From contig OZ022501.1 of NCBI GenBank assembly GCA_963989385.1, positions 93,666,979 to 93,730,978 on the forward strand: DNA of 64,000 nucleotides. Reading direction: 5' to 3'. This document shows positions 1 to 64,000 of the stretch, piece by piece. The first letter of the stretch is position 1. Every line of letters starts with the position of its first letter. A model generated the notes under the pieces. The model was given only the letters and a program-made list of their open reading frames with translations, ran no database searches and was not told the origin of the DNA. A program made the position numbers and the translations under genes. The DNA comes from Ctena decussata (lineage: Eukaryota; Mollusca; Bivalvia; Lucinida; Lucinidae).

Positions 1-230
1 GGTCTCAGTTTGTTCTCATGATGGAAACAGATCTTTCTCACCCATTGGACTAATATAATTTCTGATGAGGCCGAGACAAGGAAATCTCAGGCTAGTTTTC
101 AGATTATTTAGTCTTGCCGGGCATAAGACATAAGGCTTGCCGAGCATAAGACTTAAATAATCTGAAAACGAGCCTGAGATTTCCTTGTCGAGGCCTCAAC
201 CCCATCATTGATTATTTTTCCCACCCATTT
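1..230. repeat. Imperfect palindrome at the left edge
   Basis: Positions about 66-120 and 148-203 are near-perfect reverse complements around AGGAAATCTCAGGCT and AGCCTGAGATTTCCT, separated by repeats of cgagcataagac. The motif TTTCTCACCCATTGGAC at about 35-51 returns inverted at 574-591. Probably a snapback MITE cut by the window edge. Confidence 0.55.
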
Positions 231-639
231 TTATCTTATACAACAGAATATCCATTGAATATCTTAACTTCTTGTTGAAGCAATTCCTTTAAATTTCTGT
301 TAATAGTTCTGTCATGTGTGTTGATTTCACCTTGTGCATGCATATTTCATGACTGGCAGCTAATCTACAGTGACACCTCATGCACATCACTGGCTGTCAA
401 TTTCATTTTGCATGCAATTTACCTGCAAGTGGATTTGTGGAATTTAAGTGTGTAATTTATTGGGCTGTACTATTTAGTAATGATTGGCAGTTTGAGGCAG
501 CTTTCTGAGCCTAGGCTGAGACAGCAGGCCGAGATAGAAAAAATCTCAGACACCTCTAGAAAGGGATATTCTTGTCCAATGGGTGAGAAAAAGATATCCT
601 TTCTAAAGGTGTGCGAGACTTTTTTTTATCTTTTTCTTC

Positions 640-1300
640 TTTTCTCTACCTCTGCTATCAAGGTCCATGACTCACAGACATTCAGAAAATTGGATATGAT
701 AAGGGAGTGCATCAAGTTCACCTTTTATCCAAGAGATATGCTGCTATCTCTCAATATTGGCTTGAGCTTTGTCAGAGCTGCAGTGGCTTGTGCACTCCTA
801 AGGAGAACCTCCGGTTTTAAGCTTTCATCTGAGACAATTGCTCCAAGGTACTTGAAGCTTGTAACTGTTCCAAGCTTCTGTCCTTTAACATTTATCACCC
901 TCTGTTTGTCATTAGCTTGGTTGCAATTATCTCCATTGTAGAGCTTGTGCAGGTTTTGTCAAGACTTTCGACTAGAGCTTCGAGTTTCTGCTCTTCCTCA
1001 GCAAGAGCATCAGAGTCATCGGCAAGTCGCAGATTGGTAATGTTTCTGACACATATGCCAACCTTTCCATCATGTTCTTCAAGAGCATCAGACAAGATCA
1101 TTTCAAGAAAAACGTCGAAAAGGGTGAGTGAGAGAAGACATCCTTGCCTAACTCCAACTGTTGTTCTGAACCATTCTCTTGTGCTGCCATTCATTTGAAC
1201 TGTACTTATAGCCTTGTCGTAAAGATGCTAAATGGCGCGATCTAGATTTGCATTGATATTGTACTTCCGCATGGTGGCCCATGAAGCTGCAAGTGGAAAC
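640..1300 (-). pseudogene. Decayed non-LTR retrotransposon reverse-transcriptase fragment
   Basis: Read on the minus strand, 1195-895 encodes EWFRTTVGVRQGCLLSLTLF and then LRLADDSDAL, a degraded form of the RT catalytic block (normally F/Y-A-D-D). Upstream the same protein continues (MRKYNINANL, LYDKAIS) across a stop codon near 1236. Downstream, 895-640 encodes KLGTVTSFKYLGAIVSDE and CESWTLIAEVEK after a frame change and a stop. About 220 residues of the palm and thumb are covered. It lacks an endonuclease and 5' part, so it is dead. The exact LINE clade is not assigned. Confidence 0.8.
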
Positions 1301-3508
1301 TGGTTAATGTTTTCAATATTGCCTTTTTATCTGAAAATTTACCCCTGTCTTTTCTAGAACAGGTTTTAGCGTTTCCAATCATTCAAGTATCCTAATTCTT
1401 TACCAAAATTGAAAGGAAAGAAAGCTTGATCATTTTCAAATACAAAATATTGGTGTGAGTCTGAGACTTCCAAAATGAGTTCTAAAAACAAAGACAAGCT
1501 TTCAACCGTCAAGTTTCTATTTTTCTTGAGTATATATTGTAGTCAGTTTTGTACGGTCCTTTTCTTGTAAAAGTGAAAGGACCTAGTCCAAGCGTCACTC
1601 AACGTTCGAAATGTGACATAAACTACAGCCCATTATTCAGTTTCAGAGTAACTGTAAGGTCAAAACAAAAGATATATGAATTACAGAATAAATTGTAGCA
1701 TAAGCGTAGCATATACCTAACACTGGCCCTCTATGAAGTTGTAAAATACTTAAGTTTAGATAGGGGCATATGTTTGAAATATATTCATGTATATTAAATA
1801 TGCCCCAAAGTTTATAAGGTGCTGAAACTGTATGCCCTTACAGCATACTCAAAGCATCAAGACTGTATAAGCAATAGCAAAGTAAAAGGGGCCATCACCC
1901 TGCTAATACGAATCTGATGAAAAACGAACAATGCATTAAGGAAAATTCAGCTTACTAATATGAATAGTTCTGGAGTTACCATAATTCTTTTACATTTAAG
2001 GGAATGTCTGTTATCTATGAAAGGGGAATAACTCAATTAGTAATCAATTTCGCAGATAGTATCAATATATACCAAATACTGATAGCATACTAAAATTCAG
2101 CTCTCTCAGTCAAACGGTTAAAAAGTTGGAAAAAAATATGACAAAGAGCCATAACTTTGTCAAAAATAAAATATATGAAAACCCAGGGTCACGTGCACAT
2201 CTTCAGATCATGATGAACCATTCTGCACAGTTTCAAGTCAATTCAATAAAACGGTGTGACAGGAGTTTCGAGGACAAGGTCTGAGTCAGCAAGGGCTTTA
2301 ATTCCATAAAAAAGGCTGAAACAAAAATAAAAAAACACATGCACATATGCATATCATGATATTGCAATTTATAAAATTTAAAATCATTTGGATGAAAGAC
2401 GTAGGAGGAGTTGTGGGGTCAAGATCTTGGGAGGACGGAGGCACACACGAACAGACGAGTCATCCCTATAGTCACCCTCCGGGTAAAACCTGCACCTTGA
2501 CGAAAAAAAATAACAGTAAAAATAAATAAATAAAAACAAATGTCATACTGTATGTAGAGTGTCGCATTTGAATTGTGCAAATTATAATATTTTCCTCTTT
2601 ATTTCTTTCATAAATCATACATGAATGTTTTTAGTAAATGTGACAATTTTAATGGGACTAACTGACAAGGTGCACATAAAACTCGTTAATTATGTTTGTA
2701 GCTTTTAAAAGATTTTCTGATAGCATACTTTTTGTACATGCCGTTGAAGGTTTGGAATAAATTTGCATACTTTAGCTCATAATTCGCGATGCTTAGACAA
2801 CATTTAAACTATAATCTATACTGTTTTCAAAATGGAATATAAATTTATTTGAAACAAGGTCATGTGAACATGTTAGAAGTAATTTACGTTCATTCTCTTA
2901 TCAAATGTGCGCCGCCTTGGGTACTCAGAAGATAAGCTGGTATTTGTATAATTTTGTGAAAGAGTAAGGTTGCAATATTAGTCTGGTGACAGCATCCGGC
3001 TTGTACATTGAGTCATTTGAATATATTTATGTCTTTATAGAGGGCACATGAAGTAACGTCCTTTACAAGAACGGCCATCAGACCCCGACTAAAGTCAGCA
3101 TGGGCCTTGGTAAACAGGTTGCACTAGATTAGCTCATGGATTTGGTGTTAATAAGTTAAGAAAGTCAAGCTGAGAACATTTTAGCTGGTGCTCTTCCTTT
3201 CTTGGTAATTGATTTTTTTTCTGCTTTGAGGCCCTGAATCGCTCACCCGAGTATACAAACCATGTCGGCGTAATGCTGGAGAGTTCAGTGGCCAAAACTA
3301 GCCAGGCAGTCCTCCATAACCTTCATTTACGAAATTCACATATAAAGGCTGTCGTTACTAATAGATCAAAGTACCTGACACCTGCCGATACAAACGAGGG
3401 CGTCGCATAACTTGCAATGTTATATTCTGACGCCTTTAGCATTCCTTTTTTTTTTCCACATACCTTTCCTCTGTGGAATAGTCTTCCCGCTTCTGTGGTG
3501 CAGAGCAT
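1301..3508. other. Intergenic stretch with no supported feature
   Basis: AT-rich sequence with no convincing coding signal. Short open frames are not protein-like. No repeat recurring elsewhere in the window was recognised. Confidence 0.5.
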
Positions 3509-3534
3509 TTAACCCTTTTTTGACCAGTGGACTT

Positions 3535-3704
3535 AGGAGCGGCTGTAGTATAGTGGATAACACTCCGGACTACCAATCCAGGGGTCGCAAGATCGATCCC
3601 CCGCTTCTCTGGTCTTTCGGATGAGACTTTAAACCGAGGTCCCGTCTCCACATGACCTCGTTGTTGGTGGGACGTTAAACCCGAGTTCACTCACTCACTC
3701 ACTC
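3535..3704 (+). mobile_element. tRNA-derived SINE, family 2, with 12-bp target duplication
   Basis: The tRNA-like head has an A box (TAGTATAGTGGATAACA) and a weak B box (AGATCGATCCC), then a unique body and a (TCAC)n tail. It is bounded by the perfect duplication ACCAGTGGACTT (3523-3534 and 3705-3716), showing LINE-mediated insertion. Confidence 0.85.
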
Positions 3705-3811
3705 ACCAGTGGACTTGTCCATTCTTATCATTCAGATAATCCTATTTCTAGTTTTAGGGGTTTCTGGTGAATATTTTCACTTTTATTGTACTTTGCATAG
3801 AAATTCCTGTA

Positions 3812-3880
3812 AGCAAACAATGTAGACCCTGATCAGACGCCGCGTTTTGCGGCGTCTGAGCTGGGTCTGCACTGTTTGCT
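3812..3880. repeat. Hairpin-B palindrome
   Basis: Arms AGCAAACAATGTAGACCC and GGGTCTGCACTGTTTGCT with GACGCCGC/GCGGCGTC inner stem. Core of the TTAA MITE around it. Confidence 0.8.
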
Positions 3881-4384
3881 TAATATCCCCAAAACGGGTA
3901 TCTGGTCTAAAAAGGGTTAAGCCCCATATCAGAGGTATGTGTTTTAGCATTCCTCTCTGATTTGCTTCTTGTAAAAGGTTTTAGTGACCTAGCCCCCGTT
4001 AATGTTAATGCTTAATTCTTTTAACACCGCACACAGGACTTTATGGTCAAATATGACCCTAATCGTTATATGAAGATATATAGCTGGATAGGTAATTATG
4101 GTATGCTTAAAAACAATTTTCGGGTCACAACGACCATGGCAGAGAATTGTAGAAGAAAGTTAATTTCTGCACGTTGTTTATACCAGACAGGATTCATTCG
4201 AAACACTGGCCGACTTAGAGGTCTAACAAAGTGTAAGACCAATAAAAGTAACTTAGTATGGGAAAAAGATCGAGGTTTCTAGTCAAACGTTTTCGTAGGC
4301 ATGTGTTTATGTTGCTTTCGTTGCCTGTTATGAATGCCAGTCCCAGTGTGTACATAAGATAAAATTAATTTGAGCCCCAGTAAA

Positions 4385-4465
4385 GTGACATATGCGCCCA
4401 GCAAAGACTCATATCAGCCTGGGCATCGTGCTGTGCAGCGAAGGCTGATTAGACTTTGCGGAACT
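4385..4465. repeat. Partial copy of snapback family D
   Basis: The motif GCGCCCAGCAAAGACTC followed by cagcctgggcat matches one arm of the family-D elements at 7901, 21664 and 36529; the other arm is lost. Confidence 0.5.
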
Positions 4466-4807
4466 CTTAATGCAAATATAATAAACTGAAACAAAATTTC
4501 CGAAAAATAATACGTCACAAACGTATTGGCTATAATTTAAATGTTATGCGACAGTCTGCATGCTTAGTGATTAACCCAATCACGGTTGATAACTTTGCTG
4601 CACTCTTTAATTGCACACCGGGGGGTCGGGCGTCAGACTCTATGATGGCCCCGACCTAAAGCTATATATTTTAGTTGGTTGGGACCGGAGCCTTTTTGTC
4701 TGTTGCTTGTTCCACTGGAGCTCAACTGGTGACCTTCTTTTGCTTCAGATTTCCAGTGGGGTTGTTTGGCAGGCCAGGGATCTCCACCTGTCAGACGGCC
4801 CGTTGTA

Positions 4808-6201
4808 CAATGGACTCGACAGTATCGGATCAAGTTCAATAAAACTCCCGTTTTGTTGTATATGAATGCTAAAAGTATGTATGTTATGACACAAAACAAT
4901 AGCAAAATATCCCTTCTATCTATCCATGTCAAAATATTTACGAAATTTATTCCTTTAAGGGCAGATAACCTATGCAGACTTACGGGAGGGTCCTGCGACA
5001 GTAACGAATCAGGTGCGACAGTATCGGATCATATGATATTATTTTACAGGAGAGTTTCTCCGAGGCATTCTGACAACCTTCTTAGCTTCAATAATTTTGC
5101 TACATAAACAGTTGGACCTATTAAACTCTCTGAGGAAACTTTTACGGCCTTTCAACGATATTTTTCATGATGTCCTTCACCAGCAACGGTTTTGTCTGTT
5201 AAATAAAAGTTGAATGTATACAAAACTACAAGCATGCCAAAAATTCTTAACTCAGTAATCCCCAGCGCCTCATAGCATGGAACTACTCAAACATTAAAGA
5301 TCAAAAACTGCCTTTGCAAAGTGTAGACCCTGATAAGACCATGGTGTCTGATCAGGATCAACAAATTTACGGTAATGTTCCGCCTTAACGATATTTCAGT
5401 GCAATCAGTGTATAAACAGTACATGGTCATTCAACGAGTTCTCCGGCATTAATCTGAGTCTACACAGTGTACAGATGTCCATCCGATGAACGCCAGTTAT
5501 TATTGGGTTCACATTCATGCGAGCTGATCTCGAATGTTTCAACAGATGTTTAGCAGAAGCTTGGTTGTGCTACGCATAACCTTCATTATCATACGCTAGA
5601 ATGTGGGGCTTGGGATGGGGGATATTTTACAAAAAGGATGTTGTCTTAGTTTTAAACTGACTTTCTTTGAAAAAAGACACAGCAGCCACTCAGGTAGTTG
5701 ATTTATGACGTTTTCAGCATCAGACCATACATCCAACATGCAGTTTCCAGCTGAGGCTGTATTTCAGTTCAAATTACATGATGATCCGTTACTGTCGCAC
5801 ATCGGTGCCTCACTTTTCAAGTCTTTAGTTTCATCAAATACTGGGATGTCACAAAAATAATGACTGCCTGCAATTTTAGGGATGCCAGGACACATTACAA
5901 AGCAAACTTGGTTTCAATCGCCTAATGATAAAATAGTTTAAATAACCTAAATCTATCTTGGGGGTAACGAGCAACAGGCAAAATGCAAGCGCCGCTGAAG
6001 AGGGTCCAAGCTTTTCAACAACTCTGATTTGTTTCTCAGCCGCAGATTTCGATCGAATTTTTCACCCTGCACTTTGCCATTGGTCGAACTTGATGACTGT
6101 AATATAATGGTAAAAAATATTTGCTTCATTTGTGAGAAAAATGGGTGATAACCTAAGAGTGATCCGATACTGTCGATGATCCGATACTGTCGAGTCCACT
6201 G
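4808..6201. mobile_element. 1.4-kb TA-flanked DNA element with 24-bp terminal inverted repeats
   Basis: TIRs CAATGGACTCGACAGTATCG and CGATACTGTCGAGTCCACTG are flanked by TA (4806-4807, 6202-6203), a Tc1/mariner/pogo-type arrangement. GACAGTATCGGATCA recurs inside (5009 and, inverted, 6169). No transposase-like open frame, so non-autonomous. Confidence 0.7.
5315..5363. repeat. Short hairpin-B copy
   Basis: GCAAAGTGTAGACCCTGAT with the inverted ATCAGGATC; a decayed, shortened copy inside the 4808-6201 element. Confidence 0.5.
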
Positions 6202-6439
6202 TATCTGTTGAGTCCTCGTCTTTGCTTCTTCATGGTGTTGAAATTTGATTTATGTGTTTACCGTGATGATTCATTGACGAGTTAGAGGGTTATCATGCGA
6301 ACCAAACAACCAACTAAATGTTTTGTACCACTTCAGAAACTGAGGGTGAGGTTGGGTCTGTAAAATCGATTTAAGCCCCCCAGTAATTCATTACTGACCG
6401 TTCCAAGGCGGTAGTTCTGTTGTGGTTCTCTGTTGCCTG

Positions 6440-6620
6440 TTTTTGGTGTCAGAGTTTTTGTGATGTTTTACCTTATGTATGTTCTTATTATTTTTGGTTC
6501 GGTTCGGCTGTATAAGACTCAATATAAGCACATCAACCCACATTCTATTACCAAACGTTGAGTTTGAACCGCTTTCTACAATGATTTTAACCTGACTGAT
6601 AGGATTATGGAGACTTTAAC
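6440..6620. repeat. Dispersed repeat family O, copy 1
   Basis: Shares GCACATCAACccACATTcTAT and ACCAAACgT..GAACC with 10300-10430 and more weakly with 43790-43930. Function and ends unknown. Confidence 0.4.
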
Positions 6621-7111
6621 CAATGACAGTTTCTGTTCTAATGACGTTTGTCATTTTTGCTAAAGTGAGCGATTCAGGGCCTCTTGTATAAAATGTAACG
6701 CCCCGTGTTGTTTAATAGGATTAATGCGGTGTACCATGTGTTGTACTTGTTTACTACACCAAGTATTTTTGTACCCTGTATTTTTACCGCAAACGCAGTT
6801 TGCAGTTGATGCAGGCTAAGGGAAATAACTTAAACTTTAGAAACTACTTTGTATACCCATCTTCACTTCCCATGCCTAGCGGCTGTGGTCAGGTGGTGCT
6901 ATTCTATGTCAGCTCCCTAACCTGAATATGATCAGCGTCAAAATGAGCGGGGTGGTCGGGTGGCGCGATGATCCAGTGCCGGGCCGTCCTGCTTATTTGA
7001 AACATTGTAGGGCAAAGGCCTGAATCAATCATTACATTTGGCAAAACAAGTGCACATGTCCATCCGGGTGTCCGCCGCACTGAGCTTAGCTACCGGGAAG
7101 GTGGCAGTGGC

Positions 7112-7730
7112 ACTTTTTGTGGGCCTTGGGATGAGGGTGTGGGGATGACGATAGGCACGGTTCGAGTATTAAGACCTACAAAATAGGGTCTTTTTGTGGG
7201 CCTTGGGGTGAGGGTGTCGGGATGACGATAGGCACGGTTCGAGTATTAAGACCTACAAAATAGGGTCTTTTTGTGGACCTTGGGGTGAGGGTGTGGGGAT
7301 GACGATAGGCACGGTTCGAGTATTAAGACCTACAAAATAGGGTCTTTTTGTGGGCCTTGGGGTGAGGGTGTGGGGATGACGATAGGCACGGTTCGAGTAT
7401 TAAGACCTACAAAATAGGGTCTTTTTGTGGGCCTTGGGGTGAGGGTGTCGGGATGACGATAGGCACGGTTCGAGTATTAAGACCTACAAAATAGGGTCTT
7501 TTTGAGGGCCTTGGGGTGAGGGTGTGGGGATGACGATAGGCACGGTTCGAGTATTAAGACCTACAAAATAGGGTCTTTTTGTGGGCCTTGGGGTGAGGGT
7601 GTCGGGATGACGATAGGCACGGTTCGAGTATTAAGACCTACAAAATAGGGTCTTTTTGTGGGCCTTGGGATGAGGGTGTGGGGATGACGATAGGCAAGGC
7701 TCGAGTATTAGACCTACAAAATAGGGCCTT
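7112..7730. repeat. Tandem repeat, eight copies of a 77-bp unit
   Basis: Units start about 7112, 7189, 7266, 7343, 7420, 7497, 7574 and 7651. Each contains GGGATGACGATAGGCACGG and ATTAAGACCTACAAAATAGG. Copies differ at only a few positions (gtgg/gtcg alternation), so the array is young or homogenised. The last unit is the most diverged. Confidence 0.95.
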
Positions 7731-7900
7731 ACAATCCGCTACCGCCACTTCACAGTGTAGTGTAGCGGAGCGGAACGCAACGTCAGGAGTCTCATGACTA
7801 GCTCGAGTATGTGCCTCAGTTGTTCATCTGTTTCAAGTTACTCGGTATATTTTTCTCTCCTTGAAGTCGAATGAGTCTCTTAACCAGTCTGTAAACAAAT

Positions 7901-8131
7901 GAGCCGCGACACGAGAAAACCAACAAAGTGGTTGTGCGCCCAGCGCTGACTCAGATCAGCCTGGGCATCCGCCCAGTCTGATCAAAGTCTTCGCTGTCCG
8001 CATAAAGGTAGCTTAGACCCTTAGCTACCCTTAAAGCGCTTAGTGAAGAGTCTGAACAGACTGAGTGGATGCCCAGGCTGATCTGCGTCTGCGCTGGGCG
8101 TGCAACCACATTGTTGGTTTTCTCGTGTGGC
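7901..8131. mobile_element. Snapback MITE family D, copy 1
   Basis: Long imperfect palindrome: GAGCCGCGACACGAGAAAAC at the left, its complement gttttctcgtgt at the right, with CATCCGCCCAGTCTGATCA and its inverse inside. No coding capacity. Confidence 0.8.
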
Positions 8132-8269
8132 CGAAACTCCTCCGTCACTTACCATCCGATTTTCATATTTTTGCAGGACATCTTGCGTTGATCATTTGCA
8201 ACAGCTTCTTCAGTTTTCAATCGATTTTCATAAAACTGTCGTTGGAGCCCCGCTGTGGGCGGGAATCTT

Positions 8270-8405
8270 TTCAGTCGTAAACGCTCGGGTTCCATTGCAC
8301 ACCGCCTTTCATTATCACCCAAGCATAGTCCTGATATGACTGAAATGCTGTCAAAAAGGATGTACCGTGAATCGCAAGTCATCCACCCATCACAAAACTT
8401 TCAGG
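8270..8405 (+). mobile_element. 5'-truncated SINE, family 3
   Basis: Contains GCCTTTCATTATCACCC, TGATATGACTGAAAT and the tail AAGTCATCCACCCATC, the same body and tail as the minus-strand copies at 30104 and 35105. The tRNA head is missing. Confidence 0.65.
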
Positions 8406-9420
8406 ATTACGCAAATCTTGTGACAGCAACTCCCTCATGTTTCAGCCGATTTCATGACACGTTCAAGATAGTGTTATATAACGATCTGAAGTAGATTATA
8501 TTATGCCAGGGTCATATTTCTGCCAGGGTTAAAGACCTTGATCAGTCCAGCAGCTACCTTATCCTTCAGTACAGGTGTAGTCGGGTGGTGCGATGGTGCT
8601 GTTTATGTATAACTTCCAGTGCCGGGTAGACTGATATTCAGTCTCATATTCAGCAATATGCCACTCTGATCATACCGTTTTTCTCTCGTCTATCATTTCT
8701 CTCTTCTTTCTGCGTCTCTCTGGCATGATTGAGCTCCCCACTCAAATGCCTCAAACATAAACCGATTTTATGAAATGTATTTGTTTGTTTGTTATTTATT
8801 TATTTTCTGACAGAACAGCTTTCGACTTGTGAGTGCCATTCACATAACGGAATAGATGTTTATTGTGGAGAGAAAAAGAAATAATGAAAAAAAAAAAAAG
8901 ACTGTAGCAGTGTATGTGTGAATAAAATAAATAAAGGGCCACTAATCCGACGTGGAGCTAGGACTTTCAGCAAGGGTCTGCTGTGGTTGCAGTAGGTGAG
9001 GGATGGGGACGGACGATGAACCTATCTATGCTTACAGAATAGGCTATAGCTTAAGTTAGAGCGTCTGATTAACGTAATAAATTGATGACGCTGATGCACA
9101 GGCTGATCTGCGTCTTTGCTGTTCGCATATGTTGTAAGGAGCCTTTTTCCACTGGGGGCACACCAGAGTTCGTTATGTAAATGGATTAGTGTTGTGTTAG
9201 TGTGTGTACACGACGCGATAATTGGGTTATCTCACTTTTTGTATAGGTTACAAATGTTTTCTAAAAACTTCTGAAGTGTAGTTTTAGTGATAATTTCCGC
9301 AGAGATATTCGAATTTTAACATAAACGCACAGTAGTAGTCAGAAATAAGGTAAAACGGTTTGCATTTAGAGTTGAAAAAGTTAGGAGTCTATTGACTTTG
9401 CGGATTTTTCTTCTGACTAC
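8406..9420. other. Upstream intergenic stretch before the laminin gene
   Basis: No coding signal. An A-rich run at 8885-8899, a family-D fragment near 9085-9130 and microsatellite-like T/A tracts are visible. Upstream control elements may lie here, but none can be named from sequence. Confidence 0.4.
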
Positions 9421-9427
9421 CCCGTCT

Positions 9428-9435
9428 TATATAAT
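9428..9435 (+). promoter_or_regulatory. Candidate TATA box of the laminin alpha gene
   Basis: TATATAAT lies 63-70 bp before the ATG, in a stretch richer in CpG than the gene body. A TATA box predicts a start site about 30 bp downstream, leaving a 5' UTR of about 40 nt, which is short. An upstream non-coding exon is equally possible. Confidence 0.3.
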
Positions 9436-9497
9436 GAGACTGCTCCACTGGAGTTTCTGAGTTTTCGCCACATTCAGCACTTAAAGAAGTTTGCAAC

Positions 9498-9737
9498 ATG
9501 GCGGTAGGGACGCACGGTCCCGAAATTGTGATATTTGTTTTATTTTCTGTGGTTTTATCCGTGTTTTCCCAGGTTTTAACGCCGCCAACTTTCAATTTAG
9601 CTAAAGGACGCGATATTACAGCAACCGCGACATGTGGGTATGAAGATGCGGCGGCTGGGTCGGGATTTGTGGAACTCTATTGTCGACTGACTGGGGCCTC
9701 AGGAACCGTGGAAGATGCCACAAGAGAAATCATCCAG
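9498..9737 (+). CDS. LAMA5: Laminin alpha exon 1: signal peptide and start of LN
   Basis: 80 codons, ending in phase 0 with donor gtatat. The initiating Met is followed by a hydrophobic stretch (residues about 9-23, [14 protein letters not shown]) with likely cleavage near residue 25. LN sequence then begins, with [19 protein letters not shown] and ELYC typical of the laminin N-terminus. A pogo-like MITE starts 5 bp into the intron. The frame stays open into that MITE to 9863, but the family alignment supports splicing at 9737. Confidence 0.9.
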
Positions 9738-12700
9738 GTATATAGTCAACTCTTGATATCTCGAAGTCAACTCCAGCCCAAACTACTGATATCTCAAAGT
9801 AAATTTTCTGGTACCAGAAAATTTACTTTGAGATATCAGCAGTTTGAGTGTAACAGGAGTTGAAATGTAAATAAAAATAGGAAGTTTAAATATATTCTTT
9901 GATATAAGAAGATATTTTTGAGGTATCAATGTTCGACATATTGCAAGTTGACTGTATAAGAATATTTCGACTTTCCATTGAATTTGGTAATTGAATGAAA
10001 TTATGATCTTTTATTTTTTATTTATTTATTTTCATTTTTTTTTTACATCTGGTAAGATCACACTGCTCAGAGTCTGCATTGGCACACATGGACTTACCAG
10101 AGTCTATGTAGATTGCTGAATCAATACAAAAATATGTTTTCATATAGATTGAGGTGAAGGTAACCTTCTTTCCATGCTATAAATTTGAAGAACATGGTAA
10201 AAATACAATGTACAGGTGTACGCGTGCCCATTTGTTTGCCGGCTTTTGTTTATATTGCATTGCTCGACAGGAACCAGAAAAGGAAATTGCAGTTTATGTA
10301 TGGAGTGATTGGTCATATTCGCAAACAATTGTTCCTCCTACTTTTTGCCAGTTTAATATGACAAAATATGCACATCAACACACATTTTATCACCAAACAT
10401 CAAGGTTGAACCACTCTCGTGATTTTGTTTTCATACTAGGAATACTAGTGAGGCTTTAATCATATGGGGCATTAATCATACTATTTCTTTATTTCAGGGC
10501 CAGTTTTGTGATTATTGTGACCCTTCCAACCCAGCACAGAACCACTCTATCGCCTATGCTATTGACGGTACAGAAAGATGGTGGCAATCACCACCCCTGT
10601 CAAGGGGCAATGAATTCAACGAAGTGGATATTGTCATCAACTTGGAGCAGGTATGTTGTTATTGGAGCTTCTCATTCTACCATTTCCATTCATTTATTCA
10701 GGGCTGCAAGGCTAATCTGAGGCTTCCCTGTTGGCATAGGCTATTATTGTTGTGTCTTGTACATTTTGATGAGAGGCCTGCATTGAATGGCTGGTTTATT
10801 ATGCAACATGCTGTTAATTACTCTAGTTTGTCTGATAACAAATTGAGAATTTGGCAAAATCAGCAAAGACAAGAACCATAATGACATTAAACAATGGACT
10901 GGAAGTGTCTGGCCCTGATCAGCTGCTCCTAGAGAAAACAATGTAGACCCTGCTCAGACTGCTCTTAAAGGAGCAGTCTGATCAGGGTCCACACCCTTTA
11001 CAAGTCAGCTTGCAAGTTTTTGACTCATCAGCCAGATGATAAAATTTTAAGATAATTATAATGACAATTGAGGTGTCCCAGGATTTGGGGTAATTATGGT
11101 AATGCTGATTTGTTAGATATTTCTTCCATTTGCCAAAATTTTGGGAAACACCCTTGGTTACCATGGTTACTTTTACAGGAGATTTCTGCAAGAGTCTACT
11201 GGCTTACAAGATAGATTGAAGCGCTATTCTGATTTTCAGAAACTTTAAAATCAGTGTAAACTTTGATGCAGAGCCCAAGCTGAATATGGGTTTTGAATTT
11301 TTGATGGAAATTTTTTACATTATTTCTGTCTTCTCTCCATGAAAATTAAATATTGACCCCTCATTAAAACTGGCTGACATTTGTTGTTGCTCCACAGTAG
11401 GACCACCTTACCAATGTGAGGTTATGTTGAGGGCCACAACATGTTCTAAAGAATAAATAAGGGGAAAAAATCCTCAAAATGCTATGAATCAAACATGTTC
11501 AAAACTGTATGAAGGTGGAAAAAGGTAGATCTTAATCATTTACACTGTAAGGCTAGCAGAATTCATTCAGTCAGTGTAAGCAGGCTACCTGTTACTGCTT
11601 ATAAGTGAGTATGAACAGCTAAGTAGTTGTAGAGATTAAAAGAGATTTGTAGATAAGATAGTGGCATCTGGTATACAAGTGTGTTAACATGCTTGTTCTA
11701 CACAGCCTACAGTAGCAGATTATCTGCCTCAGTCACTTCCAGATATCTGTATCATTGATAAAACACCTGGCCAACACATTATAGTCCGTTTGCTCCCAAG
11801 TGCAAACGGGGTATTGCTTATTTTCTCGAAAACGATGAAAGTTCCATCAAATGTTCCAATGTCCTAATGATTCCTATAACTATACATAACAGAATACGGA
11901 AAGTCCAAATTTTTCGATGCTTTTGTAAAATATTTTCCATTGACCTTAATGCAAAAACTGAGCAGTTTCACAAAAGGGCGTCGTATGCTTGTTAGAACAG
12001 CCAAAATATTGTTGATAGGCAATAGCGTAAACTCGTAGTTTACTACAGGTGTGGGCGTATATGAATGAAATAGTAAAATGTATTCACCTGTCCGCACGCG
12101 TAACGCATGGTATCACTGGTCAGGTGATTCTATGTTGTAAAAAAATATTGAACTATTATAATTATTTTGCGAGTAAAACGTGTATGTTATAAAAATTGAT
12201 AATATATGGGTGAAACAAAAAGTAGAAAAAATGGATTTAGAATAAAATTTCAATTAATTATGCAAATTTTGTTCTAGGGATAGCATACATTGGTCACATG
12301 CTGTGACACGTAAAACTAAACGGGAATTCCAACAGCCAACTTTTACTCCCTTGTAATTAAGAGGTGAAAATGACATATTTTAGGTCCTGTTTTTGTATAG
12401 AAACTTTTTTATGCAAAACCTCACATTTCTGCAAAATTATGATTTTGTTATGTATAGGATGAAAATTAAGAATGAGCGATTCGAAAATCTTTTACCTCTC
12501 ACCAATTTTGAGAAAATATTGGGGATGCCGTTTGCATTTGGGAGCAAACGGACTATAACTCTTTAAGCCCCAGTGATGAAATTAGCTGCAAAATTTGCAA
12601 ACAGCATAGATCCTGATGAGGTGGCTCATGAGCCGCCTCATATAGATCTACACTGTTTGCCCTCCAATCTTTGAATTATCGATATGAAATGTCTTGGCCA

Positions 12701-15700
12701 AGGCAATTTTTTAATCTGCAGGCGTTGTCGTCTGGTTTTTGGTGCTAAAAGAGTTAAGGCAAAATTCCTGACAATTTTATGCAGGCACAATTGTATTTAC
12801 TGAGTTAGATTTTCATTTTTATACTGTTAGATTTTTTTCAACAGTACTGCAGAGCCAGTCAGGCCAACCTTAAAAATACCTTTGTTTCGCCTTCCTTGAC
12901 CCTGTCAAATAGAGAAGGGTGGGTCTATCAGTGGAATATTTTTTTCTTCTGTATTAGCAAGTTATAATTGCAAGCCACATTTATTTATTTATTTTATTTT
13001 TGGTACATGCTGTTGAATAGGATGTAAAATGGCAAGTCATCCATCCATCCATTATTTTTGGTGCATTGGTTATACCGTATTCAGCCCTTTTAACTAGTGC
13101 ACTGTATAACATCTAGCATTTTCAAAATGGCATTAACTATTTTCCCTAAAGGTCTTCCTAATAGGCCTACATTTCTAAGAATTATAAGGATATAGAAAGA
13201 AACAAAATTTAGTGTTTAAAACATAAGAGAAAAGCTGCTTGTAGTAATACAAGGATGGATTTTGCTACTGAAAGAAGCACTTACAAACAGTCAAAGGGAA
13301 AAACTTTGAAAATATGTGCTCATATAATTGTTTGCCTCAGAAATGCCCATGATGTACGTGTGCTTTTTGGGGCATGTGCGCTAATAAGGTTGAATACGGT
13401 AAGTTATAAAACAAATCTGTCATCTTAAGCATTTAAATACTAAGACTAGGTAAGTCAATGCTAGATTATAAAAAGACAGGTCACTCTGTCCATAATCTCT
13501 TATCTAATCTGCTGAATATCCTAACTGAATGGATTATGTGTAAAACCAAAGCAGGAGATAAAGAATTGTAGAATAAATCTGAGATAGTTTCTAGTGAATC
13601 CATGTAAAAACATATGTTGTAATTTAAAGGTAGGTTCCTGTACTTTGGAATGCATCATAATTTTGATGATTTTTTATCCAAGTTGTTGGAAAGCATTTAT
13701 AAAGAGGAAATGAATAAGTTTCACTAAAAAGTGTAAATAAAAAAGATCGTAGAAAAGTCGTTTTGCAAGGGATTTCCTAACTCTGCTTCGCACACCAGTT
13801 AGCGCTATTTTTAGTTCGCGCCAAAAATAGATAACATAGCAGACGTCATGCTGCATTGCATTTCGGGATAGTTTTAACCCATCGGCCATGCCAGGACCTC
13901 TGGAAGAGCTCACGGCAAGAGAAAATTAACCGTTGGCAAATGACATCAGAAACTGCGGACTTGTAGACATATATACATATTTATTTTTAGAACTGGAATT
14001 CCAACAAAAGAAAATAAACCAAAGGGAAAACGACTATTTTCTACAACATCTGACAATTTTCTCAGTAGCAACAGTTTCAGAAAAATAAGAGAATTCAATA
14101 CTACCCAGAAAAAGACAAAATTATTTTGTGAACATAATTGTTATCGCTAGTCCAGGAACCTACCTTTAACCTCAGTATATCATTGATGAGGCAGTTTTTC
14201 TAGGGGGTATAATCTAGTCTGGTAATTTTTTCTTCCAAACGCAACTGTCATACTTGGCTACTGCCGAGACTCTGCAATTTTTTGCTTCCTGTCGCCACTG
14301 CTATGTGTACCGGTAATACATGGCTTTCTGTCGAGACTGTCGGCCTGATTCTGCTTCCTGCCCAAACTCTCTGCAGGAAGCCATTTTTCGCACACGGAAG
14401 GAAGCAAGAGATCTGGTACCGTTGGGTCCTCTTACAACCAATAAGGCTGTAATTCAGGTCAAGTCCTTTATTCTATATTTAGGCTACATAAAGTTTTGAG
14501 TCAACGGGGAATTAACTCTGCTTGACCTGGAGACCACGATCACCATTAAAGGGTCCTGACTCATCAGCTCATTAACATAGCTAATGAGACGTGAGGTTCA
14601 AACTTAATGAACAAGTCTGAAGAGTTCTTTGAAGTTTCCAAATTTAATAAATGTTTCTTCTGAATAAGCATCCAAAGTTTAGTAAACAAATTACTACATA
14701 AAAGTTCTTAAATAATATTGTATGATGGTAGTAAATGAATCTCACATAACTCTCTAACTGATCTAGTCAATTGTTTATTAAGCTTAAAATGGTTCTTTCT
14801 GAATGTTTACAGTTTCTAGATTTCTTTGTTAAATATGTAAAAGTTACTTCTCTTGATTAGATCCTTAAGTTGTGATATTAGTCCTTTATCCTATGGAATA
14901 GTACAGTTCACAAGTCCTAGTTTAGTTTCCAGAATATAGTTCCAACATGAAAACACTGGTTCCAAAGTTCACATTAAACCATCCCGACATGCAAACTTAT
15001 CGAAACGGATGGCTGAGTCTGAGACCTGATGTTTGCAGTGACTAGACTATGCTAGACTGAGACTCGACTGATGAAATGAAGTTTTGGTCAACCTTAAATA
15101 TGATTTTGAATCCAAATGTGTCAAATCTCTTGAGGGAAGTCATCAGAGTCAAAATTCTTTGAGAAGAATAAGTTTGCAATGATAAGATGTATATCAGAAG
15201 TAAAAGTGCCAAGTTTCGCTATCTATCAAATCAATTTCTAAATTATGTCAGGAAGTAAAAGTGCCAAGTTTCACTATCTATCAAATCAATCTCTAAATTA
15301 TGACAATTAAGATGGCCAAATCACCCAAGTATAGAATTAGGTCCTTAGGTGTCACAGAGTTCTTCCTTTGGTCTACTGATACAAATCAATGTGCCTGAGC
15401 AAATAATGATTGCAATGATTATTTAGAAAAACTGACTTTGCAAGCAATAATTTAGAAAAGTTTCAAAAATATTATGGAAAAATATGTTATGCATTTTCAG
15501 TATTAGAGTAATTAAAGTAGTAATGAATAAACCTGAAATAAAGTACATATATGACATGTATGTGTTACAGCGTTTGATTGCATATAATGAATTTACATTA
15601 TTATTATTTTTATTATCTTTTTATTTTTATTTTTATTCTATTAAGTAAATGGGACAAAATGGTCACTTGGTGACAGATCACTGACAGTCTTGGTGAAAGC

Positions 15701-18700
15701 CAAATATGACAGACAATCTGGGCGGGAAGCGAAAAGTGACAGACTTAATTTATACCCAGTGATGTATATTTTCTGTGGAGAAATGAAAAGCTCAGCCAGA
15801 ATTAACCCTTAACCCATTCCATTCAGGATACCCCTTTAGGGTACATATCTGGGCAAACAGTTTGGATCCAGATCAGGCCCCACAAACATGCACGGGGCCT
15901 GATCTGAGATCCAAACTGTTTGCTGCCTATAGACATCATTTCTGCAAGAGTTAGTTAGACCAATATTGTCAAAATGATGCAGACGACAATTTCAGCAGAC
16001 GACAAAAATACCCAGAATGCAATTGGTTAAAATGCCAATAGCACACAGCAAAAACCATGTACAGCCAAATGAGGCCTGATGTTATGAACAGCCTCATCTG
16101 AAACTGCTCAGTTTTGTCTGCAAATTCATATGTTTTCATTTCATCAGATAACCCCAATATCTACAGCTCTGTAAATCCAGTGGATTAACTTTCTTGCACC
16201 ACATTAGTTAAGAGAACCATTTTAAGCTTCTTTCTACTGTATTAATCCTAATAAATACCCCAGCTCTAATAAATGCCCCCTGCCTCATTTCCAAAAATAA
16301 TGTCACATTGACTTACAATGCCAGCCTCTGTGTTTCCTATTAGTTTTAAAATTTTTAAGGAAACAACTTTTATGAATTCCTGTTTGCTTCTCAGATCTGG
16401 AGGACATTTAATAGCTCTTCAAATGGTGTCCACTCTTCAGTATTTAAAAGAAAGGAAGTGGCTATTGACAACCGGTTGTCACTAGCCTCACAGGCTACTG
16501 ACAACCGGTTGTCAGTAGCCTGTGAGGCTAGTGACAACCAGTTGCTATAAATCCTATTATTTTCAAATAAAACTCAAGATATTTTAAGCATATTAGTTTC
16601 ATGGTATTACTATTATATTTGTTGATATTTGTTTTCACTCTTGTCAAGTTTTAAGTTGATTGTAGAAAGCAAGAACCTATTAAACAAATCAGATGTAATT
16701 TTTTTTTTTATCTACATTATTATTGTCTAGAAGTCATTGAGTTATTCATAGAAATAGTTTAAAGAATTTATGCATCACATGCATACAAATTTTACATTTA
16801 TCTTGATGGAAAAAATATTTTTCCAGTAATCATTACATGCTCTTCCCTATATACATGTAGCTATATTCCTGTTGTTCAATCAAGCAAATTTGTTTATTTA
16901 CTGATTCTATCCACTAGGAAAAATAAACTTCAAATTCATAATATGAATACAAGAATAACTACTATTTAATCATGGAGGCAATTGTGCAAACAGAATTAGC
17001 ACATAAACTTCAGAGAAAATTGCAAGCAGTATTTTGAGTTAGTTCCCTTACAAAGTATGATTTGAGTTACTTCCCTTGGAAAATCTATTTTTAGAAGATA
17101 TCTCTTCTCCATATGTTTGCTTTTATCTGCAGATATTTTGCTGTTGTGATTCATATATAGCTTGATTTAAAGCATAATCCTATTGAGAATTATTTGTGAT
17201 GTTTTTACAGTGAACCAATGCTTCCTGTCCTTTAAAATGCGCATTTAATATATTAGCCGGTTGTCAGTAGCCTAACAGGCTAGTGACAACCGGTTGTCTC
17301 TAGCCTGTGAGGCTGCTGACAACCGGTTGTCACTAGCCGTCGCCTAAAAGAAATTGTTCCTACAGGAGCAAATTTTTTTTTAAGAGTCTCTAGTCTTTTG
17401 TCCTGAGTTGTGTCTGGGATGTGGCTCTGTTCTGATTGCAGTTGTATCTATTTTCTGTTACTTCTGGGTACCTTAAAATTCCTAAAAATTGGGACACCTA
17501 AACTAATTACCATAATTATTCTAAAAATGGAACAGTTTGACTTTACTATGCAGTAATCTCTGCAGAAATCCCTGCAAAAGATGTAGATGGACTGGCAAAC
17601 AGTGCGGACTCTGATCAGACTGCTCCTACACTGTTCTTAGAACTAACTGTCCCAATAACTTAAAAAATTACGGCACTGGCTGAAAAAAAAATGTCCAACC
17701 ACAGTGTGAGCTTTTGAGGTGATGGTTCCTGTCTGGTGTGGTAACACTATCCACCCGTCCTTATTGTCCTCAGCTGACAGACTAAAGACCCTCCAACTGG
17801 GTCAAACAATGTCTCAATGGCAAGGTTGTTATCTGGGATTAGCCAAACTTAACCTGAGGGCTTTTTAATAGCCACAAACAACTTGTCACCTGATTAAATA
17901 GACCATACCTGACTGGGACAACTTGTTAAAGTATTGAGTGAGCTGCAGATAGGTCAAAACATTGGGGTGTAATACCCCAATATTTCCACCTATCTGCAGC
18001 CTGCCACAAGTTAGTGCCTCCAGGAGTGAGTGTCATACACATGGCCACAGACATTTCGGCCCATGGGTTGTTGGCCTAGAACAGATGTGCTGACAGACAC
18101 TTCAGTGTTTAAAATTCTGAAATAAAATGCTACTACCAATAATGGGGGTAGCAGATCCGCCTTCCTTTCCTCCAGCCTTTCGTATGAGTCGGACCAAGGT
18201 CCGGTCTCTGCATGACTTCTGTGTTATGAATTCACTCACTCAAAATTTTACACATTTTGGCCCCATAAATAGCAACCTATAATTATTGACAATAGTTCAC
18301 AGCTGTTTGAACCAAAATTCTAGTGAAATTTCACTTGAATTTCAGAGAAATAATATTGATAAAATTGGTCATAATACCACCAGAATTGGTCATAATACCC
18401 CCAGAATATTCTGAAATTTCAGTGATATTTTCCAAAATTTCACTGAAATTATGGGCAAATTATGGTGGTATGACGACCAGTTTTATCTCTGTTACTTCTA
18501 CAAAATTTCACAAGAATTTCAGTGAAATAATGGTAAAATTGCACTGAAATTTCATCAAAATGTGATCATAATGTCATCAAAATTTAAAAAAAATATCAGA
18601 ACAAAGTACTAGAATGAAACAGTAGATTTGATTATGCTTCTTTTTGAAAGGTCATACAATATATGGACACAGGCTATGTGAATGTCACAGGACTGTTTTT

Positions 18701-21700
18701 GTTTTTTGTTAGAAATTAGGTAAATTATAGCAATTTGTTATAGTGCCTACCAAAACTGTTGATTTGTGTACAACCATGGCTGTTAGAGATGGACTGCTAG
18801 AAAATATCCTTTGAAGCACTTGGTGGCTGTGTTACGCAGTGACCACAATGAAAATAGTTGAATTTGCTAACACTAACAGTGTAGTTCTGTATGAGGTGAC
18901 TCCTAAAGAGCCACCTTATCTGGATCTGCAATGTTTGCCCTCCAGTCTTTTCAATATGGCAATATGGCATAGCTTGGACTGGAGTTAGAGCAAACATTTT
19001 TCGAGGCACAGCCTCGTATAATTTCGATATTGTTCTACGTTTCACAAGGTTTCATTGGTCAAATAACGTGTGTGTCAAAATTTAGCCAATAATATCAAAG
19101 GTCAATGAATATTTAATCTTCGTTTTTTCTCGTCGTACTTTACTGTGAATACTAGCACTCTGTCTTATATAAATTCAAAGTGTTTCTCTTGTTTGTAATT
19201 TTACAACAGAAATGTTATCGAAAACAGACACAGATATTCAAAACTTTCTTTTTTTCGTCATATATCTACTTTCGATTTCTACTTTTGGTTTAATACACAC
19301 AAACTAACAAACAGTGCAACATTTTGATCACTATTGTGAAATCAGGTCAATTTCAAGATTGACCGCAGAACATTTTTCAGGATTTTTCTTGTTTTAAATT
19401 TTGCAGACGTCAGTTTTAAGCTAGAGTACTGATGGTAAATTTCAGAAGCACAAGAGCAGTAATTAAAATAACATGTATCGTTGACTATCTCCCCTGCTAT
19501 TTCCAGTAGTATTGTTTATTGTTTGATAAAACTCTTGAGTTGTCAGTAATGTTGATGACACTTGACATTACAGATCACTTTTTCATATGTAGCCCTTATC
19601 AAAATTCGCAACATCATTACAGGAAGGTGCCTTAAGCTAGCAGGCTGACCATTGACCACACTGCAATGTTGACTCTGCTGCTGAGTTTGAACACATATGT
19701 AACATAGCAATCTGTCAGGGTTAAGCAAAAATCTGTTTTAACAATGATAAATAGTTGAAAAATTTCCAACACTGATTAGATCTATTATAAAATGCCAAGG
19801 CAAAGAGTGTAAGCCTGGATTAGACTGCTCCTGAAGCAGTCTGATCTGGGTCTACACTCTCTGCTATTCCACCAACTTTTCTGGATTTTTTTTTTTATGA
19901 GGGAATTGTTAAGAAGTTATTTTAGAATATATACCATACTCCAGAGCTCCAGATAAGAGGGGGTATTGAGGATAATTCAAAGATAATTTTTTCATATTTC
20001 TTCTTAAAAACATATGTTGTGACCCCTCATTAGAAGCGTCTCGAAGAGACGGTTCTAATGATGGGTCACAAAATATGTTTTTAAGAAGAAATATGGATAA
20101 TTATCCCTGAATTATCTCTGTTACCCCTTCTTATCTGGAGCACTGATACTCAAAATATTGGGACACCTAATTGTCCCAGAGGTTGATTTTACCACTTGGT
20201 GATAAGACAAAATGTCATTACAAGCAATGTAGACCTTGATCAGACTGCTGTTGTTGTTGTCAGTCTGATCAGGGTATGCCTAGGCATTTGTTTCTCAATA
20301 TTTAGGGGTGATTGCAGTATTGCTTGGCACACAGCCCACTTTGTGGTTTATGATTATTTTGTGAATGAAGAGTTTGTGTAGTGAAGAAGAGTACTTGTAG
20401 AAAGTGGGTGTCTGGGCCAAATGTCTGGTATGCAACAGAGCTTTAGATATAAGTAGGCAAAAAACTGTGAGCTTATGATTGCTCTATTTTATCTTCAGGC
20501 TAAAAGGAGAAAGTACATATATGTTCTATCTGATAGTACACTTTTACCAATAGGTTCCTGTTCCATGAGGAGGGGGGCAGGGGTAGGGGGTCCCTACAAT
20601 TGACCCCAAGTATGTAAATCAGTCATAATGTTCTGTCATAAGATGTGTTGTTTTTTTCTCTTTGAAAAAGATCTAAAAAAAATCTAGATCTGTATTATAA
20701 GACAGACCTAGGGTTTTGGGTTTGTTTTGGAAGCAAAATGTGCCTGTCATTTCTTCACATTTCTATTGTTTTCTTTTTCTTCAGGAATTCCACATTGCAT
20801 ATGTCTACATCAACATGGCAAACTCACCCCGCCCAGGGGTCTGGGCCTTGGAGAAGTCCATTGACTATGGGGAGACCTGGGAACCATGGCAATACTTTGC
20901 TGACACACCCAGTGACTGTGAAATCTTCTTCGATACACCAGTTAGCAGGGAGATAACTGCCGATGATCAGGTTATCTGTACAACAGACTTTTCAAAGATT
21001 GTCCCCCTTGAAAATGGAGAGGTTTGTAAAATTTTGTTTCAAAATTAATTAAATGTTGATTTCCTCAAAATTTGAATAGGCGTTTTTAAAAGTGTTCTTT
21101 TCCAAGAACTGGAATGATTCTAATGATGTATCAGAGGCTTTTTGTTTGTTGCTGTGTGGTCACCGTAAAAAGTCTCCCTGCCCTTCATCATAGTGTAGAT
21201 TTTATTTTCTAGTCCTTTGAAATATTTGAGGGTCACTGATGAGGCCTAATTGGCCGAAACTAGCTAGTCTGGCCCAGAAAACTTGTACACTCGACAGTTT
21301 TCAGTTCTGTGGTGTGATCCTTGCTTCCAAAGGATAACCCTTTTATAGAACATATTAAGGTAATTGAGTCACAAACTTTGAAAGTGTATATTTCTGCCGA
21401 TTACATGCTTGTTTGAATTAAACAGAACTTCCAACTGGCCATGAAAACTTTCATGAACACATAATAGATACTTCAATTGTGAATATGGAAACAATTCCAT
21501 TTAATTTGTCAGGCAGTTGCTATAAGATCTTAAATCTGATTGTTGTCAAAAAGGCCCTTTTCAATGACAACAATCAGTAGATCCTGATCTAAATGGGAGT
21601 CTTGACTGAGGAGTGCACTTTTGCACTAGAATTTATGTTTTCCTGTTGATGATAAATAATTTTGAGCCACGACACGATAATACCAACAAAGTGGCATATG

Positions 21701-24700
21701 CGCCCAGCAAAGACTCAGATCAGCCTAGGCATCCGCCCAGTCTGATCAGAATCTTTGCTTTGCACTTAAAGGATAGCTAAGAGCCTAAGCTAGCGCCTTG
21801 CAGACAGCAAAGACTCTGATCAGACTGGGCAGATGCCCAGGCTGATCTGAGTCTGCTCTGGGCGCACAACCACTTTGTTGGTTTTGTTGTGTTGCAGCTC
21901 AATTGTCATGGCCATGTCAGAATGCTGTTCACATTTCAAATGCTTTGTATTATAGATTTGGGTGTCCCTGACCAATGACAGACCTAGTGCTGTGAACTTC
22001 TCCTACGCTGATACATTGAAGACTTTCATGAAGGCCACAGCAGTACGTCTGCGTCTGCTGCGGACGAAAACATTGCTGGGACATCTGATGGCCAAAGCTA
22101 GACAGGATCCTACTGTAACAAGAAGGGTAAGAACACTAAAACATTAAAGCGCCAAAAAAGAAAATAGTTTAATTTGCAAATAGTGTAGATCCAGACGAGG
22201 GAGCAAATATTTCCTTAAAGTGATCTGTATCAACGCATCTTGATGCATGTTAGCTTAGAGGTCCACATCAAACATTTTAAGGAGGTGTTTGATAATTTCT
22301 CACCTTATGAAGAGGCATTTCCTTATGTATGGACATATACATGTGCATGTAGGCACCGCATTGCCTCCTTTTCTGGTGTTTTAATTCTGTCTGTTATTTT
22401 TTACCAATTGAAAAACTTTCAGAGTTTCTTCAAAATGGCTGTCGAATGATAAGGTGCAACATTCGTGCAATGACTTGTGCAAATAAACAGTTAAAACTGT
22501 CATTTGCTACCAAATTTTGACGCCACATTTTGACATTGTTACCGTATTATTAGTATTATTACAGTCATTCTTTTGAATTCAGTAAGTACTGTAAAAGGAA
22601 CAAGAAATATATCCTACAGAAATCTTGTCACAGTATCACTATAGCCACTACCTAGCGGGCAAATGACGTCGAAATGATGTACTGATGTCGATGGGACGTC
22701 ATTACGTAGCATCGACGTCCATACAATGTCATTTCAACGTCATGTGCCTGCTGGGTAAGTACTGAATTTTGTCACAACAGTCACACACATGCAGTTTCAT
22801 CTAGGAGCCGCCACATGACAAAACCAACAAAGTGGTATGTGCGCTCAGCGAAGACTTATTGCAGCCTGGACATCTGCCTAGTCTGACCAGAGTCTTTGCT
22901 ATCAGTATCAGGATGGAGGTAGCTTAGACCCTTACCTACCTTTTTAGCACACAGCAAAGACTCTGGTCAGAGTGGGCAAATACCCACACTGGTCTGAGTG
23001 CTGTGCGCTCATGCCATTTTGTTGTTGGTTTTGTCATGTCACGGCTCATAGTATTTTATCTTGTTGTATTTGCCACTACTGAGTACTGACTTTTGTTACA
23101 GTATTACTACAGTATCAAGGACATCAGTGTTGGGGGCCAATGTGACTGCAATGGTCATGCCGAATCATGTAACTACCTCGACCCAACGCGACCAAACAGA
23201 CTAGTGTGTGACTGTCGGCACAATACTGTTGGAGACCAGTGCGAGTTTTGTGATGCGGACAGAGGTTTTGTACAGAAGAAATGGCAGCCAGCAAGAGCTG
23301 ATAGATATTTTGAATGTGAACGTAAGTTAACTTTTTGAATGTGAAGGTAAGTTAACTTACTGTAATACCTTCATCTTGAAAGTTGGGCTTAAACAGAGAC
23401 ACTATTTTCTAGGGATGTAACGATAGTCCAAAAATGACTATTGCGATAGTATTGACATTGCAAGAAGTACCATTGCGATACTATTACTATTGTGGACTAC
23501 TATTGCAATACTATTGCGATACTATTGTTTGAAAAATATATTCTTGTTTTAAGGAGGAAATAATGAATATGGTATCATTCCCATTTTGTTTTCTGTATGT
23601 ATAAAATGTGTACAACAGAGGTTAACATCTGCAAAGTTTAATCTATCATTGTGTTTCATAAATACAGTTTCTAGTTATTTTTCAAATGTGCACTGGTTTG
23701 GCATATTTATGCATAAAGCCCTACATTTCAGACCTTTCATTTCAATCATTTGTAGTTTCATCTGATTGGCCAAAGAGATCAAATGTGTTCTAATGGCCAA
23801 CTGAATTCTCCAGGACCATGAACCATTATCTGTCTATAGGAGATTTTGCCTTCCCTGAATGGTTTGTGCATCTGGAGATGTTGAACAATCAGCTGACAGA
23901 AGCTAAAACATTTTTATTAATAATATTTTTTCATAAATATTACTTGCCACTTGTATATATTATATGTCACCTGTGTGCGATCAGACATGTTTACCTACAT
24001 GAATAAAGTTTTGTTCTGTTCTGTTTATATGTACAAACCATAAATCCTGAGGATTCTGAAAACTGAGGATTTAACAAGTTTCTGCGGTTGCTTATTAACG
24101 GTAAACTCCCGTCCATTACCGCTGGGAGAAATGAGCCGCATTGTTAATGGAGCGCGTGAGGGCTTTAATTTACTGAATATATTTAGTTCTCGCTAGGTTC
24201 AGAGCTCATGATTAGATGTGAACAGGAAAGACCGGTTCGTGCAGGCTGATTTGATTTATCGGTGTATGCAACCAGGTACCTCTTAATACCCGCCTCATGG
24301 ATACACTGCACGTGACAATTATAGTCAATTTATAGCGGCTCTTTTGATCTCTACAATGTCTGACCCATAAACGAGCATGTTATTGCACATCAACGCTGCC
24401 GTTAGTATTGTGCTCAATAATTGCGTAGACCTGATCAGAATGCATTATTTTCGCACTGTTGAAATTAAGTAAGATAGAAAAAAATGATTCCGATCAGCCA
24501 TCAGCGGAAAACGGCTGTCAAGTCTCAGTAGTCTGATGGAGCAAGAGGCTAAGTGTACATGCGACTAGCTTTAGTGTACAGCGCAGCCTTATCGGGGAAC
24601 GCACATTGCGTATATTCGAAAAGCGTTGAACATGATACCGGAAAACGTCTGCGCAGTGTGAACGCGGAAAAAAGTATATACAAATAGCATATAGACGCGA

Positions 24701-27700
24701 CTGGCCGGTTGATTACGCCATGCGCAGATCGTCTGCTTGATAACCACGTGGTAATATGTGAGCATCGTAAATCTTGAAACGGGAAAATATGTACGCTGTC
24801 TCATCAAAAAAAAATGGGTTTCAGAAAGATAACCGTACATTCGCGGGCCAGCAGACACAATTTTCGATTATCTTGTGTGTTACGATTGAGACATTCGCAG
24901 CTGGACCGAGTGGTGCACATATTGCGAATTCGAATACTATGGGACGGACAGACAGACTCAAGACCTAGAGTGTGCAACCACAAATTCGTTAAGCCGAGCC
25001 TCCTGGGGAACATCGTTAGAGGATTTGACAAAAAAAGTAGGGGCGAGTCAGAAATAATATCTGCGCAGCCTGATCAGAAAATACGTAGAAAATGACTATC
25101 TTCTTATTATTATATAATTCGTCTGTCCAGTGGTATTCGGCGGAATAGCTTCATGCGAAAATACTGTACCAAAACCGGACTGCACAGCTAAACAAATTAA
25201 ATTTCATATTTCAATTATTCGTATATACATGTGTGTGCGTACGCTGATTAGGCGCCGCGGACACGCAGGCTGAGCCGAGTCTACCTTACAGACCGTAAGG
25301 TAAAATAAACACATGTTCCGAAATTCCGAAATTGCATCAAGAAACCTTTCAAGAAACCTTTCGGCACGTGCCGTTAGCGGCTAAATCTTTGACATCAAAA
25401 GCTGATCGAAATGCTTTGATCTTTGTGACCTGTTTCGGCACTGAACTATTATCAGTTGCGGCTGAGCGAATTCATTTTTCTGGAATTGGAAAGAACTCCT
25501 ATGCCTAAAATGACGCTTCCATTTTTTTATACCCCGCCACACGTTAGTGGTGGGGTATTATGTTTTCACGTTGGCCGTCCGTGTGTCCGTCCGTCCGTCC
25601 GTCCGTAGTATGTACGTCTGTCCGTCCGTCCGTCCGCACTTCGTTTCCGTTCGATAACTTAAGTATTTATCAACGGATTTCCTTCAAATTTTGCATATGC
25701 ATTTGTACCAAGAATGTCTCGCTTGGGATTGTTAATGGGCAAATTTCGATAATTTCTGACAGAGTTATGGCACTTGTCAATGTACAAAAAATGGTTTCTG
25801 GCCTCTAGTTCCTTTTCTACTTGGAGTATCATGATGAAACTTCACAAATATGATCAAAGTAACAAAAGCTTTATTTGAGCACAGAAATTTTATCATTGGG
25901 GATTATCTGCCCCTGCCCTGGGGCTATATACATGTATAAAATCATGAAAAATTCCATATAAAATCAGAGTTTGAAGCAATTTTTCTGAAACTTACAGCAA
26001 ATGATCAGGAGTGATGAAAGCCTCCATGATGCTCAAATTTACCCCATCAGAGTCATGTCCTCCTGCCCCTGGGCTGTATACATGCATAAAATGATGATAA
26101 TATCTATATAAATAATAAAACCTTTCAGTTTTAAAGTTATAGACTGGCTACATTTTTATACCCCACCACTTTATACCCCGCCACACGTTAGTGGTGGGGT
26201 ATTATGTTTTCACGTTGGCCGTCCGTGTGTCCGTCCGTCCGTAGTATGTACGTCCGTCCGTCCGTCCGTCCGTCCGTCCGCACTTCGTTTCCGTTCGATA
26301 GCTTAAGTATTTATCAACGGATTTCCTTCAAATTTTGCATATGCATTTGTACCAAGAATGTCTCGCTTGGGATTGTTAATGGGCAAATTTCGATAATTTC
26401 TGACAGAGTTATGGCACTTGTCAATGTACAAAAAATGGTTTCTGGCCTCTAGTTCCTTTTCTACTTGGAGTATCATGATGAAACTTCACAAATATGATCA
26501 AAGTAACAAAAGCTTTATTTGAGCACAGAAATTTTATCATTGGGGATTATCTGCCCCTGCCCTGGGGCTATATACATGTATAAAATCATGAAAAATTCCA
26601 TATAAAATCAGAGTTTGAAGCAATTTTTCTGAAACTTACAGCAAATGATCAGGAGTGATGAAAGCCTCCATGATGCTCAAATTTACCCCATCAGAGTCAT
26701 GTCCTCCTGCCCCTGGGCTGTATACATGCATAAAATGATGATAATATCTATATAAATTCATGTTTAACAGTTTTTTCAGAAACTTACATCTGATGATAGA
26801 AGCAATGAAAGCTTCTTGTTGTGATTTGACCCTTTAGGGGTTATCTGCCCCATGACCACATGTTTAAAATCACGGAAATTGTATTTGACTAGAGTGGTCA
26901 GTGATTTATCGGAAGCTTATTGTAAGTGATCAGAGTAATGAAGTGTCCTGTCATGACAAAGAATTTTATCCATGTTCAATGGTTGCCAGGCCTAGTAGCG
27001 CAATCGGTAGGGCACCTGACTCGTAAGTCAGAGGTCCTGGGTTCGAATCCCGGTCTGGCCATATACTTTCGTTTCTCCTTCCGCTGATTCAAGAAGGGCA
27101 GTTGTCAGTTACTGGCGAAAGTATGTGCACTTAGTACTGGTTAACCGCTTAGGAGGTCTAAGCCTGCCCAGGAATAGTGTGGTCAGGTTAACTGACCGTC
27201 CCGACATGACCTTAGTTGTTTACCGTGGACGTTAAGCATCAAATCAACCAACCAACCATGTTCAATGGGGTTAGGCTGCCCCTGTCCTTGGGTTTTACTG
27301 AGAAAAAAATAATTCTGGAAAAATCGGTGTGTATAAAAGGTTTTCAGTGGCGGGGTATGACGCAGTCGTTTGCGATGCTTTTATTTTCATGATACGTCCG
27401 TTCCTTTTTCGGTGGGAGTAACGTTGTTCTTGAGGAATTAATTTGGGACTGCAGGCGTTTTACCCATTTTCTTTGCATCAAAATCGCAAAAATGCCCCTT
27501 ATCTGGAGCTCTGTATATCAGATTAATTAGGGACCGACCATTTGATATTCTGGGGGGGGCCTGGTATATTTATCAAAAAAATTCCCTGTCTTTGGATATG
27601 CAAGAAAAAAATAACCTGGCTCATAAGGGGGTTCAAAAAAATAATCTGGCTTCAAAAGTAAGAGAAAAAAATAACCTGTCTCCACCCAAAATTTCAAAAA

Positions 27701-30700
27701 AAAAATATAGTCTGCAGATAATTCCATTGGAATTGAGTTTTTATAATCTCTCTGGCTTCTGGGGGCTGCGCCCCCAGACCCCCATATTTATGGTTATATT
27801 TTAATATTATCTACAATTGGTTTACACCAGCAGGCCCGCATGTGCATACATTTACAAAAAAATCCTATACAACATTCACATACATATATCATTGATCTGC
27901 CACATTACAAAGTAAATGTTTCCACTAAAACCGAATTGCAAAAGAGTCACTAGCTTATGGGAGACAAAACCATTATGGCAAAATAAACACTCTAAAAGGC
28001 AAAAGTCCCAATATAAAAACCCTTATTTTTACCATCATTCCTAGTTTTTCTCTTGTTTCCAGTCTTAAAATTGCCATTGAAATTGGGAAATTGCTTTAGC
28101 TTCCCCCCCAGACCCCCCCTTTCTTAACTTCTTAGCACATAACTTTCAGCCATTTTATTAAATGCCATTCATGTATAATGTGGCTCTATCGGTAAGTATT
28201 CATCAAACTTTCTAAAAGGATGAATAAAGCATGTTTGGGCATATATTGGGATAGAAAAAAACTTAGATTCCTAATGTTAGCCCTAAAACTTTGCCAAATA
28301 GCCCTAAATTTTGGCCAAAATATCCCTAAATTAAGGCCTAATTTTTTGCCAAACTCATACAGGGATGTTTGTATCTGTACCGTAGATGAAAAGAGTAACA
28401 TGCTCCAGGCACTGGTTTGCAAAAGCAAGCTAAGCCATGCCCTTCGCCTGGTTAAAGACAGCACCATGTTCTTTTTGTGAGAAAAAAAGGTGTAAAAAAT
28501 ACTGATGTGGGTAAAATAAAAGGATATTAAGATCAAGTAAACAAGGATCTGATAGTTCAGCTATAAAATAAAAAAAAAAATAACCTGTTTGAGTTAGTTT
28601 GTAAAAAAAATAAATTAGCTTCCACAAGGTGAAAAAGAAAGAAATTGTTTCCAGAGGCCAGTGAAATAAAATGTTGTGTCTCCATTAAATGGTCGGTCCC
28701 TTATGACACGTTTTATAGACAGTAGGGAGTTTTATACGTCGGGACAACATCAAAAGGCCGTATGTAACACTTATCAAATGTATGCCAGACGCCAGAGGTG
28801 AAATTTCTTGATGTATGGAAGCAAAACCCAGACGTAATATACAGCCATACGTCAGCTAACGGAAGCCATGTTTGTACAAACAGTCTGCCCCTCACTTTCG
28901 CTTTAAAGGCCAGCCGTGACTATAAAAGGCAGATTAGGCTCATTTCTCTCAGTATGATTTTAGAGTCCATAGGGTCAAGAGCTCTGCCATGCATTTTGAT
29001 TGGCTACTGGCTATTGGTGAAGGTTACCTGTTAAATGATTGACAGGTCTTATCAGCTGAGTCAGTGAAGTGTTTTTACAACTAAGTATGTATGACACCAA
29101 TAAAATTTAATCTGTTTATTCTGGGATAATTGCATTATAGAAACAAGCAACAAGTTATTATGTTCACAATCTTTGCTTTCATTACTTTTACTATTATTTT
29201 TATTATTATTTATTTATGCATACAGATTCTTTCGATATTCATTATAAATCTTGTAATGACTTCAATAATAATGACATATCTCCTTTGAACTCAGAAGTGA
29301 TGACAATAGCGATGATAATGATAATAATAATAATAAATGAAATAAAAAGATAAATAATATTGAATAGTTTTCTTTTTATTTCAATTATTATTATTCTGAT
29401 AACTATTACAATTTATGTCATAATTTTCATTACCTTTGCTTTCATTACAATTACTGTTATTACTATTATATTATAATATAATAATTTTTATTTTATTATC
29501 AATAATTCTATCATTAAAATTATAATAAAAATCAAATATTATTCAAGTGCATATTTCTCTTTGACTGAAATGATGGACAGATTTTAGTTCAGTCCTGTAA
29601 ATCTGTATCATCAGATGTAATTTTTATTCATATTGTTAGAATTATGATTTTTTTTCTTTTCATCATGGGAACTAAATAAAAAGTAAAAGTTCAAGTTTCC
29701 AATTTTTCTATCACACCTCAAAATATAATTCATGACTGTTTATTGCAAAATTAAATCCATGTCAAGGTGAATACCTCTTATCAGCAGCGTGGCTTAAGCT
29801 CCGCCCACTTATACTGTCCACTTACGTTACCTATACAGGTAAAGTCTGCTGGCCGGGTGGACGACAATCCTGGCCTTTAAAGAAAGAAGGCAACAGCGGA
29901 AATTATCTGAAAAAATTGTAATGTAGGAGACTATCGAAACTATCGATAGTCCAAAACACTATCGGCGATAGTCATCGATGTCTCACTTTACTATCGATGC
30001 AGTACTATCGGCCGAGTCACTATTGCAATACATCGATAGTCCGATGTATTGTTACACTCCTACTATTTTCACCTGATAAATAAAGTCTTACCTTGGCATA
30101 TGTTAGATTTATCCTGATTGACAAGGATGGATGGATGACTTGCGATTGTACGTCCTTTTCAACAGTATTTCAGTCATATCAGAACAATTGGAGGGTGATA
30201 ATGAAAGGCTGTGTGCAAAGGAACCCCATTTATGTTGAAAAGATTTCTGCCTCCAGGGGGATTCAAACCCAGGGCAGCTAGATGAACAGGCTTGCGCTTG
30301 ACCCATGAGCTATAAGGGCTCTGTAATATTACTTTGTGTCAAAATCTCAGATACTCTCCTTATAGCTGGCTGTTTATTTTCTTGTGGAATACAAGGATTA
30401 TTTCTTGTATTAATCAACTTAATAACGAAGACTTGCTTTAATGTTTGTAAGAAATATGCCTGTGGTGATTGGCGAATAGTATTTTTTTTTTCAATTCCTT
30501 GCACTTTTTATACTAGATTGTTTCAACGTGGAATGCAAAAGTAGAAGAAATATTGAGCTAAACTTCCATCAAAGCACACGCCAAAATCACGAGCACTTGA
30601 AACACTCAGTGTCTATTCTAGGATTGAAAAAATAGGGGGGATTTTCGACAGAGAAAAGGTATCACTCACACTTGTAACTCTAAAATTTAGCTTAACCTAC

Positions 30701-33700
30701 ATAAAAACAATTGTACCTAATATTTTAGCTATAATTTCGTATCCATGAGTACACACAATGCTTTTAGATATCATTTAAGGCTCCATCATTAAAATCTATT
30801 TTTATGAATAAAATAAAGGAAATAATTCCCCCCTTCTGGGAATTGTCAGAAATGTGGGTGAATCCCCCCCCATCTCCCTCTCTAGAATAGACACTGAACT
30901 CTAAGATAAAGATGGTCATTTATCATTGTCAAAAGTGGCAAACAAGATGCAGCCAGACCGATACGATTGGCCAAAGTCATTTATGCAGTTTTGCCAAATT
31001 GCATTGAGATCTCGGAGCTGTAGACAAAAGGGAGTATTTGATGATGAATGTGGAATAAATTTCAAAATTTGTACCAGTATTCAAAAAACATTCAGTCGAC
31101 TTTCGATGTCTCGAACACTGATATCTCAAAGTATTCTTTTATTTCAAAAATATCGTTTGGACACATTTCCTATTTTTATTTACATTTCAACTCCTATTAT
31201 CTCAAACTACTGATATCTCAAAGTAAATTTTCTGGGACCAGTTCGAGATGAATTTTGACTTTGAGACATCGAGAGTTGACAGTATGTTGTGTCCCCACAT
31301 CTTAGCAACATGTACCTTTTTGAGGTGGATCAGATGAGGGGTCACAGCTTATGGTTTTAAGCAGATCAAAAGCATCCATTATAACCAAAGATAGTACTCC
31401 CTCTCGGCTAGACCTCCACTACTCATTTTATCTGTTTTTTCTACAGCATGCCAGTGTTATGGTAGGGGCAGTGGGTGTGAGTATAATTCTACAGTAGATG
31501 ATCTGAAGCTCAGTATTGATATACATGGATACTACAGTGGTGGCGGTGTCTGTCAGGATTGTCAGGTAAGAAATTGAGATTCTGTTTTCTTTTTTGGGTC
31601 TGAACCAGGGCTCTAGATAATAGGGGGTTTGAATGAGAATTCTCGGACAATTTTCCTTCTCCTGATCTCCACCTCAACTTACTTTTTGACTTGTCGTTAG
31701 AATACTGTTTCCATCTAAAGTGTGGAGCTAGCATTTCTGCCTTTAACAGAGCTGTGGATAAGAGGGAGTATTTGGTGATTATTAGGGAAAATTTTTGTTA
31801 ATTCTGCATAAAAACATACGTTGTGACCCCTCATCTGAACCGTCTCGACCAGACAGTTCAGATGAGTGGTCACAACATATGGTTTCCATGAGAAATAAGA
31901 AAAATTATCCTTAATTATCATCAAATACTCCCTCTTATCTAGAGCTCTGTTTAAGGCTGATAAGTAGGTGTTAAAGGTGATAAGCAGCAGGGCTCAAGAC
32001 GGATTTCTTTAGGTCCCAGGCCAAAATTCAGAAATTGGGACCAATTGGAAACAGCCCAAAGCCAAAAAAAATCGGTCCCATACTTGCCCAATACTTAGGA
32101 AATTGTCTGCAATTCTGTCAGATACCTAGCTCAGATGTCAATCTGTTAATTACACATGACTAATCCAATGATTGCCTTGAGTGAATTACCTGAGATCTCG
32201 TAGTTCATCGTGTTATCTAGAATCTCGCGAGATTACAGTGGTCTTGTGAAAGAAATTAGCTTCGGGCACTGTTACTGAAGTTCAAAGACTCTTTGATGTG
32301 TTATACAGTCGAATCTCGGGAGTTCGAACACTGATTTTTCGAAGCTACCAGATTTTTCGAAGTTGAAACACGGTCCCGATCGTAAGCCCATTAATTCCAT
32401 GCAAAAACGCTTCCACAAATTCAAATTTCGATTATTCGAAAAATCGGATTTTTTCAAAGAAAAATTAGGTCCCGATGGAGTAAATTTACTACAAATATCC
32501 CTCTATCATTCGAAATCAAAATGCATGCTCCAATTTCATGTCGAAAAATAACACCTATTATCATAGATGGGATAAATATTTTCAGCCTCAGGTCATCACG
32601 GCCACTTGTACAGGTAATTATCGCTTCACGACCACTAACCTTTCGATGTCTCAAGTCTACTGTTGAGCAAAAGGTGTCGGTCTAATTGCATAATTGACAG
32701 GGATTATCTTGTATGAAGTTTGTAAATTTAAAGGCTAAATATGATGGCTTTTGTAACCAGCAAAGAAAGGCTTGGACTAGCATGCGCATCCGAAGTTTTG
32801 TACACGGCACTAAACAGAGTCTCTAGCTACACTGCTTGTCCCATAGTCTTATGGTCCCTGTAATTATACTCTCAGCCATATCAGGTTGTCTCTTCTATCC
32901 ACCTGTCAATCAAGTATGATGTCTTCTATCACGTCCGCTCTGCCTACGAACACGTTCTAGTCTTGTATTTGCTTTTACATGCATAGTTAAACGTCTTAAA
33001 ATATTTGAAACCAAGAACTCCACCAAACAACAATGTACAACCATTGTACGGAAATCAGGATTAATTCATAGGACTTTGCTTATAAATTGTCATTAGTTTG
33101 CGTGACAGGTATCGAATTTTTTCCTATGGAAATTAGTTAGGTGATGACCATCGGCTGAACCGATTCATTTTTCAATATTTCCCGAGCCCTGATAAGCAGG
33201 CATAAACAGACAGAACACACATTTGGATAGATTCAGTATCTGATATGAGGGGTATCTACACCATTGTTTCTGCAGGCATACAATAAATTTCATTAGCACC
33301 TTTTGTTTATTTCAGTATAATTCAACTGGTATCAACTGTGAGCAATGTCTGCCAGGTTTCTTCAGACCATATGGTAATCCAGTCACACAGCTAGATATGT
33401 GTACACGTAAGTTACAGTCTAAATATAGTTGGACGACATGACTGCGCAAATGCATATACATGTACATTTAACATACTTGAAGCTAGCCTTTCTGAAGGCC
33501 ACCTACTGGGAAAAGCAGGATCTAGCCAAACTCATTTAAGAGTCTGATCATAGTGATGTTGACCGTCCTTGACCATGGAGAACCCTTATACATATGATGC
33601 AGATATGCTCCTGAACCTGTGTTTATTATGTCCCCCCCCCCCACCAAAGGTGAGGGGGGGACATATTGTTTTCAGTGCGGATCCCAGGCGTCGGCGTCCC

Positions 33701-36700
33701 TGTGACCGATTTCTTGTATGCGCGATAACTGTTGAACCAATAGATGGAATTTCAACAAACTTGCATGGATACATTATTGGGACAAGTTTAAGAGCTGATT
33801 AGATTTTGGTGACCTTGACCTCATTTTCAAGGTCACTGGAGGACTTAGATTACGATTTCTTGTATCTACTACAGCTCCTGAACCACTGGATGGAATTTCA
33901 TCAAACTGACATAGATACGTAATTGGGACAAGTTTAAGAGGTGTTTAGGTTTTGGTGACCTTGACCTCATTTTCAAGGTCACTGGAGGACTTAGATGACA
34001 TTTTCTTGTACCAATGATATCTCTTGAACCAATAGATGGAATTTCACCGAACTTGCATGGATACATTATTGGGGCAAGTTTAATAGCTGATAAGGTTTTC
34101 TTGACCTCATTTTCAAGGTCACTGGAGGACTTCATGACATTTTCTTGTACCCACAATATGTCCTGAACCAATGGATGCAATTTCACCAAACTTGCATGGA
34201 TACATTTTTGGGACAAGTTTAATAGCTAATTAGGTTTTGGTGACCTTGACCTCATTTTCAAGGTCACTGGAGGACTTACATGACATTTTCTTGTACCCAC
34301 TATATCTCCTGATCAAATGGATGGAATTTCACCAAACTTGCATGGATACATTCTTTGGACAAGTTTAATAGCTGATTAGGTTTTGGTGACCTTGACCACA
34401 TTTTCAAGGTCACTGGAGGACTTACATGACAATATCTTGTTCCCACTATATCTCCTGAACCAATGGATGGAATTTCACCAAACTTGTATGGATACACCAT
34501 TGAGACAAATTTAAGAGCTGATTAGATTTTGATGACCTTGACCTCATTTTCAAGGTCACTGGAGGACTTAGATGACAATTTCTTGTACCAGTGATATCGC
34601 TTGAACCAGTGCATGGAATTTCATCAAACTTGCATGGATACATCATTCGGACAAGTTTAAGAGGTGATTTGATTTTGGTGTCCTTGACCTCTTTTCCAAG
34701 GTCATAGTCATCTATGTAGGATATCTTTAGAACCAGTGGATGGATTTTCTCTAAACTTGCCTAGATATTTTACTTGTTCAGGCTTTTTATTCATTAGAGG
34801 GGCTTGGAAATGGGCTGGTGGGGGGACATCAGTTTTTCTCTGAAAAACATTTCTAGTTTACATTGGAACTCTGCACAACTCCTCACAACAAAGAAGACAT
34901 AAAACTGGCTGTTGTAGGGAGGTAACCTCTGTGGATTGTATCAATATAGTACTTTGGGAAATCCAAAAGCAGATTGGTAATATAGGGAGGTGGCTGTCTT
35001 TAAGGTATGGCAATTTGTACAGGTTTTCATTGTAATAGGAAACAGTTCAAGTAAGTTTTGACGAGCTTCATTCACATCATATCCCAAAAAATGCTGTGTG
35101 CATATTGGACAGATAGTTGAATGACTGGGGATTTTGCATCCTTTTCAACAGTATTTCAGTCATATCAGGATACTAGGAGGGTGATAATGAAAGGCTGTAT
35201 GCAGTGGAACCCCGTTTATGGTCTGTAAATCTCCAGCCGGAATTGAACGGGGACTGCTAGATCAGCAGGCCAGTGCTTAACCCACTGAGCTACCAGGGTT
35301 TCTTGGAGCCTATAAGAATTAATGATTGTTTTTGGGTTGTTATGCCTAAAACCAAGTTATAGTGATGGATTTATAAAGGGTTCAGAAGAAATTGGAAACA
35401 TTGCAGTCATTTTTAAGTACAGTCAACTCCAGATATCTCGAACACTGATACTCAAAGTATTTTCTTATATCAGTGAATGCATTTCCTAGTTTTATTTACA
35501 TTTCAACTTTTAATAAATTTTCCAGCCTGTGACTGTGACCCCCACTATCACACCGGGGAGTGTGAAGGAGGCAGTGGTAGATGTCTCTGTAGACCAGAAT
35601 TTGCAGGACTATATTGTGACAGGTAAGAAATATTGGCACAAGAAATATTGGTGCTCGTATTAGGGAGGGAGAGTGGGTGGGTCTGAACCGCATTAAAGTG
35701 CTTGTTTGTTATTTAATAGGTTGTATGATCAGGATCTGTTATATTACTGACAAACTTTGCAGTATGTATATGTGTTAGGTTTAGGTCAATAAAGAGATAT
35801 TATGTAATCTGCAAAAAGAGTAATATTGTATTTTGGAGAAGTGTTTTGAGTAAAGAGAGATTGCTATTTTAGGATCACAGTCTTTTACCATTCCGCTAAC
35901 GCTTTTGCAAATTCAATCATGGACAAGTTCATCTATAAAATTCAGAGTAGGATAAAGTCAAAGTATTGAAATTGTACATTTATTACAAAATGTTTATTTT
36001 CCATTACAGCTGTAGTGTTGGTTACTACAACTACCCTAACTGTATACCATGTGACTGTGATGTAAACGGTACCGAGGGAGATGTCTGCCATGTGAATGGA
36101 GGACAGTGTCCTTGTAAGGAGAACTATATCGGCAAGAAATGTGACATGTGTCAGAGAGGTTACTATGACTTCCCAGAATGTGGACGTAAGTGGCATTTTT
36201 TAAATATAAATGTATCTGTTACATATAGTGCAACAGATGCTCATTTCTGTATTTAACTTTCTTATCGTCTGTTAACCCCAAAAACTTGAGTGGAGAAAAA
36301 CGGTGATGGGCAGGTCATGGCAAGCAGCATTCATCCCTCTCCAAGCCATACTTACTGACATTAACAATTAAGTATGATTCATGGCTGATTTCATCAAGTG
36401 TTTGTAGAAAACGACAAAATAGCGGATTACGCTCTTTCTGGCAATCATTTGACAACTAAAACTGTAGAATTAGTTCTGATGAAGGAAAAGTCAGACTAGC
36501 TTGTGCATCTATGTAGTCATCATGATCTGAGCCGCGACACGACAAAACCAACAATGTGGTTGTGCGCCCCGCGCAGCCTCAGATCAGCCTTGGCATCCGC
36601 CCAGTCTGTTCAGAGTCTTCGCTGTCCGCATGAAGGTAGCTTAGACCTTTAGCTACCCTTTAAGCGCTTAGTGAAGAGTCTGATTTGACTAGGCGGAGGC

Positions 36701-39700
36701 CTAGGCTGATCTGAGTACGCGCTGGATGCACAACCACAATGTTGGTTTTCTCGTGTCGCGGCTCATCTATTGATCCTGACAAATGAGCCGCGACACGACA
36801 AAACCAACAAAGTGGCAGGTGACCCAGCGTAGACTCAAATCAGCATATGCATTTGCCCAGTCTGATCAGAGTCTTCGTTTAAAGGTTAGCTAAGGGTCTT
36901 ACCTAGCTCCATGTTGACATCGAAGACTCTGATCAGACTGGGCGGATGCCCAGGCTGATCTGAGTCTTCGCTGGGTGCTCATGCCACTTTGTTGGTTTTG
37001 TCATGTCGCGGCTCAAATATGAAATTAAAATTTGGAACAGCTGCAAAAGCTGATTCCAGTTTTTGGTGCTCACACATGCTATTATTCACTTCCTGCATCA
37101 CACTTAAGTAACAAAGAGTACTCATCCAGTGTACTAGATAAGAAAAGTTTGCTGGTATTTAGGGATAATTTCTCATATTTTTTTAATAAAAAACATATGT
37201 TGTGACCCGTCATTAGAACCATCTCTCAGCGTTTGTCCTAATGAATGTTAGATGGTTCTAGTAATGGGTCACAACATACATTTTTGTTGAGAAATAAGAA
37301 AAGTAGCATATCTACAAATTTATTCTCGAAACCCAACATTGCCCCGCGTTTATAAAACTTGAGTACATTCTCAAACTCAAAATAAAGCAAACTGATTGGC
37401 TGCTTCATGCTCGGAAGCAGCCAATCAGTAGCTTTATTTAGAGTTTGAGATTATTCTCAAGTTTTATAACCTCAAACCCTTATCTGGTGCTCTGCTCATC
37501 TGTGCACTTGATCTTGAAAAAGTCAGTCACATGTAAGAGTTTGATAGCAGGGCTCTCGATCACCGAAATTTGGGGCCGAAATTCGGCCCCATTCCCAATG
37601 CCAAAAAGTATGTTTTTTTCCCAATTCCAGATGAAAAATTCCCAATTTGACTAAGCCTGTTTGGTCCAAATATACTGCAGTTGCATCAATGCAAAATGTA
37701 TTAAAAACCACCTAAAACTAAAGATGATAACATAATTTATAACTTTAAAGGTAGGTTCCTGTACTTTGGAATGCATCATAATTTTGATGATCTTTCATCC
37801 AAGTTGTTGGAAAGCACTTATTAAAAAGGAATGAATAAACTTCACTTAAAAGTGTAAATCAAAAACCTATTAGAAAAGTTGTTTTGCAAGGGATTTCCTA
37901 ACTCTGCTTCGCACACCAGTTAGCGCTATTTTTAATTCGAACCAAAAATAGATAACTCAGCTGACGTCATGCTGCATTGCATTTTGGGATAGTTTTAACC
38001 CATCCACCATGCCAGGACCTCTATGAGAGCTCACGGTGAGAGAAAATTTATCTTTGGAGAATGGCATCACAAATCGCGCACTTATAGACATATAACATAT
38101 CTATTTTTAGAACTGGAATTCCAACTAAGGAAAATAAACCAAAAGGGAAAACGACCATTTTCTTGAATATCTGACGATTTTCTCAGTAGCAACAGAGTCA
38201 GAAAAATAAGAGAATTCAATATTACCCGGAAAAAGACGAAATTATTTTGTGAACATAATTGTTATCGCTAGTCCAGGAACCTACCTTTAAAAATTGGGAA
38301 GCTATTACATTTTCAATCACGATCGTCATGTTTTGTTACTGGAAAGTGGTATCGGGTTTTATCATGTACTGTTAAGAGTTCTTAAATGTACTGTTAGAGT
38401 TACTTCCCTTCCCTTAGAGGGCGAATAGCCTAGCGATTTTCGCTGCAATATGTTAATATTTTCTGTGCTTCAAGGGCCAATATTGTTGTGGTGAACAATA
38501 TTTTGACTTGTTCTTTAATTTTAAGCCTTCCAATGCTAAAATTTGATCGGAGTTTTCACCTATGTTGGATGATTCTGCTGTTTTTGCGTTTCTTACCTGA
38601 ATCGATTTTCACAGACATTTTCGGCCATATCCATAATCATAAACAGGATTACCGGGACATCCAAGAGTTAGTATAGTGATAGTGACATACCGTGGATGTT
38701 TTGTACTTGCAGGACTGAAAGTTTTGTCATTTTCTGCATTGTGACAATCCACTTTCTCTCAATTTCACATTATGCTTAGGCCACAGATGCTTCAAACCTA
38801 GAGTGTTATACTGTTGTTATATTGAAACAATATTTTTTTCTAAGACCCAGTCTTGTCTCCAATTTGAGAGTGGCAAGACAGGGAAGTTGCCAGTTCAAAG
38901 GAAAGAAAGAAAAAACTCAACACACACAAATAGTTTGGTTATTATATAATATCCCTAACTATTTGATAAAGTTTATTATGATTCACTATCTGCTAGAACT
39001 ATGTCTGCTTATTGGCTGGATTCCTCTGAAAATATAACAATTCCATATGTAAGTACAATGAAAACTTCACACATAAAACAATGAAAATTTTCCCAATTTT
39101 AGACAAAACGACGCTATTTTTCCCAATTCTAAAGGCCCCGGCCCCATTCCCAAAAAGGGGTGTGAGAGCCCTGGATAGACATTGTCATGGTAGCTTCAAT
39201 GTTTAGTAGGTAATAAAACCTAATATTTACATACAGTCTGATTGTACAGTAATTTTGAATCTTGTTTTGTGAAGTCTAAATACATGAAGTCTATAAATGA
39301 AGGAAGAAATTGATGATAAATTTAATAGATTAAAAAAAATCATTGATCAGATAGTTTTATGCATATTTAAATGTTTGTTTTCCTGAATTTCAGCCTGTGA
39401 CTGCCATGTGATTGGTTCAGTTGACAATTACTGTGAGGTCTACACAGGGCAGTGCCGCTGTAAATTCAACTATGGTAGCAGAAACTGCAGTGAATGTGCC
39501 CATGGATACTTCAACTTTCCGGACTGTGCTTGTAAGTTGAACTCTGAAACAGTTTGCTATAGGCAGATACTGTTAATATAAAGGTTTTTGGATACAGATA
39601 TGTTGGAGCAAACAGTGCAGATTCAGATCAGAAAAGAGACGTTAAGCCACTGACAGGTTAAGTCATATGCTCACCATTTTAGGTACGAGTTATGAGAGAG

Positions 39701-42700
39701 CATCGTAGTTTAAAAAAGGTTTTTGTCAACATTTTCAAAGTGAGGCAGCAGATAATTATGTCCCCCCACCAAAGGTGAGGGGGGACATATTGTTTTCAGT
39801 GCGGTTCCAGGGCATCGGCATGACAGTTTCTTGCGTGCGCGATATCACTTGAACCAATGGATGGAATTTCACAAATCTTGCATGGATACATCATTGGGAC
39901 AAGTTTAAGAGCTGATTAGATTTTGGTGACCTTGACCTCATTTTCAAGGTCACTGGAGGACTTAGATGACAATTTCATGTACCCACTTTGCGTGCGTGAT
40001 ATCTCTTGAACCAATGGATGGAATTTCTCCAAACTTTCATGGATAGGTCATAGGGACAAGTTTAAGAGCTGATTAGATTTTGCTGACCTTGACCTCATTT
40101 TCAAGGTCACTGGAGGAGTTAGATGACAATTTCATGTACCCATGTTATCTCCTAAACCAATGGATGAAATTTCACCAAACTTGCATGGATACATTATTGG
40201 GACAAGTTTAAGAGCTCATTAGATTTTAGTGATCTTGACCTTATTTTCAAGGTCACTGGAGGACTTAGATGAGAATTTCTTGTACCCACTATAACTCCTG
40301 AACAAATGGATAGAATTTCATCAAACTTGCATGGATACATCATTGGGACATGTTTAAAAGCTGATTAGATTTTGGCAACCTGGACCTCATTTTCAAGGTC
40401 ACTGGAGGACTGAGATGACAATTTCCTATTACCACAATATCTCATGAGCCAATGGATGGAATTTCACCAAACTTGCTTGGATACATCACTGGGACTAGCT
40501 TAAGAGCTAATTAGATTTTGATGACCTTGACCTCATTTTCAAGGTCACTGAAGGACTTTGATGAGAATTTCTTGTACCCACTATATCTCCTGAGCCAATG
40601 GATGGAATTTCACCAAACTTGCATGGATACATCATTGGGACATGTTTAAACGCTGATTAGATTTTGATGACCTTGACCTCATTTTCAAGGTCGCTGGAGG
40701 ACTGAGATGACAATTTCCTATTACCACAATATCTCATGATCCAGTAGATGGAATTTGCTTGAATACATCACTGGGACTAGCTTAAGAGCTGATTTAGATT
40801 TTGGCAACCTTGACCTCATTTTCAAGGTCATTGGAGGACTTAGATGGCAATTTCTTATACCCATAATATCTCATGAACCAATAGATGGAATTTCACCAAA
40901 CTTGCATGAATACATCACTGGGACTAGCTTAAGAGCTGATCAGATTCTGGTGACCTTGACCTCATTTTCAGGGTCATAGGAGGACTTTATTATAGGGGAT
41001 GGAAAATGGGCTGGTGGGGGGACATCAGTTTTTCTCTGAAAAACATTTCTAGTTTCTATATCTGTTGTGTTTAAACTTTGTCTGATTTGGTTACTTCTGC
41101 TCTGAAAGGAAGCTGTGAGAGCAAAGTCTTTCCTTTTAAGGCAGCCACCAATCAGTAATGGTTCTGACACTGTGTGGTTACTTTTAAAGGAAAGATTTTA
41201 CTCTCAAAGCAAATTCTTCTCTTTCAGAGCCGTTCCCAGTTGAAAAGGTTCACACACTAGAGAAACAATTTCTTTTCATTATGACTCATAAATCAGAGGT
41301 CCTGGGTTCGATACCCGGTCTGGCCACATACTTTCGTTTCTCCTTCCACTGATTCAAGAGGGGCAGTTGTCAGTTACTGGCGACAGTATGTGCACTTAGT
41401 ACTGGTTAACCGCATAGGAGATCTAAGCATGCCCAGGAACAGTGTGGTTAGGATAACTGACTGTCATGACATGACCATAGCTGTTTACCGTGGACGTACA
41501 GCAACAAATCAATCAATTAGTCTTTTCATTATGAGCAGACCTGGGTCCAGTTGTTCAAAACTAACAACGTCATTACAACAACGAGACATTAAAATATCAA
41601 ACGTTAATATCTCAAATATGCCAATATTTTTTGTTGCAAAATGTGAGAAGCTTTTGCATTGCTGCATTGCAAAAGCTTCTCACATATTTTCAACAAAACT
41701 TGTTCTGCTAATGGTGCTTTGAACAACTGGCCCCTGAATTTGGAAAGGCTTCGTCATCCATGGAAGATAATTGTTACCCTTTTGTAAAATGACGAGAAAA
41801 CATATCCATTCCACGTAATTTTACTATATATTCAGTATGTGCGTGTGACCCTGTTGGTGCTGTAGAAGAGATCTGTGACAAGACTATAGGAGAATGTCTT
41901 TGTAAGGATAGTTTTAATGGGGACAGGTGTGACACATGTGCTAGGGGTTACTGGGGATATCCTGATTGTAAAGGTAAGTCACTGTAGGAGACAAGCTTAA
42001 GGTTGTTTGGGTGGTTTGTGCAGTGACCTCCTCATCAGTTTATAATGTCAGTTTCAAGCAGAATTAAGCTAGCCTATAGAAACTAGTGAAGCTTATGGAA
42101 ATCATTTTGTTTTGTTTTTTTGTTGAAGTCTTTTAATTTTTTTTTTGTTTTTTTTTTTTATCCTCCTTTGCATTTTAGTATTTATCATTGTACATCCATG
42201 AAGATTCTGACTATGGATAAAACCTTGCAAATAAAAGTAAAAATAAATGTTGCTTTCCACCTTTCATATGAACCAGCTTCTTTTCAGTCCATCCTACATA
42301 CAGTTAGTTTTATGAAAATTCTGGGGTATTTTTTCTTGTTTGTCCATAGCAGTATATGTTTTGGCCCCTCTTTAGAACCACCTCTCTAAGGGGGCTCTGG
42401 GGAAAGGCCACAATATAGCTTTTCATGGAGAATTAGAAGAAAGTCTTTCCAGAATAGTATTAGAAGTCCACAAAACAGAGCTTATTCTGTCATTTCTCCC
42501 TACCAAAATGCTGTGATGTCTCATTAGAACACTCTTGCTGTCAATTGCCGATGCAGTGTTAGTGCACAATCACAATGTGTTATAAAAGAATTATGCCAAA
42601 CTCATCATAATGTAGAGCCCATTGTTATCTGCCATGTTTCAGCCTGTGAGTGTCGCGAACAAGGGTCAGTCAGTAACATCTGTGAGGACAGGCGAGGACA

Positions 42701-45700
42701 GTGTGAGTGTAAACCCAACTATGTGGGGCAGAATTGCGAGGGGTGTGCTCCAGGCTTCTACAAATATCCTGACTGTAGTCGTAAGTATATCATTTCAATT
42801 TACCCATTTCAGCAAACTGAAATTGTGTGAACCCATATTCTCTCTGCATTTCCTTATGAAGAAAAGAGCAGCAAAATTGATTGAATTTCTCATAAAAAAT
42901 TGTATCATTATATCCATTTTATAGGCAGTTTTGCCATTTATATTTATGCACATTTCAGTATGTACGTGTGATTTGTTTGGCTTCTCGAGTCAGTCATGAT
43001 TAAATTGAATTTCTAAATTCTGTATCTGACCAAAATAGTTTATAAGTTAGTTCTGTGGCTGAGGAAAGGACCAAATTTATTGCAGAGAAACACGAAAGTG
43101 TGTCTATACAAGTTGTTGACTTTAGTTTATGTATATTTCCAGCATGTAACTGTGACCTGTATGGATCCCTTGGACGGTCATGTGACCAGGAGACTGGCCA
43201 GTGTGATTGTCGCTACAACTTCCAAGGACTGATGTGTGACAAATGTAAAGAAGGACTTTATAACTACCCCAACTGTGAAGGTTAGTATATACATTTACTT
43301 AAATGAAATTTTTAATGTACGATTCTTTTTGTAGTAAGTGTTGAAAAAAAAGAGATACTTGCTCTGAAAGTTAGTGTTAAAGGCCCCATTCTCTATCAAC
43401 ATGAAATATTTTATCGCGACGTATCGCTGCAAGCTTCTTACTACAGTTTCTTCATTGTATATGATCGTAATTGGCCGGCTTTGAAAAATTAAAACGTCCT
43501 TGAGTTTCTCATAAAAACGATTTGAAAAACATCTAGGTCATTTTAGTTTGCAACTAAAATGACCTACTTTCGATTTCACAAGTTTCATTACATGATAAAA
43601 ATACAAGATACAAGCGGTAACAGTACAAGGTACAGAAGATAAAAATACAATGTACAGTCCTTTAATAAATGATAAAAATACAATGTAAGGAAAGGATCTC
43701 ATTTCTTGTCTCGCTGTTGTGTGAGTACATTGCCCAACGGGGAACCAGAAACGAAAACCGTATTTATACGGAAAGACTTGTCATTTTTTTTTCAAAACAC
43801 CTTATTCCTCCTTTTTTGCCAGTTATATGACACAAAAAGCACAACAAGCGACATATTATTATCAATTCTGAAGACTGTACCAATTATATAAGGTTTTGTG
43901 CTTTGACGATTTTTACGACTGATAGGACAATGGATACTTTAAAAGAGACATTTGCAAATTTTTCAGGTTGTGATTCTCACAACGGGTCTGCAGTAAACAC
44001 TTTGTAAATGTCTTGTTTACACAATATATCTGGGACCAGAAAATTTACCTTGAGATATCAATAGTTTGGGATGAACTTCGACTTTGAGATATCGAGAGTA
44101 TACTGTAGTATATGCTGCAACATGCAAAGAGGGTTCTTAGGGATATGCAAAGTGTGTGCATCAGCATCTGCACAATCTGATCAGAAAATTTACTGTTCGA
44201 AAAACATTTGGTATGGACCCTAAGGAATGTGCATGCACAAAATGATCATAACCATTGCATGTTGATTCATGGCTAGTTTGAGTCTTTGCTGTTTTCAAAT
44301 ACATTATGCACCCTTCTTGCTTGATTCTGTTCATACCTTGTGTCATTCTAGAATGTAACTGTAATCCTGCTGGTGCCAAGGAGGTTCCTGGTTATCCCCT
44401 TGGTGGCTGTGGAGAGGTCATCCAAGGTCGTCTCTGTGAGTGTAAAGAGAGGGTGATAGGTCGTATCTGTGATCTGTGTAAACCTGGTTACTGGAATCTG
44501 AACAGAAATAACATTCTTGGATGTGAAGGTAACTAGTTTATAGAGAGCTTCTAAGTGACTTGTTTAGTTGTGATATGACTTATAGATCAAGATTTCACAA
44601 GAACTTATTTTATCAAGAAACATTTTATACCTGGATTAAGTATTAATTTTGATGCCAGTAGATTTTGTGAATAGCAGTGATAAAGGTGTCATGAATATTA
44701 CATGATTTACATTGTTCATATGCTTAAACGAAGTACTTGAACCGTCATTCAATAACAGCAATAAGATCAAACTTTTCATCACATTTTGCTCAGATAATGG
44801 TGGTGTTACTTCAATAACTTGATTTACAAAATCTTATTTTCAGCCTGTCAGTGTTCTAAAGCGGGGACCATAGCTGGTATGAACATCTGTAACATGATCA
44901 CCGGCCAGTGTATGTGTAAGGTGGACGTGACTGGGAGGAACTGCGACAGATGTAAGGATGGCTACTATGGGCTGCATAAAACTAATGTGTATGGCTGTGT
45001 TGGTGAGTAATTTTATTTTATCCTGTAGGGTCAAGCCGGGTAACTTCGGACGTTGGGTAAATTCGGACATACCATTGCAAACAGTGAAAATCCAGATGAG
45101 ACGGCTCATAATGAGCCGTCTCATCAGGATTTTCACTGTTTGCCAGGTTAATTATGTTTTATGGAAACAATAATAAAATGACTCTACCAACCAATACTAC
45201 AAGGGTAAAGTCGGGTTAATTCGGACAGCGGGTAAATTAGGACAGTGGCATTGTTTCCTTTATATGTCAGTTATTTGGAATTAAAACAAAATTAAGTGGC
45301 CAAATAGTGAAAATCCTGATGAGACGGGTCATTATGAGCCGTCTCATCTGGATTTTCACTGTTTGCAATGGTATGTCCAAATTTACCCGCTGTCCGAAGT
45401 TACCAGACTCGACCTGCTTTCATGTTATTCAGCAGTAGTAGAAGTTGGTAGCATTATTTCACGGGAAACAAACACATAGGAGTAATGACCATCATTACTC
45501 GTATAGACATCATTTGAAAAGCATTTTTCTGGATCAATCATTAAATCAAGCATGCCAAATTACAACACAGTACAATGAGAGGCATGTCAGAGGCACAAGG
45601 CCAAATTGTACCAATTTTGTTATAAAGACATATTCTAAACAGCTTTCACCTAGTCAACTCTGCTTATGTTAGAATTGGTTCAAGGAACCATACGCAAAAT

Positions 45701-48700
45701 TTATATTGACGAGTTTGGGATTGAGATTGTTGTATGCTTACGATCAGGGCCCAGTTGTTCGAAACTAACGACGTCGTTAGTTAACGTGACATTAAAATTT
45801 CAAACTTCAATATCACAAATATGCCAATATTTTTTGTTGTAAAAATGTGAGAAGCTTTTGCATTTCAAAAGCTTCTCACGTATTTTCAACAAAAAATATC
45901 AGTGTATTTGGCTATAAAGTCTCAAAACACTGAACAAGTAGACCTCTTAACGAGCTTGTTAGACTAACGATGCTTTGAACAACTGGGTCCAGAAGTTTAA
46001 CATTTTCTCTTTATTTTCAGAGTGTAATTGTGATGTTGGAGGCTCATTGTCCCCAGTGTGTGACAGAGAAACAGGGCAGTGTCTGTGTAAACCAAGGGTA
46101 GAGGGCAAGAGATGTGAACTGTAAGTATACGTGGACAGTTTATCTTATAAGTCTTAAAAATTTCCCTCTCAAAATGAAAGAACCAGTGAATAAATTGGAA
46201 AGCACATGTATGGACTGTCAGATTGATAAACTAACTACTTATCAGCTCTAACTATGGAGAAAAAGCAGCATGAGGGGTGTCTCCCAGTATTTGTCAGAAT
46301 ATCTAGTAACAAGCTTCTCCCTATACGCAAGAAGCTTTGTAAGTTACTGAGTAATGTGTGTAAAAGATGCATATGAATGGCAGACATTGCAAACAGTGCA
46401 GCCCCAAATCAGACTGCTCTTTCAGGAGCAGTCTGTTCTGGGTCAAGTTTTTTTTAACAACATAGAAAATCTTATAAGTTTGCAATAAAGTTATTTAGGG
46501 TCATTTAATAGTGACTATGAAAGCTTCTCCCAAGTAAACTTCCCAGTATCAGCAAAATGCATATTCACATAGGAGTCGGCATTGATGCATAAGCTATAGG
46601 CCGCTGTGATATTTTTAAATTTGAAAATGATAGAAACTGTGTGTAGTTGTCTGAAAATTGCTGTAGAACAAGCGGCTTGGATTCAGCACTCACTTTAACT
46701 TTATTATAGGCCTATCAAGCAACATTTCATTCCAACCTTGGACCAGATCAAATATGAAATAGAAGATGGCGTGACACCTGAAGGGGCCCAGATCAGATAC
46801 GGCTATGATGAAAGACTTTTCCCAGACTTTTCTTGGAGGGGATATGCTATACTGACCAGAGTTCAGGTAAATACAGGGGTTTAACCCTGAAAAATAAAAA
46901 AAAAACAGATGGGAATTTCAAAAATGATTCATCCTGGCTATATCATATTTAGGATTCAGAGATGAGAAGGCAAACAGTTTAAATTCAGATGAAGCAGCTT
47001 ATTATAATTATCAGCCTCCTTATCTGGATCTACACTGTTTGCAAAGTCAACCATTTTCAGTTTTGACACTTGAAGGATTATCTATTAACAATTCATGACA
47101 GCATATCAGAAGAAAACTTCAGTCATTTACTCTCTCAAAATATGAATTTTACATTCATTGTTAGAGTTTTAATGCCCGTTTTACAGTAGATTTAATATTA
47201 ACACTAGATAGTATTGCTTTTAATGGAAACTTGGCTAATGTTTGCCGGGCTGCGTAGCCCAATCGGTAGGGCACTTGACTCATAAGTCAGAGGTCCTGGG
47301 TTCGATACCTGGTCTGGCCACATACCGCTTAGGAGGTCTAAGCCTGTCCAGGAATAGTGTGGTTAGGTTAACTAACTGTCCCGACATGACCTAAGCTGTT
47401 GACCGTGGACGTTAAGCAACAAATCAAATCAAATCAAAATCAGGCCTCTCTGCTTGTTTCTGTGGGTCAGCCTCAAGTCTGGTCCACTCTTTATACAATT
47501 ACAAAACAGAAACTGGCCAGTAAACTCTTTTGTTCTGAAACAATAGTAGATTCCATGAACTTGGACTCTAACCATTCCACCACACAAGCCTTGGACTCTA
47601 ACCATTCCACCACACAAGCCAGATTTCATTTTGAATGAGAGAGAACCAAGTGTTTGGAGTTGAGTCAGAAAACATCACTGTAAACTGTGTTTTATTTATG
47701 CTCTATGGGTTATATGTCTTATTTGTAAATCACACATTCTTTGATTGTTACAGTCAATATGTTTCAAACTTTGGTTTCAGCCTGAAGTGTTGATGGATAT
47801 AGAAATCAACAAACCCAGTCTGTACAGACTCATCTACAGGTTTGTAAACATGAACGAGCAGTCTATTACTGGAGAAGTAACCTTTAAACCTGAATCAGCT
47901 TTTGACATTGAGCAGAAGAGTGAGGTGATGTTTTTACCAACAAGTGATCCAACATTTGCCAGTGTTGGTAACAGCGGTGGACTGTCAACATTTGTATTAA
48001 ACCCTGGAGTGTGGACAGTCTCCATTAAAACTGATGAAAGTGTTTTCTTGGTAAGTTGGGAATTTTGCTGATAAGATTTGTCTTTGTCAGAGTAGAAGCT
48101 TTGATGTTTGTTCACTAAAGATTCAAGATTTTAACACATCTGATCTGGGATTACACTATACATGTAGCTGAGGATTCCCTGTGGTCCTTAATTAGAAGTT
48201 CCATTGCACGTTTCCAAACAGCCTCCTAGACCTGTCTTTAATATATTTGTCTGGTCTCCTGAACCCAGGTGTTCAGTTCTGTGTTAGTGCCTTATTTTTA
48301 TAAAGTCATTAGTCTAGGATTTATTACGTTCTGAAATATTTGTGAGGTGCTTTTGCTCTGCATAAGCTTGCTACATTCTGTAGCAAAAAAACTAAGTTCA
48401 GCAAAAGTTGCGTTGAACAATTGGGCTCCTGATTTCATTGAGGAAATGTTACCTTCAAAGATGTCACTTTGATTTCACCAGAAATTACTGAATAACAGGC
48501 TTAGATGAAAAATGTGTTCAATAAAAATAGTGAACTTTCCTTTCAGGACTACATGTTTTTGATCCCACAAGCTTATTATGAGGCTACAGTTTTACAAAAT
48601 CAAGTGTACAAACCATGCAGGATTGGAGAAGAGGGGCCGTAAGTGTTCAATTTTTAGAACTGTTTTTAAATGATTTCAGCAGTGTGTAGATTAACGTACA

Positions 48701-51700
48701 TGTATAATACAAGAACTACCACACATGTAGATGAGGAGAGGTGAAAAAAAATTAGAACCCATAAACTTCAGACTAGCAGTGTTTTGCAGAGCTTAAACTT
48801 ATATAGACATACCTTTTTTCACATATGTTTGATTTTCAAATTGATTTGAGTGAAAGAAGCCAAGATTTTTAGATAGAAATTTGTTAATATTGTTTTTTCT
48901 TTCTTGAGTGAAACGGCAGTTCTTGACTCTCACTTGAAATGTCTCAGTATGGGGATCTAATGATACCTGCAATCCCCATTCTATGGAGAAACAAAATGAA
49001 ATGCTAGATTTTCATTGTAAAGTTTTGGCTTTTTTTAGGGCATTGTCTAATTGTTATATTTTCATTGGCAGATGTATCCACTATAACTATCCTGATGTTG
49101 TGGACTTCCCCAGTGTTAAAGGAGAGTCTGGTTACATTGTAATTGATGACCAGAGATATCCTATCCAGCTCTACGACAATCCAGAAATACTTAATGAGTT
49201 AGGCATCACATCCATGGCTATTCTCAGCCCCAACCAGGTATGTAAAGAATCATCAAGATGAATTGGTATCTTTTCAGGGAAGTAGCTCAGCTATTTTTAG
49301 TTTTGGCTCCTTTTCCAGTGGAGTCGACTCTTGAAGAAAAGAATTTGCTCCTTAAGGAGCAAATTCATTGCTTTAAGAGTAGACATTAATAGGAAGGGCT
49401 CTATATTCCAGGGAACTAAATAGGAAGTCACAAAAGATGTTTCCTTTTCTAAAAATGATAGGAAAAACATGGAGGCATACCATTATACATTACATACAAG
49501 ATCATGTTAGTTTCAAGAGCAGAATCAGCCATTATGCCCTAGATATGTGTCTGATTAGAGTAAAATGGATCAAATATATAAGTGAAAGGTATTAAAAGGA
49601 ATTCATGAAAACATGTACAGTCACTAAATGATAGTAAGATGTTTGTAAACAGGTTTTGAAAAAAGTTTTATGTGGCTCACTAGTTTTCTTATTTTGTTGA
49701 CCTATGTTTTATTTTTCCATGTTCAGTACTTACCGTAATGACCCTAAATATTCGGACAGACAGGTCTAAATAAACATTGTAGGCCCAGATCAAACTGCTC
49801 CTCAGGAGCAGTTTGATCAGGGTCTACAACATTTGCCATTCACCAAGCATCATTTGGATGCATTAACGTATGTAAAATCCACTTTTTAAGAATTTTGGAA
49901 CAATAATTGTCCAACTTCCGCGTGTCCAAAATTTTAGGGTCATTACGGTAGCCTACAAGGTGCCGAGCTTGTGGCTGCAAAAGCAAAGACTTGGTCTGGA
50001 CTGCATGTTTTGTAGACAAACTTCTTCCTGGATCTGAATGTGACAATGAGGGACCGCTATGTACTGATACTGAAGTATTTCTCCAGCGACAATGTAACCC
50101 AGAATATTCTCTTCAATATCAATGAGACAGATGCCACCTCGGTTCTCTACAACTGTGAATACAGGTAAACAATTTTGTGATTCTCAGTTTCTTATCCCTT
50201 GCAACCCAAGGAAATGTCGCAATAGATCATACATGTAACCTACCACTACCTAGTGGTAGGTTGTGATCTATTACGACACTTCCTTTGGCATCTTCAGCTG
50301 AATGGGCACTTTAGCTGGGGAACCAACTCTGCCATTTTCGTTTTTGCCTCCTTTTTCAGTGGGAATCAACTCGTAAAGGAAAGAATTTGCTCCCATAGTA
50401 GCAACTTCTTTCCTTTACGAGTAAACCTCATTGTGGAGTGTTTTTGTTGTCCAAGAAAGCAAAATATCGCTTCCCTTTGTAAAAATAGCAAATAAACCTG
50501 AAGGGGAGGCATCACCTTAATGTTTGAAAGGTTGAATATATTAGTTGTGATCTAAGTTTTACAGTAAGTTTAAAAGCTACTGAAGTTTAGATTTGCTTTT
50601 GGCTATGCTAGAAACACTTGATATCATTTTGTGGATTGAAAATTGCAAACGAATCTAAATATGCCAAATATTATAAGTGTATTGATGTTATGGGAACTGA
50701 ATTTTGCAGTTTTGTAATTGTAGAAATAGTTAGTGACCCCGTAGTTTGCTAATTTTATCTTGTTTTCCTATTATTCCTTTATATAGACATAATTTTTGCA
50801 GGTGTTTAATATCATGTAGATATCTAGACCTTAGAAATTGTGAACAGTAATTCACCATGTTCAGTTACAATATCTGAATCATTTTATACAGCTTTACTGA
50901 AAATTTTCTTGTTTGTACTTGCAGTTCTCTCTGTCGGCAAGTTGTATCAGGATTGGATGAAATGGAAGCTGTATTTGACCTTGATGAAGGGACATACCCA
51001 ATCAAGGTCACAGGAGACTCAGATGTTAACTCAGCTATTGTAAGCCCTTCTTCAATATTAAATAGAGAGTGTTAGATAGGCTATGAACTTAAGTTAATAA
51101 CCAAATAATGTATACGTAATGGGTCATTTTTTGTGTTTTCAGTTGTAAGTGTTTTTATACCAAAATAAGGTATATGCATGCTTGTATATGGGTGTAATTC
51201 ATATGGTCTGCAACCAATGTGAAAACTTAACAACTTTGAGACCCTAAAGATTCAATTTTGTATAGCCTGCAACTAGCAGAAGCAAGACATAGTTACTTTC
51301 CCGATGTCAGCGTTGAAACTATCAGGTTTTCTGGTTTAGCTCTCTTTTACGACAATGCTTAGACAGGTAAGACACAGCATTCAACAGACTTCTTCTAGTA
51401 AATGTAAAACTTTATAGATTTGCATTTATCTTCAAGAATATCTTTCACTGCATGTTCACTGAGATCTTACACTGAATTTTGACCTTTAAAGAACATGTAG
51501 CTGTGAGTTCATGACTTCAAAAAATGTATGAAGAATTTTAATAAAGAAGCACCCACCTATATTTGCTTTCATTGCAGGAGTCCATTATTGCCATTCCGTA
51601 TGATAGATGGGCCATTGGATATATCAGACCAAGTATTGTCTGTATCAGAGTCAATGGAGTGTAAGTGCTAGTCTGACAGTTAATTGGGCTCTAGATAAGT

Positions 51701-54700
51701 TGTTTAACCCCAGTGCTCCAGATAAGAAAGGGTAACAGGGATAATTAAGGGATAGGGTAGAGTCGGGTAACTTAGGACATGGGGGTAAATTCGGACATAC
51801 AATTGCAAACAGTGAAAATCCAGATGAGACGGCTCATAATGAGCCGTCTCATCAGGATTTTCATTGTTTGGCCAGTTATTTTTAGTTTTACTAGCAAACA
51901 ACTGACATATAAAGGAAACAATGTCAGTGTCCGAATCATCCCGCTGTCCGAAGTTACCCGACTCTCCCCTAGTTTTCTATATTTCTCCATAAAACATGTT
52001 GTGACCCCTCATTAGAACCAATTGGCCAAGGCATTTCTGATGAAGGATCACATTCTATGTTTCCATTGAGAAATAAAAATGATTATCTTAAAAAAACACT
52101 TCAACCGGAGCTCTGATAACAAGAAATCATTTGGACAATTTCAAGGCCTTGCGTGTGGAGGAAATGAAAATTTATCCAGGAGGTATAATTTAAAACTCTT
52201 ATGTGGAGTCCTGAACGCTGTTGCCTTGAATTTATTATTACGTGAATGTAAGTTCAGTGTAAATTCAATATGAAAGCAAACACAGAGGAATAAAAGATAT
52301 TCTCTATCATTTTGAGAACTTAAAAACCACTTGCCGAACATAGTACCTATCTATCTATCTATCTAGTTGTACTGCAACACCCCCTCGCGAGGATTACATG
52401 CAGGATGATTGAGCGCCGTGAAGAAAAAAAGTGAAATGAATAGATGAGACTAAAAAGTGCAAAAGTGAGGTGAAGAAAGATGAAAGGGTTAAAACAGTTA
52501 ACAGAAGTGAGATATTAAAATCAGGTTAAAAACAGGTCTGTTGTATTTATGGCATCTGGTGGTCAAGAGACCTGACTGCCGCACTGAACTGAGTCAGTGT
52601 AGGCAGCAAAACAACGTCAGCTGGAAGTCGATTCCATTGCACACTTATAAAAATTTGCTTGAGTGTGAATTTGAAGTAGCGCAAGGGGGTGGCTGTGACG
52701 TGTCATTCTTGTAGGATGTGTAAAATACGATGGGAGAGGTACAGCAACAATATTGTGAACAATTTTGTATAACATGCAAAGGCGAGCGTCTGCTCTTCTC
52801 TGCTCCAGAGACCTCCAGCCAAGACTAGACTGCATAGCAGTGACACTGTCGTAGGGTGAATAATTATTCAGAGTCCAGCGGCTAGCTCTACGCTGTATGA
52901 TTTCTTATTGACACTTTATTATACCCCCGCTTTGAAAAAGTGAGGGGTATACTGGTTTACATCTGTCAGTCCGTCCGTCCTTCCTTCCGTCTGTCTGTCC
53001 GTCCGTCCGTCCTTCCGTCCCTTTTTTTCGTAAAAGATTTCTCCACAACCCTGCAAGCTAGAGTAGTCATTTGGTATGCAGGTTGATAACGACATGATGT
53101 ATCGTGGGATTGAGAACCAGGCTTCTCCTGCTTATTCTTCCCTGTATTTCTCCGATTTTCTTTCTTTCCATACTTTGAATAATGAAATTTTTCATGAAAG
53201 ATTTCTCCACAACCGTGGAAGCTAGAGTGGTCATATTTGGTATGCAGGTTGATGACAACATGATGTATCGTGGGATTGAGAACCAGGCTTCTCCTGCTTA
53301 ATCTTCCCTGTATTTCTCCGATTTTCTTTCTTTCCATACTTTGAATAATGAAATTTTTCGTCAAAGATTTCTCCACAACCGTGCAAGCTAGATTGGTCAT
53401 ATTTGGTATGCGGGTTGATGACGACATGTTGTATCGTGGGATTGAGAACCAGCCTTCTCCTGCTCATTCTTCCCTGTATTTGTCCGATTTTCTTTCGATC
53501 CATACTTTGAATAATGAAATTTTTCGTCAAAGATTTCTCCATAACCCTCCATAACCGTGCAAGCTAGAGTGGTCTTATTTGGTATGCAGGTCAATGACGA
53601 CATGTTGTATCGTGGGATTGAGAACAGGCTTCTCCTGCTTATTGTTCCCTGTATTTGTCCGATTTTCTTTCTTTCCATACTTTGAATAATGAAATTTTTC
53701 GTCAAAGATTTCTCCACACCCGTGCAAGCTAGATTTGTCATATTTGGTATGCAGGTCAATGACGACATGTTGTATCGTGGGATTGAGAACAGGCTTCTCT
53801 TGCTTATTGTTCCCTGTATTTGTCCAATTTTGTTTCTTTCCATACTCTGAATAATGAAATTTTTCGTCAAAGATTTCTCCACAACTGTGGAAGCTAGAGT
53901 AGTCATATTTGGTATGCAGGTCGATGACGACATGTTGTATAGTGGGATTGAGAACCAGGCTTCTCCTGCTTATTCTTCCCTGTATTTCTCCGATTTTCTT
54001 TCTTTCCATACTTTGAATAATGAAATTTTTCGTCAAAGATTTCTCCACAACCGTGGAAGCTAGAGTAGTCATATTTGGTATGCAGGTCAATGACGACATG
54101 TATCGTGGGATTGAGAACCAGGCTTCTCCTGCTTATTCTTCCCTGTATTTGTCCAATTTTCTTTCTTTCCATACTTTGAATAATGAAATTTTTTGTCAAA
54201 GATTTCTCCACAACAATGCAAGCTAGAGTAGTCATATTTGGTATGCAGGTTAATGACAAGTTATTGCATCGTGGGATCGCAAACCGGCTTTCTCCCACTC
54301 ATTCTTCCCTGTATTTATTTGATTTTCTTTCTTTCCATACTCTGAATAATGAAATTTTTCGTCAAAGATTCCTCTACAACCGTGCAAGCTAGAGTAGACA
54401 TAGACTATGCAGGTTGATGATGACTTCCTGTATCGTGGGATTGAGAACCAGTCTTCTCCTGCATATTCTTCCATGTATATGTCAGATTTTCTTTCTCTCT
54501 ATACTTTGAATAATGCAATTTTTGCAAAAGATTTCTATGCATCAGATTCTGTAAGTTAGAGTAGGGATATTTTGTATGCAGGTTGATGATAACTTGTTGT
54601 ATGGTGGGATTGAGAACCAGCCTTCTCCTGCTTATTCTTCCCTTTATTTTTCCAATTTTCTTTCTCTCCTGACTTTGAATAATGCAATTTTTTGTAAAAG

Positions 54701-57700
54701 ATTTCACAGCAACCATTCAAGTTTGAATGTTCATATTAATTTTGGTATACAGACTGATAAAGACTTATGTCTTGCATGTATTTATTATTTTTTCTTTCTG
54801 TCAATGTGAAATCATTTTATTCCATATTACATAGAAAGGGATTTATGTTGAATATTGATATTTGGTATACATGGTGACAATGAGTTCTCTCTCTATGCAT
54901 TTTGTAACGAAAATAACACCATTTGATTTAAGCAGTTAAGCGGGGGTATAGTCGGATTCTCCGACAGTTCTAGTTTCTTCAATCATTATTTGTGTAAGTT
55001 GCATGAGAAAGCATTGATATAAATAATTTGAAGATACAGGGATACTCATTTCTGATTTCGGTTAGCTTTTTGCTGTTCAAGCAAAGCACAAATTTTAATT
55101 ACAGGATCTTCAGTATGGCAGAAATAACTCAATGAGACAGTATGCGAAGTGTATAGAGATCTGTGAATTTAAAATTAGGGCTGTTATTAATTTTCAGAGC
55201 TTTAATCAAAATTGAGAAAATTGTTAAACTGTCTCATTTTGTTTTCAGTTGTGTGGGCTCAAGGTATGCATCACCAGTAGGCTCAGTACGGATTGACTTT
55301 GAAACATTGCCAAATGATCACTTAGTAGCTCGGGAGTTGCCACCTGGAGTGACAGACACAGACATACAGATGGTCAGATTAAATGACACCCTGGTAAATA
55401 CGTTATTTCTTTGATAATAATAAGGTTTTCCCTTCCAAAACAATCCAAAAGTCTAGATCCCTTTAGAACTTTGGAATTGTTTTAGAAGGGTAAACATCAT
55501 CTCCCACCAGAATTACATTGGACTGATTTATATATAAGGAATAAATGTTATTTTTTAACGTTTACTGAAGTATAAACTACATCGGGTCACGAGCAAAGTA
55601 AGTGAACCCTGAAGGGGTTTACGTTAACTTTGCTCGTGACCCGATGTAGTTTATACTTCAGTAAAAGTTTACAAAATAACATTCATTCCATATATTTATA
55701 TTATTAAACAATGCTTTTGATCAATAAAAAGATAAACAAAAATAAGAAATGCATATATAAGAATCGTTTTAAAAACATTATCGGCCGAATCTTGCAATAG
55801 TTTGGAACAGCCGCATTGTCACTGCCGACCAGTAAATTCCACCTCCTGCTGTAGATTTCTCGTGCAAGTAGGCTTAGCAAGCTGTCACTCAATGTTTACT
55901 AGCTATTCAAGTGCATGACATGTTGAAGATTTCACGTGCTAGTTCGTGAGATGGGCTGTCACTCTGAAGCACGTGGCACAATGAAATTACTGACTTTTAA
56001 ACAACTCACTTAATTTGGACAACAGAGAGCGCTGCACTGATAATGTAAATATATTTTGATAATTCTAGGGAGGGGAAAACCTCATTTTATAGCCAAATAT
56101 ATACACTGGATTAGCCCCTATTGCGCCAAAAAGCAGATGACGAAATTTATGTCTGCAGAATTTCAAAAAATGTATCATCCAAGCGATATCATATTCAGAA
56201 TTAGAAACACTAGAGGGCAAACAGTGTAGATTCAGATGAGGTGGCTCATTATGACCCACCTCATCTGGATCTACACTGTTTGCCAATTCAACAATTTTAA
56301 TTTTTGGCGCTTTAAGGGTTAATCTTATTTCAAGGGCAAATAATATTAAATTTTACCATGGGAGTATTAAACATTTGTTGTGGCTAAGGCTGGTGTACAG
56401 CCCAATGTTCATTGGTTTTTAATGTCAATTTAGGGCCACAACAAACATTAAACAATTAAAAAGGAGTGGTTTAATGGTATCCCCTGATTCTCAGTCCATT
56501 CACAACTACTACTAGAGTGTTAATGCTTGACTAGAGGAGGTTAAGAAAATCAGCCTTTGGAAAGTCAGACTCTACAGAAGAGCATGGGTAGCCCCAATGT
56601 TAGAAGAGATTCATATATCATTTTATGCTGCAGTGGCTTTTTCTTGAAATGGGAAATAGGATGCACATCTTGCAATGTAGAGTTCTCAGTCTTAGCAGTG
56701 TTTCTTTACATGTTGAGTTGTACATTGTACATTTTTTGCCATTTATGAGGAAACTTCTGAGAGTTTCTGGTCGCTTATGTGGGCAACCAAGCCTTCCAAA
56801 ATGGTGTCTGACCTTAAAGGAAAGAATTTATTTATAAGGGAGCACAAAAATTCCTCCTTTAAAGAGTTTACTCCCATTAGAAGGGAAGCAAAAGTGAAGA
56901 TGGCAGGCAGGTCGCTTCCCCGGTAGATGTACCCATTACTTTTGAATAAATTATCATTGTGAAAAAATTTATTGCAGAACTTAATTGTGTTACTGGGAAC
57001 AACGCGTGCCTCAGGTCCTCACAAAATGGTAGTTCATTACTATCTGCCATACGATGTAGGAAAGGAGATGCCAGTGACTGTACATGCTAATGGCCAAGAA
57101 TACAAGGGTAGGTGGCTTTACTACTTTAAAAATTCTGAAAAATTGGGACACCTAAAATAATTGACATAATTGCCCATAAAATGAAATAATTTGGAATTAC
57201 AGTGCATTAATGCATACAAAAGAGGCAGATGAATTTCTAAATAATGTAGACTCTGATCAGACTGCTCCTTTTGGAGCAGTCTGATCTTAGTCTGCAGTGT
57301 TTGCTTGGACCTGCCTGTCCTTTTCATACAACATGCCCACATAGAACAGATGTGAAGATATTTCTTGACAGATGACATTGAGTCAGTATATCTGGCAGTT
57401 TCAGTCAATTGTCTATGAAAATGTAAGATATCCTTAAGCATAGGCTCGTGGTGGCAGATCAGTAAAACGTAAAACATTTTAAGTCAGTGGACACATTACG
57501 GTGGAATTTTGCCAATTTTGTCTTGCCCGGGATAAGCAGAAGAGAGATATAGATATATATACTTTAATGGTGCTGTAAGCGGTGGTGGCTTGCACTTTAC
57601 ATTTAGCTCTGTTTTGTGACTATGCACATACAAGTGAGGCACCAGATTCCATAGGTTTTTAGTCAGTTGGGAAAAAACTTCTGTTACATTTTGTAGGCTT

Positions 57701-60700
57701 CAAACTGAAACCCTTCGAAAAAGGGTCTACTCCTAAAGGAAAATATTTGCTCATAGAGGAGAACTGCTTCCCTGAAAGTGTACCCATTCACCATAACACT
57801 CAATTTGGCTTATCTTGAGTAATATACTGTCAGCTGGTATTATCTCTAAATCAAAGGTCATCTTAAAACTACTGATATCTCAAAGTAAATTTTCTGGAAC
57901 TCATCTCAAACAACTTATATCCCATAGTAAATTTTCTGGTTCCAGAAAATTTACTATGAGATACCAGTAATTTGAGATATACACATAATTATAATAATAA
58001 CTTGATCTGGTGTACTGTATCACGTCGAGTGGATGAGCTCATACCATCGGATCACCCGAGATGCTTGCGTAGAGGGTGATCCGATGGTATGAGCTCATCC
58101 ACGAGACGTGATACAGTGCGCCAGATCAAGTTACTGTTATAATAATTTGTTTATTATATACCTTAGGGTACAGTCAACTATTCATACTTGCCAGCGATAA
58201 TGCATCGACCCGGATTCGAACCTGCGTGGCAGAGGTATATAGCTAGTCGTAAGACAAACGTTACGGACTGAGCAATCGTTGCGCGCCCTTTGACGTGTTT
58301 GTTAAGGTTATGTCACTAGTACCGTTTCTCTGGTTCTCGTTTCGACAATTCACGTTAACAAATGACGCGCCTGAAGCTGGAACTCAGAAATAGCCTCGTT
58401 TTAAAGGATAGTGATACGGATTCAGAAAACGTCAGTTTGATACGGCTGTCTGTATAAGATGGCCAGAAAACAGGCAGTTCAAAGGGTGTATCATTGATAG
58501 GTTTATAATAAAACAGGATATGAGATATAAAGAAAAATAAGAAATGTGTCTAAACTATATTATTTGATATGAGGGTACTTCGAGATATCAGTGCTTGAGA
58601 TAATGAGAGTCAACTGTACATGTACTTCCAGGTACCTTCAGCCCACAGTACTGCCCCAGCACCAAGGGATGTAGAGCAGTAATCAACATCAATGGTCAGT
58701 CCTCACTGAACCTGATTGATCCTAATGTCAAGATAGTGTTTAACAATAGCAAAGGACAAGAAATCTGGCTGGTAAGCAGAAGTTTAAATATGTTTGTTTT
58801 TGCTTTTTGTTTTAAGGCTGGCAATTTAGAATATATTGTGGCTACTGGGTTTGGGATAGTGGGTCCTGTTGTTTAACATTTAGGTGTAAGAAAGTGGACT
58901 CAAGATCTCTGAATTGGTTGGAGCCTGGGTCAGGTCATATGTTACAGTCAAGTTCTGCCAGTGGGAGATCATATGTTTTTTCTGTGGGAGTTCTGTCCCT
59001 TACCTTTGATAAACGGTTTCCTTAATGCAAGTGAAATATTCTTGAAAAGATTGGAAATCCTAAAGCAAAAACAGAAAGTAAGCTATTCATGATGGAGAAG
59101 CCAAATCTAATGGAGGAAATGCGGACCCTCTTCAAGCAATTAGGGGAGAGTCGGGTAACTTCGGACAGCGGGTAAATTCTGACAGTGACATTTTTCCTTT
59201 ATATGTCAGTTGTCTGGAATTAAAACAAAACAATAACTGGCCAAACAGTGAAAATCCTGATGAGACGGCTCATTATGAGCCGTCTCATCTGGATTTTCAC
59301 TGTTTGCAATGGTATGTCCGAATATACCCGCCTGTCCGAAGTTACCCGACTCTCCCCTATGCTTTCTTCCATGCCGGTTCATATTGAGTGAGGGGTAAAT
59401 GGTCATAATTAATAATTTAGAGATTGCTGGTTTGATTTTGGCCAAAAAGTTAATTATGTTAGCCTCACTATCATCCCCTTTGTTCCACCATGCTGCAGAT
59501 AAGTCAGGGTAACAGGGATAATTTTGGGAGAACTTGAGCGGCTGTTTTGTAGTGGATAACACTCCGGACTAACAATCAGGGGTCACAAGATCGATTCCCG
59601 CTTCTCCGGTCTTTCGGATGAGACTTTAAACCGAGGTCCCGTCTCCATATGACCTCGTTGTTGGTGGGATGTTAAACACGAGTTCACTCACTCTCAATAA
59701 AAACATGTTGTGACCACTCATTAGAATCATCTTGTTGAGATGGTTCTAATGAGGGATCATAACATGTTTTCATTGAGAAATATAAAAAATTGTCATTGAC
59801 TCTTTAAAAAACCTCACATTATCTGGAGCTTTGGGGTGTCAAAATTTGTGGTTTGGTAAGCAGGAACTAAAATTATCACAAAAATTAATAAAACCAACCC
59901 TTATCTAGATCTTTGTCATGTGTTATAAACCCTCCTTATTTCCATTCCAGGATTACCTATTACTAGTACCAGCCAGCCAGTACAGTCCTCAGGATATCAA
60001 CATACTGCCTATTGATAACTCTCTCAGTTTCATTGAAGAGTGTGTTGATGATGGATTCAAAATCATGTAAGTCTAGCACTACATACAGGCCCGGATCCAG
60101 ACCATCACGTACTGGTGGGGCTCTGGATAACTGGTGGGGCTGGGAGGTGCCGAAATGTATGTGTGTGGGGGAGGGGGCTTGAAAATATGACATATTTAGT
60201 GTTCAATTTCAAGAGAATTTTTATAAAAAAAGATTTCCTTGAAATATATGTTGTGACATCTCATTAGAATCGCCTCCCCGAGGCGATTCTAATGAGATAT
60301 CGCAACATATATTTTGAATATTTTGATCTAACCACATTAGATATTTTTTCTCAAACTGTCATCAGATACTTCTTTTTATCTGGAGGACTACATATTATAC
60401 ATAACACAGAGGCCAAATGGCGGGGCTGCAGCCCCAAAGCCCACCCCCTGGATCCAGGGCTGACATAGTAACTTAACTAGCTGCCTAGTTTTTAGTGTCA
60501 TGGAGGTAATAAATTTAGTCAGCATTGTTCAGTTTCCGTAATAATTGTACGGTCATAGTAGTACTTTTTCCCAAAAATCTTGACTCCAGAAATTATTGAT
60601 ACACCTAAGTGTTAGATGTTAAGGTACAGTGTACATGAATATTCCTGTAGTATTTTGTTTAATGTGACCGTCATGTTATATACTGGCAAAATATCATTAC

Positions 60701-63700
60701 ATGTTTTTAGCTCGCCTGAACGAAAGTTCAGGAAGGGCGTCAGCATCAGCGTCCGCGTCGGCGTCCGGATTGGATGTTTTGGTTAAATTTTTTTAAAGAC
60801 CTATATCTCCTAAATCCATTGATGGATTCTTTTGATAATTGCACTGTAGTTACATATCGGTCCAAAGTTTAACAGGGTACCACCCCCACCCCACTCAGTG
60901 ACCTTGATGTCAAGGTCATGGACTTAGAAAATTGGGAGTTTTTTGGACTGGATGTTTTGGTTAAAGTTTTTTAAAGCTCTATATCTTCTTAACCCATGGA
61001 TGGATTCCTTTGATACTTGCACTGTAGTTAGATACTGGTCTAAAGTTTTCCAAGATATTACCCCCACCCCCCTCAGTGACCTTGATGTCAAGGTCATGGA
61101 CTTAGAAAATTGTCTTTTTATTGATTGATTGTTTTGGTTAAAGTTTTTTAAAGACCCATATCCCCTGAACCCGTGAATGAATTCTTTTGATATTTGCACT
61201 GTAGTTAGATATTAGTTTAAAGTTTTACAGAGTACTACCCCAACCCTGCTCAGTGACCTTGATGTCAAGGTCAGGGACTTAAGAAATTTTTGTCTTTATT
61301 AAAACTTTAAAGACCCATATCTCCTGAACCCATGAATGAATTCTTTTGATATTTGCACTGTAGTTAGATATTAGTTCAAAGTTTTACGGAGTACTACCCC
61401 AACCCTGCCCAGTGACCTTGATGTCAAGGTCATGGACTTAGGAAATTTTTGTCTCTATTAAAGTTTTCTAAGTGCATACTGATTCATAATGCTTGGCAGA
61501 GATATAGTTTACACTGGAACTGATGTTAGACACTTTTTTGAGTTCTTACAAAATACTATATACTTACCCCATTGGATGACCTTTTAAGGTAGGTTCCTGT
61601 TGTTTGGAAATGATCATAATTTTAATGATTTTTTTCCAAGTTGTCGGAAAACACTTATAACAAGGGAGTGAATAAGTTCCACTAAAAGGTGTAAAGCCAA
61701 AAATTTTAGAAAAGTTGTTTTGTAAGGGATTTCCTAACTCTGTTTTGCACACCAGTTAGCTCTATTTTTAGCTCGTGCCAAAATTAGATAACACAGCTGA
61801 CGTCATGCTGCGTTGCATTTTGGGATAGTTGTAACTCGTCCGCCATACCGGGATCTCTAGGAGAGCTCACGGCAAGAGAAAACTGACCTTTGGAGAATGA
61901 CCCCAGAAACCGCGCACTTATAGACATATAACAAAGTTATTTTTAGAACCGGAATTCCCATGAAAGAAAATAAACCAGAGGAAAAACGACAATTTTCAAC
62001 AACATCCGACAGTTTTCTCGGTAGCAACGGATTCTGAAAAATAAGAGTATTCAATACTACGCAGAAAAGGAAATTATTATTTTGTGAACATAACTGATAT
62101 CCCTAGTACAGGAACCTACCTTTAAGTCAAAGTCATCGACTTAGAATTTTGTCTTAAAGATTTTGGTTAAAGTTTTATATTTATGAAGACATAATTTCAC
62201 AGTGCCACAATGGACTCAGTTGATACTAATACTTGGACTGATGTTAGATAATGGTTCAGGGTTTTGATACATCCTGCCCCCCCCTCCCCCTACCCCCTAC
62301 CTAAGGTTCTTTGATCTTAAGCTCATGGACTTTGAAATTTCATGTGGATTTTTTTTAACTTTAATTTTATTTTAACACTTATTTCTGAGATAGGTTTTGT
62401 TTATAAACGTGTAGTCATTATGGACATGCTTGCCTGAAGTTTTATGCATAGCACTCCACACCACCATAGTGACTGTGTGATGGGCAAGCACCAATTCAGG
62501 CGAGCTATGCTGTCGGGGGACAGCTCTTGTTTAAACACTTAGCTACAACATGTAACCTTACTCCACCATTCAAGACAGTCGGTTAAATTTAAGGCTACTT
62601 TCTGTGCCTATAAATTCCTTTGAATTCGTCATCAGATGAACAGAATCTTAAACTCATGGTCACTTGCAATCAGATTTATGAAACTTGCCAAAGAATAGAC
62701 TTCATATACAGTGACTTGTTATATTTCACTACAGTCAATCTACATGTATATGGATTATGCAAACCTATTTTATCAGCACACCTATGTCAGAGTTCTGTGA
62801 GGACAGCTTATTCACCCTGACTACTGAATTCAACAATGGAGCCCTGGAGTGTGAATGTGACATTGATGGGTCTCTCAGCTTCAATTGTGACCAAAATGGG
62901 GGTCAGTGTCAGTGCAGGCCTAATGTGATTGGACGAACTTGCTCTGCCTGTAGAGTTGGATATTACGGTTTTCCACGTTGTCAACGTAAGTTTAGTTTTA
63001 TCTTTATGTAATAAGATATCACAAAAACAAAATATATCCACGGGAAGTTCTTCCAGTTTGAGTTGAATAGCAAAAAAACATGATAAATAGTGTTGCCAGA
63101 CGTCATGTGCTTAGACTAGGCTGTGCACATGTGTAGTTAGGGCAGATCACACCCACTGGTCTTTGAACTATACACGTTTTGACCAACCTGAACATGAGCA
63201 CAGGCTGATATGAGTAACCACAGTTCACATTACATCTAATTCTAGTAACGGCCTTCCACAAATGCTAAAAAATCCTCATCTCATGTACCATACAATATTA
63301 CCAGAATATTTATAATATTTTATGCTGTTTTAAACATAAAAGCATAGAAAATTTTCAGTAAACAGCAGGTTCTTTTACATTGGAGCAGCATTATGAGAAC
63401 ACCAATCATCAGACATAATGTGAATTGTGGTTACTCATACCAGCCTGTGCAAAAAATGAGAAAAAGTAAAATTACAAGAGAGATAGGGGCAGAAAGAAAA
63501 GCAAGTTGAGTACATAAAAAATACATTTTATTGGGTTTATGCTTTTCATTAGCTAACTTTCTTTACGGCCTGTTGTTGCCTTGCATACTTGCTGTTAAAT
63601 TTGTTCATGTTTTTCAGCCTGTAACTGTCCATTTGGCTTGTGCCACCAGCTGACTGGTGACTGTATATGTCCACCACGTGTAACAGGAGATAGATGTGAT

Positions 63701-63748
63701 GTCTGTAAGCCAGGAAGTTATGGTTATGATGGACTCATTGGATGTCGG
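9498..63748 (+). CDS. LAMA5: Laminin subunit alpha, alpha-5 (alpha-3/5) class, 5' part, 29 exons, partial at the right edge
   Basis: The product is a secreted basement-membrane glycoprotein, the alpha subunit of a laminin heterotrimer. Joining the 29 exons listed below gives 4395 nt, exactly 1465 codons with no stop, and every junction is GT-AG with matching phase. Domain order: signal peptide (residues 1-25), LN domain (about 26-280), LE repeats 1-11 (about 281-831, the eleventh lacking its last loop), a globular L4b/domain-IV region (about 831-1360) and two more LE repeats (about 1365-1465). The run LN, eleven LE, then a long cysteine-poor globular region opening with a PxxxHFxPTLxQ-like motif is characteristic of vertebrate alpha-5 and Drosophila LanA, and excludes alpha-1/2, beta and gamma chains. 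The LN domain drives network polymerisation in the family. The coiled coil and LG domains must lie beyond 64000. Introns are packed with transposons; the longest is intron 2 (10.1 kb). Confidence 0.95.
9743..9954. mobile_element. Pogo-like MITE abutting the exon 1 splice donor
   Basis: 212 bp flanked by TA (9741-9742, 9955-9956). Ends tAGTCAACTCTTGATATCTC and (inverted) CAGTCAACTTGCAATATGTC. An inner palindrome AATTTTCTGGTACCAGAAAAT lies at 9800-9825. The flanking TA is donor positions +4/+5, so the element supplies the intron from +6 on. Confidence 0.8.
10150..10450. repeat. Dispersed repeat family O, copy 2
   Basis: Within intron 1. Shares CTACTTTTTGCCAGTTTAAT with 43800-43830 and GCACATCAACacACATTTTAT with 6530. 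Ends not defined. Confidence 0.45.
10498..10650 (+). CDS. LAMA5: Laminin alpha exon 2: LN domain
   Basis: 51 codons, phase 0 at both ends; acceptor atttcag, donor gtatgt. Encodes the most conserved LN block, including [24 protein letters not shown] and a following VDIVINL strand, diagnostic of alpha-chain LN domains. One NHS glycosylation sequon is visible. Confidence 0.96.
10937..10998. repeat. Hairpin-B palindrome
   Basis: AATGTAGACCCTGCTCAGAC, loop near cttaaag, then GTCTGATCAGGGTCCACAC. Intron 2. Confidence 0.75.
11782..12555. mobile_element. 774-bp TA-flanked element with about 28-bp TIRs
   Basis: Left end TAGTCCGTTTGCTCCCAAGT, right end the complement of TAGTCCGTTTGCTCCCAAAT, with TA on both sides. 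The interior is AT-rich with no transposase. Intron 2. Confidence 0.8.
12556..12757. mobile_element. Short TIR element with hairpin-B core
   Basis: Ends read TAACTCTTTAAGCCCCAG and, inverted, TTAACTCTTTTAGCACCA. The hairpin-B palindrome (12597-12660, GAGGTGGCTCATGAGCCGCC inner stem) is central. It directly abuts the 11782-12555 element. Confidence 0.5.
13008..13055 (+). mobile_element. SINE family 3 tail fragment
   Basis: TGCTGTTGAATAGGATGTAA followed by CAAGTCATCCATCCATCC matches only the 3' end of the SINE at 35105. Confidence 0.45.
13628..14165. mobile_element. TTAA-flanked MITE family E, copy 1 (538 bp)
   Basis: TTAA on both sides; ends AGGTAGGTTCCTGTAC and the inverse CCAGGAACCTACCT. 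Highly similar to 37749-38286 (also 538 bp) and 61588-62121. TTAA targets point to piggyBac or Kolobok; no transposase. Confidence 0.85.
14170..15197. other. Intron 2 stretch, nothing recognised
   Basis: No coding signal. At 14320-14410 gcttcctg/caggaagc form a loose inverted repeat. Otherwise featureless AT-rich intron. Confidence 0.4.
15198..15307. repeat. 55-bp tandem duplication
   Basis: AAGTAAAAGTGCCAAGTTTC recurs at 15198 and 15253 with about three substitutions across the unit (cgct/cact, attt/atct). Confidence 0.9.
15853..15923. repeat. Hairpin-B palindrome
   Basis: GCAAACAGTTTGGATCCAGA and its inverse enclose CAGGCCCC/GGGGCCTG with an imperfect loop. Intron 2. Confidence 0.8.
16460..16545. 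repeat. Compound palindrome of ACAACCGGTTGT units, left cluster
   Basis: GACAACCGGTTGTC occurs at about 16468 and 16499, separated by ACTAGCCTCACAGGCTACT. The whole block is a near-perfect inverted repeat of itself. A matching cluster lies at 17254. Confidence 0.85.
17254..17338. repeat. Compound palindrome of ACAACCGGTTGT units, right cluster
   Basis: Three CCGGTTGTC-type units with TAGCC..GGCTA spacers, mirroring 16460-16545. The two clusters are probably the ends of one element of about 880 bp. Confidence 0.8.
17475..17690. mobile_element. Element with TTGGGACACCTAA arms and half hairpin-B
   Basis: AAATTGGGACACCTAAACTA followed by GCAAACAGTGCGGACTCTG and cagactgctcc, where the second hairpin arm is lost. 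The same flank plus hairpin occurs at 57130-57304 and in parts at 11050 and 20155. Confidence 0.55.
17946..17999. repeat. Perfect-arm hairpin
   Basis: GCTGCAGATAGGT..ATTGGGGT, loop gta, then ATACCCCAAT..ACCTATCTGCAGC; about 20 bp paired. Intron 2. Confidence 0.8.
18150..18240 (+). mobile_element. Degenerate SINE family 2 fragment
   Basis: TTTCGTATGAGTcggACCaaGGTCC..GTCTCTGCATGAC and the TCACTCAC tail resemble the 3' half of the SINE at 3535. Confidence 0.45.
18310..18575. repeat. AT-rich repeat of TTTCAGTGAAAT-like units
   Basis: AATTTCAGTGAAAT and its inverse recur about eight times in loose arrangement, with TTGGTCATAATACC duplicated at 18367 and 18385. An open frame across it reflects the repeat. 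Confidence 0.5.
18873..18938. repeat. Hairpin-B palindrome
   Basis: AACAGTGTAGTTCTGTATGA / ATCTGGATCTGCAATGTTTG with gaggtgactc..gagccacctt inner stem, several mismatches. Intron 2. Confidence 0.7.
19801..19860. repeat. Hairpin-B palindrome, short form
   Basis: AGAGTGTAAGCCTGGATTAG, then ctgctcctgaagcag, then CTGATCTGGGTCTACACTCT. Confidence 0.7.
19942..20145. mobile_element. Snapback MITE family A, copy 1, 6-bp target duplication
   Basis: Nearly the whole 204 bp is one palindrome: CAGAGCTCCAGATAAGAGGG to the inverted CAGTGCTCCAGATAAGAAGG, with CATATGTTGTGACCCCTCAT toward the centre. Flanked by the perfect 6-bp repeat ATACTC. Confidence 0.85.
20223..20290. repeat. Hairpin-B palindrome
   Basis: AGCAATGTAGACCTTGATCA / TGATCAGGGTATGCC around a (ttg)n loop, preceded by a TTGGGACACCTAATTG flank. 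Intron 2. Confidence 0.65.
20785..21021 (+). CDS. LAMA5: Laminin alpha exon 3: LN domain
   Basis: 79 codons, phase 0 at both ends; acceptor ttcttcag, donor gtttgt. Carries the LN beta-sandwich motifs [21 protein letters not shown] and W.PWQYFA, and ends in IVPLENGE as in other alpha chains. It follows a 10.1-kb intron. Confidence 0.96.
21538..21580. repeat. 13-bp-stem hairpin
   Basis: CTGATTGTTGTCA and TGACAACAATCAG are perfect inverse copies separated by 16 nt that pair further (AAAAGG/CCTTTT). Intron 3. Confidence 0.7.
21664..21900. mobile_element. Snapback MITE family D, copy 2
   Basis: GAGCCACGACACGATAATAC to the inverse ending GTTGCAGCTC, with the GCCCAGCAAAGACTCAGATC arm and inverse. 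Ends 55 bp before exon 4. Intron 3. Confidence 0.8.
21956..22126 (+). CDS. LAMA5: Laminin alpha exon 4: end of LN
   Basis: 57 codons, phase 0 at both ends; acceptor tattatag, donor gtaaga. Encodes [15 protein letters not shown] and [14 protein letters not shown], then DPTVTRR, the standard C-terminal part of an alpha-chain LN domain. Confidence 0.96.
22652..22755. mobile_element. 104-bp TA-flanked palindromic MITE
   Basis: CCTAGCGGGCAAATGACGTC / inverse CCCAGCAGGCACATGACGTT, flanked by TA. GACGTC motifs recur inside. Intron 4. Confidence 0.75.
22805..23047. mobile_element. Snapback MITE family D, copy 3
   Basis: GAGCCGCCACATGACAAAAC to inverted GTTTTGTCATGTCACGGCTC; intron 4, ending 54 bp before exon 5. 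Confidence 0.8.
23102..23321 (+). CDS. LAMA5: Laminin alpha exon 5: LN/LE junction and LE1
   Basis: Phase 0 start, phase 1 end (220 nt); acceptor tgttacag, donor gtaagt. Begins [20 protein letters not shown], the hallmark transition from LN into the first laminin EGF repeat. LE1 runs to the FECE just before the donor. The following intron holds the 6.65-kb hAT insertion. Confidence 0.96.
24050..25520. other. CpG-rich, non-coding block inside the hAT insertion
   Basis: CpG density by eye is much higher than in the surrounding gene body (for example CGCAGTGTGAACGCGG and ACGCGACTGGCCGG). Open frames are short and protein-like similarity was not recognised. Its origin is unknown; captured host sequence or decayed transposase DNA are both possible. 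Confidence 0.5.
25529..26170 (+). mobile_element. Helentron-like element, copy 1a (3'-truncated duplicate)
   Basis: Starts TATACCCCGCCACACGTTAG, a 5' hairpin (GCCAC/GTGGTGGGG), then CCGTCCG repeats. About 575 bp are nearly identical to 26173-26755. It breaks off near 26105 and is followed by a stub TATACCCCACCACTT at 26158. Confidence 0.7.
25578..25637. repeat. CCGT microsatellite
   Basis: Imperfect (CCGT)n tract in the 5' part of the Helentron-like element; a second allele-like copy lies at 26219-26281 with a different repeat number. Confidence 0.9.
26173..27382 (+). mobile_element. Helentron-like element, copy 1b
   Basis: 5' hairpin TATACCCCGCCACACG..GTGGTGGGGTAT. Near the 3' end GTGGCGGGGTAT repeats the 5' arm inverted, followed by a weak hairpin (CGCA..TGCG). 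A SINE with target duplication sits inside at 26983-27255. Confidence 0.7.
26983..27255 (+). mobile_element. tRNA-derived SINE, family 1, full length, 13-bp target duplication
   Basis: The head resembles tRNA-Thr: A box TAGCGCAATCGGTAGGGC, an anticodon-arm remnant CTGACTCGTAAGTCAG and B box GGGTTCGAATCCC. The anticodon loop is one base short, so it is not a functional tRNA. The tail is (CAAATCAACCAAC). The repeat CCATGTTCAATGG flanks it (26970-26982, 27256-27268). Confidence 0.9.
27530..28700. mobile_element. Harbinger-type MITE, 1.17 kb
   Basis: TIR GGGACCGACCATTT at both ends (inverted), flanked by TTA (27527-27529, 28701-28703), the PIF/Harbinger target pattern. The interior has repeated aaaaaaaTAACCTG runs. 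No transposase. Located inside the hAT insertion. Confidence 0.75.
28701..29920. other. Right interior of the hAT insertion
   Basis: 28710-29040 is moderately CpG-rich with a short open frame in each strand but no recognised product. 29100-29560 is an AT-rich run of ATT/AAT trinucleotides. Nothing else is supported. Confidence 0.4.
30104..30312 (-). mobile_element. SINE family 3, minus strand
   Basis: On the minus strand: a degenerate tRNA-like head (TAGCTCATGGGTCAAGCGC, B box GGGTTTGAATCCCC), body GCCTTTCATTATCACCC, TGATATGACTGAAATAC and tail CAAGTCATCCATCCATCC. Intron 5, just outside the hAT insertion. Confidence 0.75.
30607..30896. mobile_element. 290-bp MITE with 15-bp TIRs
   Basis: CAGTGTCTATTCTAG and its inverse CTAGAATAGACACTG bound the element; G-runs and C-runs form subterminal pairs. 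The target duplication is unclear. Intron 5. Confidence 0.7.
31093..31281. mobile_element. Pogo-like MITE of the 9743 family
   Basis: CAGTCGACTTTCGATGTCTC to inverted CTGTCAACTCTCGATGTCTC with CTACTGATATCTCAAAGTAA inside. Intron 5. Confidence 0.75.
31447..31565 (+). CDS. LAMA5: Laminin alpha exon 6: LE2 first half
   Basis: Phase 1 start (c + ca makes Pro), phase 0 end (119 nt); acceptor ctacag, donor gtaaga. Encodes [13 protein letters not shown] and [19 protein letters not shown], matching the long first loop of alpha-chain LE2. Confidence 0.95.
31747..31949. mobile_element. Snapback MITE family A, copy 2
   Basis: CAGAGCTGTGGATAAGAGGG / inverted CAGAGCTCTAGATAAGAGGG, centre GAACCGTCTC/GACAGTTC. 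The flanks share TTTAA (5 bp). A left-end fragment of the same family lies at 31609-31680. Intron 6. Confidence 0.8.
31988..33191. mobile_element. 1.2-kb hAT element with 8-bp target duplication
   Basis: Begins CAGGGCTC and ends GAGCCCTG, flanked by the perfect 8-bp repeat ATAAGCAG (31980-31987, 33192-33199). The interior carries a pogo-like element at 32306 and no transposase. Intron 6. Confidence 0.85.
32306..32662. mobile_element. Pogo-like element nested in the hAT element
   Basis: CAGTCGAATCTCGGGAGTTC at the left and, inverted, CAGTAGACTTGAGACATCG at the right; TA flank on the left. TIR identity is moderate, so boundaries are tentative. Confidence 0.5.
33316..33406 (+). CDS. LAMA5: Laminin alpha exon 7: LE2 second half
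   Basis: Phase 0 start, phase 1 end (91 nt); acceptor atttcag, donor gtaagt. Encodes [20 protein letters not shown], the distal loops of LE2, with an NST glycosylation sequon. Intron 7 downstream carries a Helentron-like element. Confidence 0.94.
33625..34856 (+). mobile_element. Helentron-like element, copy 2
   Basis: 5' hairpin GTCCCCCCACC/GGTGAGGGGGGAC. Interior of about seven roughly 145-bp repeats (CCAATGGATGGAATTTCACC, TGACCTTGACCTCATTTTCA). The 5' arm returns inverted (GGTGGGGGGACAT), then comes a perfect 7-bp hairpin GTTTTTC-TCT-GAAAAAC and the terminal CTAG at 34853-34856. No Rep/helicase. Intron 7. Confidence 0.75.
35105..35302 (-). mobile_element. SINE family 3, minus strand, best-preserved copy
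   Basis: Minus strand: head CCTGGTAGCTCAGTGGGTTA (A box), B box GTTCAATTCC, body GCCTTTCATTATCACCC and TGATATGACTGAAATACTG, tail near GTCATTCAACTATC. Intron 7. Confidence 0.8.
35420..35512. mobile_element. Truncated pogo-like MITE next to the exon 8 acceptor
   Basis: CAGTCAACTCCAGATATCTC through TTTTATTTACATTTCAACT matches the first half of the MITE at 31093, then stops about 15 nt before exon 8. Confidence 0.7.
35526..35622 (+). CDS. LAMA5: Laminin alpha exon 8: LE3 first part
   Basis: Phase 1 start, phase 2 end (97 nt); acceptor ttttccag, donor gtaaga. Encodes [20 protein letters not shown] then [12 protein letters not shown]. Homology to a pogo-like MITE runs to within about 15 nt of the acceptor. 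Confidence 0.93.
36010..36185 (+). CDS. LAMA5: Laminin alpha exon 9: end of LE3 and LE4
   Basis: Phase 2 start (ag + c makes Ser), phase 1 end (176 nt); acceptor attacag, donor gtaagt. Encodes [12 protein letters not shown] closing LE3, then LE4 from [13 protein letters not shown] to YDFPECG. Confidence 0.95.
36529..36764. mobile_element. Snapback MITE family D, copy 4
   Basis: GAGCCGCGACACGACAAAAC to CGTGTCGCGGCTC; flanks share ATCT (4 bp). Intron 9. Confidence 0.85.
36785..37014. mobile_element. Snapback MITE family D, copy 5, adjacent to copy 4
   Basis: GAGCCGCGACACGACAAAAC to CATGTCGCGGCTC; flanks share AAAT (4 bp). Only 20 bp separate it from copy 4. Intron 9. Confidence 0.85.
37127..37494. 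mobile_element. Snapback MITE family A, copy 3, with a nested palindrome
   Basis: CAGTGTACTAGATAAG start and inverted CAGAGCACCAGATAAG end, flanked by the perfect 6-bp repeat CTCATC. A second palindrome (about 37348-37470, TTATAAAACTTGAG and inverse) is inserted in the right arm. Intron 9. Confidence 0.8.
37548..39173. mobile_element. 1.6-kb element with CAGGGCTCTC ends carrying MITE E
   Basis: Ends CAGGGCTCTC and GAGAGCCCTG; subterminal GGGGCCGAAATTCGGCCCC and ggccccggcccc blocks. GATAG flanks both sides (5 bp). It contains MITE E copy 2. hAT-like by its ends. Intron 9. Confidence 0.7.
37749..38286. mobile_element. TTAA-flanked MITE family E, copy 2 (538 bp)
   Basis: Same TIRs, TTAA flanks and length as 13628-14165; many shared blocks such as AAGGGATTTCCTAACTCTGC. 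Nested in 37548-39173. Confidence 0.85.
39394..39531 (+). CDS. LAMA5: Laminin alpha exon 10: LE5
   Basis: A 138-nt phase 1-1 exon encoding one whole laminin EGF module with all eight cysteines (CDCHVIGS to YFNFPDC); acceptor tttcag, donor gtaagt. First of four consecutive 138-nt LE exons. Confidence 0.95.
39755..41052 (+). mobile_element. Helentron-like element, copy 3
   Basis: Same design and sequence family as 33625-34856: GTCCCCCCACC hairpin, about eight roughly 145-bp units, inverted 5' arm, GTTTTTC-TCT-GAAAAAC hairpin (41028-41044), terminal CTAG at 41049-41052. Intron 10. Confidence 0.75.
41285..41520 (+). mobile_element. SINE family 1, 5'-truncated, 14-bp target duplication
   Basis: Starts in the anticodon arm, keeps B box GGGTTCGATACCC, the body and a CAAATCAATCAATT tail. 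TCTTTTCATTATGA flanks it (41271-41284, 41521-41534). Intron 10. Confidence 0.9.
41543..41733. mobile_element. MITE family G, copy 1
   Basis: GGTCCAGTTGTTCAAAACTA / inverted GGGCCAGTTGTTCAAAGC, with a central palindrome AGAAGCTTTTGCATTGC. Intron 10. Confidence 0.75.
41836..41973 (+). CDS. LAMA5: Laminin alpha exon 11: LE6
   Basis: A 138-nt phase 1-1 exon with a complete eight-cysteine LE module ([13 protein letters not shown] to YWGYPDC); acceptor attcag, donor gtaagt. Helentron-like element, SINE and MITE copies fill the preceding intron. Confidence 0.95.
42355..42450. repeat. Fragment of snapback family A
   Basis: TATGTTTTGGCCCCTCTTTAGAACCacc and an imperfect inverse to about 42430 resemble the centre of family A; ends lost. 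Intron 11. Confidence 0.4.
42643..42780 (+). CDS. LAMA5: Laminin alpha exon 12: LE7
   Basis: A 138-nt phase 1-1 exon with a complete LE module ([13 protein letters not shown] to FYKYPDC); acceptor gtttcag, donor gtaagt. Confidence 0.95.
43143..43280 (+). CDS. LAMA5: Laminin alpha exon 13: LE8
   Basis: A 138-nt phase 1-1 exon with a complete LE module ([13 protein letters not shown] to LYNYPNCE); acceptor tttccag, donor gttagt. Confidence 0.95.
43534..43566. repeat. 15-bp perfect hairpin
   Basis: TAGGTCATTTTAGTT, loop TGC, AACTAAAATGACCTA. Intron 13. Confidence 0.85.
43570..43930. repeat. Dispersed repeat family O, copy 3, with short tandem units
   Basis: GATAAAAATACAA recurs three times (43590-43690), then CCTTTTTTGCCAGTTATATGA similar to 10340. 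Intron 13. Confidence 0.4.
44025..44105. mobile_element. Partial pogo-like MITE
   Basis: GGGACCAGAAAATTTACCTT..GAGATATCAATAG, then GACTTTGAGATATCGAGAGT and tactgta, matching the right half of the 31093 element. Intron 13. Confidence 0.6.
44352..44528 (+). CDS. LAMA5: Laminin alpha exon 14: LE9
   Basis: 177-nt phase 1-1 exon; acceptor attctag, donor gtaact. LE9 has an extended first loop ([20 protein letters not shown]) and ends [16 protein letters not shown], matching the longer ninth LE of alpha-5 chains. Confidence 0.95.
44844..45002 (+). CDS. LAMA5: Laminin alpha exon 15: LE10
   Basis: 159-nt phase 1-1 exon; acceptor ttttcag, donor gtgagt. Complete LE module from [11 protein letters not shown] to [13 protein letters not shown]. 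Confidence 0.95.
45028..45418. mobile_element. Composite of MITE family C with two hairpin-B cores
   Basis: Arms GGGTAACTTCGGAC and GGGTAAATTCGGACATACC appear at 45041 and inverted at 45370-45415; hairpin-B palindromes at 45077-45143 and 45301-45366. Looks like two family-C copies joined or rearranged. Intron 15. Confidence 0.7.
45747..45990. mobile_element. MITE family G, copy 2
   Basis: GGGCCCAGTTGTTCGAAACT / inverted GGACCCAGTTGTTCAAAGC with central AGAAGCTTTTG/CAAAAGCTTCT. Ends 30 bp before exon 16. Confidence 0.8.
46021..46120 (+). CDS. LAMA5: Laminin alpha exon 16: incomplete LE11
   Basis: 100 nt, phase 1 to phase 2; acceptor ttttcag, donor gtaagt. Encodes [20 protein letters not shown] and GKRCEL: six cysteines only, so the last LE loop is missing. 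The same half module precedes the globular region in alpha-5 and LanA, so this is not a truncation specific to this gene. Confidence 0.94.
46389..46446. repeat. Hairpin-B palindrome
   Basis: GCAAACAGTGCAGCCCCAAA then cagactgctc..gagcagtctg. Intron 16. Confidence 0.7.
46710..46866 (+). CDS. LAMA5: Laminin alpha exon 17: start of L4b/domain IV globule
   Basis: Phase 2 start, phase 0 end (157 nt); acceptor attatag, donor gtaaat. [39 protein letters not shown] and ILTRVQ match the opening of the alpha-5/LanA globular region and set the subfamily. Confidence 0.95.
46879..47085. mobile_element. Decayed MITE with hairpin-B core
   Basis: Left flank TTTAACCCTGAAAAATAAAA and AATTTCAAAAATG..TATATCATATTtAG parallel the element at 56111. 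The hairpin-B core is at 46970-47042. Intron 17. Confidence 0.55.
47242..47440 (+). mobile_element. SINE family 1, internally deleted
   Basis: Head TTGCCGGGCTGCGTAGCCCA, B box GGGTTCGATACCT, then a jump from the tRNA-like region straight to ACCGCTTAGGAGGTCTAAGC, losing about 70 bp, and a CAAATCAAATCAAATC tail. Intron 17. Confidence 0.85.
47558..47622. repeat. 30-bp tandem duplication
   Basis: CTTGGACTCTAACCATTCCA ccacacaagc is present twice in direct succession. Intron 17. Confidence 0.9.
47781..48050 (+). CDS. LAMA5: Laminin alpha exon 18: L4b region
   Basis: 90 codons, phase 0 at both ends; acceptor tttcag, donor gtaagt. Encodes [32 protein letters not shown] and [12 protein letters not shown], beta-rich sequence with close counterparts in alpha-5. 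Confidence 0.95.
48547..48638 (+). CDS. LAMA5: Laminin alpha exon 19: L4b region
   Basis: 92 nt, phase 0 to phase 2; acceptor tttcag, donor gtaagt. Encodes [20 protein letters not shown] and KPC; the D-Y-[MV]-x-L-[IL]-P-x-x-Y-Y-E-A block is strongly conserved in the family. Confidence 0.94.
49072..49237 (+). CDS. LAMA5: Laminin alpha exon 20: L4b region
   Basis: 166 nt, phase 2 to phase 0; acceptor ttggcag, donor gtatgt. Encodes [17 protein letters not shown] through ILSPNQ. Conservation is weaker here; frame continuity and splice signals support the call. Confidence 0.9.
49310..49385. repeat. Palindrome of the AAAGAATTTGCTCC type
   Basis: AAAGAATTTGCTCCTTAAGG and inverse, flanked by CCAGTGGAGTCGACTC. 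Related blocks at 50335-50425 and 56815-56890. Intron 20. Confidence 0.6.
49733..49948. mobile_element. 216-bp TA-flanked MITE family L with hairpin-B core
   Basis: TIR CCGTAATGACCCTAAA and inverse, TA on both sides. Hairpin-B (49772-49836) lies within. Intron 20. Confidence 0.85.
50016..50164 (+). CDS. LAMA5: Laminin alpha exon 21: L4b region
   Basis: 149 nt, phase 0 to phase 2; acceptor tttgtag, donor gtaaac. Encodes [20 protein letters not shown] then a sequon-rich stretch (NVT twice, NET). The long variant R-Y-V-L-I-L-K-Y-F strand is typical of the two-fold repeat within this globular region. Confidence 0.87.
50335..50425. repeat. Palindrome of the AAAGAATTTGCTCC type, copy 2
   Basis: TCGTAAAGGAAAGAATTTGC and the inverse GTAGCAACTTCTTTCCTTTACGA-like arm. 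Intron 21. Confidence 0.6.
50925..51039 (+). CDS. LAMA5: Laminin alpha exon 22: L4b region
   Basis: 115 nt, phase 2 to phase 0; acceptor cttgcag, donor gtaagc. Encodes [20 protein letters not shown] and [15 protein letters not shown], aligning with the LCR-containing block of alpha-5. Confidence 0.87.
51578..51660 (+). CDS. LAMA5: Laminin alpha exon 23: L4b region
   Basis: 83 nt, phase 0 to phase 2; acceptor attgcag, donor gtaagt. Encodes [20 protein letters not shown] and VCIRVNGV. Intron 23 (3.6 kb) then holds nested MITEs, a LINE fragment and a Helentron-like array. Confidence 0.88.
51711..52115. mobile_element. Snapback MITE family A, copy 4, split by MITE C
   Basis: CAGTGCTCCAGATAAG start, inverted GAGCTC end, centre TTGTGACCCCTCATTAGAAC. 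The 215-bp MITE C at 51755-51969 is inserted in its left arm. Intron 23. Confidence 0.75.
51755..51969. mobile_element. MITE family C, 215 bp, TA-flanked, hairpin-B core
   Basis: Arms GGGTAGAGTCGGGTAACTTA and inverted GGGGAGAGTCGGGTAACTTC with TA flanks; hairpin-B at 51805-51870. Same length as the copy at 59143. Confidence 0.85.
52547..52910 (-). pseudogene. 3' end of a non-LTR retrotransposon ORF2
   Basis: On the minus strand, 52905-52640 encodes [40 protein letters not shown] and RMTRHSHPL, the C-terminal region of LINE ORF2. A one-base frame shift near 52645 leads into [15 protein letters not shown] and a stop. The 3' UTR runs to a (TAGA)n tail at 52348-52366. Intron 23. Confidence 0.85.
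52919..54973 (+). mobile_element. Helentron-like element, copy 4, with ten roughly 163-bp repeats
   Basis: 5' hairpin TATACCCCCGCTTTG..AAAGTGAGGGGTAT, then a GTCCGTCC tract, then repeats at 53030-54740 (GGGATTGAGAACCAGGCTTC, TTTGAATAATGAAATTTTTC). At 54940 the 5' arm returns inverted (AAGCGGGGGTATA), followed by hairpin GTCGGA-TTC-TCCGAC and CTAG at 54970-54973. Open frames of 130-178 codons on both strands are by-products of the repeat. Intron 23. Confidence 0.8.
55249..55393 (+). CDS. LAMA5: Laminin alpha exon 24: L4b region
   Basis: 145 nt, phase 2 to phase 0; acceptor ttttcag, donor gtaaat. Encodes [20 protein letters not shown] and a proline/acid-rich linker ([14 protein letters not shown]). 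Confidence 0.87.
55550..55692. repeat. Long near-perfect palindrome
   Basis: TTTACTGAAGTATAAACTAC..CGGGTCACGAGCAAAGT and inverse with loop around gaaccctgaaggggttta; about 60 bp per arm. Intron 24. Confidence 0.85.
56111..56322. mobile_element. 212-bp MITE family M with hairpin-B core
   Basis: Right end inverted TTAACCCTTAAAGCGCC, left end TTAGCCCCTATTGCGCC; hairpin-B at 56217-56283 (GAGGTGGCTCATTATGACCC..). Intron 24. Confidence 0.7.
56815..56890. repeat. Palindrome of the AAAGAATTT type, copy 3
   Basis: CTTAAAGGAAAGAATTTATT and a partial inverse at 56850-56870. Intron 24. Confidence 0.5.
56978..57107 (+). CDS. LAMA5: Laminin alpha exon 25: L4b region
   Basis: 130 nt, phase 0 to phase 1; acceptor attgcag, donor gtaggt. 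Encodes [20 protein letters not shown] and [12 protein letters not shown], matching the strand VxVxxNG of the second half of the globule. Confidence 0.91.
57130..57310. mobile_element. Element with TTGGGACACCTAA arm and hairpin-B core, copy 2
   Basis: AAAATTGGGACACCTAAAAT, then hairpin-B 57241-57304 (AATGTAGACTCTGATCAGAC and inverse). Intron 25. Confidence 0.6.
57862..57985. mobile_element. Internal part of a pogo-like MITE with palindrome
   Basis: CTACTGATATCTCAAAGTAA and AAATTTTCTGGTTCCAGAAAATT, as in the 9743 element. Ends not found. Intron 25. Confidence 0.6.
58001..58150. repeat. Long near-perfect palindrome
   Basis: About 60-bp arms: GATGAGCTCATACCATCGGA..TCACCC / GGGTGATCCGATGGTATGAG with loop gagatgcttgcgtaga. 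Intron 25. Confidence 0.9.
58171..58616. mobile_element. Pogo-like MITE ending 15 bp before exon 26
   Basis: Left CAGTCAACTATTCATAC, right inverted CAGTTGACTCTCATTATC, TA on both sides (58169-58170, 58617-58618). 58196-58300 contains a tRNA-like, inverted B box (CCGGATTCGAACC), possibly a nested SINE. Confidence 0.65.
58632..58771 (+). CDS. LAMA5: Laminin alpha exon 26: L4b region
   Basis: 140 nt, phase 1 to phase 0; acceptor cttccag, donor gtaagc. Encodes [18 protein letters not shown] through GQEIWL, aligning with the CPxxxGCRxxV block of alpha-5. A pogo-like MITE ends only 15 nt before the exon (2-nt TA plus 13 nt). Confidence 0.93.
59143..59357. mobile_element. MITE family C, 215 bp, TA-flanked, hairpin-B core
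   Basis: GGGGAGAGTCGGGTAACTTC at the left and its perfect inverse at the right, TA on both sides; hairpin-B 59241-59307. The cleanest copy. Intron 26. Confidence 0.9.
59489..59833. mobile_element. Snapback family A, copy 5, split by SINE family 2
   Basis: Left arm GCTGCAGATAAGTCAGGGTA, right arm ending ATTATCTGGAGC, centre GAATCATC/GATGGTTC. The SINE at 59531-59690 is inside. Intron 26. Confidence 0.65.
59531..59690 (+). mobile_element. SINE family 2, copy 2
   Basis: GAGCGGCTGTTTTGTAGTGG, then TAACACTCCGGACTA and the body TTTCGGATGAGACTTTAAAC as at 3535; short TCACTCACT tail. Confidence 0.8.
59951..60066 (+). CDS. LAMA5: Laminin alpha exon 27: L4b region
   Basis: 116 nt, phase 0 to phase 2; acceptor attccag, donor gtaagt. 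Encodes [20 protein letters not shown] then [11 protein letters not shown], the second DYxLxVP block of the globule. Confidence 0.94.
60200..60395. mobile_element. Snapback family A, copy 6
   Basis: TATGTTGTGACATCTCATTA gaatcgcctc / gaggcgattc and inverse; outer arms decayed. Intron 27. Confidence 0.65.
60715..62529 (+). mobile_element. Helentron-like element, copy 5
   Basis: 5' hairpin GCCTGAAC-GAAA-GTTCAGG after AGCTC; four roughly 175-bp units (60780-61460) each holding TGACCTTGATGTCAAGGTCA. The 5' arm returns inverted (TTCAGGCGAGCT, 62495-62506), then hairpin GCTGTC-GGGG-GACAGC and CTTG at 62526-62529. MITE E copy 3 is nested inside. Intron 27. Confidence 0.75.
61588..62121. mobile_element. 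TTAA-flanked MITE family E, copy 3 (534 bp)
   Basis: TTAA flanks, GGTAGGTTCCTG ends, same interior as copies 1 and 2. Inserted in Helentron-like copy 5. Confidence 0.85.
62777..62985 (+). CDS. LAMA5: Laminin alpha exon 28: end of L4b region and next LE repeat
   Basis: 209 nt, phase 2 to phase 1; donor gtaagt. The acceptor at ttatcag was preferred because the alternative AG at 62790 gives an in-frame stop. Encodes [20 protein letters not shown] (the NNGA turn is conserved), then a complete LE module ending YYGFPRC. Confidence 0.92.
63080..63480. other. Intron 28 stretch with a loose inverted repeat
   Basis: GCACAGGCTGATATGAGTAA ccacagttcacattacatct at 63200-63240 is matched inverted by 63416-63450 (gtgaattgtggttactcataccagcctgtgc). 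Possibly another snapback element; nothing coding. Confidence 0.55.
63618..63748 (+). CDS. LAMA5: Laminin alpha exon 29: LE repeat, last exon in the window
   Basis: 131 nt, phase 1 start; acceptor ttttcag. Encodes [19 protein letters not shown] and [16 protein letters not shown], the short LE that follows the globule in alpha-5. The donor gtaatt at 63749 ends it in phase 0, unlike the phase 1 ends of most LE exons, so the exact end is less certain. Confidence 0.88.
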
Positions 63749-64000
63749 GTAATTTGTATGCCCACAGGGCTAGAAAATTCTTAAAATTGTCACTCATCCT
63801 ACTTGACCAAAGAAATGGTGATTACAATAATTTACACAAGGAAAAGTAAAAAAATTCACTCGTATCCAGAGCCACTTGGAAGAGTGGAATTTTCCATCTC
63901 TGTTGCCCCTCCATCTAGTGTTAGCATCACAGGTTCTTCATGTATTCATATGGCAAATATTTCTATAAACATATATTTATTATGACTGAAAAATGTGCCA

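Follow-up and report, generated by a model that had tools for sequence, protein, structure and literature searches.

How does one hairpin come to lie in small transposable elements whose ends differ? The question is raised by a 64-kb stretch of the Ctena decussata genome (the window; contig positions 93,666,979-93,730,978), in which a hairpin of about 67 bp, GCAAACAGTG..CACTGTTTGC, recurs. A sequence-only reading had described it as a palindrome of about 65 bp forming the interchangeable core of several unrelated TIR families. Its recurrence is confirmed by an iterated profile search, which at E<=0.01 gives 33 loci in the window when fragments are counted. Two profiles were applied to a 200-kb sample of this genome, made up of 20 pieces of 10 kb at round coordinates; at E<1e-5 they detected 23 single-hairpin and 46 D-type cores, and at E<=1e-3 they had 0 matches in the reversed sequence of the sample. 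Across the 1.66-Gb genome (245 contigs), a 17-base half-core at up to one mismatch has 38,200 + 37,879 = 76,079 matches, a tally in which a perfect core copy may be counted twice, against 1 + 3 = 4 for the reversed pattern. The hairpin is real, abundant and strongly patterned.

By pairwise shuffle tests and flank profiles, the single-hairpin elements of the window fall into four classes, A1, A2, B5 and B6, and elements with TGAGCCGCGACACG ends and a hairpin near each of both ends form class D, which is absent from the sequence-only reading. The elements, with their cores and the evidence for them, are these:

3509..3920, minus strand: A1 element, TTAACCC ends; core 3813-3879; TIR pair and flank profile
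3524-3534 and 3706-3716: target duplications, AAGTCCACTGG, of the SINE nested between them in the 3509 element
7906..8131, no strand: D element, TGAGCCGCGACACG ends; hairpins 7938-8000 and 8039-8099
10934..11001, plus strand: B5-type core, tentative shell; distal flank only, E 0.27
12555..12757, plus strand: A2 element, TTAACTC/TTAACCC ends; core 12597-12660
15809..16030, plus strand: A1 element of a second subfamily; core 15853-15923
17469..17629, minus strand: B5 element that retains about half its core; core part 17595-17628
18838..19004, plus strand: A2-like element, degraded; core 18873-18938; weak flanks (E 0.16, 0.021), BLAST to A2
19800..19862, plus strand: core given no shell class; core profile and tree
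21662..21902, no strand: D element, two hairpins; profile and TIR pair
22144..22200, plus strand: fragment, A2 left end and half core; weak flank match, E 0.035
22801..23051, no strand: D element, two hairpins; profile and TIR pair
36528..36765, no strand: D element, two hairpins; profile and TIR pair
36784..37015, no strand: D element, two hairpins; profile and TIR pair
45027..45201, plus strand: B6 left end with core 45077-45143, other sequence standing in place of the distal part; adjoins the B6 element at 45202
45202..45414, minus strand: B6 element; core 45300-45366
46389..46446, minus strand: B5-type core, tentative shell; left flank like that of 49731
46882..47080, minus strand: A2 element, degraded; core 46970-47042
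49731..49951, plus strand: B5 element, TACCGTAATGACCC ends; core 49770-49836
51753..51971, plus strand: B6 element, TAGGGTAGAGTCGGG ends; core 51805-51871
56111..56322, minus strand: A2 element; core 56217-56283
57121..57330, minus strand: B5 element, hairpin-near end damaged; core 57237-57304
59141..59365, minus strand: B6 element; core 59241-59307

The elements are short, non-coding and many in copy (23 single-hairpin cores per 200 kb) and they carry TIRs, as MITEs do. Their lengths of about 200-230 bp spread more widely than the 212-216 bp given earlier for the shells, and the 3509 element owes its 412 bp to a nested tRNA-like SINE, itself bounded by an 11-bp target duplication (230 bp without the SINE). 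The DNA of the window is animal; two of its reading frames match a laminin N-terminal domain, of which the one scores higher than the curated cut-off and the other lower.

A1 and A2 have TTAA-CCC ends, with TTAA at 4/4 window ends of A1 and the consensus TTAACCCTT at both ends of A2, from which single copies deviate (by eye). With TTAA at either end and termini of the CC[C/T]T type, both appear to be piggyBac/TTAA MITEs by their ends; A1-A4 (A3 and A4 are introduced below) resemble such MITEs in TTAA ends and CCC-type termini and are set apart from them by the hairpin module. B5 (TACCGTAA..TTGGGACA ends) and B6 (TAGGGTAGAGTCGGGTAACTTCGGACA ends) are TA-flanked: the consensus of each has TA at its ends, most of the ends inspected by eye have it too, and it is lost at 45414. 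This agrees with the TA target duplication of Tc1/mariner-like MITEs, which B5 and B6 resemble also in their short TIRs; the superfamily name is a guess, because it is taken from the target site alone. Five completely different ends had been described around the core. Two of them, TTAACCCTTTTTTGACC and TTAACCCTTAAAGCGCC, both have a TTAACCC terminus, another two, CCGTAATGACCC and TTGGGACACC, belong to the same class and are the outer and the inner portion of a single terminal repeat, TACCGTAAAAAGTCTAAATATTGGGACA, and the copy at 57130, counted as an end type of its own, is a B5 element that has lost one end.

Stretches outside the window added class A3 (TTAACCCATTAATGCC), with three complete copies and a partial one, and class A4 (TTAACTCTTTCGGCGCC), with one copy. 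In the window and the 200 kb together, 57 D hairpins make up 25 pairs and 7 singles, and by element number class D is about as common as the other classes together. An enlarged set of mixed sampling (the window, the random stretches and 40 stretches picked for an exact half-core match) holds 81 single-hairpin cores, 54 of them assigned by distal-flank profile and 27 without assignment.

Cores from different classes are homologous, and this holds when the null is itself palindromic. We compared 21 pairs of class representatives with 500 shuffles each that preserve palindromy: 16/21 pair scores were reached by 0/500 shuffles and 2/21 by 1/500, and the less clear pairs were 15809 vs 49731 (5/500), 15809 vs D (25/500) and A2 vs D (41/500). 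Between classes, the consensus flanks of A1, A2, B5 and B6 are not similar: every one of the 12 scores was reached by 25-441/500 shuffles, and even the closest pair, the B5-B6 left flanks, by 25/500. Single copies give some hints of a B5-B6 likeness (left flanks for 49731 reached by 1-5/200 shuffles; right flanks of 57239 vs 45204 by 0/200). The notion of one core in families with unrelated ends holds, then, for the consensus flanks of these four classes, and is tempered by the single-copy hints. Percent identity by free-end global alignment was dropped as a measure; between classes it came to 0.75 for core and flank alike.

The clearest step between classes is that of A1 and A3, the distal flanks of which are homologous (0/1000 shuffles, 3/3 copies) and the cores nearly identical (one copy scored), while their hairpin-near ~41 bp cannot be aligned (202-855/1000 shuffles). 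The same core and a homologous distal flank beside unlike hairpin-near ends point to a turnover of the ends, and the pair lends itself to following how terminal repeats change. A4 resembles A2 in both the left flank (0/1000 shuffles) and the right (2/1000).

We next consider whether the stem itself is maintained, using 25 nearly complete cores (15 single-hairpin and 10 from class D) turned with the nearer element end to the left. Paired cells amount to 80.8% vs 69.1% in shuffles, and double-change cells to 97 vs 38.2, with 0/500 shuffles as high on either count; slid structures, as a control, are only 33-38% paired. This covariation supports a maintained stem and is not proof of selection, because relatedness and palindrome correction inflate the counts; palindrome correction without selection could be a source of it. 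Folded with RNA parameters, the consensus cores form a long stem in which mismatches are few, at -51.5 to -62.1 kcal/mol (-39.8 in D); the A2 consensus stem is symmetric. Such a stem would also suit a role in RNA, in which transcripts of the elements fold and feed a small-RNA pathway or shield the elements. We give this reading very little credence, since no Rfam family matches the core at gathering thresholds (the window's only two matches are tRNA, neither at a core) and since a set distance from a DNA terminus would not be expected of it.

That distance was obtained by counting core offsets from the outer TTAA or TA. The core had been placed at the centre of the elements; it begins 39-41 bp from one end (51-52 bp in B6) and has 87-126 bp on its other side. 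The offset is 39 bp in 7/11 A2 copies (25, 32, 42 and 53 in the others), 39 bp in 5/6 scored B5 copies (42 in one; three further copies have no score), 40-41 bp in the three scored of five A1 copies, and 51-52 bp in 8/8 B6 copies, and the D hairpins begin about 39 bp from each end (by eye). The difference between 39-41 and 51-52 bp is about one helical turn. On the distal side we measured 87-118 bp in A2 (12/14 scored), 107-126 bp in B5 (11/12), 97-100 bp in B6 (7/8) and 122 bp in A1 (1/4).

Orientation, too, is mostly fixed relative to the element ends. An A.A mismatch occupies one stem pair in 17/25 cores (A1 1/2, B5 2/4, B6 4/4, D 10/10, A2 0/4), and the opposite T.T occurs in 1/25, an A2. 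In cross-class comparisons without A2, the same orientation wins in 238/327 pairs, loses in 70 and ties in 19; with A2 the counts are 184 same, 176 opposite and 30 ties, so that the same orientation is not favoured there. The pairs in both counts are not mutually independent.

These regularities bear on the proposal that the hairpin is a small mobile element inserting near the ends of other elements, or, as first put, one that targets palindrome centres. It is palindromic, abundant and present in several shells, as such an element would be. Its offset is fixed and its orientation mostly so, its variants track the shells (see below), and the core borders of the four class consensuses have no common target duplication (by eye). 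The earlier note had suggested looking for shells that lack the core at an intact junction. Among 31 full shells found by the distal flank alone in the window and the 200 kb, 30 have the core or a recognisable part of it and the 31st retains the outer end of the core, as a remnant. Genome-wide, one exact B6 junction is without the hairpin, and it retains the GCAAAC of the hairpin, which makes it a deletion remnant. The number of true empty shells is 0 in both searches. None of the marks of an independently mobile palindrome (its own target duplication, varied position or orientation, empty sites) was seen, and we regard this explanation as highly improbable.

The other proposal was that shells are exchanged around the hairpin. 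On the core tree of the window, class labels need 5 changes, the possible minimum being 5, and on a tree with random and targeted copies they need 4, again the minimum (this tree kept 33 of 41 single-hairpin cores, leaving out seven short cores and one element without a core). Adding A3 and A4 gives 7 changes vs a minimum of 6, for the whole core and for the proximal arm alone, and 9 vs 6 for the distal arm. Core variants track shell classes, and the hairpin appears to be inherited with the element, not swapped. Congruent core and shell trees together with deep shell homology had been named as what would speak against exchange; the congruence was found and the shell homology was not.

Recent exchange was sought genome-wide by a count limited to B6 and to one junction, which sees near-intact copies alone. 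At up to one mismatch there are 7,722 junctions of the B6 left end with its own core. The B6 left end joined to the TAGAYCC core type gave 0 exact matches and 48 with one mismatch. Of these, 46 differ from the B6 letters at one place, and the other two carry TATATCC and the full TAGATCC; both of the latter and one of the 46 were inspected, and all three have B6-type inner and distal arms. No exchanged core was thus seen in B6 set against the 7,722 own-core junctions. That the core is interchangeable at present is not supported, as far as tested.

Older events are a separate matter. The hairpin, perhaps with adjoining bases, might have been copied a few times in the past between unrelated MITE families, by template switching or gene conversion, and then inherited with its shell. 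Homologous cores within non-homologous A1, A2, B5 and B6 consensus shells are what this would leave behind, and the A2 (TTAA) and B6 (TA) cores group together in three trees (91/95; 95/88; 81/86). The A1 (TTAA) and B5 (TA) consensus cores have two mismatch positions in common. In AU tests on the window set, a single TA clade of B5 and B6 cores was rejected (0.016) and the TTAA grouping was not (0.259). The rejection is lost in the larger set (TTAA 0.083, TA 0.098) and in the tests with A3 and A4 (TTAA/TA 0.292/0.136 for the whole core, 0.057/0.273 for the proximal arm, 0.205/0.184 for the distal arm), so that 1/10 tests rejects the congruent grouping and the others lie at 0.057-0.292; as the deep conflict between TTAA/TA cores and shells vanished with more copies or single arms, we make no claim of it. 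The A2 and B6 grouping is missing from the tree of the distal arm alone, no recent hybrid was seen in B6 genome-wide, and equal offset and orientation would then need a function or a longer transferred piece. An ancient transfer of the core between TTAA and TA classes is possible, and we think it a minority prospect as the general explanation.

We favour, as the probable explanation, that the core is a conserved cis-acting subterminal hairpin of a large and old MITE group, not separately mobile, and that the TIRs around it turn over; a conserved subterminal cis element fits the facts better than a mobile insert. A single-hairpin element would then run from one terminus through some 39-41 bp (51-52 in B6) to the imperfect hairpin of 67 bp in its set orientation, and from there through some 87-126 bp to the other terminus; a class D element would have one such hairpin near each end. 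The classes would descend from one or few hairpin-bearing ancestors, and their terminal repeats would change fast, both ends in step, following different transposases: to judge by the target sites, the TTAA-CCC ends look piggyBac-type and the TA-flanked ends would use another transposase. The hairpin would be kept because it helps in transposition or replication. It could be a subterminal binding site for the transposase or a host factor, it could bend the element end, or its ~30-bp stem could extrude into a cruciform, at a distance from the end of about four helical turns (about five in B6). For the descent of whole elements from a common source, geometry, orientation and the steps A1/A3 and A2/A4 have to carry the argument, because between the consensus shells of A1, A2, B5 and B6 there is no homology. 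Such descent would predict TTAA cores together and TA cores together, and the A2 and B6 grouping counts against it.

A bolder version, which we consider unlikely, holds that the hairpin is a portable enhancer of transposition that acts from about four or five helical turns inside the terminus with at least two kinds of transposase (TTAA-type and TA-type), was passed between families and drove much of the small-element load. The load in question is 23 single-hairpin cores and 46 D hairpins per 200 kb.

The nearest precedent is in corals, and the earlier statement that no described family is built this way does not hold. The CMITEs of Acropora are reported as small MITE families with different TIRs and a common conserved internal region of 75 bases, for which the authors propose a role in transposition; they have TTAA target duplications, piggyBac-like CC[C/T]T ends and lengths of about 100 bp, and belong to one superfamily (PMC2872659). 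They share with the clam elements a conserved middle with varying TIRs, and so already invert the usual MITE rule. They differ in being of one superfamily, whereas the clam core, as compared with what is described of the CMITEs, is a covarying hairpin at a set distance in both TTAA and TA classes (PMC2872659). The printed internal consensus of the CMITEs has no similarity to the clam cores (53-230/300 shuffles as high; PMC2872659).

In another lucinid, Lucina pectinata, repeat 1 of the haemoglobin genes is described as 210 bp long with inverted ends of about 30 bp and a self-complementary segment of 77 bp, and a second repeat as having a self-complementary segment of 68 bp and a short segment in common with repeat 1 (PMC4732748). 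Repeat 1 may, to judge by its description, be one of our classes; the account of these repeats, in the sections that present them, discusses no cross-class sharing (PMC4732748). SINE families with shared highly conserved domains, among them a V domain reported to spread with a DNA transposon, likewise have a conserved piece common to non-autonomous elements; they are retroposons (PMC6887750). The literature searched yielded no hairpin common to TTAA and TA MITEs, which is no proof of absence.

Usual MITE families share their ends and vary in the middle. In the clam the reverse is seen, with a constant inner piece between varying ends, and the constancy spans two target-site types, with set distance and orientation. 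This makes the hairpin a concrete candidate, open to testing, for what lets some non-autonomous elements amplify so well.

Autonomous partners were sought among the 57 matches to the piggyBac transposase (PF13843) in the genome, of which 12 loci, of only ~4 kb each, were read. None of the 12 was seen to have A1 or A2 ends as its own, not every end being placed, and in the four loci with placed ends (one end only in L077) no hairpin lies inside the ends, which weighs against the favoured explanation. Hairpins at three loci were considered as piggyBac ends and rejected: the reading suggests that at L077 a piggyBac went into a TTAA of an A2 terminal repeat, that at L080 one went into a TTAA amid a D element, and that at L073 the hairpin belongs to an A2 element lying beyond the TTAA ends proposed by the scan.

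A piggyBac transposase from this genome is 86% identical to a protein labelled as coming from a Candidatus Thiodiazotropha MAG (on a contig of 1,553 bases); the next among the named matches are at 57% (Mya arenaria) and 55% (Dreissena). Thiodiazotropha are symbionts of lucinid clams.

In scans for the core in other DNA, four of five over viral contigs and one of two over genome contigs were empty. The fifth viral scan, with a 16-base pattern, has 30 matches, which were taken to be chance in view of the length of the pattern. The second genome-contig scan gave two loci, one of them with only ~25 matching bases. The other is a contig end in the MAG Spirochaeta sp. LUC14_002_19_P3, perhaps of lucinid origin to go by its name, with an A1-like core and a TTAACCC 41 bp away; a core with such an end suggests that the design extends beyond this genome.

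Apparent nesting of piggyBac transposons in the hairpin-bearing elements was seen at L077, where an A2 terminal repeat with an internal TTAA (A2 being a single-hairpin MITE class; 3188-3393) seems to host one, and at L080, where a D element, of the class with a hairpin near each end, apparently hosts another at TTAA (101-3378). The best match of the clam's piggyBac transposase at a further locus, L071, was a transposase entered in the database under Candidatus Thiodiazotropha (P0001, 86% identity); host DNA within the symbiont MAG seems a likelier origin for this protein than a bacterial gene.

Two A2 copies, one missing its left part, lie as near neighbours in the same direction in another stretch of the genome (L038, 7680-8100). 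For the Acropora CMITEs, tandem arrays are reported (PMC2872659).

The window also contains seven long palindromes of a second family (AAAACATATGTTGTGACCCCTCATTAGAA...) and four more palindromic repeats, each occurring at least twice. Palindromic elements flank exons matching a laminin N-terminal domain, and their position is probably intronic.

Further features of the window
9438-10881: exons with laminin N-terminal domain match
19993-20095, 31811-31885, 37180-37294, 42343-42447, 51983-52087, 59692-59778, 60242-60314: second palindrome family
9779-9846, 57903-57978: further palindromic repeat, first
41641-41685, 45827-45899: second
49323-49384, 50369-50422: third
16469-16544, 17257-17326: fourth
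7036-7787: tandem array, unit ~77 bp
33703-34725, 39820-40997: tandem arrays, unit ~146 bp
52952-54751: tandem array, unit ~166 bp
26989-27061, 47248-47320: tRNA-like, Rfam tRNA match
3535-3705: tRNA-like SINE inside an A1 element (another single-hairpin class), with 11-bp target duplications
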